The translations under genes were made by a program, and so were the position numbers. The notes under the pieces were generated by a model. That model saw only the letters and a program-made list of their open reading frames with translations, had not been told where the DNA came from and made no database searches. Below, one piece after another: positions 1-64,000 of a DNA stretch of 64,000 nucleotides. The first letter of the stretch is position 1. Every line of letters starts with the position of its first letter. This DNA comes from Aphrocallistes beatrix (lineage: Eukaryota; Porifera; Hexactinellida; Sceptrulophora; Aphrocallistidae): NCBI GenBank assembly GCA_963281255.1, contig OY725505.1, positions 62,001 to 126,000 on the forward strand. The letters are read 5' to 3'.

Positions 1-2421
1 TTCCACCAACTTAAGATGAATAAATCTATCTTAATGAATCATCTCTACTTATTATCCTGGAACAGATACTAAATCAGGCAAAAACTTTGCCCTTCGACAA
101 AAATAGTTGAAATTATTCTATTGCAAATATTCTGTATTCTCACAATTGTTAATGCCATCATATCCATATCCATCTTATAGTGGGTAAGACACTTGTACTA
201 ACTGGTATTATGATTTTGTATGGCATTTTAAATACTTCGAAAGTATTTCTACGTATTTGTATTTGATGGAAGAAGCATCGAAGTCAAATTTTCTGAAAAT
301 AACTTCAAAGTTTTCTGATAGATTATCCAATATTTTATGAGCTCTTGTCTTTGCATTGATGGACTCTAGCTGCATTTAGTCGATTATTTTTTCAATTAAT
401 CCTCTATTTCGCTGTAATCTCACATCTGTCTGGATTTCGCTTCTATTCATGCTCAATTTTAATGGTCATTTTTGAGGTAACTAGCTACCATTGTTTAGGT
501 GCGACTTTAGCACCAAGTGCAACTTTCTCACGTCAAACCCATCTGTTTGTGATAAACTAGAACAATGCATTGTTTTCTAACATTTTCTCCCATTTCTCCA
601 TATGGTAGAAGCACGCAATTAGTTAACAGACCGTCGTTTGTTTTTCATAAGGAGCGAGTGTTAAATCTCACTCAGCGCTTCAGTAGTTCACATTCATCAT
701 GATGACAAGCGTGTTTACCATTTACAAAATTCCATGAATTATCCATTCGTAACGCGAATCCTATAGCTAAGTGGTTTATTACATCCTGGGAAGAGAGAAA
801 TAGGTTTTCATTATGCTTTGAAAATAAGGAATGTTTTGACAAAAAGCATTTCGTAATGCAATATTTGCATTGAAGCCTTTCCACATCCTATCTAAACCGA
901 AGAAACCCTCCACAATTACAAGTGTTAACGTACAGACTTCAGTATACTTGTCTCATTAGTGAGTTAATTAATATTCCAGCGATTATCTGACAGTGAAGTG
1001 CGAGAGCCGTTATTAATTAGGACAGTCTTGTAAAGGCAGTTAAACGCTGTTATCTCGTAAATCACATTAAACTATGAACTGATGTGTTGAAACTATTAAT
1101 TTCAACAAATTAATTTGCGCGCTATCGCTAATAATTTCCCTTTTGCAGAGCATAAAACTAAATCCACCTGAACATGCTCTAGTCAACTATTATTCCTGAG
1201 AAGTGCTACATAAGCACACAGCTTTCCTATCTATATCTTCGGAATTATTGCTATTGACAGGCCGACTGCACGACTGGAGTCTCTATCTCTCAAAACCAGC
1301 CTGAAAGGCTTCGTATTCCTCTGTATACAAGTAATTCTTTTGTTGTCTATCGATTACTTTATTGATTTCAATCGAAGATCACGAGCGATAAAAACGAAAG
1401 CTATTCTTGTTTAAATGTCGCTGTAAGCTTTATGCCATCGTGGAACTTGCAATGGTTGGGATTCTGTGGAGATAACTCCACTAGCAGAAGATAGCAGCTT
1501 ATGTATCAATCAATTACTATGCTACACATCTTATTCTTTCGATTATATGGTGATCATGATGTGCCATATTATCACTAATGAAGAGAACAAAAGTGCCTTG
1601 ACCTGAATGGCATTATCTATTAATTAAGTGTCGGATGGATATATGCTAATCTAGTTATTCAATTAACGATCCAAATTAGTAACCAGATTTGCAGCCGATT
1701 CTTATCTCACATTCCACTTTACCATTTGTCTATCTGGTTATTTGACAATAAATCTTTCGACCATGTGCAACAAAAATGTGATAGTTTTCCTCATGTGAGT
1801 TTAGATATAATAAAGGCCATTCTGCAACGTTTGTGGAAATCTAACTGAATAAGTAATGAGATGAATATTGCGCTGGAATTCACGTAATTGCGAACAGCCG
1901 GATTCCTCCAAATTTGGAGATACTGTGAACTCCAACCTACGTCCCCATCGCAACCATAGAGTTGGGAGTGAGTAAGGGAAAATATGGATTCCTCTTTTTC
2001 TGGCTGGTCGAGGTATCGCTAACATTTTATTTTGGCTTTACCAGCAATAATTGCAATCACATGTTTGCTATATTTCGCAAGAAAACGATACATCTGGCGC
2101 TCAGAATTTGGATGTTGTCATAGCTTATTTAGGATGCGGTCAATTTTCATTATCATATCTCCAGCTGTTAATATGTTTCAATATCTTAATGCATGACCTA
2201 GAATACTCCGTAAATTTGGATTTAAAGACTGCCTAAATGGACATGAGAGTATTTTTAGATTCAGAATTATCACTTAGGTACTAAATTCGGCAAGAATTTT
2301 TTAACAAAACACTGATAGATAGCATTTTAAACAGTTTTAAAATACTCTCGATTATGTGTCCTTTAATCCGAAAAATCATTCTAAAATGCATTAAGATTCA
2401 ATAAATATGAATGAAACTCAC
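1..2421. other. Non-coding flank; probably holds the end of Brachyury
   Basis: No convincing gene is visible here. Short open frames occur on both strands (for example 672-884 minus and 2051-2236 plus), but they have no recognisable motifs or splice structure. The last coding exon of the minus-strand Brachyury gene should lie here, because the exon ending at 2422 finishes with a good donor (GTGAGT). The only fairly long candidate is the frame at 1801-2018 minus, reached through an AG at 2019-2020. Its product does not look like a Brachyury tail, so I leave it unassigned. Confidence 0.4.
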
Positions 2422-5347
2422 CCATCACTTTAGTTTCATGTCTCATCACAGAGTTCGGAGATACGGTCGAATACGGCGCATGTCTGCTATGCCCTCTAAT
2501 GCTGTATCTTGGATCATGAATCGCGGCGTATTGCCCTTCAAGTAGAGTTTGGTTCATGGTATACGGAACTGATTGCAATTGGGAGAGTTGGCTCATTCGT
2601 GTGGGATTGATTGGCATATTCTGCATGTTGGGTACTTGCATGCCAAACCATCCTATAAAGAAAATCTGAATTTAAAAAGTGTATCTTGGGTTCAATGTTC
2701 TTTGTTGTTAAAGTTTATCTCCGCTATATATTGTTAAAAATAATTGAAATGTCACGTAACTACTTTGTTTAGTAAGTTGAATGTTTTTGCCATACTTCAT
2801 TAGATTCTATAGAATCTAATGACACCTTTTCTTATCCGTAAATAAGCATTGAATTGGCATTCATAGTCGACAACCCATGACTGATCTTATATAAATTCCT
2901 TATTACTTATCCTTTTGACGAAATTAGAAGGTCATGAGTTCAGTTTTAAACCCGATTTCAGTTTATCTTACGGACTTGTGTTATCTCATAAATGAGTTTG
3001 CTGTTTATGGTTACCTGGTGAAACGTAATGCTGATAGTCCGCCTGTTGGCATTCTTTTCTAAAAACAAAAATCATATTAAAATCTCAAACATACAATACA
3101 TGGCTACATCTATAAAGTTAAATTTATTTACCTTTCTTTGGCATCCAAAAAGGCTTTGGCGAAAGGATTGTACCTGATCTTTAGAGTTGTAATCTATATA
3201 GGATATATATGTTAATTTTTGAGCAAATCTTCAACATATTTCTCTTTTGACTAATCATTGAAATGCTTAATTTTGAATGATAAGTTGGTGTGATTTCCAA
3301 AAAGCCACGTTGCTTGCAACTATATCTATTTATTGACAGTATTTAATGCTAAATTTGCTTGAAAACTTACCTCTTCGTTTTGATATGCTGTAACTGCAAT
3401 GAATTGAGCCTCTGGGAAGGAGGATGAACACACTTTAAGGGGATTGCTGTCAGCGTGATTGGACTCTACCTTCACGACGAATACCCTTGGTTCATACTTG
3501 TGCAGCGAATTCAACATAATCTAAAGGAATTGATTCACATTTAAACTTTTTTAATTTAGATATGGTATTTTTGGACCCTTTCAAGAGGCCTCTTTTCTGA
3601 AGAACTTTTGATCAAAGATAGGCTCTATCTACATTTGTGATGGGAATACACTTAATCTAATTAATGGTACTTACCTGTCCATTTGAGTTTTGCTTGTTGG
3701 AGAGTTTTACTTTACAGAACTGTATCGGCTGCTTCATCCAATGACTCCCGAAATGTGGGGAATCTGGGTGGGTATACTGACAGCTAGGCACTGCGGGCTC
3801 TGGTTTACCTCCGACTATCCATTCCCCGTTAACAAACTTCCAGCGTGTGCAATCGGCAGCTGTGAAGTCGAGCAGTACGTTGTACATGGCTTTAGGATCC
3901 AAGCCACGCACTTGCACCTTCAGAATGGGGAACATCCGTCTATAGAATATGAATGGCGTTTGGTAATGCAACATTATTTTCAACACAATTAATTAAACAC
4001 TTAGAAAATATTTTATAAAAAATGAATCTGAAGACTGACAGCTATTTTTAGAAAGACCTTGGTAATAGTGATTTGTAACAATCCTTGATACCCATTAGTA
4101 ATATTGACTAATTTATTGGTAAAATCATGTTCTAATAGGACTTTATTTGATTAATTTGGCTCAGGACTTTAGACTACAACCCAGGTGAGTTTTTGTCTAA
4201 TATTTTTGACAATTTAGCCATCTGTCTATTTGAACTGCGAAATTTGTCCTCGCTTAATTTTTTTCGATGTAATCTGAATGATCATTCACATTTTCTCTCT
4301 CTGATTAAACCAAGTTGAGATCATGTGACATGTAGAAAAGTTTTTTATTATTTAATTAACGTAAGCCTGCTTTCAACTTGATTGCCAAGTAAAATGGTAC
4401 AATCGAATCAAGCAATCTCTTATCACTATTCTTTATTCAACGTTTTGAAACTATTTTTTAAGAATCATTGTTCACTAACCTTTCGCCCACTGAACTATGT
4501 TTGGCTTCACTAAGCGAAACAAGCGAGTGTGCAACATTTTATCAATAAATTAAAATATTATGTTTTTGAGTTGTCCATTTATGTCAACACACTGCATATA
4601 ATAAATTTATCTGACTAAACACTAATTATTATATTTTATTCGAAAAGATCGACCTACACATTGCAGAGTTCTGCTAGTTCCAATAAATTATATTTACATT
4701 TTTCGTAGAGTTAAAGCTGCAAAATTGCCTCATTTCCTATTGCAACAGTTTTTGGTTAAACTTTGTGATTAAAAATACTACAAACGTGGATAAAAATTTT
4801 CTATTAATTATTATACACTAAATTTTGAAAGATTTTAAGCATATCTTTTAAAAGTGGTTTATTAAAGCGATGAATTCAGTTAACACACGAATAGTATTTT
4901 ATTTTACTAGCGCTTTAATGCTAATTATGCAAAGTCCTGCCTCCTAATAATTTCATTCATTCTTGAAAGAGTTGATAATTATGATAAAACTTATCTATTT
5001 CTTTAAAAGGTTAATATTTTAATTCTATTCATAATCGTTTCATAATTTTATTTTCGTCCATGTGTGAATTTATTTTAAAGTCCTGTTAAAAACAACTTGT
5101 CAATAGACATTATTCAGACTGAATTGAGAATTAATTAATTAATCGATTAGTAATATTTAAATAATTTTAATTTAATTCCTCACCTCCCTGCCTTCGTAAC
5201 TATCATCTCGTTCGTGAGTGCTTTGAATTTCCTCCACAAGTCAATCTCTTGAAGAATAATTTCTGGTTTTTCTGACATACACATGTCACCCTCATCGCAA
5301 TTTTCATTTCCTGTAAGCCCGATTAAACTTTGATACTCGTCCGACAT
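2422..5347 (-). CDS. TBXT: Brachyury, T-box transcription factor (3' end incomplete)
   Basis: Brachyury is a nuclear DNA-binding regulator of gastrulation and axial or blastoporal tissue. Six exons are joined with continuous phase: 5184-5347, 3675-3939, 3371-3520, 3132-3193, 3015-3058 and 2422-2652, giving about 305 residues. The start ATG at 5347 opens a frame that reaches [20 protein letters not shown], the classical start of the T-domain. The T-domain continues through [65 protein letters not shown] and [14 protein letters not shown]. These match Brachyury more closely than Tbx2/4/6-type members. The region after the T-domain is rich in Met, Gln and Asn ([17 protein letters not shown]). 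Exon 6 ends in GTGAGT with one base left over, so at least one further exon is missing from this model. Family assignment is near certain; the tail is not resolved. Confidence 0.93.
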
Positions 5348-5435
5348 AGTTAAGGAATATTCAAATTTGTGACTGTTTGATATTAGTTGCGAGGTGGTGT
5401 GAAGTTGTGTCTTGATGTTAGTTCAAAGATTGTCA

Positions 5436-5443
5436 CTTTTATA
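5436..5443 (-). promoter_or_regulatory. Possible TATA box of Brachyury
   Basis: TATAAAAG on the minus strand, about 90 bases upstream of the Brachyury ATG. The spacing would leave a 5' leader of roughly 60 bases. This is the only canonical TATA motif I noticed close to that start. The assignment rests on motif and position only. Confidence 0.35.
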
Positions 5444-6911
5444 CTTTATTATTACCTATTAACATGAATAAACACGATTTATATAGCGACAGGCTATAGA
5501 AACGTCACTGCGATTTTGTATATTAAATTGTGGAATAGGCCCTCAAGTTGAATATTCCATGAAGCGGCTTCGAAATATTATAGCACTGAGATGTGAATTT
5601 CAAAAGAATAGTGCTATAGTGATATTTTGATTCTTCATTCTAATTAACATCTGTGCTGGAGAGTTGAACATATGATTGGTGGCGGGGAGGAAAAGGTATG
5701 AAATTCCTGTGGTGTCTAGGCAGTACAAATTAATTATGGAAAATGCAATATTTAAAATCTTAGTTTTAGTAAGTCAATAATACTTCACTATGGTTGCCAT
5801 CTAAAATGCAAGATTAACAGTCTTACATTATAATTTTTTTTATTTAAAAATCTTGCATGGTAAAATGATTGTTAACCAAGAAATGAAATTTTAATGATAT
5901 TCAGAGAAAAAATATTAATCAAATTTTAACACTTTCAAAAGAATGCATGATTAAGTGACTTCCGTGATCATTGCCATTAAATTCAATAAAAATCCTCGAT
6001 TCGTAATTACGACAATTGATAAAATGTATTTTGAGATGTAACACTGTTTTATGCTGCAACATTTTGATAATTATATATACATACTTGTATGTAGAGACAT
6101 CTCTTGATTTAACCGTACGACGTCAAATTCCAATTAATTATATCTTACATTGCGACACCTTAAAATTAGGTCAGACTGAATGCAATGATTTTGGGAGCAA
6201 AAATCTATCATTCATATGAACCACGTAGATAGACATTAGTCAATGTGGGGAGCAGTCATTTACTCTTAGTCCTGTGTTAATTTAATTAAGTTATCAACCT
6301 TGTATACTTTTGGGATCAAATTGCATTTAAGGAAAATCATCTCCTTGAAACTGATAGCTAACAAATGGGTGTAGCTCCCGATGATCAGTCGACAAGGTGC
6401 GAAAAGGTTGCACATACATTTTTCTAATATCTTATATCTTTGAACAAAATACATTTATCCTAATATTTACAAATATAAATCTTTTCTGACTTTTCAATTA
6501 AAATGGTAAATCAACTGTCATTTTGGAGAGGTACGTAATTATAATTGTAAAATGGACACATTTCATGACTTAAGACATAAGAAACTGTGCTAGAATTTCA
6601 AAATATGCATATTTTGTTCTATGAACTAAAAAATTTGATTTTAAACGATCGAAATAATTTGCAAAGGGATGGTTTTTTCTATTTTTTAGCAAATTTAAAT
6701 TGAGTCTTTCAAATCTGTAATGCAAAACATATCAAGAATGAGTTGCAAAATTTTTCTGTACAATAGCTACTTTATAATTGGTTTTGGTGGAGGAGAGCAT
6801 AAGTAAAAGTACAAATAAGTATCGTTGATTATCAAAAGTAAATTTGATTTCATTACATTCAGATATATTAGCAAGATTGGAAAGACTTAAATATGGAAGA
6901 GTGGAGTGAGA

Positions 6912-7125
6912 TCAATGCACCACTTGTTCAATGGATTCTGCGCTTATTCTACCAAATTTTGTTGCCTCAAAGTTACCAATCAAGTAACTTGTGTTGCGAT
7001 GTGTTCGTTTTAAATATGAATTAAGTTTTTCATTGAACCACATCAATTGTTTATCAGCGTAGGCTTCGGTAGGGTTGGTAGGGCCATGACCCACCAATAA
7101 TTTGTCAAAGGCTATTATCTTCTAT
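6912..7125 (-). pseudogene. Possible exon or remnant of a metallo-hydrolase-like protein
   Basis: An open frame of about 70 codons runs from a possible acceptor (AATAG just above 7125) to a stop at 6912. It contains LLVGHGPTNPTEAYADKQL followed by a helical charged stretch (WFNEKLNSYLKRT). The VGHGP motif with a nearby acidic helix resembles the late GHGP segment of metallo-beta-lactamase-fold hydrolases. No upstream exon carrying the HxHxDH metal motif was found on this strand, so it may be a last exon, a decayed fragment or chance. Weakly supported. Confidence 0.2.
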
Positions 7126-7139
7126 TAGCCATAATGATA

Positions 7140-7255
7140 TTTGTCTAAAAGCCCCTACCAACCAGGAGTGCTCGACAGGGGGGCTAGCGTTCCCAGACGG
7201 AGGGGCTGTAGCCACCTGTCCCCCCTGGCGCCATTCCTGCTACCCCCCTGAATTA
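7140..7255. repeat. GC-rich repeat patch
   Basis: A G- and C-run-rich segment, with runs such as CAGGGGGGC and TGTCCCCCCTGG, inside a strongly AT-rich interval. Similar GC-rich insertions with foldback symmetry occur at about 15800-15920, 17885-17990, 19855-19990, 25395-25476, 54869-54933, 56513-56628 and 63068-63215. It is probably a member of a related group of short elements. Its ends here are unclear. Confidence 0.4.
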
Positions 7256-7339
7256 TTCTGGCTTGTAACTGATGTCGCCATTGGTTTCACTGTATTCAGT
7301 GATGCGGAACAATTTTTGATCATATAAGTCCCTAATATA

Positions 7340-7478
7340 CAGTAGAACTCAGTTAGTACGTACTCATTTCCCTGAACCATAATTCATTTAATATATAGAT
7401 TCCTATGAAAGATCAACTCGGTTAGTACGTACTTACGGATAGTACGTACTTTTTTATCGTCTTATCCGAGTTCTACTG
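7340..7478. mobile_element. Tigger/pogo-like MITE, 139 bp, TA-flanked
   Basis: The terminal inverted repeats begin CAGTAGAACTC at the left and end GAGTTCTACTG at the right, flanked on both sides by TA (7338-7339 and 7479-7480). Internally the motif AGTACGTACT is repeated three to four times in both orientations, so the element folds back. The TA duplication and CAGTAGAAC ends resemble non-autonomous Tc1/mariner-pogo elements. No transposase is present. Confidence 0.75.
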
Positions 7479-9786
7479 TATTTGGATAATATGAGCCAAA
7501 GTCGCATGAAATTGTGAATGAATTCGAACAGTTGGAGCATTTTACCAAACATATTTACGCAATTTTTTGAGAGGAATCTAATAGGCGATATCCTAAATAC
7601 AAACATGACTTATTCTTCAGAATAATACGTTTTGATTGAAGTAAACCACGACTATCTACCATCTTTCTCAGTATATGTATATATTTTATTTATTCTATAT
7701 GTTTATTTGCAGGTATTTAGTGAGTTGATCTAGAGAAAATATCCCTCACTAATAGTCAGATTTTTCCTAAACCGCCTTTATATATAGAAAATCTACCCAC
7801 ATATTTCCTTATGCTATAAATACTTTTTTACTAAATGTTACATTTCAGACATGAGTTCTATAGATATGACATGTTGTGTCTGCAGAGTTTGTGATATAAT
7901 GAAATTTAGTGATATTGGAACAAGTATATTCCACTAATGGAAATGATGTCGTTGCATAGTTCAGCTTATCAATTGAACCCTAAATGTGTTAGATGCATAT
8001 CAGTCATTCTGACCTATACAATGGTTATGCGAGTCTCAAAATCAAATTGCTAGAATCAATGAATATTAAAATTCAAAGCTGCTAATTTCATTAAAATCCT
8101 AGTCACATGATTCGACCCTAATAGAGAGGTAAATATTTGTGTTTATGTAGGTAATGCAGTTAGACGGACACCTGATCTTTCAGACCAATAATCTGGCCTC
8201 AATGCTTTCGCTAGTCCTGCAGTTACAGTATCATTATTTGAATTGCAAATTTCTTTGAAAATATATTTGCTTAATTAATTATCGTACCCATGTGAAATCT
8301 ATGTCCAAGTATGTCAGTCGACAGGCCGACAACAATGCATCTCCAAAATGTATTCATTCATTGCAACCTAAATTAACCAAAATAGCTTATTTCATGGACT
8401 TAGACCAATTGATGCGGTAGAGAATCGAAAATGCAATATTTGGAGTCTACACTCTCGAAATTCTTACGATGCATAGATTTTAGCTGACATCCGCGCTCTG
8501 TTTCAAAATTATTAAAAAAATCCGCATTGAAATGTGTGAAAATACGTATCTACGTATGTTGACTAATAAATTATTTGCATCATTTTAAGTACAAAAATAA
8601 AGATGAGTTCGAAGATAATTTCAGTTTTACATATATACTTTACAACTAAACCCAATTCAGTAAGAGTTGAAATGCGATATTTCGCAGGATAAGAATGAAC
8701 AAACATTTAGACAAAAGTGTTATCACCAAATTTCAATCTTTATATTAAAGATACGGCAATAATTCATAAGTTTTAAAGTAGAAAATTAGAATGCATTTAA
8801 ATTCTCAAAATACCGAACCCACAATTTGGTCTGAATTGAATTTATTGAATAGAAATCACAGTCTCCCCCTAATGGCATTGATAATGGATTCAACCATACT
8901 TCCTAATCGTATTAATTTCATCAGAAACCTAAGTATATTTTCTTTGGGTCTGATACAGTCTGATAAGTTGGATGTACTTTATCTCATCAAAGTCTACCTT
9001 CTAACATCTTATCTATAAAACTCTAGATTCTCATTACAAGATGTTAAGTGTAAATGTTATTGAATAATGAATCTAATAATTGTGTAATGTTAATTGACCT
9101 TAATTTTGCAAATAGACCCAAAATTCTGAGACGTAGTAGCTCAATTGAGTTAATTACATATCTCTACATTTAATGCAATAATGAAAAAACACTTGGTTGG
9201 GAAAGGAAAGCAAAACACTTCGGATGGTCAAAGATTCCTTTTTGTCCGATCAAATGTTCTATACAATCAAGGCTGTATCCTTCGACCAAAATAGTTTTTT
9301 TACGACACTTAACAGAGAATAAGTGGATACTAAAATTATTTAAAAAGAACTTAGAATTTGTGAAATTGATTTCCTAGCATAAGTTTGTTATAAATGCTCT
9401 AACAAACCTTGCAAAATATTTCAAACCATTAATTAGACCAGTTGGATCAAGAAATTAGAACTGCAAACTTTACTCAATTAAATTGACATATGGTCCAAAT
9501 ACTTCACATTTGTCCGAGAATTAGACTGCTAAATTTGTGCATCGTATTCAGTACAAGACTGGATATGAGAGCAAATCGTTTTATTATTTTGGTGTGCGCT
9601 AAATTCTTATGTTTAATTAGAAAATTATTTCGTAATATCATCTGGCACAAATTCAATTATTTCAAATAGATGTTATTCTTCACTGACCTTTGCGATCACA
9701 TATGATTACTTCTTATACACCCATTTATATTGAATAGAAATGATAAACTAGAATAATATGGAAAATAATACACTTAAAATGTTCAA

Positions 9787-10809
9787 ATGATTAACTCTTC
9801 AACCTCAAAAGTCGTATTTGTGTACTTTTTCTTGCTACCTGTGTTGTCTGGAGCAACGCTATCCATTTTCTGGACATACTATCACCACTTTTATCAGTCA
9901 AGTTTGGTTGCACTTTTGCTCGCACTTCTTTTCTCCTTTTACGGATTTCGTCGGGGATCGCTCAGTTTTGACGGTGCATTATTCGCAATTATTGTCGGCC
10001 ACGCGCTAACATTTGCGAATGCGTCCTTCTTCTTCTGTTTAATCACCTTTTTCCTGTCAAGCTCCAAGCTAACCAGGTATAAATCGAAGGAGAAATTGAA
10101 GACGATGGGTGACGAGCATATTACTGGAGGAAAACGTAATTACATGCAAGTTATTTGTAACGGAGCCGTTCCAACGCTATCCGCAATGGGCTACACTCTC
10201 TTCGGAGGTAAAGGAATATTCATCGACGAAAATTTTCCGATACTCTACCAGGATTTCATATCAAAATGGATACCTTTTAAGGTAACGCCGGATATTTTTG
10301 AATTCGGTGTTGTCGCTAGCCTTGCTGCAGCCTGTGGTGATACGTGGGCATCTGAGGTTGGATCTGCGATTGGAGGAAAACCGCGACTTATAATAAACCC
10401 TTTCAAGCAAGTACAAGAAGGCACGAATGGTGGAGTGACCGTTATCGGTACAATAGCGAGCTTTTTGGGTGGAATGGCCGTTGGTGCTGCATACTTGTTT
10501 GCAGATATTTTATCTTTAATTCACAAAGGATACCCAACACCTTTCGCTCCGTACATCATTTCAAGTGGTACGCTCATATTAAAATTCGGCCTCATCGGGT
10601 TTGTTGGATCACTTGTAGATTCCATTATAGGATCAATTTTTCAATACTCGGGGATTCATGTGAAAACAGGACAAGTTAGCGAAAACCCAACTGAATGCAA
10701 ATCTCGGATCTCAGGGCTTAATATCCTTAACAACAACATGGTTAACCTCGTGTCTATAGCTATTGTAACTTTGGTTTACTGTTCTGCGTTACAGATTTAC
10801 GGTTATTAG
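9787..10809 (+). CDS. TMEM19: TMEM19 / DUF92 family membrane protein, single exon
   Basis: The protein has 340 residues, close to human TMEM19 (336), and is encoded in one exon from an ATG at 9787. It is strongly hydrophobic, with an N-terminal hydrophobic segment (FFLLPVLSGATLSIF) and several membrane helices. Two conserved blocks identify it: FLSSSKLTRYKSKEKLK, and ACGDTWASEVGSAIGG followed by the EGTNGGVTVIGTIAS block. The family also contains the plant and cyanobacterial phytyl-phosphate kinase VTE6, but the animal substrate is not established, so I give no reaction. Orthologues I know of have several introns, so the uninterrupted frame is notable. The next gene downstream is also intronless and on the same strand. 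Confidence 0.92.
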   Translation: MINSSTSKVVFVYFFLLPVLSGATLSIFWTYYHHFYQSSLVALLLALLFSFYGFRRGSLSFDGALFAIIVGHALTFANASFFFCLITFFLSSSKLTRYKSKEKLKTMGDEHITGGKRNYMQVICNGAVPTLSAMGYTLFGGKGIFIDENFPILYQDFISKWIPFKVTPDIFEFGVVASLAAACGDTWASEVGSAIGGKPRLIINPFKQVQEGTNGGVTVIGTIASFLGGMAVGAAYLFADILSLIHKGYPTPFAPYIISSGTLILKFGLIGFVGSLVDSIIGSIFQYSGIHVKTGQVSENPTECKSRISGLNILNNNMVNLVSIAIVTLVYCSALQIYGY

Positions 10810-12024
10810 CATCTAAATAATGTATGTCTAGCTAGTTCATTACAACATTTTTGTTATAGAATTGGTAAGCTCTTTGGTTCCTGGAAGTTTGCATTTGTTA
10901 ATAATTACGTTAACTTCTATGCATGTGTGCTTTTGGTATGCAATATATAAATACTTAGATATTACATTATTTTGACCATGGATATTAATCTAATTTGGAT
11001 TTCTAATATTCAACCATGTAATTTGCTATTTTCCATTATTGCTGTAGTTCTACATATAAAACAGCTTGCTAAGTAATTTAGCATATGTATATTCATATCT
11101 ATGGTTAATGCACTATAACTAATTAAGAACGATATTTCAGTTCCAAAGGAACACTAGCCAGAGGTGTGAAATGTCAAATATTAATTTGTTAATAATTCAC
11201 AAATAGCTTTATATGGGAAAAATAGTATTTCACATAGTCAATACCTGTTAATACAGCTTTATAGTAAAAGATGAAAAGGTGTGGAAAAGTTATTAAATTT
11301 AACAAAAAAATATCAACATCTGCACCATTAAGATCCAATATACCAAATTTAAAGGAAATGGGACTATTATACCATTTGTAAGATTGCCAAGATGGATAGA
11401 TGTAAACACACAGTCCATATTGTAAGGTCAAAAATTTCCATGAACCCAGGAGCATTTTTAACTTTTTGCAAAAACACATCAAATGAGGTGGTTGCACAAC
11501 CGTTCCAATTGATTTTTTTGTTGACAGAAAAATTGCACTGGCATGACCCTTTGGTTTTTTTAGCACGTGTAGTCACTACCCCAATGTTGTTCCAAAATGG
11601 CGATGGATATTACTACAGAGCTATGAAAAACCTTACACAATCTACCCATGCCAAATTTGTAACAACTTGTTGTCAGATAGGTACTAACACAACCTTCCAC
11701 CTCTAAAGAGTTTAGTCTATTGGTTGCAATGCATAATAAGTGTACTTTGAGACTAAGGATTAAATTTCACCACATATAGAAGTTGGTGTCGTGGTAGGAT
11801 CAGTAGACACATTATTTGGACAATACTATGTTGCATTTGAATATGATGGCAGTAGCTAAAACCTTGAGCCGCTTTGTCTGAAACAAATATTTAAATTTGA
11901 CTGTTGCTCAGCAACTCAAACCACAATAAGACACCCCCATAGACTTCTTTCTACTTTGAAAGTACTTAAAAGGGAAATTTACGTCGTCCATCCCAAAAGT
12001 TACAATAAAAGATATCCTCAAATA
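10810..12024. other. Intergenic region between TMEM19 and the PDZ gene
   Basis: About 1.2 kb. Overlapping frames occur at 11189-11576 (minus) and 11392-11706 (plus). The minus frames contain a block resembling KKPKGHASAIFLSTKK, which could be a decayed piggyBac-type transposase fragment. The frames are broken by stops and the resemblance is too weak to call. Nothing else stands out. Confidence 0.35.
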
Positions 12025-13467
12025 ATGAGTGAGAGAAGCTACGGAACTTTACCCAGGAATTTTACATTTCAAACAATGCAGCCAACACCAATTCATCTCG
12101 ATCGATGCCCATCAATGATCAGTCTTAACGGCGAGTATGGCTTTGGACGTTTCGGAAGCGTTCCAGCTAATCTTCAAACTATCCCGATACAAAGAGTAAT
12201 TAGTGTACCAGCTTACGCTGGGCAATACCCATATACACCCCCGAGTCGACCATCCAGTCAATTCTCCTACCACATGCCGACATACCCTATCAATGTGCCA
12301 GTTTCATGTCCAATAGCATGGGGTCGTAGGGCCAGTGCTTTCTATTCCACTCCGTCACCAAATGGGAGTGAGAGCACGTACTCTACTTCCCAGATGATAC
12401 CTCTCAGTTATACCAACCCTCCCAACTTCATGATAGGTTCGAGGAAACTGAATGGAGCATTTCATGGTAGTGCGCTAAGTTCCAATGAGAACAAAGTAAC
12501 TAAGATTCAACTAGCAAATAAGTTAGAATTAGAAGAGATTACACTTCGTAAAAAATCTGAAAGTGATTTTATTGGCCTTATCATTGAGGTTCTGCCGGAA
12601 TCGTTAGATCAAGATGTGATACTTGTGGTGAGTAGGATAATATCTGGTGGGCTTTGTCAAAAAGATGGCAAACTGCAACATGGTGACCGCATTTTGAAGG
12701 TTAATGGACACCGAATAAAGGATATGGACACAACTATGGAACACTTTCGCAGCCCCAACATCACACTCACAATTGCTCGTGCCACAAAACAATTTAAGCG
12801 TGATAACATAAGGATTGTTTCCTGCAATCCTTTAGGCCATAAACCTCTTCCAAAGGGCACCAAAAAGCTTACAACTTTCATTCAAGGCACCCCACGCATG
12901 GCAAAAGGTGTAAACGAAGCCAAATTGGAGGTTGAAATGATTTCGCTATGTCATCGTTTAGAAAGGGTTCGGACAGGCATTAAAAAGGCACAATGGCATT
13001 TGTATAATATTGATAAGGAAGAGTTTATGTCTAAGAATAACGATGAAAAGTCCATTAAAAATCACAAGAAAAAAGCCACCAAAGATCAATCAGCGAAAAA
13101 GAAAAGATCGAAATCCAATGAGTTACAACTGAAGGTACTCGATAAGCCACTTTCCAAACAACCTAACGAAGCCAATGAGAATGAGTCCAACAATCAAATG
13201 CCAACATATCAACCTCCAGTCCGTGTGGTGCAACCGTACCCTTATTGGGTACCTCTTAGCCATCCTGTCCAGCCCATGATGGGGACAATGCCCCATGCAA
13301 CGATGCCCTACCCTTCCTTCCAGAATGGGAGCGTTTACCCTCAGCGTTTTGCTGCTCGTTCAAATAGTTTACCCAACCCCGCCCGTCTACCCATTGAAAC
13401 TGGGTCTTCAAAGGCAAGTCCGAATGCAATCAGGCGATCAAGTGTCTATGAAGAAACTCTCCTGTAA
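12025..13467 (+). CDS. Single-PDZ-domain protein with low-complexity flanks
   Basis: The frame is open from 11956, but its first ATG is at 12025 (start of MSERSYGTLPRNF), giving 480 residues in one exon. Residues 1-150 are rich in Pro, Ser and Tyr and lack obvious domains. One PDZ domain spans about residues 165-255. It has the peptide-binding loop FIGLI, then SGGLCQKDGKLQHGDRILKV and a C-terminal strand ITLTIARA. After the PDZ comes a short helical block (EVEMISLCHRLERVRTGIKK), a Lys-rich stretch near residues 350-385 that could be a nuclear or membrane-binding patch, and a Pro/Tyr-rich tail. PDZ domains bind C-terminal peptides and typically scaffold cortical or junctional complexes. I do not recognise the full architecture and cannot name an orthologue. 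Confidence 0.82.
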   Translation: MSERSYGTLPRNFTFQTMQPTPIHLDRCPSMISLNGEYGFGRFGSVPANLQTIPIQRVISVPAYAGQYPYTPPSRPSSQFSYHMPTYPINVPVSCPIAWGRRASAFYSTPSPNGSESTYSTSQMIPLSYTNPPNFMIGSRKLNGAFHGSALSSNENKVTKIQLANKLELEEITLRKKSESDFIGLIIEVLPESLDQDVILVVSRIISGGLCQKDGKLQHGDRILKVNGHRIKDMDTTMEHFRSPNITLTIARATKQFKRDNIRIVSCNPLGHKPLPKGTKKLTTFIQGTPRMAKGVNEAKLEVEMISLCHRLERVRTGIKKAQWHLYNIDKEEFMSKNNDEKSIKNHKKKATKDQSAKKKRSKSNELQLKVLDKPLSKQPNEANENESNNQMPTYQPPVRVVQPYPYWVPLSHPVQPMMGTMPHATMPYPSFQNGSVYPQRFAARSNSLPNPARLPIETGSSKASPNAIRRSSVYEETLL

Positions 13468-14048
13468 ATATTTCTAAACATATTTGTACTGGTTTATTTT
13501 ATTTCGATTTTTATTTTCATTCTTCATCCTAATTTCCAATTAAATGATGAACGATTGTCTGCATCCACATTTGTGTTTGGGATCATGGCTTTGTTATCTC
13601 AGCCAAAATAACCAATTAAATTTTTGCCATCTTCACATATGATAGGAATACTGTCTCCAGCTTCTACCAAGTGATTAGACTGGATGTTATTCAATATTAT
13701 AGTCTTAGTTGATGTGGATTAATCTGTCTCAAGTTGTAGGGAAAGCATACGTAGATATGATCAGGTGCAACAGTCTCTTATTCTTGCTGAAAAATCAAAT
13801 TAACAAATATTATATCAAATAAAAATAACATACAGAACACTTTTTTTCAAATAGGTTGCCTCCATAAAATATAAGGAAAATATCCTTTCTTTTTCCTGAA
13901 GCAAGTTGCTTTATTTGGCAACTTGCCTCAGGTAAAAAGAAAGGATCTTTTCCATACCTTTCACAGTATGTTACACGGAAAATCCAATTTGTGGGATTAT
14001 TTTGATTATTTTTTACGAATGTAGTATAGACTGTACATTATAGTGGAT
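13468..14048. other. Intergenic region with a foldback
   Basis: A 580-base gap between two same-strand intronless genes. The only structure seen is the foldback at 13875-13953, which ends 95 bases before the hydroxylase ATG. No coding sequence is visible. Confidence 0.5.
13875..13953. repeat. Short foldback element upstream of the hydroxylase
   Basis: A 79-base imperfect palindrome. The left arm starts GGAAAATATCCTTTC and contains GAAGCAAGTTGC; the right arm contains GCAACTTGCCTCAG and ends GAAAGGATCTTTTCC. The arms of about 35 bases differ at a few positions and are separated by about 7 bases. It is either a small MITE or a transcribed hairpin in the 5' region of the next gene. Confidence 0.7.
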
Positions 14049-14813
14049 ATGGTGCTTTGGGAAGAAGACCTCACTGCTTTCCAGTTCTCTATCATCACTT
14101 TCGTTCTTCATGAGGTTGTCTGGCTATTTTTCGTAACCTTCTATAATCTGATAGAATATTTCAAACTATTTCCCGATTCGAAAATACAAATTAACCACCG
14201 GTCTAAAGACCAACCTGCCAAACTGGACTGGGTTAAACTCCTAGCTTTCAACCATTTATTCGTTCTAGCTCCGGGGCTTTACTTTTTGTACTTCGCTTAC
14301 AAATTTGCTGGTGTCCAATTCTCAGGCCCTTTGCCCCCCTTACATATCAGTGTACTGCAGTTCATCGGGTTTATAATGGTCGATGACTTCCTTTTCTATT
14401 GGCTCCATCGATTAATGCATTTGCCATTCTTCTACAAACACTTTCATAAACGTCACCATTCTTTTATACGTCCGAATGCTATCACCTCGGAATATTTCCA
14501 CCCTATTGATTTCTTCGCGTCCGGGACTCTCCCTGTTATCGCTAGTCCAATACTTTTTCAGAGCCATGTTGTGCTTGCATGGGTATGGACGTTCTTCCGA
14601 ACTTGGGAAGCGTGTGACGGCCATTCAGGGTATGATTTAATATTTGTCCCCTTTCGTTACTTCCCTTTTCGCCCAGGTGCACAAGTTCATGATTACCATC
14701 ATCTGAATAGCGTGGGGAACTACGGGAGCATGACTGTGTTCTGGGATTGGCTGTGTGGTACAGATCTCTCGTACAAGGATTACTGTGCCATGAAGCTAGC
14801 TAAATCTGATTGA
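14049..14813 (+). CDS. Membrane fatty acid hydroxylase superfamily protein (FAXDC2/sterol C4-methyl oxidase-like)
   Basis: The protein has 254 residues in one exon. The first ATG is at 14049; the two codons before it in frame are not a start. The histidine boxes of the di-iron superfamily are all present: HRLMH (120-124), HKRHH (133-137) and HDYHH (214-218), with the extra conserved GHSGYDL block at 191-197. Three or four hydrophobic segments surround them, as expected for an ER membrane oxidase acting on sterols or fatty acyl chains with O2. The spacing and the NAITSEYFHPIDF block fit FAXDC2 and C4-methylsterol oxidase relatives better than fatty acid 2-hydroxylase, since no cytochrome b5 domain is present. 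Substrate cannot be told from sequence. All metal ligands appear intact, so it is probably active. Confidence 0.88.
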   Translation: MVLWEEDLTAFQFSIITFVLHEVVWLFFVTFYNLIEYFKLFPDSKIQINHRSKDQPAKLDWVKLLAFNHLFVLAPGLYFLYFAYKFAGVQFSGPLPPLHISVLQFIGFIMVDDFLFYWLHRLMHLPFFYKHFHKRHHSFIRPNAITSEYFHPIDFFASGTLPVIASPILFQSHVVLAWVWTFFRTWEACDGHSGYDLIFVPFRYFPFRPGAQVHDYHHLNSVGNYGSMTVFWDWLCGTDLSYKDYCAMKLAKSD

Positions 14814-15355
14814 ATTTTCTCCTTTTATTTTATTTGAATTCATTGAAAATATTTGTATTCTTATTATTTGATGTCGTATATCGGTTTATAATATTCTATA
14901 ATGACATTGATTTTTGTTTGCTTTCATATAAAAAAGGTGGGCAAATTTTAGAAATTTATAATTTATGCATAGTATGTGATCTCATAAGTATTTATGCTAT
15001 TTTGTGGCGCCATTTAAAGATTTCCATTCTTCTGAAGTTACATAATTATGGTTATAATGTAGGCACTTAATTTTAATTCCGTTCAAACTAGAAGGATAAA
15101 CAGGACCTCCAAAATGCTAGGCTAAACATATTGTCGATTTCCATATTTGGAAGTTCATGCTATGTAAGCCCTGGCATTAAGAATGCCAGGTTATGTTTAT
15201 GTTCATACCTCTTAAAATGCACGTACTATTCGTTTTCCATTTTATCACAATATACTATAACCATCTAAATCCAGGTAGAATTTGGCCTTGTATCCTTAAA
15301 AAAATATTTTGGTTCTAACCTTAGTGTAGTTTTATCCAACTCGGGCCATTTTGTA
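14814..15355. other. Intergenic region before VPS13
   Basis: A 540-base AT-rich interval holding the presumed VPS13 promoter. One small perfect hairpin is seen at 15170-15190 (CCTGGCATT, three-base loop, AATGCCAGG). No coding sequence is visible. Confidence 0.45.
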
Positions 15356-18300
15356 ATGGTATTCGAGTCAGTGTTGATTGATATTCTCAACCGATTCCTG
15401 GGGCCTTATGTGAAGAATTTAGACGCTTCACAGCTCCAGGTAAGTGTATGGTCAGGCAACATCACACTCGACAATTTAGAATTGAAGGAAAATGCACTCG
15501 AGCAGTTCAACATTCCAGTAAGAGTCCACTTCGGATATTTGGACAAGTTTCGAGCTAAGATCCCATGGAAGAATCTCTACAATGAGCCCACCATCGTAGA
15601 GATCGACGTAAGTTGACTATTGATGCCTTAAGCAGGTATACATATAAGCGGAAATAACCTCACCTTTTGTCTTCTACAGTGTCTCAAAAAATTTTTCCGG
15701 TTGTACAATTAATAATTAATAATTAAACCGGAAAAAACTTTTGAGACACCCTGTATATCAAATCTTGCCTCTCTAAGGTGTAGGCTTATCTAGTAACAGG
15801 CAGGTACGTTGCCACAGGGGAGGGGGCAATGCCCCCTGGGAACTTCTAATTCCTGGCGCAATGTCCCCCCCCTTGAGGAAATAACCTGGTGACGTCCCTG
15901 GTACAGGGGAGGAATTTTGGCGCTAATTTTCCGCTTACAATCTTACCGTGTACAAAGTAAGTATGCCATTCTGGCGAGTGGAAAGATAGTTAGATTTTTC
16001 AGGATGTCTCGAAAAATCTAACTATCTTTCCACGCACAAATATCCTCTTCAAGTAAAATAACTGAATTATTATGAATTACTTTCGAAGGGACTTTACGTC
16101 ATTGCTGGACCCAACTCAGCATTTAAATTCGATCCAGCAAAAGCAATAGAAGAGGCGCGAAACAAGAAACTGCAGGAGTTAGAGAAGTTTAAGCGAATCA
16201 GGAAGAGTAAGAAACAAAAGAAGGAGAAACAGGAAGAAGCTCAAGACCAAACCTTCGCAGAGAAAGTCATAACTCAGGTTACATTTCTAAATTATGATAA
16301 ATCGACTTTGGTGAATTCAAGACTAAACTTTAGTTGGTGGATAGGACACAGCTAGTCCAGTCTAAATTTCATTCTGCCAGTCGTTTTTAAACAGTTTAAT
16401 TTGGCAAAAATTTAAAAAATTTTCATTGAAAAATTCTTCCCCGTGCCAGTATGCATACTTATAGATTCGAATAATTTTATAAAAAATAACTAAAATCATG
16501 TTTGGTTCATTTTAATTGATTGACCAAGCTAAGTTGGCGAAATTTTCACTTTCATTAGCATTCAGTTGTGAACAAATTTAAGATTATAATGCACACTCAT
16601 TAAAATATAACTCGTAAAGTCGACAAATATTTTCACATGTGATACCACTATGATGGCTACAAACCTTATCGCAAGAACTGTATCAGGTGATCAAGAACCT
16701 ACAAGTAACCATAAAGAATATACACATTCGCTACGAAGATATGAATACCATTCCAGGACACATGTTCGCAGCTGGTATCAGTCTGAGCCAGCTTATCATG
16801 CATAGTGTGGACGGAAAATGGCAGGTAGGGTTTAGTAATAGTTTAATTTGGTTAGACAATAGGTCGTAATCTAATTTATATCAATTTAGCGACCTCACAA
16901 GAAGTTAAATTTGCTCCCAATTCCTGTTATAATTTGATTGATGGTGTAATAATTCGAATACATTTTGTGTTGAAGGAATTTGAAAGTTGATAGCTTAGTC
17001 CTAGTTACTCAATACCACATCAAATAGATTTTATTTGACTGAAATTGAGTGAAGTATAAATCTTGAATAATATTTATGAAGGAGGAATACTATAAATGTT
17101 CTCAATTGGCTGAGAAAATGTGTAAAGTCATTGAATTGACCTCGGTTAGTGTTTGGGCTAAGTTAAGAGACCATTTGTCCATGCTTAGCTCGGAACCAAT
17201 GCTTCTGACTCAACCAGCAGTCTCATTTACAAGTTATTCGATCTGCAATGTCTCGCCCTATACTGGAATGTGCAATCAGAATCCTATTACAGACGATTCA
17301 AGAAGAAGGAAGACATATTAAAAGTACTTAGCACGGACATAGCAGACACAGCTAAGCAGCCAACGCATCTTCAGTTCATTTTGATGCCAGTCTCTGCTAA
17401 TGCTAAGGTGTGACTAATGGGATTAATTAATTTAACTTGTTCAATGGTATTTTTACCTAACACAATAACTAGGTCCAACTAGACACCAAGGGGGGACAAG
17501 ATCTGAATACCCCCCAAGCCCTTGTCAACCTTAAAGTCGAGGAATTGAATCTGAGCGTCTCTACGCAGCAGTATCGACAGGCCCTTTCACTTCTCGAAGA
17601 ATTTGACCGACTCGGGAGGAACAAACCGTATGCGAAATTCAGACCGGAAACAGAACTGAAAACGCACCCTAAAGAATGGTGGAAGTACGCCTATAACTCA
17701 GTCCTATCTGAGATACAACCGAAATTGCAGGAATTCTCTTGGGAACACATCAAGCATCATCGGGAGTTATGTAAAAGGTTTGATTATAATGTTTTTTAAA
17801 AATAGATTATTAGCGAGTGAGTCAAGGCATTTTCAGTTTTGTGAAAAATCTCCAACATATACGAGATCACTCTTATTATTGGTACGCATAGGCGCCGAAC
17901 CCGGGGGGCTGGGGGGGCTCGATCCCCCTGGATTCGAAGATGGCCCATAGGCGCGCAATACAAAATTTAGGGCTGAGCCCCTGGAACCCCGGAATTGTCC
18001 TTAGAATTCGAAAAGTTGGCGCACCTGTTAGTACGTACTATATTTGTCCTATTATCCAGGTATATCGCCAAGTATCAGAAGAAGTTACTGTCCACCACAT
18101 CCAACCCAGAGCGCAGTAAGACGCTGGCACTCCTCGAACAGGAGCTAGACGTGTTCAATATCCTCCTGTGTAGAGAGATAGCAGAGGAGAGAGCTGCCAA
18201 ACAGAAGAAACTGAAGAAGGAACAGTCAAAGTCTACTTGGTCTTCTTGGTTGGGTTGGGGTGAGTTATTTAGAAATGTCCACTCTCTATTACTTTTGATT

Positions 18301-21300
18301 GGTGAAGGTTATATTTTTGAAAAAGTGCAATGCCAACCATCCTAGCATCCCGGATTTAGCCGGGATATTACACTGAATCCAGCGATTTTGAGGCAATTTA
18401 TATGCCCACCAATCTCTTTTTATGCATAATAAAAATATGAATAAATCTGCTCTAAGAATCGCAAGAACACACCAGAATTTAGTTATTAAATTAATGAATA
18501 AAATTGTAAAATGCTTAGCATCTAAGAATTTTCTCTTAAAATCCAGGGAAATTTCTTGAAGATGTTGGAAAGTATGCCAATTGATGATATTGAAAATGTC
18601 TCTCTAACAGGTAAATCTAAATCAAAGTCGAAAGATGATGACGTCATCATAGGAGATATCAACCTGGGGTCAGCTGGGGAGTTAGACGAAGAGAAGAAGA
18701 AGTTCTACACAGCCATTGGTTACACAGAGGGAAATCTCCCAAAAAAAATGTCTGCTTACCCCAAAGAATACATTGCACTCAAACTTCACTTTGTGATGAA
18801 TAAACTCATTGTGAATTTACGCGACCAGAATGATGGCATTGCTAAACTCACAACAGACATTTTCAAAGCGGATGCAACGTACAGACCTACTGCTAAAGGC
18901 TTAGCCTTCCATACTGAGGCATGTTGATACCGGATGGATAAAGTAACTTTATGCTAATGGCAGGGTTTTTAAGGTTGACACTTTGGTGTAACTCAGCTTA
19001 ACCGTAGTGTTAACCACCGAAAAAATATAAACTTTGCCACACAGGTGTGATGGATGATTTATATAATAAGAAAAACGGATAAAAGGACATTGAGTGTTTG
19101 GTTGAATAATAATAGATTATCATTTGGGAAATCAGATAATGGGACATAAATATTAAGTATTATAAAGAGGATGGAAGTTTTTTCAAATTATGAGACAGCA
19201 ATATGCTTACTGTTTTCTAACGTCATTTCGAAGCTTGAGCAATTCTGTAACGAAATAACTCTGCTTCTAATCAAGTTTTATTTTCCTCTTCATTTAGTTC
19301 TCTCATGTCACCATCAACGGCTGTCGTCGTGGAACATACCGTCCTATCTTCTTACAGGACACAAAACCGAAACAAACTTTAGAAGTGCACAAAAAGGACA
19401 ATCCTTTATTCACTTTGGATTTCGAGATGAATCCACTCAACTCTAAACTTGACTTCAAAATAGGCGCTTCTTTGCAGCCTATTGAGGTTGTGTATGATGC
19501 TAAGACCATTGATAGCATCATAGGCATGTTCATAATCCCGCCTGAAATTCATCTGTTTGACCTGAGAAAAGCCGCACTAGCGACTGTTGAGGATATCAGA
19601 ACAATGTCTCGATCTGGCCTACAGTTTGCCATTCAGAACAGAACACTCGTTGATATAAAGGTAGTTATGAAGCTGTGTTGAAATAATATAGCAATTCCAT
19701 TGGGAGTAGACGCTTGTGACAGATCTCGGAGGTTCACAATGTATTATTTATATAGTAGAAATGTCAATCAGGAGAATGGGATCCTACCGTATAACCGTAT
19801 TTCGAGGGGATGCCATATTTAGAGATAGGCAATAGCATGTATAACATTCCATAACATTTGAGGATGGGAGGGGGGGGGGGGGGCAAACCAATCTTTGCCC
19901 CCCAAAGATTCGCCCATAGCACTACACATATTTAAATTTTGCTGGGGCTTTGCCTCCCTCCCCCAACCACCCCCAAAGACCTGCCTATAGTTATAAGGTT
20001 TATAATTGGTATCTAAAAAGAATTCAAGAAAATTTTAGGATCTTCTAAAGAGAGTAAAATGGCCTCTTTTACGAAGCGAGTATCATTTGAAAAACAACTC
20101 AGCTTTGTCTCATTTCAATAAAATTGTGGAATAGAAAGTTTTTCACGCTCCTATGCTAAAAGTACCACATGGCACTGTTAGATGAATATTTAGTGAACTT
20201 CTGTGGTGCTGGTTATACAATTTTTTTTAGATTTTTGATATTGGCCTAAACAGATGTACAATTTTGCTTGTCACATTTTTCAACTAATTTGAGGTTCAAA
20301 TTGCATTCTGGTTCACGTGTACGTAGTAATCAGATAAAAAATTACGCCATAGTCTTGAGAGCGGTTGTGGAAATATTTAGTGGCGAATTGTGGTTGGTTT
20401 GGGCTTATTGTGAATTCATCATGTGGTTTATTCTGATATTGGAATTATATTTGAAATTCCAATAAGAATGAAAATACATTAATTCTGATAGCCAAAGTTT
20501 TTTTAAAGATAAATTACAGGAAGAAAGCCTAGTTTTTACAATATGAAAAAAATCGTACAAAAAGTGTTTGTTTTTTCATAGTGTTTTAATATAGACTTTT
20601 TTCTCGTAATTTACAATTAAAATACATTACTCTCTGACCATAGTTCCATCCGTTAGGTCGACATTCAAGCTCCCTACTTTATCGTCCCCGAGAAAGGGGA
20701 ATATTCGCCTGATCAGCACAGTATGCTGATTCTAGATCTCGGTTCACTGCACATTTCATCCGACACTCAGGAAGCTATGTCTCTAGACGTGAATCAGGCT
20801 ACACAGGAGCAGTTAGAATCTGCTTTCTATGATAAATTCAAAGTGCAGCTTGAGAATTTACAAGCGCTGGTTGCGTCACCAGGTCAAGATTGGATGAGCG
20901 CTCGCGAACGTAAAGATGACTTGAAACTGCACGTAATTAAGCCTACAGGTATATTTGAATTATAACCTCGGTCTATGCATATCGTTAGGAATATTTTCTG
21001 AAAAAGCGAATGAATGTTTTTTTTAAATTTTAGGTTTTGACCTCTCCGTTTCAAAGAGTCTTATTCCCAACGATACTCGACTCCCGAACCTTCGTGTGAA
21101 TGGAACTATCAACGCACTCCACTTCACACTCTCGGATAGAAAGATCCAGGCTCTAACTGAGATTGTGTTGAGTCTCCCGCTCCCACCTCCTAGCATTGTC
21201 AACCACGCTACGCAGGTAACTAACAGTAGAACCGAGAGTTAATACGAACACGGATAATGCGATACTCCGGGAGTACGAACAGATTCCTTACCCCCTACGG

Positions 21301-24300
21301 AGGAAAATAGATATAAACCACTCCAGTTAATACGAATTCTGGATACTGTTCTCTGGTGTTCGTATTAACGAGATTCTACTGTATAATGTATTGTACAGCT
21401 TGAGAAGAGGAATTTGGAATACGTTATAGATACTGGTTCCTTTTTCCCATACTTGTCATTGATACCATTCATAGCGTTTATTATGTGCTTCATATAATGA
21501 TCTAATCATTGCGAAAGTTTCATGTTGCGAATTGACGACACTATTGTGACTGTACTATGTCTGTTCTCTTTCAACTTCTATTTTGGTATTGCGTAATATG
21601 ATCGCACACGTCGAATTAGATTTTTGAACAACATAAATACGCGCTTTATTACTTCATTAATTGAACTTTCACACATACTTTTAGGTCGCTAAGATGGGTC
21701 CAGTTATCGTTCCTATAAGTCCACAGAAAACGGAAGAAATCAACAATCTCTTTGACAATTTAAACCTCCAGACAGCGAATAAAGTATTCATTATGCCAGA
21801 CGACGATTCTGAGGATATTTCTTCTGAATTCTACGACGTTGAATCGCTGGACTCCTCCTCGACTGGGGATACTGCTAGCTTCTCCACTACTGCGTCTGAC
21901 CCGTCAGAAGTTGTGGACCAATCTCAACTCCCTACCTACATCAAGGTATCATTTATTTCACTCTTATTTTTTTAATTTCATCCAACGAACTTTTCTACCA
22001 TGGATATTAACACATACTGAATCGTGATAATATACACATTACGTCTCGAACTTTAAAAACCCAAAAATCTCTGAGGTTTTTCTATTTATAGAAACTCCCA
22101 TATTGTATGGCATCCCCGCCAAAAACGAGTTAACAAAATCCCTAGTCCAATTCGGATTTAAATTAAGATATCTTCTTCTATTGATTCCATTGGAAATACT
22201 TTCTTTCCTATCGAATGGGAACTTTAGACTAAATAATTATGAGATATGTAAAACAGCTTGATAGTAGATAACAAAGCCAAAAACACTGACAATAACAATA
22301 ACAATAACTAAGCTGAAAGTAATGCTCTAACATATGTACACGCCGTGTTCAAAACATTTTAATTATTTATCTGCATCGATTTGTTCGGCGGTCAAATCCA
22401 AAAACACCTGCTCCAGCGTAGTTTGCGTCACGCCGTAGTTGTCTACTGTGTCCTTGATCTCTTCCATGCACGCGAAAATCTCAGATAACTTCGCTGCGTC
22501 CTGCGGAATCTTGAAGTTCGTCATTCCTGTATGCGCACGTGAGATGGTATGGGTTGGAAATCTTGCCGCTATGTGTCGTTGCAGCTGATTTTGATCGTGC
22601 TTGCATTTCACAGTCAGTGTGTAGCCACTTCCGAACTTGTTCTTCAAATGCTGAAGTGTGCCTAAGCACTTCATTCTTCCATTCACCATTATTGTCAGCC
22701 TGTTACACAGAGCCTCGCATTCTTCCATGCTACGGGAAAGTTTATTAAAATCTAACAATAACAGACATGCCAACTTGAGCTATGATAAAAGCGAGACGCA
22801 ATAGAAAAGTATTATACATAGAATTAAAAAAACGTCCCACCAAAAACGGGAGTTGGAAAGTATGCAATAATTTAGCTGCAGAGTTCTTGGAACATCGATA
22901 AGATGAACCGTAAATTTATACTAATGCTCCATTATGTATTAACTTACCTATGTGAAGTTATTACAATGCAATGTCCCTCTTGGCTGTACTCAGCCAGTGT
23001 GTCCCATAGCAACCGCTTAGAAACTGGGTCCATGCCTGAAGTAGGTTCATCTAACAGCAGCAACGGAGGGTCTCCTACCAGGGCGATGCCAGTACACAAC
23101 TTCCTCTTGTTTCCACCACTAGTCGTAAGCAAGTAATTCTAGTTATTTTTCTGATCATACTCTATTGAAAAGGTCATTGAGTCTTACCTGTAATTCCCAC
23201 ACAACTTGTCACCATATTCAGTTAGGTAGAGTCGCTCTATAATCTCGTCTACAGCTTCTTTAAGATTAGTTCCGTTGAGTCCTCTGATTCTGCCGAACAT
23301 CATCAATAGCTCTCTTCCTGTCATTCTGTCAATCAAGGCATCGTATTGCGGACAATATCCCATCAGAGCGCAAGCCTGAATAAAGAATTTAATTTATTTG
23401 TTAGTAAAATGAAAGAAACTTCAGATGTTTTTTTAATAATTGAAAAATTAACTTATATTAAATTGGGCAAACCAAGGATATTATTTTCAAGCACTTCCTT
23501 AGCAACAACATAAGAACGCGTTACATCCCTTCTAGCATCTCCCTAACAACATACGAGCACCTTACATTCCTTCTAGCATCTCCCTAGCAACATAAGAGCA
23601 CCTTACATTCCATCTAGCACCTCCCTAGCAACATAAGAGCACCTTACATTCCATCTAGCACCTCCCTAGCAACATAAGAGCACCCTACATTCCTTCTAGC
23701 ATCTCCCTAGCACATAAGAGCACCCTACATTCCTTCTAGCACCTCCCTAGCAACATAAGAGCACCTTACATTTCTTCTATCATCTCCCTAGCAACATAAG
23801 AGCACCTTACATTCCTTCTAGCATCTCCCTAGCAACATAAGAGCCCCTACATTCGTTCTAGCACCTCCCTAGCAATATTAGAGCACCCTACATTCCTTCT
23901 AGCATCTCCCTAGCAACATAAGAACAAACAATATTCCTTCTAGCATCCACCTAGCAATTTAATAGCTCAAATATTATTTTCAAAGGATATTTAAGATTTA
24001 TTTTTATTGGTATCTCATTTACCTGTTCTATTCTATATCTCAAATCGATTCCGTTTATAAACGCTGCTCCCGACGAAATATCTTCATCCCCAGTGATCAT
24101 CTTGAAAGTGCTGCTTTTGCCCGCTCCATTCTGACCCAATAAACCGAATATCTCTCCTCTCTTCACTTCCAAGCATACATCTATCACAGCTCGTAATGCG
24201 GGTGCATTATCGCATAGAGTCAAGTTGGTTTTGTATGTCTAAATAAGGTTTGAGACAGTTACAAATGCACTGATATTGAAGCCCATACAAAGTACATAGT

Positions 24301-27300
24301 TGCAATTATTTCTAATAGGAAACTCAGCATTCAATCAGATTAAATCGCATTTCTAATTAATTCCGTAATAAGGATTCTGTTTTGTAGTAATTCATGTTTA
24401 CAGAGAATTTATCTATCCCATCGGTATCTGCTCCCATCAAAATTCCATTCTCTCACCTTCCCAATGTTATATAGTGTAAGGATATTCTGGCTTGCTCGTG
24501 GATTGTTATAGAAGCTTAGATCTTCTCTCGTCACCTTCGTTTGCTCGTTCATCACGTCGCTATCCACGAATGAGCTTACGCCATGTGTTGAGATATCCAT
24601 TATTGGACTCGGTCCTAACTTATGGAAAGGCGACCTTAACAACTTCCAAAGTTTCTTTATTAAATCTAAATAGAGCAAAATTTAAAAACAAATCCAACCT
24701 CTTTTTTTTCAAAACTTACTTGATTCTAAGATATACAAGGCGAATAGGAAAATTACGCCTTCAAGCGCCATCGCGATCACAAACTTTCCAACTCCAGGAC
24801 TTTCAATAGCGAGGATGTTAGATTGATAACTAATTTTTTTTAAATTGCAAAACTCTTCGGTCTCAGCATTTTCAAGGCACAATCCCCTGTAATAGTCGTT
24901 TGCTACCATCTCTGAGAGGCCTTGTCCGAGGCAGTAGTTGGGCATAAACAGAAATATCTATTGGAATAAGATGTTTCTATTAAATAATATTCATCCTTAA
25001 CTTTGGCCGACTAAACTAATATTTTAGTGAGACGGATTACATGCATTATAACCTAATCCGACATTATTTTTACCAAAACTGACTTTGGACATTAGAAATT
25101 GCACTACATAATACAGTCGACTCCGCTTTATAGGGTCACATCGGTCAGAGGACATTTTGCCCCGATAAAGCGGAGTACCCTATTAACCGGAAATATTTTA
25201 TATTAGCTTCTATGTGTGAGAGCTATTCCGGTCCTGTCAAAAGTGGCCCTATTAACCAGTGACCCTATTAAGCGGAGTCGACTGTACATAATTTTTCGTT
25301 TCCCAAAGGGTGTCGGATTAGGCAGGTTCGACTGTAGTAATATTGGAGCTGATTAAGGGATAAAAGGGATTGACTTATGTGTAATCCCTGACAGAGGCGC
25401 CGAACTCTGGGAATCATTACCCAATTGCTGGGAGGAGGGAGGGAGGGGGGTTCACTACAAAAGTCGTTCGGCGCCTATGACTCTGATGTGATAATATCCT
25501 CATCTAAAAGTTACATCGTTCCCCAATGCCAAGTTTTAAATATTCATATCTCCTTCTTACCCATTTCAATGCATTGGCTGCATCAGTTAACTCTAAGACA
25601 TCCAATAAGAATATGATCAAAACAGCTGCACATCCAGTCCCAATGTTAAATAGCACTGTCAACACGAATGCAGTGGTTGCTCTGTTGAAGAAATATGAAA
25701 ACAGATACATCAGTGGGATGACACTCCAACCGTATTCTAACAGTAGCAACGCGACCACTAAAATATTCTCGTTTTGAAATGCGGGCACTTGGAAAGCTAA
25801 GAATAGGATAACTATCAAAATGCATGGGGCTATATAGTTGAGCATGTCCCATAAGAATGCTGAGAGCCAAAATGCAGATAGATGAACACCGGAAACACGT
25901 TGTATGTGTTTAGATTTGCAAGATCTCTCATCGACTATGAATACCACGAAACTACTAGCCAAGAAGGCCATCCCGAATACCATATCGAATGCAACTGAAA
26001 ATCCCACTGCGAGCCTAAAATAGGGAATTTAAAAAAAAATGTAATTGAACACTACGAATTTTTCAAGCACATTCCACTTACCCTACTAGGTCGTTAGCTT
26101 TGGTAGTGAGACTTGCTGGTTGTGGCGCGTTGTAGCCTACAATTTCATCATTTTCTGCTCCCGGAATCGCCCGCAAAATGCTATTAAAGATCTGGTTAAC
26201 TGCTAAAGGCACCATGTGGAAGCCTTGATTTGAGAACCAAGCCGTTACATTAGAACCTCTGTATTCAGCTCCGAACTGGTAGAACTGGTCTACATCGATG
26301 TTAGACTTTTGTTTGTAAGCATTTAAGATGAATTCTCCAATTTGGCTCTGGTTAGTTGCGTTCATGTTCACTATCTGAGCTGAAGAGTTCATTGCAAGAT
26401 AGCCATTCAGCGCCAAACTTCTGTTGATAGCTAAAATATTTATCCACAAATTAAGGCATATTCCGACCATTTCCATACTTGCCAACTGTCCCGGTTTTTT
26501 CACTCTTCTATTGAGCTAATTTTCTCGAGTGTCCCGCTTTTACATGAAATTTCCCCATTATGTCCCGCTTTTTTTACTCATGTATAATACTTCTCTATTG
26601 CGTCCCGCCATGTCCCGCGAAATTCAACGCTGCGTCCCGTTTTTATAATGGCTCAGGTTGGCATGTATGTATTTCATATGTACCAAAAAGTTTAATTTCG
26701 AGTTAGAGGTATATATATTCTCATTCAACTTGAATTAAATATTTACCTTCGCTAGAAGAGTCCGTTACGATAGGAACAAAACTCTGGCGATATATTCTGG
26801 TAGTCATCTCCAACGGTCGTTGTTCAGCTAATCCGGGCACGGTTATACTAACTATCAACGCGAGTAGAGTGAACATAGTTGGCAGTAACAGTTGTGGAAT
26901 TATTGCTTTGTAATTTCTGATCGTGTTGTAGTAGCGTTTCACCAACATCGCATAAAATTGTAGAAACCAAAGTTGTACACCGCGTTTTGGCTTGATATGC
27001 GGTCCCTTTATTAAACATGATAAAATCTTGCTACTACAGATCGACTTACATAATTCTATGAAAACTTACCATGTTATTCAGGGGCGTTGCTTCTGATACA
27101 TAATCTTTCGCAGATATTTGTTTGCTACTCTGAATTGCCCGTTTCGTTTGCTCGATTGATTTGATGTTGAGTGACAAGTTGGTCATATCCACCGGGCTCA
27201 TTGGCACTATTTCTTGTGTCCCACCGGTATTCATCGGTTCGATTGTCAATTTTCGTCCGGCAAGAAGGTTCTCTAACTCTTCATCATCCTGTGCACCGAC

Positions 27301-30300
27301 TTGCAAAAACACTTCTTCCATCGTGGTAATGCTGACTCCATAACTTGCTATTCCAATTTGGTCCTTGCGTGTTTGAAGTTCATCGAACATTGTTGGGAAT
27401 CTCTTTAAAAATTAAAAATAATAAAATTTAGAACGACAGAAATTGCTTTATTTTAAAAAATTCAATCCACTTACTTGGCTCATATGTTTTGGCAAAATGA
27501 ATGTTAATTCAGCACCAATATTTGACTGTAGTTTCGCTTCGGGTACATGTTTTGTGATTAGTCGTGTAATTGCTGGGACATTGCACATCTGTTCTTTAAC
27601 GCATGTCATATGATAGCCGACACCGAATTTAGACTTTAGAAACAATGCACTACCACAGCACCTAATCATTAGATTCAAAATTTCAAATAGGAATTAATAT
27701 TAATTACAGTCGACTCCGCTTAATCGGGCCACTTTTGGCAGGACCGGAATAGCTCTCACACATAGAAGCTAATACAAAAGATTTTCGGTTCTCCGCTTAA
27801 TCTGGTCAAAATGTCCTCTGACCGATGTGACCCTATTAAGCGGAGTCGACTGTAGTTAAATAAATCCCTGGTCTATTCTACTTACTTGATCTTGCCCGAT
27901 GCCATGATGGCTATTCTATCTCCCAAGAAATCAGCTTCATCCATGAAATGTGTTGTGAGCATGATCGTTCTGTCCCTTTTATACTTGAGAAGTAAGTCCC
28001 ATGTGTCCCTCCTCGCTCCTGGATCCATCCCTGTTGTTGGCTCATCAAGAATCACCACCTAGTAATTGCCGATTATGTCAATACCATATTTACCATTATT
28101 GGCATTTTTTCTAATCATTACCTGTGATTTGCCTATAAGAGCGATTCCTACGGAAAGTTTCCTTTTCATGCCTCCACTTAGATTCTTCGTATATGTCCTG
28201 TTCTTGTGCAATATTCCCAAAGTTTCCATTAGTTCATCGGCCTCGATCCGGACTTCCTTCCAACTTGATCCTTTTAACATGCCGAAAAACCACAAATGCT
28301 CTCTCACCTAATAAATTAAAAAATAATAACAGTTATTCATTGTATCTGTAGGTGAACAACACAGATAGCTAACTCACTGTCATATTATCGTAGAGCACGT
28401 CGTGTTGCGGGCATAAACCCAGACTATTACGAACTTTACTGATCTGTCGACAGATGTCAAACCCATTCACTTCAGCTGTCCCGGTGGTTGGTGGGTATAA
28501 TCCGGTTAGCATTGACATTGTTGTAGTCTTACCGGCGCCGTTGTGGCCAAGTAGTACTGTGATCTGGTTTTTGTACATTTTGAGGCTAATATCGTCAACA
28601 GCTCTCTTCTTCTTTTGTCCCAAACCTCCGAAAACCTTGAAGCATTGTGATTATAAGTTAAAGGAGAAAAACTATTTGGTGATTTATATATAGTATATAC
28701 GACTTTCAGATAGATCAGATTTTTCATAGATATGTTTTTTAGGTTACAGACCAGTAAAAATATTGCACATAAATAAGTTTTAAATAAGAAAAACTGTATA
28801 ATTTTGATAATTTTGATTTGAATGTGGAATTTGCATTAATTAGGATTGAAATTCCACATTTCTGATCAAAATTCTACATTGGTTTTCTGACCTAAATGTA
28901 GTAAAGATAGACTTTATGTTAATTTATTCATACCTTTCCCAAATTAATGATCTCTATCCCAATACCTTCATTTCTTGGCTCTGACTCGATAAACTCTTGT
29001 CTCTCAGTATTTCTCTTTTGATATCTCTTCCCTCTCGAGGGGAACCAGTAGGAAGGTAGACATAAGAAATAGAATGGCTTTGGTACCCCAAAGTCTCCAG
29101 GAAATATATTATCGATGTACCACGCAAGAATGGTGTACAGTTTGAAATCAAACCACAACATTATTATGACATATAGTAATGCGAATTGATCGCCTGGGAT
29201 AGGACTGTTCATTATATTTGCAAAGTTGGCACTGTCTCCTCTGGCTTCAAATTCAGCGAAAAGTCTTGAACCCAGTGCCAAAGCAGTATTTGAAAGTAAA
29301 CATAGCATTATTTTCCCTTGGTAAGGCAACTGGTCATACGTGTCATCACCTTGTATAAAAAAATATGGCACATAGGTAGCGAAAAATATAACACCTGCGA
29401 GTACCGTAGCAACATTTGTCTTTGAAAAGAATGTAGCGATGAGAGTTGCAAATGAAATCGATGCCATCGTATATAACAGTAGAAATAAGAAGAATAAAAA
29501 GTTGCTCGCATAAACGAATATTTCGAATCCACTAATCAGAGCCATAACCAGAATTAAGGTGATCATTTGGAAGATGAAGTTTTTCAGATACCATGCAAAC
29601 TTTTGAGTTAACCCTGAGGCTCCCATTATTTTCAGTGACTCCTAAACAAATAATAGTATTAAAAGATAAAAAATTTAATAGATTTAAAAATATTCACCAC
29701 CGAAAACATACCTTCAACTTCTTTTCTTTCTCATAAACGAGAGATCTTACGATGAACATTGTCGGTATTATGAACGAAAGCATCAATAACAATGGCAATC
29801 CATAGGACAATGCGTAACTGAAGTCATATTTTATCCAACTACGATAAGGATATCTAGAAAATTTACAAGAATTAATTTAATTCCTCAGACAAGTTCTTTT
29901 ATAGAGATACGTTATTTTCAACTTACTGCTTAATATTAATGTCGAGATTCAAATTTTGCGCGGCATTGAGCTGTTCGCGCCTATATTGGATGATGGCCTG
30001 TTCCAGAGCTGATTGTATCGGGATGTAACCTTGGTATATGTAGCCTGGTGAGTCTCCAGTGAGATTATCGTACTTCGCTCTCGGCCCTTGTGCCGCAACT
30101 CTTGGAAATAATACATTTGTCCTCCAATCTCCTGAAAAAAGAAAAAATATCTAACCGAACCCGATATCAAAATGTTAATATAAAAATCTTTAACTAATGT
30201 AAACTGCTGAATCGCTAGGATATTAATGTGTTTGAACTAACCTTTCTTTGCTATTACTGTCTTTAATAAACTGGTGTCATTTTGGAAATCTATCTTATCT

Positions 30301-33300
30301 GCATCTTCAATGATTTTTATAAACAGGGCTTCATTTGATGTTAAATTGAAATGTTTCTTCAGTTTTGAAACGTTAATCGCAGGTCTCAATTCGTCATCAA
30401 AATGTAACTTATATTCAAACTGCATTCCTTTTGTTTTGTTAATAAATTGGAGTGAAACACCGCATAAATAAATTGAAAAATCGAGCGGGTTTGAGATATT
30501 CTTCTGTGATTTTAAAAACTCAATCATCTCACTCTCATTCTTCTTGAATTCTACCGAAATAAACGGAAAGAACGAGTTGAAATATCCCATGTGTTGAAAT
30601 CTGTTGGCTATATCTTTAACTTCTTTTGTGTCAGGTGCAAAAACGACCTTTTTCGTTAGTCCCTTGATTCCAGTCTTTGGTGATGGGAGTGGCATCACGA
30701 AAGGTATAATTGGAGTTAGTGTCGAATTAATATCAGAATTATTGTTGAGTGAAATCGGTTCCCATGTCCTTTCAGGGAAATGGTCGATCGTGAATTGGAA
30801 TCTCAGTGCTACCAACACTGCAATGTACAACACTGGTAGGATTATCTCGAATATCGTGAAAACCCAACTCCTGAATTGTAGCAGAAAGTTCTTGAGAAGC
30901 AATAGTCCCACGGTTCGCCAACAACTGCAGCAACCCATGTTCTAATTAAGAAATCCCCTGGAGATATATAAGCTAAATTATATGATGATTATAAATTTAA
31001 AAAATTGCCCATTTATACCCTTATTCGTCCACTTGTTACTATTAATATGCCTAGACGAATCATGATCAAGTTATATGATTCAATTTACCACTAGGTTACA
31101 CTGTGCATAAAGTTGTCGATGATTTCAAGTTAAACTATCAAATATCCAACCAATTCACAATTGGATGCAATTGGTCACGCGTAGCGATACATCCAATGCT
31201 AATAGCCATAATGGGTGCATGATACTAACTAATATTAGCTAATCAAGCACATGTGCATGACAAACATCTATATAATGGTTTGTCTCTATCACGTTTCTAC
31301 AGACAGAATTACGAATGTACCCCATGACTTCAGGTTTATCTAATCATTGAATGGATCCATCATTTGATAGATGTATCAGCTTTAACGAGAATGTTAAGGT
31401 TATGCAACAATCCCAATACGTAATTGCTTTGCCCCGAAAAAAGTAATATACGTACATTCAGGCTACTTACGGATATTATTAATGCATTATGAGGATTAAT
31501 TAAGTGCATTGTATTATTTGTTTCTATCTGCTACTTAAGTTTTATGCTAGAAACATAGTTGTATTTGAAATTTTCTTTGCTTTTTTAAGCTCCTCGCTGA
31601 TATCAAAATTGAGAGGATTGGCATCTTGATTACAAAGGAAGGACAAGATCAAGAAATCCCTCAGTTGTTACTAGAACTTTCCAATGGAGTTATACACTTA
31701 AAACAACGTACTTGGGACATGATTCTCAATTCTGAGCTTGAGGAATTGAAAATGCTAGATCTAACTACAACCAAACCTGGCACGGATAATGAACCTTTGG
31801 CTCTGCTGTCAAGTGAGGCAGAAAATAAGGTATTCTCATTACAGCTTTGTATTGCGGAGAGAGAATCACCTGAGTATCACACTCTATTCAATTCAACTCA
31901 CAAAATAGTGCGGATTACCACATATCCAATGCATTTTTCATTACACAAAAATTCGCTTTTTAACGTCACCACTCTTCTTGTTTCACTTTTGCCTTCGGTT
32001 GAAAAAACAAAAACTTCTCCGCTTGCGACACAAGCCAAATCAAGTGTGGACCAAATCGACCAAGCTGTTGAAGGGAAGCTAGGCTACAAACCAACCTTTT
32101 GGGGGCGAGAAAATGAGAAAGGCCTACATCTTGATTTAACAATGCATCCTGCAACGTTAACGCTATATGACTACACAGGGCCCTTTATAAAGGCTGAATT
32201 TCTTGGGATTCAAGCATCAATAACATTACAACGTTTAAGAATGGACTTAGAGCTAATCATTGAGGGATACCTCATCTCTGACTTGAATCCGCAAACAGTC
32301 TACCCAATACTACTAAACAAAGTGGACCCCATTGTCCCTTTTCTGAGACTGAAAATGAATGTTTTCAAGGAAGCTACGCTGAAGGATAAATATTTAGATC
32401 TCGAACAAAAAGATCTTTCTATTGAAGTGAAATTGGCCAGGATCAGATTAGTCCTCCTCGCACCTTTAATAGCTAAAGTCGTTCCATTCTTCACTCAACT
32501 TGCAAGAATCGATTTCTCTCAAAAAGCTCTGATAGATACTGCCAAAGGCACAGCAACAATAACAGCTAAGGAAACTGCTGTAGCAGCTAAAAGCCAATCT
32601 TCAAGTCGCATCGCAGTTAACCTGGTGGTAGAAGCGCCTAGTATTCTGATACCATTGCATAGTACGTCTCGAGATGTCTTCATTATCGACGTTGGTAACT
32701 TCGATGCAATGAATTCTTTCCATTTCGCTTCCGAACTGTATGGATCTCCTGAAGACCCGAGTGATAAATGGATTAATTGTCATGGGGTTCCTACTGTTGT
32801 TGATAAAATGCAGGTAACATTCTCTGATCTACAAATCAACCGTTCTAAGTCCTATATTATACCAGAAATTAATTCAGCAGACACGAATCAAAAATTCCCA
32901 ATACTTCAACCAGTCAATTTAGTTCTCTACCTAAACCGAACTCTAACCGATTGCAAAACTGATATTCCTAAGAATCAAATGACAATAAAAATCGATACAA
33001 TTTCCATCCATATAAAACCTCAAGATCTCGTTAACTTATCTTCAGTTTTTACTTCATTACGCTTGGTTCAAGCAGCCCTTGAAATTACTAATGCTAGACA
33101 GCAAGTGAACTCTAGGCAAGCACTAGAATCACCAGCATTGAAATCACAGCAACTTAAAATCGAGGAGACTAAAGAAGAGATTCCTACTTCATCAGATGGG
33201 ATTGTAATAAGCGCGATTCTCGACACAGTTAAAATTACGGTTTATTCGGAGGAAGACAGTTTTGCTGATCTCTTTCTGACTCGTCTCAGTGTTGATGCAG

Positions 33301-36300
33301 AGGTTGCACCGCATGTTTCAAAGCTACGAGCGGTTATTCGAAGCTTTGGAGTTAGAGATTTGAGTCCAAATTCCATCTATCCTGAGATCTTAACCACAAG
33401 CAATGCTGCATCTAACAATTTTATAATGCTAGAATTTGAATCTTACCAAAACGCGACAAAAGGTGACAAATTCTTTGATCCTTCACAAGCCGATGGAAAT
33501 GTTACCCTTACAGTCGGAAAAATTAGATGTTATTTGATTTATACGTTTATCAACCACATTTTGCATACTCTGCTTCAATTCAAATTGAGTCGAAAAACAG
33601 TGAATGCCTTGAAAGATCAAGCTAAGAAAAAGGCAGCTTCAACAGCAACTTCTACTGTTGAAAAAATAGCAGACAATGAAACGAAACGATTGCTTTTAGC
33701 TGTTAAAATAGAGGCACCTGTCATTATCATTCCTGTCAGTGTTGATTCTTCTGAAGGTCTCGTCATTGACTTAGGCTTGATTACCGTTAATAATGCATTT
33801 TCCCTTGAAAAGCCGAGATTTTGTCAGGGCAAAGATTTTGATTTTCCTCTTGAATTATCTCGTAAACTGATGTTTGATAAAATTGATTTTTCTGTATCAT
33901 CTATAGAGCTATATCGTCAAATTTCGCAAAATTTGTCTGTTAAAAAATGCGACCCAATTTTGCAATCTTTTGAATTGAATTTATCGATCATTCGTACAAT
34001 CCCATATGATTCCAGTAACAAATCTCAAGCAATGATATATATGGCTCTTTCTTCAATTTTGATGGAATTTCATCTCAATGACTATAAAACAATTCTCAGT
34101 ATAATTCAGTCAAATTTTATGAGTAGTAAAGTACTTGAGATTCCCATCGACGAGTCAGATGCTGAAACAGAAGATGAAACTGAAGAAGATATAGTTGAGG
34201 AGCCAAAATCCCCGAAAAAGATTTCCCTCCCCTATGTTACATTTATCCTGCATTTAGATGGGTATACTCTCTCTGTTATCGCACGTGATGAGGAAATATC
34301 AAAGCTTGTATTCAAGTCTCTAGATATAGAATTGAGGAGCACAGAACAGAAGTTAACATTTACTGGTGAATTAGGTGAATTTCTATTAACCCAGCCTTGC
34401 AATTCAACACTCTACTCAAAAGTAATCAGTCTTTCTCAAGGATCGCAGCAAGTTATACGCTTTAATCTCACATACATCCCAAATCTAGCACATGACCCGA
34501 CATTGCCATCATTTAACAGTGAATACGACATTGACATGAATTTGGAAGTAGGAGAAATTGAAGTCGTTATTCTTTATAGCTATATTTCGAAAATGGTGAA
34601 TTTCGCTACAAACTTTAGTCCCAAGCATTCGATACATTCAGAGCGCGAAAAACCCAAAGAAGAAGCAGTACCGCCTGATGAACGCCTCCTCAGTAGCATT
34701 GCGTCACTAGATAGTCTTGTGAAGTTGAAACAGAGGATGAAAATCAATATTAACTTTAAAGCCCCGAGGATATATATACCCCAAAATTCGAACTCGAATC
34801 AGGTCATTATAGCTGATCTAGGAAATATAACTTTAAAAACTGAGCCCACGATTCAAAAGATTCCTGACAGCAACGAAGAAATTTTGAATGATAATTACCA
34901 ATTGAACCTTGTTAATCTTGCGATGTCAAGGGCTTTCATTGAGATCAACCAAGACAATGATATCCAATCACTTATTTCTATTCGTCCACTAACATCAAGA
35001 TTCTGTCTTGAGTTATCGCTTACACGCCGCATTACTCTCTCCCCAAATTCTCCATTCCTTCAAGTCAACATGCATCTTCACGAAATCTCGCTACTACTGG
35101 GCTCTTTGGACCTTGAGATGATAACGAATCTAATTACAGATCAGATCAAGGAACATGACTCAACTCTTTCCCATAATGACTCTGAATTCTCCTTCTCTCT
35201 CCCAATTAGTCCGATAACTAAATCAAAGGTGGAAATTAGCTCAAATCAACCTCCGATGTTAAAACGACGTGACACCGTTTCGAAGCCTCACATCTTCAAA
35301 TCGGATCCTAAAGCGACTCTTCTATCAGTCCACCTTCAAATCGACAGTGTCGGACTTAAACTGTTCCATAAAGAGAAAGATATTGCACAGAACATGCAAC
35401 AAATAGTTGATAAACTTAATATCTTCAATATTCCTGAGGAAAAGGGTTTAGCAAATTTAGCAATTGTCGGAACTTCATTCGATGCTTCGGTAAAGCCTAA
35501 TTTAATTGCTGAAATTGATTTTGTTTTGAATGATATTGTCGTTCTAGATGCACGGGCTGAGAAAGCAAGTACAATAAATAGGATGTTATCTCGTAGTATA
35601 TTATCGAAGAGCCAACATCCTCTGCTAGCCATGACTCTTAAACGCATGTCTAGCGACGACTTGACCCTACAAATATTTCTTTGTGAGCTCACAGTAATAT
35701 TTTCGACCGAATTCTTAATGACTCTTGCTCTCTTCTTTTGGAATCCGATTGAAAAGGTGAGAGAAGTCCGAAGACCGTCTGACCCGAAACCGAAGAGAAA
35801 ACCTAAGAAGAAAGACAAATCATCTACCAATGCATTACAAGAATTGAGTGACTATATTCCAACATTTCGCATCGTTCTAACTGTTAAAAATCCAACCATT
35901 TTCTTACTTGAGAACACTGACAGCCCAAACCCTTACGCGTTAGTGGGAAAACTTCAGCTTTCAAGCATATTTAAGCATGATAGAGGTATTGGATTCAGCA
36001 CTATATTCACCTTGTCGCAAGCCATGCTATACAACTGCCATTACCAAACAAGCGAAAAACCTTATTCTCATTTGATCGCACCTTTGGACATGCATATGTC
36101 AATGAAAGCGGTCCCTGAAGACGTTCAGGTACATGTTAATATAGATAGTATTAGCATTAATCTCACACCTTCGACTTTGGCACTCATTTCAAGTATAGCT
36201 GGATCTCTGAAATTTCCGAATACAAATGACTTAGGATATGCTCCAACTGATCTTTGGGCTGAACATAAAACACAAAAATATTCTTGGTTTCTACGCTCTT

Positions 36301-39300
36301 CAGAATCGATTGATACCTGGTCTGTTGTACTTGATAATAGCACGAAAAGTGAAATTGAGAACTCGAAAGTTGAAAAGATAGATCTAGAAATACGCAATAT
36401 AGATTTCAAACTGGATAGCGAATTTAAAGGTAAAATTACGCCAGTTTTACTTTTCCATTCCTCCGTTGATGCTGTTCTACAAAATTGGTCTACACAGCTT
36501 GAATTGGAAGCGACTATAACTTCGGAAGCATCGTACTTCAACGAGAAACTCTCCACCTGGGAACCTTTACTCGAGCCTTCCAAAAGCCGAACCTCTGACA
36601 ATCTAGTGCCATTACGGTTGAAAGCATACTTAAACAGGAGCGAAAGGGGCTCTTCTAGCGATGTCGTAATCATCAGTGATTCTGAAGTACAAACACAAGC
36701 TCTTCAAGCTGAATATGCACTTGAAATAACTGCGATGGACGCGATTAATTTGACAGTGTCTCGGGAACTGATTGAGTTACTGTCCAAATATAAAGATGAA
36801 GTTGACTTAGTAAAAAGTAACGTGTTAGCTTGGAATGCTGATATTTCTACCGATATACCACAGAATTCTGTATACATAATTCAGAATGAATTGGGTATCG
36901 CTATTAACATTGCTCTTGATGAAAAAGATATCTTCGTTTTCAACCCTAATTCCTTGTCCAAAGCTAAAACCATCGTAGATAACACACCATGCTACATCTA
37001 CACGACGCAACCTACAACCCATATGGACCAAGCGATACTTTCTAGAAAAGGGAAAGTAAAAAATCATTATATTCATTTATCGATTGATAGCTTTAGCACA
37101 ATTCCTTTCATCCCGATTCATCGCACCGGAAACCTACTCTACTTTTTACCACCGACAAATGACCTTTTTGTGGTTGTTGAAATTAATTTAATTCAAGGTC
37201 GAAAACAAATTATTGTCCGATCTCCAGTGAAGATCCGTAATGAAATGGATATATCTTTGGAGATCTTCTACTCGCCATTTAATCCCAGCCTTCCTATTCC
37301 AAAGTCAATTGGAGCTGTCGATCCTAGAAAAACATTTTATGTTCCTTTTAATGAGGCCTACGATAGTGTGTTTTATCTTTCTCCTTTAAATCTTATATAT
37401 GGTCCTTCTACCATGGGCTTTAGCCTTGGATCAAAATTTACAACTTATTTTACAGATTGTCCCGTTTCCATTGGTTCAAGCCTTCCTGAAATGAGTGAAC
37501 CTCCTTTTTATTTCACAGTTGATTCTACTGAAGACGTTTACACACGGGAACCACTGCGTTTACAAAATGATGCGAAGTATCCTCATCACATCTTCACTGC
37601 CTATTCACCTTCGATACTTCACAATCTACTCCCAATCTCGATCAGGTATGAAGTTCAAAACACTGGATTTAAAGATGATGTACAACCTGGAACCACTTCC
37701 ACAGTACTCTTTTTTAGACCTGATCATCCCAAAGATTTGATTTTCAGTCTTACTCTTTTTGGTTCTCTTTTCAAAGGAAAATTTGATCGACCTAACCTGA
37801 ATAATTCATCCACATGCAAGATGCATTCTACTGACAAGAATATCACCTTCGTTCTGGGTATATATGCTGAAATGTCTGGCTCGTTGCAAATTAAAGTCTT
37901 CGCTCCATACTGGATCCTCAATAAATCCGGGGTTGATTTGGAGTATTTAAGCAGTGAGTCAGCATATAAGGATTCATTGATGCATGAAATAAATGATACT
38001 CCATTCCTCTTCCCATCTACAACACTTGGCAGTCAGGTTAAGTTAGCCATTAGGCGCAAATTTTCAGAGAATGTAACCTCGGAATGGTCCAAGTATATTG
38101 CAATCGGCGCTATCGGTAGTGAAAACCTAGCCGAGTCTTATATTCCAGGCACAAAAGATGCATTCCAATTCGGTATTCGAATCACTACATCGTCATTATC
38201 TTTTACCAAAATAGTTATTATTACACCCTACAATCTGCTTATTAATGACACGAAACAGGAGATCAGCATTAAACAAGAGGATGCAGCTCCAATTCAATTA
38301 AAACCTAGCGATTGCCTTCCCTTTTACCCAATAGGGAATATCAGCAAAATAATTCCTGACACTTCTAGCAATGGATCAGTGTTAGATATTACTGTTCCAG
38401 GCCAAATACTACTGCATTTCGACGGGTCCAATCCTGCAATTGCTGTGGACATCAGTACGAATGTCTCAAGTAATGTAATAACGTTTCAGTCTTATTACAG
38501 TGGGGCTGTTCCTGTGCAAATTGTGAATTCTCTAAGCGATGTTTTGATCGAAGTTAAACAGAAAGATTACGATGGTGTCTCTACTATGATTCTTCCAGGT
38601 AGGTTGTGAAGATTTTGCGACCTAATCCATAAGTCTAGCGTGCTTCAATGCGGTTATATTGAATCGCTGATCCGATAGACAGTGTTGATGCACTGTTCTA
38701 ATATAAGTATTGTCCGTTTTTACTATTTAAATACTTAGGTACATATTTAAACTATACTTGGCAAGACCCTTCGAAACCTCGAGAAATAGAATGGTGGCCC
38801 TCCAAACAAGAGAAAAGGAAGACAACTGCCTCTGTTAATTTTGATGCGGATGGCAAAACCAAGTTTGTTTATGGGCTAGATGTCAGCACTATTGCAGATA
38901 GTAACCTACAATCTATTTCCAATGTTACAGGCAGTCACATATCAGATTTTGATGATATTTCAGAAGAAGCTTCTGTGATAATGTCTTCGAACAAATCAAG
39001 TACGAATATTACAGTGCTTTGACTAATAGCAAGTTGCTTTTGGTAGCAGAAGTCCTTGCTATTAGACAAACTCACTGCACATTTGTTACCTACTATATCT
39101 TCTAGCATCTACACCCATTTCTGCTTGCCTGTATTGGGTAAGCTTCATGGACGGTCTTCAACGCATTTTGCTAATTACGGATGACCCCGTTGTCGCAAAG
39201 CATGCGAAGCAAGTACAGAAGCATGAAAATATAAAATTCAGTTTTTCCCTCAGTGTAGAAGACATTGGCATCTCCCTAGTTGATGCTATAACGCGCACAG

Positions 39301-42300
39301 AGATAGCTTACATCACCTTGTTAAGTTCAGACACCGTATGGCAATATTTGAAAAATGGTCGAGTAAGTTAAATTTATGGTTAATTGGTTTTCACATATGT
39401 AATTATACAAAAGGAAATTGGATTAGTTAGTCAATTTTTGTCTAGATATGGAAGACTCTTTCAGGAGAGATTATCAAGAAACTTGAGTCAGCTTATAAAG
39501 TTGATCCAAATTCGACTTTAGATCATAGTGATCTTAAAGTAGATTTTCAGACTATGCAATTATTCCAACCTTACACTGGTAATCTTCGCAGAACACATTT
39601 TTCAGGTGTTTCATTGGAACTACAGGTGGTTGTTTTTGCGTTTATGATTTGCCTATATTGGTTAGGTAGAACATTTTAAATTCATATTTGGATAAATTTA
39701 GGTTTCATCTAGTCAGCTATATTTTGACATCAAGATCGCTTCAATCCAGGTTGACAATCAAATGGCGCATATTTTGTATCCCATAGTTTTCCATTCTGTA
39801 GCTTTGCCAACCGATGCTCTCAATTTTGACCCCAAACCCTACGTGGAAGCTAGTCTAATTTTGCTACTCAGCAAGAAAATGGGTAATGATAGAAATGATT
39901 TTTTTCGGACTATTCGACACATATATTTCTCAAATAATTTAGTGATTTTCTGATAGTTAAATATAGTTATGGAAATCATATATTTTGTACGAATGATATT
40001 CCTGAGGTGAATCTTCAATCAGTTTATCTTTATTACACTATTTTTAATCTTTTAGTCAAATCACTCAACGTCCGCTATTTTAAAATTCTCGTTCAAGAAA
40101 TGAGTTTTAATTTGGATATTGGGTTTGTTGAGGGAGTGATAGGTCTTTTTGGTGATCTGGAACAAAGAGAATGGACAACAAAAGAGCTCTTTGACTTAGA
40201 TTACCAAAAGGTTAGCTCAAAAGTGCTCACGTATAAAATTTAGTAGAAAACAACAAAGTTATCTAATCAGTGATTACAGTAAGACTTGCTATAGAATTCT
40301 GGAATGAAGTTCTCAGCAAATCTTATTATAATATTCAATTAACTACGTAAACATTATACATATTTCTACTTAAAAGGGTGACATAAGCGGGCTTTATTCT
40401 TAGCCATAGTTTTATGTCTTATAGCATACTCATGGTGAGTTGAATTAAATTAATTTCTTGGACATAAACTGGTATCATCTTTCTTTTTAGAATGATTTTG
40501 TACACTACTGTAGAATTCGGTAATATTTTAGCAATCTTGCCCAAATTCTGCGTAACATTTCCCACTATTAAATAATTAATTATTTTATTCTTTATTTTAT
40601 TAACAAATACATAATTCTATGAATAATTATTCATAGCCTAGTAGTTAGTTCATTAAAATACTAGGCGAATAAATTTAAAGTTCCTACATTGAAATTCATT
40701 GTTTGAACATAAATTAATTGGTAGTGACATCTCCAATCATTTTCTTTTTTTTTTAAGGAAAATGCATTGGTTTGTTAGTCTTGTATTCACATATGAAGGT
40801 TCAACTTCTGTTTGAGGGGCAAGAGGACTTGATTCTAGCATAGGTGATATGAGAGTCAGCGATACATCATTGTCAGTGTATTTATACATTTGCTCTTCCC
40901 TTATCTGTCTAGTAATATCTTCAGAAGATGAAAAACCTGGATTGCAGATCTGTGGATTGGGCTGTTTATAGCGATATCTACAAATTTTAAATACAATTCA
41001 ACCTTGTCACACAAACGGTGGAATGTCGAGTACAAATTTAAATTTTAATATACCTACTTTTCGTCGTAAAACTGCATATTCATATATTCGTGCTCTCCAC
41101 GTGCGTTAGGGCTTGGAGATTGCCTACTAAATGCTGAACGACAGTGAGTTATGGGACTTTTTAACTTGGTGTCATGTCCTACTGCTCTGAGTTTCTCTTT
41201 AGGCTCCGTCACATTGCTATCAAGTACTTTAAAAGATAATTTTTCTTTTGTTTGATTCTTGTTCCTGTTGCTGTATTGGTAGTAATCCTAGGTTTGAAAG
41301 ACTCGAGTGATTTTCATTGCAAGTTTTTATCAATGATAAATTAATATTGAATTTAAGGCCTATCTAACTATGTTTAGGAGCGGATGTTTCTAGATAAAGT
41401 GGAGGTCTTAATTAATTAAGACTCGTTAGAATATTCTGGAATAATTTCACAGGATATACTATATTGTAACTTACAAATTGAGGTGGGAGGGTGTGTGTGA
41501 CTTTATGTAGGCCATTGTAATCAGATATGTTTTCATAATGTCCTTTTGTTCCATCACATTTAGCAGGTATTATTTCCTCCACTGCTTTTTTTATTTGATT
41601 GCACTCATTCGATAATTTTTTTGAGAGTGAATATTCAATCTTTCCAAGAAATTCTAAATGAGGATATTCACATTAAAAATTTACAAATATTTTTTAACTA
41701 TTGCATTAAAGAATTAAAACTTACTGTAGATTTTTTGTAGTAACTCCAATTCTATTGTTTCCATTTTGGTCTTCTTATCTAGCAATAAATGACTACCTAG
41801 TAATATGTATATATGTACATAATTCCATTTCTATCTTTCTATTTTATACTGTTGGTAGTTGCAGTCACATTATGTATGCAGACTGGCAATAAATACGTTT
41901 TACCAGAAAGATGATATCTACCTAGTTTATGTATATTACATTTCTAACATATCTGATATTTCCTTTTTGCAATTAATATTTACTCAAGTTTATTTGTTTA
42001 TTTCAGATAATCAACGCAAACATTACCGAGTTGGAAGGCTCAGTGACTGCTTCACAAGGAAATAAACACTTCATTGATTACCTCCATCTTTCTCCGCTAA
42101 AAATTAACCTCAGTTTTAGTCTGCAACATGGTAGTGAGCCTGTAGACAAACGGCTCGCTAGGAAGGTTAGCTGTTCTCCGTCTAATATATATCGACTTTC
42201 TTTCCAAAGACTTCTTGGTCAATATCCACTCTATCTCACAAGGCATCTTGTGAAGGAGTCGATATCGACCAAGAAGTCTTCGGAAAGAAAGATTATTGGC

Positions 42301-45300
42301 CAATACACCTTCGGAAGCAAGGTGTTTGCCAATACGCTTTCATGAGACGGAATTCGATAGGGCATTTATACTTTGAGTTCCATTCGAAGGCTTGCCTATT
42401 GAAACGACCTCAGAACAGTTGAAGTAAACAAGATCTCAAGATTGAGTCTGATTTTTTATTTTTTTAACAGGTTGTGACTACCAAAGCGTTTCGAGTGTTG
42501 CTTGATTCGCTTGGTGTACCTGGATCAGCAGAGAAGGTATTGCTTCAGCTCAAGTACCTAGATATCCAGCACAGATCTATGACACAACGTCAGATAGTAC
42601 GTGCATTCTACAAGCATTACAAACAAGCTGGACTCACACAGATATACAAAGTAACTTGTGTACAAGTATCTTTATAGCCACTTTCCCCCAAAGCATCGTG
42701 AATTTTTGCACCTTTTCGGAAAAATAGATATGGGAAATCTCAATATCTCGGCACATGTTCAATTTTAGTCGATGAATCACTGAAAACGAAATGCCCACAT
42801 CTTATCTTCCCCATATCTATACGAGTTCTATTCATAAAGGCAAAGTACTTTAAAAAACTTTTTGTTTAGATATTACTTGGCCTGGATGTGATTGGGAATC
42901 CGTTAGCTTTGATTCGCCAAATTGGAGGCGGCGCGGTAGATCTATTCTATGAACCCTATCAGGGTGCAATTGAAGGTCCTGAAGCTTTTATAGTAGGCGT
43001 TGGACATGGTATTTCCAGTCTGGCAGGCAGTACTGTTGGAGGTGTAGCTGGCGCTGTTTCGAAGATTTCTTCAACAGTGGGCAAAGGTCGGTCTGGGTTA
43101 AAGTAATTTCGAAAAGATTTTATCGTATTTGCTAGAAAATAAATAACAATTCAATTCTCTGAAGAAATTCTAAGAAGGGTGAAAATTGATGTTTTGAATG
43201 GATTCAATGGGACTAAAAAATATTCCTTTTGTACTAACGAATTTTTTAAAGGCTTCAATTTAGCCCGAAATAAAGATTTATAGACATCTATATATACGTA
43301 GGTTTAGCTGCATTATCATTTGATACACGTTATCAGAGGTCTCGAAGAAGACAGGACATTCGTGCTAGGACTGCAGGAGAGGAGTTTTTCAGGGGAGGAA
43401 AGAGTTTTGCTACAGGATTATTCGAAGGGGTAACTGGTAAGTTCATCTAATAATAGTAAGGGATATTTGTTATTGGAAATGGCAGAAAGTAGTTGTGTTC
43501 GCGGAATTTATATTGTTAATGTAATTTGTTTTAAATCAGCGCTATTCTCAAAAGGTTTTGACAATCAGGCCAAAGTATCTGCGAAAAATTTGACCTTGTC
43601 GTCATTACTGATTTTAGTTATCCATATGAAGAAACAAACCTGCTTGTTAGCAACCTTGGTACTTGGGACCTTGGATCAAAGGTTTTAGTAATTTAGCTTT
43701 GTATACACACTAACAATTTCACCACTACAAAATATTTACCAACAAATGCTATAGAAAATATTCAAGGATTTTCATTTCTTGCTCTTAACAATCCTAACTT
43801 CTTTGCTGTACTCTTCCCACCATATAAGACACAGACACGACTAAATCCTAACGTTATCAGATGACCTGCAAATCTGTGTCCAGTAGTCTCGTCTTTTCCG
43901 ACGATGACTTTTAGTTTTTTGCTCGCTTTCTCAAATGTACTCTGAAAGTTTGGGTTAGTTATTAAGCCCTTTTCGTCGAAAGTTGAGTTGAATGGCATAT
44001 TTATAGAATCAGAAATGGATTCCACTTGAAAATCTTCTGCTGACCTAATATCTATTATGATGCCAACAATTTCGTTTTTTATATTTATAGAGCGCTCATT
44101 GAAGATACTTAGCAAATCCTGTCCGGTGATGGAAAAAGATTTATTATTGCGTATGTGCGCAAGCTTCTGTTGTGGTTTATCAGGCAAGGGGCGAGGGTTG
44201 TTGATATCGAGCGGTATCTGGGCATATTGCCTCGTTGGACCAGATTTGGGCGTTCGTCGGGCCAAACGTTCTGCCTCTTCTAAACATTTATCGATGTTGA
44301 TATCAGGAAGATCAGAAAATAGGAGGATACACTCATTGAACCCGAATGACATTAAATTGACTTTCAACTGCCAAAGTATTCCAAGACCGATAAATAACGG
44401 GAATGTGCTATCATTGACTAAGAGTTTATTCCAGATCACAAAGATTTTTTCTAGTGGGAAGACATGTGTGAATACAGTAAGGAACCATGGTATAGCGTAC
44501 AATTCCGGTTGGAATCCTATTTCGAAAAGGTGGTTATAAAGAGATGGTGTATGGAATGCTATGAGTTGTGAGAAAACGGCAAGGTATTCCTGCATCACAG
44601 GAGAATTATCTTTTAAAAAGAAGTTGTGTATGTATTTGTCAATAAATTTCGATAGAGAAGCGAATGCAATAGCTTCGCTATTGAAATTTATAACAAGAAA
44701 CGTCGCAGCTAATGAATCCAAGCCTTGCCAGTAGACAAGATCTTTTTTTGAATTTAAAAAAGCTTTTAAAAGTCTTTTCAGCTTGATATGCCCTTCAGAA
44801 GATGCAAGTAATTCGTTGTACTGGTGACATCGTGGGATATCGACTTCGATTTGCTTGTCAATAGGTAATTCTGTTTCCTTATCCACTCCATCGTATAGTT
44901 CCTGGTAGTTAGTTTTGACATCGAGTAATGCAGCCCAAATCTGAGATCGAAATAATGGGCATACATCCTTTATGCTCTCAGTTCGAATCTGATTTTTAGT
45001 ATGTGGATAACCTGAAAAGTATAAAATTGCATTATGTTGAACTTGGATAACTTTTAGAATACACATAATCCTACATATCGTTATGGAAAAAAAGTAAATT
45101 TTGCGTAAAATTGTATTTTCTCTGACCTAGAATCAAAATAAATGTGTTGAATTTTTGGAATTTTGAGGGCTATAAAATGTGTTTATAGAAATGTCTTATT
45201 TCCATTCTGGGGTTTGTAGTGTTTCTTCAGTACTTTAGTTTACAATCAAAAATCAAAAGTTAATATCCATAGTCCAATAAACTATTTTTGCCTGTTTTAG

Positions 45301-48300
45301 GTTTTGAATAATTCGGTCATATTTCACTCTATAGTTATTTAACTTACCTTCTAAAAGCCTCCTGAATATTACGACTCGGTGAAATTGATATTCTACATCC
45401 TTATCTTTGATTGAGGGCGGTAATGCCTGTGAATCCTTGGGCACTTGTGGTGGTATGCTTTGATCGCTGAGAATTAGCAGTGGGTAGAAATCAGGTGTAG
45501 TCAGATGGTTTAATCTCTCGTTAAGTTTCTCCATGCTGATGGTAGTATGTTGATCTAGGAGAGATATCTCAGATTAGTGTCAATATTATTATCTGTACAC
45601 TTCTCTGAAGGCGTCTGTAACTAAATAACCTTATCATATTTTAAAACAATTTAGTCCAGACCATATATCGAAAACCAAACAGCTGGAAAGACTATTCATA
45701 TTTTATTTCAAAACTATAGTACATACCTGAATACAGCATCAATATTTCCTTTTCTTGCCCAAATCTTTCCTTATTTTTTGTTGTCACTTGTGGTAAAGAG
45801 CATATGGGAGCTTTGGACTGTACTAATCCATTTTTTTCCAACTCGTGCATTAGATCTCCTCCAGCCAACGACCATAAATAAAAAACTTCATGTATATTCC
45901 GTTCTTGTAGTAGACTTCCAAAAGTTTCTACTTCTCCATTGTAATTCTCTAGATCCGTGAGATCGTGTGTAAATTTACTTATATCCAAGTTCGCAGTCCT
46001 ATTTTTAGTTGTTTCAAAACATGTCGCTATGATGGGCAAATAAGGTGTGTAGAGAATGGCATCTTTTATCAAGGGATGGTCTACCAAATCTTTCGGTAAT
46101 GATCGAAGGCCCAAATTAGGTGTCAAACATTTCGTTAGGAAATCAATGAATGCTTGTGGGATCGAGAAGAAAAGAGTTGGAGCTTGTTGTGTGTCAAATA
46201 AGAATTGGGGAATGGACATGTACTTGATTGTTGGGAGATGTAGGATCCTCTTGCAAATGTGACCCAAGGTGTTTCTTCGAACGAGATCTGACCATATTGG
46301 CTTACCAATGATGGCTTCAATTAAAATAATACCTAAAATATGCTATTTAACAAAGGTATCAACACAAGTTTTAAAAGGGCTTTAATGACTACGAAACACA
46401 GTTTTTAAAGCCCAAAAATAGTCAAACTCACCTAAGCTCCAAATGTCGATGTTCTTATTTTCCTGAAATTTCTTCATCCCCGATGGTCCGTCTCTGATGA
46501 GCTCAGGCGGCCAATAAACTGGATTTCCAATTGGAAACTTAACATATTCGCCACAGTATGTGACGTAATACATTCCAAAACTTGACATCTTTACCTCGCC
46601 ATTCTTTGTAACATGAACATTTTCACTTGATAAATTTCGGTTCACCATCCCATGTTCGTTCATGTACACCAAACCTTCAATTATACTTTTTGCCAATTGT
46701 CTAACCAATGCTAAGTCAAGTGAGAATTCTTTCAAAACATCTGTTTCTCCAAGGGTTTTCTTGTAGTACTCACTAACGATTAGCATTCTGTTTTGCTTAC
46801 ATCTTTGAATGTGAATATATTGGCATAGATTTGCATGTGTTAAGCGTTTTAGTTTCTGGAACCTACCTACAATGTTGATGCTTGTGGGTACTAAAGAGAC
46901 TCCATTTGCAGGGCCTCTGTTGATTAGCCGGTCTGTAGCAAAGAATGATAAAATGCCGATTTCAGAATCTCCATATATTGACATTACATCAGTTTAAATG
47001 TGCTAAAATACTTTTAAAAATTGTAACTATATTTGTATGTAGTAAATGGATCTAAATGTTTAAAAAATAGAAGATCTATCTTATTTTTTCTAATATTTCT
47101 GTTTAGAAATGAGATTCATTGACTTTCTTTATCAATTTAATATACTTGCTATTTAGCATAGTCTCGTTTTCCCGGAGATGTCGAGAAATGGTGATTTTAC
47201 TTCGTAAACATTTAGGTGTCTATCAATTCGAATGGTTAGACCACATGGTAGAATAGAAGTAAATACAACTCGACATTTGTGCCTTATTAAATTACAAGTC
47301 ATCAAATCAGATGTTTAATTAACAGATGGAAATTACTAATAGAGTCAAGTAACACTCACGAATCTAGTTTAGGAATATGGTTGTATAACATCACTGAATA
47401 AGTAATCGAAAACCAAACTGTATTCTATAACACAGTGAGAGTCAAAAACCTAATCTAAGTTAATCCCATTTTTATGCGTTATTTAGGTGTTGTTGCTCAG
47501 CCTGTGCGAGGCGTAGCACAAGAGGGTGCAGTCGGTTTAGTGAAAGGAATTGGCAAAGGATTAATCGGTGTGGTGGCCCGACCTTTAGGCGGCGGGGTAG
47601 ATTTACTTACAGCGACTTTCGGGAGTCTACAGAAGGCTGTGAGTGGAGATAAAGTTTTGGTGAAGAAGAGGCAACCTAGATTTATCGGAGAAGATAAAAC
47701 AATTAGAGTAAGTTTTTAAGTGCAAAAGGTATTGTATTTTGCATTATTAATGCTTTCTTGGGGCAATTTAATAGAGTAGCCTTTAAACCCAGGATGTTAT
47801 AATTTACGTAACGTTCTTTGTTATAATTTACGTAATGTTCTTTGTTTTAGTATACATTACGGCCTTTGTTTCAGCATGCTGATCTATATATCGGTTTTGC
47901 GACAACTTGGCAACATTGTGTAGCATATTATCAGAGTATTTCGGCTATTATAAAAATAGACTAGTCTTCCTACGTATTTATTAATTGTAACTTTAAAATG
48001 ACCTACTTGTGCACTAGATTATACGGAGTACCACGTAAATACACTAAGATATTTTGGACCTAATCACAGAACTTTCATTATTGATTGATTAGTAAAGAAA
48101 ATCTTAAAAAGCACACAATTTTATCAAATGTGAAGGTTTATTCAATCTACCCAAAATAATTTTCGCATTGTCATGTTATTTGAGAGATTCGTTTCCTCTG
48201 ACAGGTTCAGATGATCTCTTTATTACCTTTTAACAGTTTTATTTGTTTTATTTTCACCTTCATTCTCCATCACATTCGTATTTATATTTAGAATTTTGAT

Positions 48301-51300
48301 CTTCTTTTTTGGTTTCTTGTTCTTTTCAACTTTAGTCACATTATCCTTTTCACCAAGATCCAGTTCTTTAATGGTCTTATTCGATTCATGATTCTTTTCA
48401 TGTTGGATCTTAGTTTTGTTCTCAAGGAACATGATATCTCTCCCTCCTTTTGTGATCTTAATATCTGCATCATTTACAGCCGCAACATCCGTTATTAAAT
48501 TATTAGATTTCACTCTTCTTTGTTCTTCTGTCATAGTAGTTGCAGGCAAGATGCCATCATTTATATGGAAAATTCCCCCTTCATTGCCAGTGTTATAACT
48601 TTGTAAGAATAATAACGTTGGACTTGACAATAGAGATAGAACTCCAAGGAAGAGTATTAATTTGGCAACTATAGCGCGTTCATTCGCTGTTGACTTGGTA
48701 ATAAACATAATTGCAGGGCAGATAAAGCTCAAAAAGGCACCAGCATAGCCACCTGTTATGTTCAAAATAATTCCAATATCAGGTACTAATAGAGCCATTA
48801 TCATTGATCCAATGATAATGAAGAGTGAAATCAGTCCAAACTCGAACTTAGGGATGAATACTTCAGATCTTCCTCTTGATAGAAGTAGCGAATAAATGCA
48901 GGAGCGCATTGGGAAGATCACCATGGGATAGGAGATGATAACACTTATACAGAAAGCTAATCTAAGTATTTGATGTAGGAAATTTGTAGATAGGTTTTGA
49001 AAGAGGTCAGTTTCTAACGTATCGTTCATAAATGTAAAATAACCGAATAAACCCACTGTCGTATAAATCATGCATACTATGAACATTGCTCGCACTACCA
49101 AGGGTTTAACTTCTTGTACACCTTTCATGGTATCTGGAAATGTTTCCAAGTATATGAGTACTTGTGCTTGACATGAGAAACCCGTCATTACGATAGGCAT
49201 ACATATCAATAGTCCACTAGGATCGAACAACTTCAATTTGTCCTGGAATATAGATTTAGGATTTAAATAAAAGGCTTCAATAAAAAGATAGAAAATAAGT
49301 AGGGCGTATGAAATTAGAGAAAAAATACTCAAAGGAACCAATCTTTCAACTTGACGTATAAGGCATAATGGGAAAATGATGACAATTGCGAAAAATACTA
49401 TCACTTGTTCTCTGAAAAGTATGCTTTCTGTCGCGGGTACATATATATTCAGAATATCTGGGATTATATCACCGATAATCACAAACGATGCCACTGCGAT
49501 TCCGAATATAAAGGCTATTATACATGCCGAAATAAAAGATTTTCCAAAACGCCCATATATGTTTTCCGCTGTGCGTTCATAGGATGAGGTTGCTGTCACT
49601 TGCGCCGTTTGTAAGAGAAGTATCGAAGATTCAACACTTAGATAACCAGCAGTGAATATGAGGATTGCCCCAAGAATGCATCCGCATTGTTGAATGCAAA
49701 AAGGCATCGCAAGCATTGGCACACCCAGCATTGTGTTACCAAGATTTAGCACGTAAGGCCATGCATAAGATCCTTGAGGAGGAGTCATGATGTTTTGGTA
49801 CCAAATATATGAGGAATTGAAGGATAATCACTTGAATGGATTCAGCGAAGAAGCAGTCATGTTATGTAATCTATTCAACTTGAAAATTATTCTAATGGTT
49901 ATATATTAAATTAAAAGAGTTCCACTGTGGCAGTCTGATTTGTTTGATTCGCCCCAGATTTCCTAATTGGAGTTAACCATATTTTATGATTATTCCACTT
50001 TATTTTTGGTAGCTTAAAAAATAATATTTTTATTGTCAATGAATTTAGTAGATTTCATTTTTCCTACTTTTGTTAATAATTCAGAATTCTAAATAAAATC
50101 TATTCCATAATCAATTGTAATTAACATCCCTAATTTATTCAAAAATTGGTATTTGTGTCACTAGCTATAATCACTAATATCGTAACTTGAGTTGTAGGCA
50201 CTGACTCAATTTTGCCCTCGATTGGATAATTAATCATCTCAACATCGTTAATATTATCTAACATCTAGACAAATATATGCATGAATTACGAGATAGCAAA
50301 AAGCTTTCCCTGAATTACTTTTTCAACAATCATAAAACGCTAAATATGACTAATAATGAAAAACCTACCTGCTCCAAACATCATTATCTCTGAGATAATC
50401 TACTAATTCTAATTAACCGCTTCATAAATAAGATCAGCTGTTGATAACCTCAGTATTGAAATGCATTAGGCTAACATCTGAAAAGTATATGGTATTCTGG
50501 GTAGGGAGATTATCTAATGATTCTCTAAATCTTATATATACATGAGCTCTGTGTTTATTCATCAGTGACCTGTTTGTTGTACTTACTGCTTTCCGATTGT
50601 TCAGGTTCGTCTTTTTCAACATGTGTGGTCGGTCGAAATTGAATGTTCTCATCAAAATTGAAACTGTTGCGTACATAAATTATAATACAACACTAAATTT
50701 AGTTCAGAAACAATAGAGCTTCCTAGTTATAATGGACTGTATAAATATCTTCTAATTCAATGAAGTGTATTCACTTAGAATTAACTCTATATCTTTTATT
50801 TATTATTGGATTTAGCAAACCTTTGTACATTTTCACCGCATCCACTTTAACTTTACCCAACTAAACATTTACATTGTAAATTTCTGTGAACATGACACAT
50901 AATCCTATTCCGAGTGCCTCGGCTCGTTCCGAGTTTCAAGTGGGAGGAAAATTCCGGTTGGTGAGAAAAATCGGGAGTGGTTCATTTGGTGATATTTATC
51001 TGGGAGTGAACATCACCAATGGTGAGGAAGTAGCAGTGAAGCTAGAGTCTCTGAAAGCTAGACACCCTCAGCTCCTCTACGAGTCTAAATTATACAAGAT
51101 TTTACAAGGTGGAGTCGGGATCCCACATATTAGATGGTGAGTTTTTATACATATAATAGCCATAAATATTTGTGAATTTGAGTATCATTTTTTGTTATCA
51201 TAGGTATGGTCAAGAGAAAGATTATAACGTTCTCGTAATGGACCTTCTTGGCCCTAGTTTGGAAGATCTATTCAACTTCTGTTCACGACGTTTCACAATG

Positions 51301-54300
51301 AAGACAGTACTTATGCTGGCTGACCAAATGATTGGCCGTGTTGAGTATGTCCACAATAAAAATTTCATTCATCGAGACATAAAACCAGACAATTTTCTGA
51401 TGGGGATTGGACGTCACTGTAATAAACTTTTTTTGATTGATTTTGGACTGGCCAAAAAGTACCGTGATACTCGAACACGTCAACATATCCCTTATAGAGA
51501 AGACAAGAATCTAACTGGGACAGCAAGATACGCATCGATCAATGCTCATCTCGGTAAGTGTCTATTTATATTTTTTCTTATTGAGAGTCCTTATCTTTGA
51601 AAAGAATCCACATTTCTTGATAGAAATCCTGTCAAATTGAATAGGAAACATTGTTGAAGTATTGCATATCACGATTTTCTTAGAGAATATTCAATTTATC
51701 GCGAAAACTATTCACACCATACTTTCTTATACGTCATACTTATTAAACAGGTGAAATATATTTCCATACATGGCCATGAACTTGAATAATCAGATGCAGT
51801 ATGAGAATCTCTATGATTTGTGGTTTTCATATTTAGTACTAAATATACAATGTCATTTTGAAGGTATCATGCTCCTCTCTAGGTATTGAACAAAGTCGCC
51901 GAGATGACATGGAGAGTTTGGGCTATGTTTTGATGTATTTCAATCGATCTTCTCTTCCCTGGCAAGGCCTCAAAGCTGCCACAAAAAAGCAAAAATATGA
52001 CAAGATATCTGAAAAGAAAATGTCTACTCCTGTTGAAGTACTCTGTAAAGGATTCCCTGCTGAATTTGCCATGTATCTCAATTACTGTCGTGGGTTGAGG
52101 TAAGCTGATATATAGAAACCAGTTTGATCAAAGGACACGGCGGGGTATACGGTTTCGGGCATGTTTTGTAATTCCCATTCACAAAAACTAAGACTTGCAA
52201 TGAATAGGAATCTAATGCAATCGAGATATCAAGCAGCAGGATTAAAATGACGTCTGGCTTGAGATAATCACTAGCAGGATCGGATAGTTTTTACTTTTAA
52301 AAAGGAATACATAGATCAGGTCATTAGTTTGAAATCCATCCATTCGATGATTTAATGTTATTAGATCATACATCGTGAGCTTGCATGTCGAGGATGGTTA
52401 ATGATACTTACATTTCTCCTTTTGTCCAAATTAAGAATGATGGGTTGTCCTGGAATATCCAATTAGTTTACTTTTCAGCATAAGATCTTTTTTTCTGCCT
52501 CCCTTCGAGCTTATATTCCAAGGATCTAGCAATGCACTTAAAATTTCTATCCAAATACCTAATAAACAAAAAATTTTATAACTTACCTTTTTATACTCTT
52601 GTAGATTTGAAGAAGCTCCTGACTATATGTATCTTCGTCAGCTATTCCGCATTCTATTCAGAACTCTGAATCATCAATACGACTATACATTTGACTGGAC
52701 GATGCTGAAACAAAAAGCTTCCGCGCAAAGTGCTTCGAGCTCAAACTTAATCACTGGCATTTCCACAACTTCCGCAGTTCCACCCATCCCGACGTCTACA
52801 AATCCGGGAAACCCCGGCACAGCCACAAAGCCTGCATCTCCAGTCATACTTCTCAACGATGACCAGAAACGAGATCGGATGAAGCCAGGAGAAATTCCCA
52901 AAAAGTTTTAATTATCAACTATCTTTTTAGTGGCTTTTCTTCCAACACGTAATAGAAAGGCAGTCTTGTCGATTTAAAGATTTGGCTCTGTCAATCATGA
53001 GTGCATTTTTGATGCACACTTACCCTTGTTAATTCTTCCCTAAGTTAATTACGCTACAATTGATTATCAACATACTATGCTACCTCCTATCACCTTCTAC
53101 TCCTATTTATCTTATGATTAGTGAAACTTACATTATTTGACTGTTTGCTAATTCACACACTTTATTCAAAGCACATTGTGTCAACTTTGCGTTATTTTAT
53201 TACAACTACTTGAGTTTTCACATGGATAGCGGTATACATATCTCATACAGTTTGGTTTTGAGGGGGACTTTATCAAAAGTGCAATTAATAAATGCTCCAA
53301 GGTCCTAAGTTTTGACTATAAAAGGGCGTATTATAATACAATCCTTGTCTACAGAATGAGCGTCATCGTAGAAAAGTGATTCAATATTTTCTAGTTATTT
53401 TGACTTAAAAATTGCTGTCGTATCTAAGATCGACAACTTTTAAACCAATGTAAGTATATGCTAAGCACCAATTGATGTTAATTAAGCAATCACAATTGAC
53501 AAATATCTTCCTGTCGATAAGGATGTTTAGCCATACCTAATTATTGTATCACTACACACATGGTGCTCTTCAAGACATCTCCAATGTCTCAAAGTTGATT
53601 AGTATAAGCAACGTCATCTGATATAACTGATGTAAGGTAATTCGAATTGAAATTACATGCGTATTTTTGTGTGTAGATGGAACTATTGTGGTTTATTGAT
53701 ACACTTTTGAAAGTATAAATTGGTTGTGATTAAGTGTGCTACGTATTTATGTTTGACTCAATTAGCATATAAAGAGTAAGAAATCATTTAAAGAATTTAA
53801 CCTACTCGCCTATGTGATACGTGTAAAAGGCAACTTGCTTTACAATGATGGTGTGAAAGCGTAATAATCCTATCTAGTGGACTTAAACAAAAAATAGTAG
53901 TCAAAATATATATATATTGTGAAATGTTAAATAGAAGAACAATTACAAAAAAAACAGAAGAGATATGTATATTCGTTTTATATTCTTTATGAATTGTATC
54001 CATTCGTACGAATTGAATGAAAAAAAAGATTATTTAATTAACTGAAAAAATTAATTTAATTTATTTTAGGTCTTCGATCTCAATTCAGCGCTCGGCAATT
54101 TCATCCTTAATGACATTGAGAACGGCAAATATCTCAGAACAGTAGTTTACAAAGGTCATCTGCTGTTAGATGAGACCAAGAATATTTCGATCTACATAGC
54201 GACTAACAAGAAGTTAATAAAAGCAGAACGGAAAAATTTTGACCCCTTGAATCCGTGGAAGGATGAAGACATATACCCTTTTGAGGAAATAACTGATTCA

Positions 54301-54477
54301 ATCGATTTATCACAAGAGTCGAAAAAGACAATCTTAGTTCTCCATATTAATAAACAAAAATCGCTGTTTTCGAGTGGAAAAAATCGTGTTTTGATCTCAA
54401 CGAATGATAAAGATTCTGCCGAAGTATTCGCGAACCAATTCAATCAAGCTTTCGCAGAATTCAACACTTCTTATTAG
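15356..54477 (+). CDS. VPS13A/C-like: VPS13A/C-type bridge-like lipid transfer protein, host of five nested genes
   Basis: About 4,050 residues in 23 exons with continuous phase: 15356-15607, 16089-16277, 16687-16824, 17189-17407, 17473-17777, 18060-18259, 18527-18918, 19298-19660, 20657-20948, 21034-21215, 21685-21945, 31590-38598, 38739 to 38900 or 38999, 39106-39362, 39446-39625, 39702-39882, 40056-40210, 42007-42165, 42471-42650, 42870-43086, 43302-43436, 47487-47707 and 54070-54477. The N terminus [19 protein letters not shown] is the chorein domain. A motif of the form APxIxIP...DLG recurs (exon 9; exon 12 near 32631, 33711 and 34758). Exons 20-22 encode the ATG2-C-like region ([33 protein letters not shown]), and exon 23 a C-terminal PH-like domain. 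The family forms hydrophobic grooves moving phospholipids between membranes at contact sites. It is longer than human VPS13A (3,174), nearer VPS13C. Intron 7 uses a GC donor. Exon 13's end is uncertain. Confidence 0.9.
15677..15753. mobile_element. Mariner-like MITE, 77 bp, in VPS13 intron 1
   Basis: TA-flanked (15675-15676 and 15754-15755), with inverted ends CAGTGTCTCAAAAAATTTTT and its near complement ending GAGACACCCTG. The inside is only AT repeats. The CAGGGTGTCTCAAAA-type ends and TA target fit Tc1/mariner non-autonomous elements. Confidence 0.75.
15978..16033. repeat. Perfect 23-bp-stem hairpin in VPS13 intron 1
   Basis: The left arm (15978-16000, starting GTGGAAAGATAG) and right arm (16011-16033, ending CTATCTTTCCAC) are exact complements around a 10-base loop. 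It lies 55 bases upstream of VPS13 exon 2. It is probably a recent tiny foldback insertion; a role in RNA folding near the acceptor is possible but not shown. Confidence 0.8.
17885..17990. repeat. GC-rich repeat in VPS13 intron 5
   Basis: Begins ATAGGCGCCGAAC, the same terminal sequence as the element at 25395-25476, and carries G and C runs in an otherwise AT-rich intron. The right end is not clear. Confidence 0.45.
19855..19995. repeat. G-run foldback in VPS13 intron 8
   Basis: Contains a run of 14 or more G, then TTTGCCCCCC, with facing blocks ending GCCTATAG near 19990. It belongs to the same loose group of GC-rich foldbacks as 25395-25476 and 63068-63215. The long homopolymer may be miscounted in the assembly. 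Confidence 0.4.
21224..21381. mobile_element. Tigger/pogo-like MITE in VPS13 intron 10
   Basis: Ends CAGTAGAACCGAGAGTTAAT at the left and ATTAACGAGATTCTACTG at the right, followed by TA. Related in ends to the element at 7340-7478 but different inside. The left flank is AA rather than TA, so that side has mutated. Confidence 0.65.
22363..30938 (-). CDS. ABCA-like: ABCA-subfamily full transporter, nested in VPS13 intron 11
   Basis: 1,786 residues in 18 exons, phase-consistent: 30242-30938, 29927-30131, 29712-29853, 28934-29641, 28378-28635, 28122-28307, 27886-28058, 27475-27661, 27070-27402, 26747-27026, 26082-26430, 25561-26014, 24720-24957, 24457-24665, 24023-24238, 23188-23375, 22948-23118 and 22363-22729. 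The layout is TMD1-NBD1-TMD2-NBD2 with the large loops after the first helix of each half that mark ABCA. NBD1: Walker [11 protein letters not shown] near 613, signature LSGGMKRK near 713, Walker [14 protein letters not shown] at 733. NBD2: [10 protein letters not shown] near 1508, SGGNKRK near 1608, [13 protein letters not shown] near 1624. Both sites look intact, so ATPase activity is likely. ABCA proteins export or flip lipids at plasma or endolysosomal membranes; length is nearest ABCA3 (1,704). All of it lies inside one VPS13 intron on the opposite strand. Confidence 0.94.
23505..23945. repeat. 41-bp minisatellite, about 11 copies, in an ABCA intron
   Basis: Tandem units of about 41 bases, each carrying TTCTAGCATCTCCCTAGCAA followed by CATAAGAGCACCTTACATTC, with small changes (CATCT or CACCT, CCTTA or CCCTA). 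The array fills most of the intron between ABCA exons 15 and 16 (23376-24022). Copy number is likely to vary between individuals. Confidence 0.92.
25114..25284. mobile_element. Tigger/pogo-like MITE, 171 bp, in an ABCA intron
   Basis: TA-flanked, with ends CAGTCGACTCCGCTTTATAG and CCTATTAAGCGGAGTCGACTG. Its body matches the reverse complement of the element at 27707-27852 (shared blocks TAGCTTCTATGTGTGAGAGC and GGTCAGAGGACATTTTG), so the two are one family in opposite orientation. It may sit inside an older element with ends near 25020 and 25338 (GGATTAGG...TTCGACTGTA). Confidence 0.82.
25395..25476. repeat. GC-rich foldback with AGGCGCCGAAC ends
   Basis: Starts AGGCGCCGAAC and ends with the near-exact complement GTTCGGCGCCT, with a G-rich centre. 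A clear small inverted-repeat element in an ABCA intron. The one at 17885 shares its left end. Confidence 0.7.
26474..26669. mobile_element. MITE with CATACTTGCCAAC ends in an ABCA intron
   Basis: The left end CATACTTGCCAAC and right end GTTGGCATGTATG are inverted. The interior has five or six spaced GTCCCG motifs. A related end fragment (ACATGCCAACTTGAG) occurs at about 22764 in another ABCA intron. Target duplication not resolved. Confidence 0.55.
27707..27852. mobile_element. Second copy of the CAGTCGACTCCGC MITE family
   Basis: 146 bp, TA on both sides, ends CAGTCGACTCCGCTTAATC and TATTAAGCGGAGTCGACTG. Inverted relative to the copy at 25114-25284. It fills most of the ABCA intron 27662-27885. 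Confidence 0.82.
31590..38598 (+). other. Giant 7.0-kb VPS13 exon
   Basis: One uninterrupted coding exon of 7,009 bases (about residues 932-3268), opened by TTTTTTAAG and closed by the donor GTAGGT with one base left over. It holds the middle of the lipid-transfer groove, with repeated APxIxIP...DLG units near 32631, 33711 and 34758 (about 350 codons apart), and leads into the adaptor-binding region ([12 protein letters not shown] near 37230). All other VPS13 exons here are 135-410 bases. This probably reflects intron loss; it is part of the VPS13 CDS above. Confidence 0.92.
40737..41764 (-). CDS. Unrecognised 229-residue protein, 4 exons, nested in VPS13 intron 17
   Basis: Hand-built from short exons: 41725-41764, 41475-41653, 41058-41287 and 40737-40977. 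All three introns are GT-AG with good donors (GTAAGT, GTAAGT, GTAGGT), and the phase is continuous from an ATG at 41764 to a TGA at 40737. The product begins [20 protein letters not shown], predicted helical, with a second helix [14 protein letters not shown]. The middle is Lys/Asn/Ser-rich (residues about 75-140), then comes an aromatic block [18 protein letters not shown], an acidic helix ([18 protein letters not shown]) and a basic tail KKKRK encoded by an A-run. There is no signal peptide, TM segment or domain I can name. It lies wholly inside the 1.8-kb VPS13 intron 40211-42006, antisense to the host. Function unknown. Confidence 0.72.
42193..42294. repeat. Foldback element in VPS13 intron 18
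   Basis: The left arm CGACTTTCTTTCCAAAGACT (42193 onward) pairs with the right arm ending AGTCTTCGGAAAGAAAGAT (to about 42293), arms of about 33 bases and a loop near 35. A smaller repeat follows at 42295-42335 (two GCCAATAC blocks around CCTTCGGAAGCAAGG). Confidence 0.65.
43762..46984 (-). CDS. TBCK: TBCK: pseudokinase, Rab-GAP (TBC) and rhodanese domain protein, nested in VPS13 intron 21
   Basis: Four exons, phase-consistent: 46432-46984, 45727-46332, 45348-45554 and 43762-45011, giving 871 residues (human 893). Residues 1-270 are a kinase-like fold that looks catalytically dead: no glycine loop, VNRNLSS in place of HRD, and SSFG in place of DFG. The TBC domain (about 470-700) keeps both finger motifs, [11 protein letters not shown] (Arg finger) and YWQGLDSL (Gln finger), so Rab GTPase-activating function is plausible. 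The C-terminal rhodanese-like domain (about 775-865, [11 protein letters not shown]) lacks the catalytic Cys at VIVGKDE. Human TBCK affects mTOR signalling and belongs to the endosomal mRNA-binding FERRY complex. The whole gene sits antisense inside VPS13 intron 43437-47486. Confidence 0.95.
47797..47844. repeat. 24-bp tandem duplication in VPS13 intron 22
   Basis: Two adjacent copies of a 24-base unit beginning TTATAATTTACGTAA and ending TTCTTTG, differing at one base. Minor local duplication shortly after VPS13 exon 22. Confidence 0.8.
48137..48142 (-). terminator. Likely polyadenylation signal of the SLC38A10-like gene
   Basis: AATAAA on the minus strand about 80 bases past the stop codon at 48223. 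Position and sequence fit a cleavage/polyadenylation signal for the nested intronless transporter. Confidence 0.5.
48223..49788 (-). CDS. SLC38A10-like: Putative sodium-coupled amino acid transporter, SLC38A10-like, nested in VPS13 intron 22
   Basis: 521 residues in one exon, ATG at 49788. The first helix region [19 protein letters not shown] is the hallmark of the AAAP/SLC38 fold. About eleven membrane helices run to near residue 400, including [12 protein letters not shown] and [19 protein letters not shown], which place it nearer SLC38A10 and SLC38A11 than SLC32 or SLC36. SLC38A10 moves Gln, Glu and similar amino acids in ER or plasma membranes; substrate here is inferred from family only. 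The cytosolic tail (about 400-521) is very rich in Lys, Asn and Glu but much shorter than the roughly 700-residue tail of human SLC38A10. Intronless and antisense to its host. Confidence 0.88.
   Translation of the reverse strand: MTPPQGSYAWPYVLNLGNTMLGVPMLAMPFCIQQCGCILGAILIFTAGYLSVESSILLLQTAQVTATSSYERTAENIYGRFGKSFISACIIAFIFGIAVASFVIIGDIIPDILNIYVPATESILFREQVIVFFAIVIIFPLCLIRQVERLVPLSIFSLISYALLIFYLFIEAFYLNPKSIFQDKLKLFDPSGLLICMPIVMTGFSCQAQVLIYLETFPDTMKGVQEVKPLVVRAMFIVCMIYTTVGLFGYFTFMNDTLETDLFQNLSTNFLHQILRLAFCISVIISYPMVIFPMRSCIYSLLLSRGRSEVFIPKFEFGLISLFIIIGSMIMALLVPDIGIILNITGGYAGAFLSFICPAIMFITKSTANERAIVAKLILFLGVLSLLSSPTLLFLQSYNTGNEGGIFHINDGILPATTMTEEQRRVKSNNLITDVAAVNDADIKITKGGRDIMFLENKTKIQHEKNHESNKTIKELDLGEKDNVTKVEKNKKPKKKIKILNINTNVMENEGENKTNKTVKR
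50892..52911 (+). CDS. CSNK1A1-like: Casein kinase 1 alpha, nested in VPS13 intron 22 on the host strand
   Basis: Four exons, phase-consistent: 50892-51136, 51204-51553, 51883-52099 and 52605-52911, giving 372 residues from the ATG at 50892. All catalytic features are present: loop [11 protein letters not shown] (28-38), Lys50 in [14 protein letters not shown] (138-145), DFG (161-163) and the CK1 substrate-loop [14 protein letters not shown]. The core matches the CK1-alpha type ([18 protein letters not shown]), and the tail is Ala/Ser/Thr/Pro-rich. CK1-alpha is a constitutive Ser/Thr kinase that primes beta-catenin for destruction in Wnt signalling. The gene lies between VPS13 exons 22 and 23 in the same orientation as the host, so it needs its own promoter and terminator within the host transcript. 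Confidence 0.96.
52912..54069. other. Remainder of VPS13 intron 22
   Basis: About 1.2 kb between the CK1 stop codon and the last VPS13 exon. Includes the presumed CK1 3' UTR. No coding sequence or clear repeat seen. Confidence 0.5.
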
Positions 54478-54675
54478 GCTATTAACAATTTTTTGTATAT
54501 TAGACTCTAATTCGATTAGGATTTTTCTAAAACTAAGCTATAATTATCTTATTTTCTACGATTTATGCTATCCTTGTTACTGAAAGAATGTCTAATATTT
54601 TATGTCTTGATGCCAGCTCTCTGGACGTAACGTTTGAAATCAAAATGTGAATTTAACCGAAAAGTATAAATGATT

Positions 54676-55099
54676 GAAAACGAATTCAGTCAGGGTCGCT
54701 TATTATGAACCCGCTTAATATGAACATTCGTTTATTATGAACTAACCTCATGGTCCCTATTTCATTTTTAGATAGGATTTGTATTGAATCAAGTTCGCTT
54801 AATATGAAGTATCTCTATTATGAACAGATTTTTTGGTCCCCTGGTGGTTCACAATAAGCGACCCTGACACTATAGGCATGAGCGTAATTTCCGGGGGTGC
54901 CCCCTCCCCCCTGGAATTTTCGTTCATGCCTATACAGTCAGGGTCGCTTATTGTGAACCACCAGGGGACCAAAAAACTGTTCACAATAGAAAGACTTCAT
55001 ATTAAGCGATAAAATTGGGACCAGAAGGTTAGTTCATAATAAACGAATTTTCGGATTAAGCGGGTTCATAATAAGCGACCCTGACTGTAATTCGTTTTC
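54676..55099. mobile_element. About 424-bp palindrome built from two inverted CAGTCAGGGTCGC MITEs
   Basis: Copy 1 (54687-54868) and copy 2 (54935-55087) are reverse complements of each other; each carries inverted CAGTCAGGGTCGCTTAT ends. Between them lies a small GC-rich foldback (TATAGGCATGAGCGTAATTT facing its complement). The flanks GAAAACGAATT and AATTCGTTTTC extend the symmetry. Copy 2 has TA on both sides. Ends and TA target resemble Tigger/pogo MITEs. It begins about 200 bases past the VPS13 stop. Confidence 0.8.
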
Positions 55100-55147
55100 A
55101 ACTTTTTTAAGCACAGGGGACACCCTGTGCTTAAAAAAGTTGAAAAC
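55094..55147. repeat. Perfect 25-bp-stem, 4-base-loop hairpin
   Basis: Left arm 55094-55118 (starts GTTTTCAACTTTTTT, ends GCACAGGG), loop GACA, right arm 55123-55147 exact complement. It overlaps the end of the palindrome to its left and is followed by a hAT-like element, so foldbacks are stacked here. Confidence 0.85.
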
Positions 55148-55163
55148 TTAACTCAGTTTAAAC

Positions 55164-55522
55164 CAGTGGTTCCCAACCTGGGGTCCATGCATGGGTTTAT
55201 TTAGATTTCCCAGTCCGGCACTTTGTTGAAGGCGATAAAAGTTATATGGCACCCAAACAAGGATTTATCTTGTAATTCCAGGGGTAATGGCAACCCAATA
55301 CCAAAATCGAATCACACTGCAAGCACCATGGCTCATTGGACGATAGCAGACTGGCACCTATAAGTGCCGGCTGAGCACCTAGATAAACGTCTGGGTCCAT
55401 GGACCCCTTAGTGGTCCACAGAAGATATCAGGGGTCCATAGGATTCGAAATAGGAGGGGATCCACAGAATATAGGAAATTTTCTATAGGGGGTCCACAAC
55501 CTAAAAAGGTTGAAAACCACTG
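55164..55522. mobile_element. hAT-like MITE, 359 bp
   Basis: Inverted ends CAGTGGTTCCCAACCTGGGG and its facing complement ending TTGAAAACCACTG. The 8-base flanks GTTTAAAC (55156-55163) and GTTTAAAG (55523-55530) match at seven of eight positions, as expected for a hAT target duplication. No transposase. It ends about 230 bases upstream of the receptor phosphatase ATG, so it lies in that gene's promoter region or 5' leader. Confidence 0.85.
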
Positions 55523-55748
55523 GTTTAAAGTTTCCTTAACTGAGGTCTTTAGCAAAAGGCAATTAGGATTTGTTTTCCTACAAATTGTGGAAATAATTTC
55601 TATAAGTGTTTTAAAATTACCTAAAAGTAATGGCATTTATATACCCCAAAATCCATGTATGTATTTTAAAGCGGGGTTTAACAGTCAGGTTTCATCTTTA
55701 CCAATATTCTCTAATTATAAGAATATTAGTTTGCTGCTGAGGCTGAGA

Positions 55749-58700
55749 ATGAGAAGTTTATATTTTCTATTCTTCCTCTCATTTCTCTATCACCAAAGAG
55801 TTCATTCCGTCATATTCAACTGCAGTAATGATACATCGTTTGAACTGATGAAAGATTCGAGCTTAGACACCGAATTCACGACTACCTTTCAATTCAATTA
55901 CTTCACTACTGCTCCCGGTTTTAGTATAGAGATTCGACTATCAAAGAGTGCTAGTTTTGATGGATCAACTGTGAAAGGTATTGATTATTCGTTGTTCCCT
56001 CTTTCATCGTGTCTATTATAATCTTCTAAATTCACTTACGTTCTATCCTCAGGAATATACTTTTCTGCGATTGTACTTGATAACAATGATAATCCCACCT
56101 CAATGAATTTTGGCAACTTTCCAGTCTTCAATCCACAAATATTCAGTGATGATACATATCCATGTTTCACTGGTTCTTTTCAAAACAACTTAATCGCTTT
56201 CTGGAGACCAGGGACTATGCCCTATCCAGATAAATTCCGTCTCTGTGTGGGTGTGACGACATCTGAATCACCACCGTCTGGTTATGTCGAATGCCAAGAC
56301 ATCCGAATGGCCCAAGCTGTTACAAAGCCTACTATCGTTGCAGGAATGGGCATGTGGAATGGTAAAATTGATTTGAAATGCATGGTATCTGTCTTTCCAC
56401 GTCCCGAATTCAAATGGTACTACAATGGTATGGAAGTTGTTGAGGTAAGATATTGCGGGTTATTTTGTAAATATGACACTTTGATGGAAGGGATCCCTAC
56501 ACAAAGGCGTATCGACCAGTGGCGTTTCTACCTTTCTGAAATTAGAGGAGCAAAGGGGGAGGCAGGCCTGGGGGGCAAGTCTATTCTTGACCCCTCCCAT
56601 TTCCCCTCTAGAAACGCCCCTGGTATCGACCGACGTTCCTTTATCACGAAGGAATTTCGGAGGGTATCCTTTTCATTTAATGATATTGTCCAAACCCCTT
56701 CTTTTGAGCATGTTACATCCATATCCTTTAAAAAATCTTGATAAATACTGGAATATATTTTACGCTGTAATCCGTAGAATGAACATTATACTCTCCTGGA
56801 CGTTTCTTCTTCATATCTCAGTGATGATGATTATCAACACATCCTGGGAGTACAGGATGCGAGAACATATGATGCTTTATTCAACTATAGATGTACTGTC
56901 ACAAACATACTACAAGTCGCTGAAATATCTTCTGATCTCAGTACACTCTCAATTTCAGACTTACCGATCAGCTTGTTGAACAGTCCGGATGATAATGTTA
57001 ATAAACGCCTTGGGGAGAGTGTTGTGGTGAACTGTACATTTGGTTCATATCCAAGTCCATTAATAATATGGAAGAAAAATGGTGAGATTTTTCTTCATAC
57101 TATAAAAAGGTTTTAAAATGCTTAACTATACTTACCTTTCGATATTTTTAGGCTCACGGATATTTAACACCTCCCGTATTTGTATCATTCCTGGCATGGA
57201 ACGAGAGGATCCAGATCACGGAATCGTTGTTTACAGTCGGTTAGCCTTCTCATCACTCGAGCATTCTGATGAGGATACATATACATGTGAAGCTATGCGT
57301 GGTGGTAACATGCCTTTGACAATGATTGAAACCTTCATGCTTAATATTATCGTGGTACCAAATATAAATTTTATAACAGCTGATACTATTGCAGTTGTGA
57401 ACACATATGTGTCTTTACTCTGCCAAGCTGATGGTGTGCCCTCACCAACTATAACCTGGTACAACAGTAATAACATGGCGATTGGCACTACTGCGAGTAT
57501 TTCTGTACGCGTATTAAATGATGGTTTGAACACATGGACTTGCGTAGCCGAAAATAGTGGTGGAATTGAGTCTTCAACTGTTAGCATAACAGGTTATAGA
57601 ATGGCTGCCAACATCACGTCACCACCTCGTGATACAACTGTTGATTATCGGGAGAGGGCGAGTTTTGTCTGCATTGTCGTTGGTAATCCAATTCCTGTGG
57701 TAAATTGGTATTTCACACATTACAGTGGGACTACGGAAGTGATGTTGACTGTCAATAACACAATTTATACCGTTTCAGATTCAATGTTATTAATTCAAAA
57801 GACTACACTAGCTGAACAAGGTACGTACATATACAGTATAAGTAATGTTTAACTTTTTTTTGCATTATATAATTAATATGTATTTAATGGACCAGGGATA
57901 CAGTTTATCCAGATTTAAATTTGAAAGGAATATCCAGTTAGAACTATATAGCCCGGATTGCAAACTTTTTTTTCAGACTTTTTAAAGATGGACATTTATT
58001 TATTTGAAAGTCGTAGACTGGATTATCTATGATAAAATTAGGAGTAATCCGCATTTATCTCTTTCTTCTTTCTCTACCACTTATTAACATAATAACTTAC
58101 CTTATAATAAAGAAAATATTTTTTACTTCTACAATGATAAAAATTTTTTTAGGATCATATTGCTGTGAAGCAATTAATATTGCGACGTCTGTAAAGGCTT
58201 GTGCTAACCTAACAGTCCAACAAATTCGACCGTCAGTACAAATCAGGCCTGTGTCTAAAGAAGTCATATACAACTCAGTCCTTCCCATCTCATGCATTGC
58301 TGCAGGTATGCCAGCTCCCACACAGAGCATTATATTACCGAATGGAAATAAGGTTCCTTCACCATATACCATCACTCTCTTTAACGAAAATGATGTTGGT
58401 ACATATAGCTGTGTTGCCACAAGTCCACTCAATGGTGAAGTTGCAGTCGAATCAGCTACCTACACACTCACAGTTTTAAACGTTGAAGTTACGCCATCAA
58501 CTGCTTCTGTTGAGAAAACGAGTACAAATGACCTTGTGTTCACTTGTGATGTGACCGGAAGTCCAACTTTTTCCACGTTGAAATGGTACCATCAGAACCT
58601 GTGTTCGGATAAATTGACTGAGATTATGAATGCTGATCAGGGATATGTAATCACCAGTAACACCTTGACGATTACTCCAAATACAGTTACCAGGTTTTTG

Positions 58701-61612
58701 CCTGGTTTATATATATGTTTCGTTGAAAGATTCTCCAGCAATTACAGCGGAAGTGCCAGTTTATCTTTAATCTCAGGAAATACGGTGGATGTTTCTTTAT
58801 CAGCAGTAAGTTCCATTTTTTATACTTTTACTTGAATAATATGTAAAATAAAGATTTAAATTCAAAATATTATCAAATACAATTTGCTTACTTACCTCTA
58901 TAATAGAAAATCTAAACAAAAGATAATACAGTATTTGATTTTGACAGAAAATTTTGTAATATCCCTTGGAATTCATAGATTTTGTGGAAATCATTATTAC
59001 TTAACTTACTCCTTTTAGGATTACGACTGCCCTGACCTAACTTCTCAACAACAACGTTCATTAATGTGTAGTGCAACAAGTACAAGCAACCCAATCACTT
59101 ACTCATGGTTTCAAGACAGAGATGAATTTAATCCAGCATCTAATACCATCAATCTGAATTCTCGTGGTTATGGTAACTATCGGTGTGTTGCAACCGTAGA
59201 GCAAGTTTGTAACTTTACGGAATCAGCTATAGAAGGTGGATTGAGTGTGTCGATATCTCCATCAATAATCACTGTTATGGTGAGCTGATTCAAAATATTA
59301 TAATTATGAAAGTATTAATTTTGGTGTTAGATGAAAGAATGATCAAAGTATATTAGCCTTTTAATATTAATGTATAATTATAGGTTGGAAAAGGCTTTAC
59401 CATCCAATGCAACGCAGAAGGCTTTCCAACACTTACCTACACATGGTACAAGAATGGAGTAATCATTATCAACCAGAACCTCCCTACATACACAATAATA
59501 GCTGCTACAACAGCTGATAACGGCGCATACACATGCGATGTACGCCTAGCAGCATGTGGAACAAATATTTTGTCATCTGGTAGTACCGTAAACGTGATGG
59601 AAGTTCCACCAAGCATTTCTACAACCCAACAGGATGTTAATATTGTGCTCAGTACTGATAAGACTATAACTTGCAATGCCAATGGCATTCCACAACCTAA
59701 CATTCAGTGGTACAAGGATCAAGTTCCTATTATAAATGAAATATCCAGTACGTACACTATCAGTACTGCTAGCGCAGAAAATACAGGTTTATATGCCTGT
59801 GAGGCATTTTCATATGTGTCCAGAAGTTTTCAGGATATTTCCAATTTAATCGTTTATCAAATTCCTCACAACATTCGAATTTCTGGTGCACCAGAAGATC
59901 CCGTTAATATAGGGCAAGAAATTTCATTGATTTGCATGGCCACTGGTGTTCCTCAAGTAGAATATGAATGGATCGACTCTAGTGGTAATATAATCGAGAA
60001 CATGGGAGCATTGACTGTGACTATCGAAGGTGATTCGAGCTACAAATGCATAGCTCGTAATGATTGGGGCACTGTAATGGATATGGTTACGATTCTTATC
60101 AAAATTGATGTCGTCATCCCTCAATCTCTTGACACAAATCTCATCGTGATACCTTCTGTTTTCGGTGGATTGTTTGTGGGATTACTACCTTTGATGGTCT
60201 GTTTGATTTGCTTAATGATTGTTCTAAATTCGAAGCGAATCAAACGAAGTAGAAAAGGTGTAGTCGCAGCTGGAGATTCCAATGTTCTGCTATCAGATCA
60301 ACTTGTTCATAATAGTGCTCATGTGCCAGATGAAACCCACTCACTCCCGAGTGAAGGCGATGAAGATTCAATTAAAGATATTACGGAGATAAAGCTCACT
60401 GAAATATCTGGAGGCCTAGATAAATCGAATCCTTTAACTGCTGCGAAATTAATGGTGAGTTGGTTGAATTTATTGTTTGTTTTTGGTCTTAACATTATGC
60501 AGATATATTTAATTGGATCTTTTTTTAATATTCCAGGAGTTAGTTACGAAAGTAGAAGCCACTGGTGGTTCCGAAGGTGACAATGAGTTATGCCGGGAAT
60601 TTGAGAGTATCCCTAGCAATATGGCCAAATGGACCACAATGCCAAAAGACTCTGAGATCAAGAATAGATACATGAACGTGCTGCCCAATGAAAGTACAAT
60701 GGTGGAACTCTCTTTCACAGGTTTGCAGATACTACTTATCTTCACTATTCAAATATACTATTTTAACGAACGTTGGCTTTTTGAATGTATTCCATTTTCT
60801 TTAGGAGAAACTGGATCAACCTTCATCAATGCAAACTACATTGCCGACTTTACGCTCTCTAAGAAAAGCGCGTACATTGCCACACAAGGCCCGCTGCCCA
60901 GTACGATTGCAGATTTTTGGCGTATGGTATGGGAGAATGATGTGTCTGCTGTTGTAATGACTTGCAATTTGGTGGAGAGGAAGAGAATTCGTTGCTCTCG
61001 ATATTGGCCTGATACGAATCAACGACCGACGGAAATCTACGGAACGTACAAAGTTTCAATTGATTCCTTTGCGAAGACAGAAGATTATGAGATCTGTATT
61101 CTCTATCTCACCAACTTGAAAGCTCAACCAGATGAGATACAGAAGAAACAGGTAGGTTTTCTGTTTACTTTTACAAATCTGATTGGACCATTTTAATTAA
61201 ACCTACCTTTTCAGTATCAAATCCAGGGCTTTTTTAGGTCCACATTCCATAATCTAGCTGCATTATGCTTTATTTTTATTAGGTCTATCACTACTGGTAT
61301 AAATCCTGGCCTTCATTTGGTGTCCCAAAAGAAACATCAAAAATATGGAAATTTCTTAAAGAAATTCACACCAATGCTGGAGATACTCGCAAACCTTTCT
61401 TATTCCATTGCAGCGCTGGTATAGGTCGGACAGCAGTCTTCATTGGCATTGACATGGGCATGCTAGAGTACAAAAGTCACACCAAAGTGGATCCTTTGAA
61501 ATATTTGTGCACTCTACGTAAAGGGCGTGGTGGTTCGATCCAAACTTCTGAACAATACCTTTACATGCATCGTGTGCTTCAGGACTTCATTATGGCTCAG
61601 ACGGACAAATGA
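55749..61612 (+). CDS. Receptor protein tyrosine phosphatase: about ten Ig domains, TM, one PTP domain
   Basis: 1,479 residues in ten exons, phase-consistent: 55749-55977, 56053-56444, 56778-57081, 57152-57820, 58153-58805, 59019-59279, 59384-60454, 60537-60720, 60805-61151 and 61283-61612. Signal peptide at MRSLYFLFFLSFLYHQRV. The ectodomain shows about ten Ig folds by their Cys/Trp/YxC pattern (for example CQADGVPSPTITW, CNAEGFPTLTYTW, GAYTCDV). I see no fibronectin III or MAM domain. The TM lies near 1085-1115 (FGGLFVGLLPLMVCLICL), followed by basic residues. The single PTP domain (about 1230-1475) has KNRY, the signature HCSAGIGRT (Cys1413) and QTSEQY. The acid loop reads WPS (Ser1381) in place of WPD, so the general acid is missing and activity may be low. 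Type II RPTPs act in adhesion signalling; the partner is unknown. Confidence 0.92.
56513..56628. repeat. GC-rich foldback in receptor phosphatase intron 2
   Basis: CGACCAGTGGCGTTTCTAC at the left faces TCTAGAAACGCCCCTGGTAT at the right, enclosing G- and C-rich runs. One of the GC-rich foldback group. Confidence 0.6.
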
Positions 61613-62722
61613 AGTATTTGTATGCTCTTTTACATATATGGAATTAGGACAATAATTTCCTCGTACTTTTATTTATCTATTTTATCTATAGTATATCTAT
61701 TTATTGACTCAGATATTCTACTTTATTTTTATATTCACAAATATATTCTATACTACATTTATAGAATTCTCGTCATTAACCACAGTCGTCGTGGAAGAAC
61801 AATAGTTTCATTCAAGCATTTTTATTCAATGGACGCTATCCTATCTATCTAAGGAAGTGGGTCGAGTAAATGTGACAGAGCATAAATGAGAAAATGTGAA
61901 ATTTAGGTATATCCAATTTATGTTTCGTAACATTGACTAGCCCCTCTGTTATGCGTCGATTAATTAATATGATCCACCAGTTTAAATTTCAAGCTCCATG
62001 GATTCTCCTATCCAATAAGTTTGAAATCCAACCATGGATAAGTTCCATTACTAGAGCCTTGGAATTCACATTTTATTTTTAGTGTTAGAATTTTCTTCTA
62101 CCTGTGTGGTCTGCAGTCTTAGATATGCGCCTTGTACAGCGTAATAGTTCAAGTTTACTAAATACGTCAATGCATTGAACTACGATTTATTGATAAAAGG
62201 AGTTGCTAGAGCAATTTATAAAATATTCTGTACTAAGAAGACATTGTTTGTAAATTTCTATCAGGGGATATCCTGGTATCTAGATACTCATCAGTTTTAC
62301 AGGTAAGATCTAAATTTATTTTTCATGCCACATACCGCACGAATCTACCTATGTATGAACAATGACCGCATCAATCCGCTACCTAACCCCAATGCCATTT
62401 TCGGAATATAGTAGATAGGATAACCCTTGGTACCGGCTAGCGTAAGGTCCCCTCGATATAACCAAATCGATTCAATTACTTTTCTCAAAAAGGATCTTGT
62501 GTTTTAGCTTTTTACGTATATGTATATTCCCTTTTTTGGCCATCCCCCCTCCCCTCAGTGCTAACTAATCTCAAATTGGGTTTATGGGTTTATGGATAGT
62601 TCAATAAAATTAAAATTTCTTATATCATAATAGCAGAGGTTTAGTTTCTACAAGAACTCCTTTTGTTGATGTTTACAAACTATTCTTTCAGACACAACAG
62701 AACAATTCTAGGAGTACACAGA
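61613..62722. other. Intergenic region between phosphatase and cadherin
   Basis: 1.1 kb of AT-rich sequence. Holds the phosphatase 3' UTR and cadherin promoter region. No coding sequence or clear repeat seen. Confidence 0.5.
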
Positions 62723-64000
62723 ATGGCTCAGTTCCATACATTTGCCCTTCTAATTACCTTACTTCTCTCCATCCCGACCACTTATTCACAATCGAATACG
62801 CACCATCCTGACTTCACACAGAATGAATATACTCGAAGAGTTTCAGAGGATAATCCTATCAATGAGATTCTCTTCACAGTTGAGGCTACAGATCCAGATA
62901 ATCATGCGATAACCTATGGCATCGAGGGAAATGCACACGGTTACTTCGAATTAGGAGAGACAACTGGCGATCTTATACTAAGGAACCCTTTGGATAGAGA
63001 AGTTGTTACAACTCTCGATTTCAATGTAATTCTACATATACTGACATTTATGTAATAGCAGGGTACATAGGCGTAACTCCAGGGGTGGCAGGAGTAGCGT
63101 GCCACCCAGACCTAAATGTTATGTTGACTTGGGGTGGCATGCCACATTAGTTTGATATATCTTTACAAATCTCGCCACCCCAGCTAACCATGAAAAAACA
63201 AAATAGTTGCGCCTATTGCAGGGTATTATAAAGCACTTGAGATTCACTCTAAATTTATTTTGAGTCATAATTTCCATATGCCTAAATCCGTATTACATTA
63301 TGGCCAAATGAATTTTCTTCTACAATGTTAAGCGCCTTACTGTTGTTACATTTTAAAAAGTGTTTTAAAATTCTAGGTTATTGCAGTCGATCAAGGACCC
63401 GGCCCACAGACTAGTACAGCGCGTGTAGTGATTATAGTAGATGATGTAAATGATAATAAACCGGATTTTGTCTTATTTCCTCCAATTTCTATTGATGAAG
63501 ATCAAGCTCCAGTTATGTTTCTTGGTACCTTTGAGGCTACAGACGCTGATAGCGGGACAAATGCTCAAGTAACTTATTCCATATCTGGAGATCCTAATAA
63601 TACATTCTCAATTTCATATCTGGATGGCAGGTTGTATCAGAATAAGACGGTGGACTTTGAAGTCAATCGTGAGATCAGTATAATCATTGTAGCCACAGAT
63701 CAAGGTAAAATAGAGATTTATCAAATTAAACACCAATTAAAACCCGCCAATGACACGGGGTCCATTCTATTTATAGCTTGGATCCCGTATTTCTAAGGTT
63801 TCCCGCCCAAAATGACTTAATCGGAAATGAGTTAGCAAATCCATAGTACATTGATGGGATAATTATTAATTAATTAAATACAAGTTATATACGATTATAA
63901 TTTTATAACGAATAATAGCCGTGGAGCCCTGAACAATGGGATAATTTTATAACATAGTTTAAATACTTAAAATTCGCAGGTAATCCACCTCAATTCCGCG
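62723..64000 (+). CDS. Cadherin, N-terminal part (runs off the window)
   Basis: Exons 62723-63025, 63377-63704 and 63980 to beyond 64000, phase-consistent. The frame is open upstream, but the ATG at 62723 directly precedes a signal peptide (MAQFHTFALLITLLLSIPTT). Two extracellular cadherin repeats are visible. EC1 carries the calcium motifs SEDNP, ATDPDN, LDRE and DVNDNKP; EC2 carries DEDQAP, ATDADSG and DFEVNRE, ending VATDQGNPPQF. The repeats bind Ca2+ between domains and support adhesion. The rest of the protein, including any TM or catenin-binding tail, is outside the window, so subfamily cannot be given. Confidence 0.92.
63068..63215. repeat. Foldback with TAGGCGTAACT ends in cadherin intron 1
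   Basis: Left TAGGCGTAACTCCAGGGGTGG and right AGTTGCGCCTA are inverted. The interior repeats GGGGTGGCA and its complement CGCCACCCC several times. One of the GC-rich foldback group with GGCG ends. Confidence 0.7.

What the first reader, a model, noticed from the sequence alone, without database searches (positions are those of the whole stretch)
15356..54477. One VPS13 gene carries five other protein-coding genes in its introns
The VPS13 reading frame is continuous in phase across introns of 9.6, 1.8, 4.0 and 6.4 kb, which enclose ABCA (minus), an unknown 4-exon gene (minus), TBCK (minus), and an SLC38A10-like gene (minus) plus CK1-alpha (plus). Nested genes are known, but five intact nested genes in one host is unusual. 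It implies either accumulated insertions or expansion of host introns around neighbouring genes, and transcriptional interference between strands seems likely.
Basis: partly seen in the sequence, partly recalled or inferred. Interest (0 to 1): 0.78.

Follow-up and report, generated by a model that had tools for sequence, protein, structure and literature searches.

The report
Sponge VPS13 gene hosting four genes
In what looks like a glass sponge, one very large gene for a lipid-transport protein carries at least four complete, unrelated genes inside its introns, and some of them stay linked to it in related records; genes within genes are already known to be common in such animals.

Summary
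The host and four of the five claimed nested genes hold up. A VPS13A/C-type gene runs from 15356 to 54477 (24 model exons, one a 2-nt placeholder; 4,028 aa). VPS13 homology runs through all four long introns, well at introns 22 and 23, weakly at intron 12. Intron 12 (9,644 bp) holds an intact ABCA3-like gene (-), intron 22 (4,050 bp) TBCK (-), intron 23 (6,362 bp) an SLC38-like transporter (-) and CK1-alpha (+). The 'unknown 4-exon gene' in the 1.8 kb intron has no support: no Pfam (minus frames) or Rfam match. My coding-score test proved powerless, so it stays open. TBCK's best hit is Oopsacas minuta (75%), so I read the genome as a glass sponge. In four other records VPS13 shares a contig length with TBCK and/or the SLC38-like gene: the linkage looks old. 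Nested genes are 12.4% of genes in the glass sponge Aphrocallistes (PMC10282587), and Drosophila dunce hosts five (PMC10835880). I call this a new, rich, probably conserved example of a known arrangement. Splicing across the long introns is inferred; no RNA was available.

The parts
15356..54477 (+). Host gene: VPS13A/C-type lipid transfer protein, 24 model exons (exon 8 a 2-nt placeholder), 4,028 aa, no internal stop
21946..31589 (+). VPS13 intron 12 (9,644 bp), phase 0, hosts ABCA
   Evidence: alignment segment 104-1446 to solved VPS13C crosses the join; exon 13 start conserved in the 3 relatives that reach it
22363..30938 (-). ABCA3-like full ABC transporter, 17 model exons, 1,710 aa, nested antisense
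31590..38598 (+). VPS13 exon 13, a single 7,009-bp coding exon (VPS13_M and VAB)
40211..42006 (+). VPS13 intron 18 (1,796 bp); claimed 'unknown 4-exon gene' not supported, not excluded
43437..47486 (+). VPS13 intron 22 (4,050 bp), phase 1, hosts TBCK
43762..46984 (-). TBCK orthologue, 4 exons, 871 aa (protein kinase, RabGAP-TBC, rhodanese), nested antisense
47708..54069 (+). VPS13 intron 23 (6,362 bp), phase 0, hosts two divergent genes
   Evidence: Pfam VPS13_C match spans the join
48223..49788 (-). SLC38-like amino-acid transporter (Aa_trans), single exon, 521 aa, nested antisense
50892..52911 (+). CK1-alpha, 4 exons, 372 aa, nested on the same strand as the host

Best explanation
This is a VPS13A/C gene, most likely of a glass sponge, whose introns 12, 22 and 23 house four independent protein-coding genes (ABCA3-like, TBCK, SLC38-like, CK1-alpha). 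Shown from sequence: intact coding frames of host and guests, and host homology on both sides of and through the long introns. Inferred: the host is transcribed as one pre-mRNA of about 39 kb from which the gene-bearing introns are spliced out, and the nested genes use promoters of their own. Also inferred: the nested genes entered VPS13 introns as DNA segments (three of the four have introns) before several related lineages split, and have stayed because moving one out risks the host.
For: No internal stop in any of the five coding regions. A 3,990-aa model aligns to solved VPS13C in segments 104-1446 and 3447-3905, whose bounds contain all four long-intron joins. Pairwise alignments to five animal VPS13 proteins run through the joins, with 37-40 of 40 residues aligned on each side at introns 22 and 23. 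The Pfam VPS13_C match spans the 6.4 kb join. Genome searches show no spare VPS13 end elsewhere: VPS13_N at two loci, VPS13_C at one. Shared contig lengths: 566,867 (O. minuta VPS13C and TBCK), 570,142 (VPS13, TBCK, SLC38-like), 192,826 and 141,358 (VPS13 and SLC38-like). The O. minuta VPS13C protein covers only exons 13-18, as expected if annotation broke at complex introns.
Against: No transcript evidence for any long-intron junction. Splice sites and phase are imposed by the model. Shared contig length shows linkage, not nesting, in the relatives, and only one of those records is named. At intron 12 the pairwise alignments are weak (17-40 of 40 residues aligned per side) and its donor and acceptor score low (0.1 and 0.9). 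At intron 18 one of five relatives aligns only 23 and 9 of 40. The 2-nt placeholder exon (19045-19046) shows that the model near 18.9-19.4 kb is incomplete. The coding-score part of my model has no demonstrated power on held-out genes, so gene calls rest on homology.
Confidence: 0.87

Rival explanations
1. VPS13 is split here into two to four separate transcription units whose products are joined by trans-splicing or act as separate subunits.
For: Leader sequences were predicted on 4% of A. vastus long reads (PMC10282587, passages). O. minuta carries a VPS13C gene model that starts at exon 13 and ends at exon 18.
Against: Homology runs through the joins. The start of exon 13, with divergent sequence before it, is the same in 3 of 3 relatives whose sequence reaches it, as for a conserved splice site.
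Confidence: 0.07
2. The arrangement is an assembly artefact that joins unrelated pieces.
For: Only one assembly of this region could be read.
Against: VPS13 shares a contig length with TBCK and/or SLC38-like in four other records. The contig here is 3.48 Mb. A near-identical VPS13 exon 13 (2320 of 2325 aligned residues) sits on a different, 747,206-bp record.
Confidence: 0.02
3. A fifth, small protein-coding gene does lie in intron 18 (40211-42006).
For: The O. minuta VPS13C protein also stops at this intron. GC reaches 0.42 at 41051-41170, within the range of true exons here. My coding-score test cannot exclude it.
Against: No Pfam match of note in the minus frames or in a hand-joined candidate, no Rfam match, GC 0.303 overall. 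The plus-strand frames were not scanned.
Confidence: 0.3

Closest known systems
Nested intronic genes of Aphrocallistes vastus (PMC10282587, passages read)
   Same: Glass sponge; 2,432 nested genes of 19,578 (12.4%); the authors say many are conserved.
   Different: The main text does not mention VPS13; here four nested genes sit in one host.
Nested intronic genes of the ctenophore Hormiphora californensis (PMC8527503, passages read)
   Same: 2,357 nested genes in 1,654 hosts; its Figure 4 legend describes a single host with four nested genes.
   Different: In that example two of the four are doubly nested; here all four lie directly in host introns.
dunce of Drosophila melanogaster with Sgs4 and four ng genes (PMC10835880, passages read)
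   Same: One host gene carrying five nested genes.
   Different: Those are glue and short intronless 'ng' genes in one intron; here the guests are unrelated conserved genes in three introns, three of them with introns of their own.

Membership tests
Nested intronic gene arrangement | Guest gene inside a single intron of a host | tested here: met
   Coding regions of 4 guests lie wholly between consecutive VPS13 exons; transcript ends were not seen
Nested intronic gene arrangement | Host transcript spliced across the guest | not testable with these tools
   No RNA data; homology only
VPS13A/C family | VPS13_N, M, VAB and C domains in order | tested here: met
   alignment to solved VPS13C and VPS13A
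TBCK | Protein kinase + RabGAP-TBC + rhodanese | tested here: met
   (75% to O. minuta, about 40% to many animal TBCK)
CK1-alpha | Best match to CK1-alpha over other CK1 isoforms | tested here: met
   678.6 bits to alpha against 536.6 to delta
ABCA | ABC2-type membrane domain and two ABC ATPase halves | tested here: met
   second ATPase half whole, first only in part because the piece scanned was cut; N-terminal 753 aa, best solved relative ABCA3
SLC38A10 | Orthology to SLC38A10 within SLC38 | not tested
   Aa_trans met; the two solved relatives are both SLC38A9, weakly matched

The most novel reading that the evidence does not exclude
VPS13 in glass sponges is a locked multi-gene nest: four conserved genes (three of them tied, from recall, to endolysosomal or membrane lipid and amino-acid handling) trapped in its introns since before several glass-sponge lineages split and kept together by selection, perhaps with shared regulation and a divergent promoter between SLC38-like and CK1-alpha.
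Probability: 0.25. Interest if true: 0.55.

Novelty: new member of a known kind. Interest (0 to 1): 0.36.

Why it matters
It gives a testable case of long-lasting nesting: several conserved, unrelated genes in one host, with shared contigs in relatives at 51-75% protein identity. It also hints at how automatic annotation can break such hosts: the O. minuta VPS13C protein covers only exons 13-18.

Tried and rejected
Rejected: growth of the host around neighbours, because ancestral VPS13 parts lie on both sides of every guest. Retrocopy origin for ABCA, TBCK and CK1-alpha is unlikely because they have introns; it stays open for the intronless SLC38-like gene. Intron 18 as a repeat: the genome search returns only itself.

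Led nowhere: searches of prokaryote and viral contigs for relatives; NCBIfam. The coding-score test: four of seven known coding stretches beat 40 shuffles, but all four overlap frames the model was trained on; with the tested stretch held out, 0 of 7 did (one scored below all 40 shuffles), so I dropped it as evidence and raised the odds of a fifth gene from 0.2 to 0.3. In one search the printed 'upstream' fields of five of the eight relatives, which start inside exon 13, are a slicing error and were not used. The base-rate estimate uses ctenophore numbers. Other genome copies of ABCA and CK1-alpha were not searched for.

Full report
What the window is. The window is G000:C19:62001-126000 of a 100.5 Mb, 28-contig genome; C19 is 3.48 Mb. 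The best hit of the nested TBCK protein is Oopsacas minuta LOD99_3583 at 75% identity over 100% of the query. I therefore read the genome as a glass sponge; the species is not identified.

The host. Open frames, VPS13_N matches and a home-made splice model, first without hints and then with peptide hints, give a VPS13 gene of 24 model exons, 12,087 coding nt and 4,028 aa, with no internal stop. The model allows only GT (or GCAA) donors, AG acceptors and matching phase, so those are built in. Exon 8 (19045-19046, 2 nt) is a placeholder that keeps the phase; a real short exon there was not found. Introns 12, 18, 22 and 23 are 9,644, 1,796, 4,050 and 6,362 bp; the other 19 run from 65 to 996 bp.

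Are the pieces one gene? Pfam gives VPS13_N, M, VAB and C in order, and the VPS13_C match (593-706 of the 740-aa C-terminal piece, whose last exon starts at about residue 606) spans the 6.4 kb join. Against solved VPS13C the earlier 3,990-aa model aligns in segments that include 104-1446 (containing the join at 913) and 3447-3905 (containing the joins at 3551, 3781 and 3855) (the printed alignment was cut before the first join, so I rely on the segment bounds). Global alignments to five animal VPS13 proteins, from a gar, the sponges Corticium and Sycon, a crinoid and Hydra, run through all four joins. At introns 22 and 23, 37-40 of 40 residues align on each side, though identity to the right of intron 23 is only 7-15. 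At intron 12 it is weak, 17-40 of 40 per side. At intron 18, four of five align well and the crinoid protein only 23 and 9 of 40. In the genome VPS13_C rings once, in the last exon here, and VPS13_N at two loci. The other locus, on C9, is about 12 kb with three long frames, part of it withheld; by eye its third frame resembles a VPS13 C-terminal part, though one search did not ring there.

The guests. ABCA: 17 model exons, 1,710 aa, ABC ATPase domains and an ABCA1-like C-terminal domain; best solved relative of its N-terminal 753 aa is ABCA3. TBCK: 4 exons, 871 aa, kinase, TBC and rhodanese domains; with the O. minuta protein as query, 4 of 53 genome matches are this gene and the other 49 are 23-35% identical. 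SLC38-like: one exon, 521 aa, Aa_trans; the two other genome matches are 26% and 29% identical. CK1-alpha: 4 exons, 372 aa, 678.6 bits to solved CK1-alpha; its start lies 1.1 kb from the SLC38-like start, head to head.

The fifth gene. The three minus-strand frames of 40211-42006 give no Pfam match better than E 0.25 and Rfam gives none at E up to 1. GC is 0.303 overall, with 120-bp windows from 0.18 to 0.42; true exons here run from 0.34 to 0.50 and short VPS13 introns (one of them this intron) from 0.24 to 0.45, so GC does not decide. The coding-score test looked null-like but failed on 7 of 7 known coding stretches when these were held out of training, so it carries no weight. The plus-strand frames were not scanned against Pfam. 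I count four guests and leave the fifth open.

Conservation. Three protein searches score capped candidate sets and list, for each protein cluster, only the longest contig. Among hits at 51% identity or more, VPS13 has 8 rows, TBCK 2 and SLC38-like 7. Identical length is taken to mean the same contig. Four VPS13 rows and four SLC38-like rows share no length with another gene; two of these eight (P0121, P0241) are nearly identical to the window (2320 of 2325 and 520 of 521 residues). None of the 11 SLC38-like hits carries a name or an NCBI source. The O. minuta VPS13C protein covers exons 13-18 apart from three stray residues. At the start of exon 13 the three relatives whose sequence reaches it (P0122, P0124, P0125) diverge upstream and agree downstream of the same codon; at its end the relatives' frames diverge or run out within 2 to 24 or more residues after the same codon, except P0122, which continues into exon 14. 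This shows linkage and a conserved exon, and makes conserved nesting likely; it does not prove nesting.

How unusual. A. vastus has 2,432 nested genes of 19,578, 12.4% (PMC10282587, passages). H. californensis has 2,357 in 1,654 hosts, with a figure of one host holding four (PMC8527503, passages). dunce holds Sgs4 and four ng genes (PMC10835880, passages). If guests per host followed a zero-truncated Poisson or a geometric law with the Hormiphora mean, about 23 or 44 of 1,654 hosts would hold four or more, a rough yardstick from another phylum. A human survey of mostly noncoding guests found 23 of 74 hosts with two or three (PMC3192792, passages). Searches that join VPS13 with nested genes or hexactinellids (3 papers, 10 of 63 listed) showed one paper with the word VPS13, PMC10901741, which names mouse Vps13b for cryptic splicing at simple repeats, not this arrangement (passages).

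Mechanism and interference. Because ancestral VPS13 parts lie on both sides of each guest, the guests must have come to lie inside existing or gained introns of an already complete host. Three have introns, so a DNA-level move is the simpler route; the SLC38-like gene could be a retrocopy. CK1-alpha lies on the host strand, so host transcription must pass its splice and polyadenylation sites; in mammals SAFB proteins are reported to keep nested genes from acting as gene traps (PMC10901741, passages). Whether the strands interfere is open: the abstract of PMC8467205 reports signs of interference without expression divergence in mammals. No expression data were available here.

Noticed in passing
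window 23506-23957: 41-bp tandem repeat (11 copies) in an ABCA intron; diverged relatives on C13 and C18.
   Followed up: partly
G000 C9:176936-189028 (-), L017-L019: A second VPS13 gene in about 12 kb with three long open frames (part withheld), a contrast to the 39 kb host.
   Followed up: partly
window 48223-52911: SLC38-like and CK1-alpha start head to head 1.1 kb apart inside one VPS13 intron: possible two-way promoter.
   Followed up: no
window 31590-38598: A 7,009-bp coding exon inside an otherwise short-exon gene; the exon is shared with related records.
   Followed up: partly
window 3660-3992 (-): T-box domain fragment.
   Followed up: no
window 9787-14813 (+): DUF92 membrane protein, PDZ protein and fatty acid hydroxylase reading frames upstream of VPS13.
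   Followed up: no
window 57106-61609 (+): Immunoglobulin domains followed by a tyrosine phosphatase domain, probably a receptor phosphatase; cadherin domains follow at 62645-63793.
   Followed up: no
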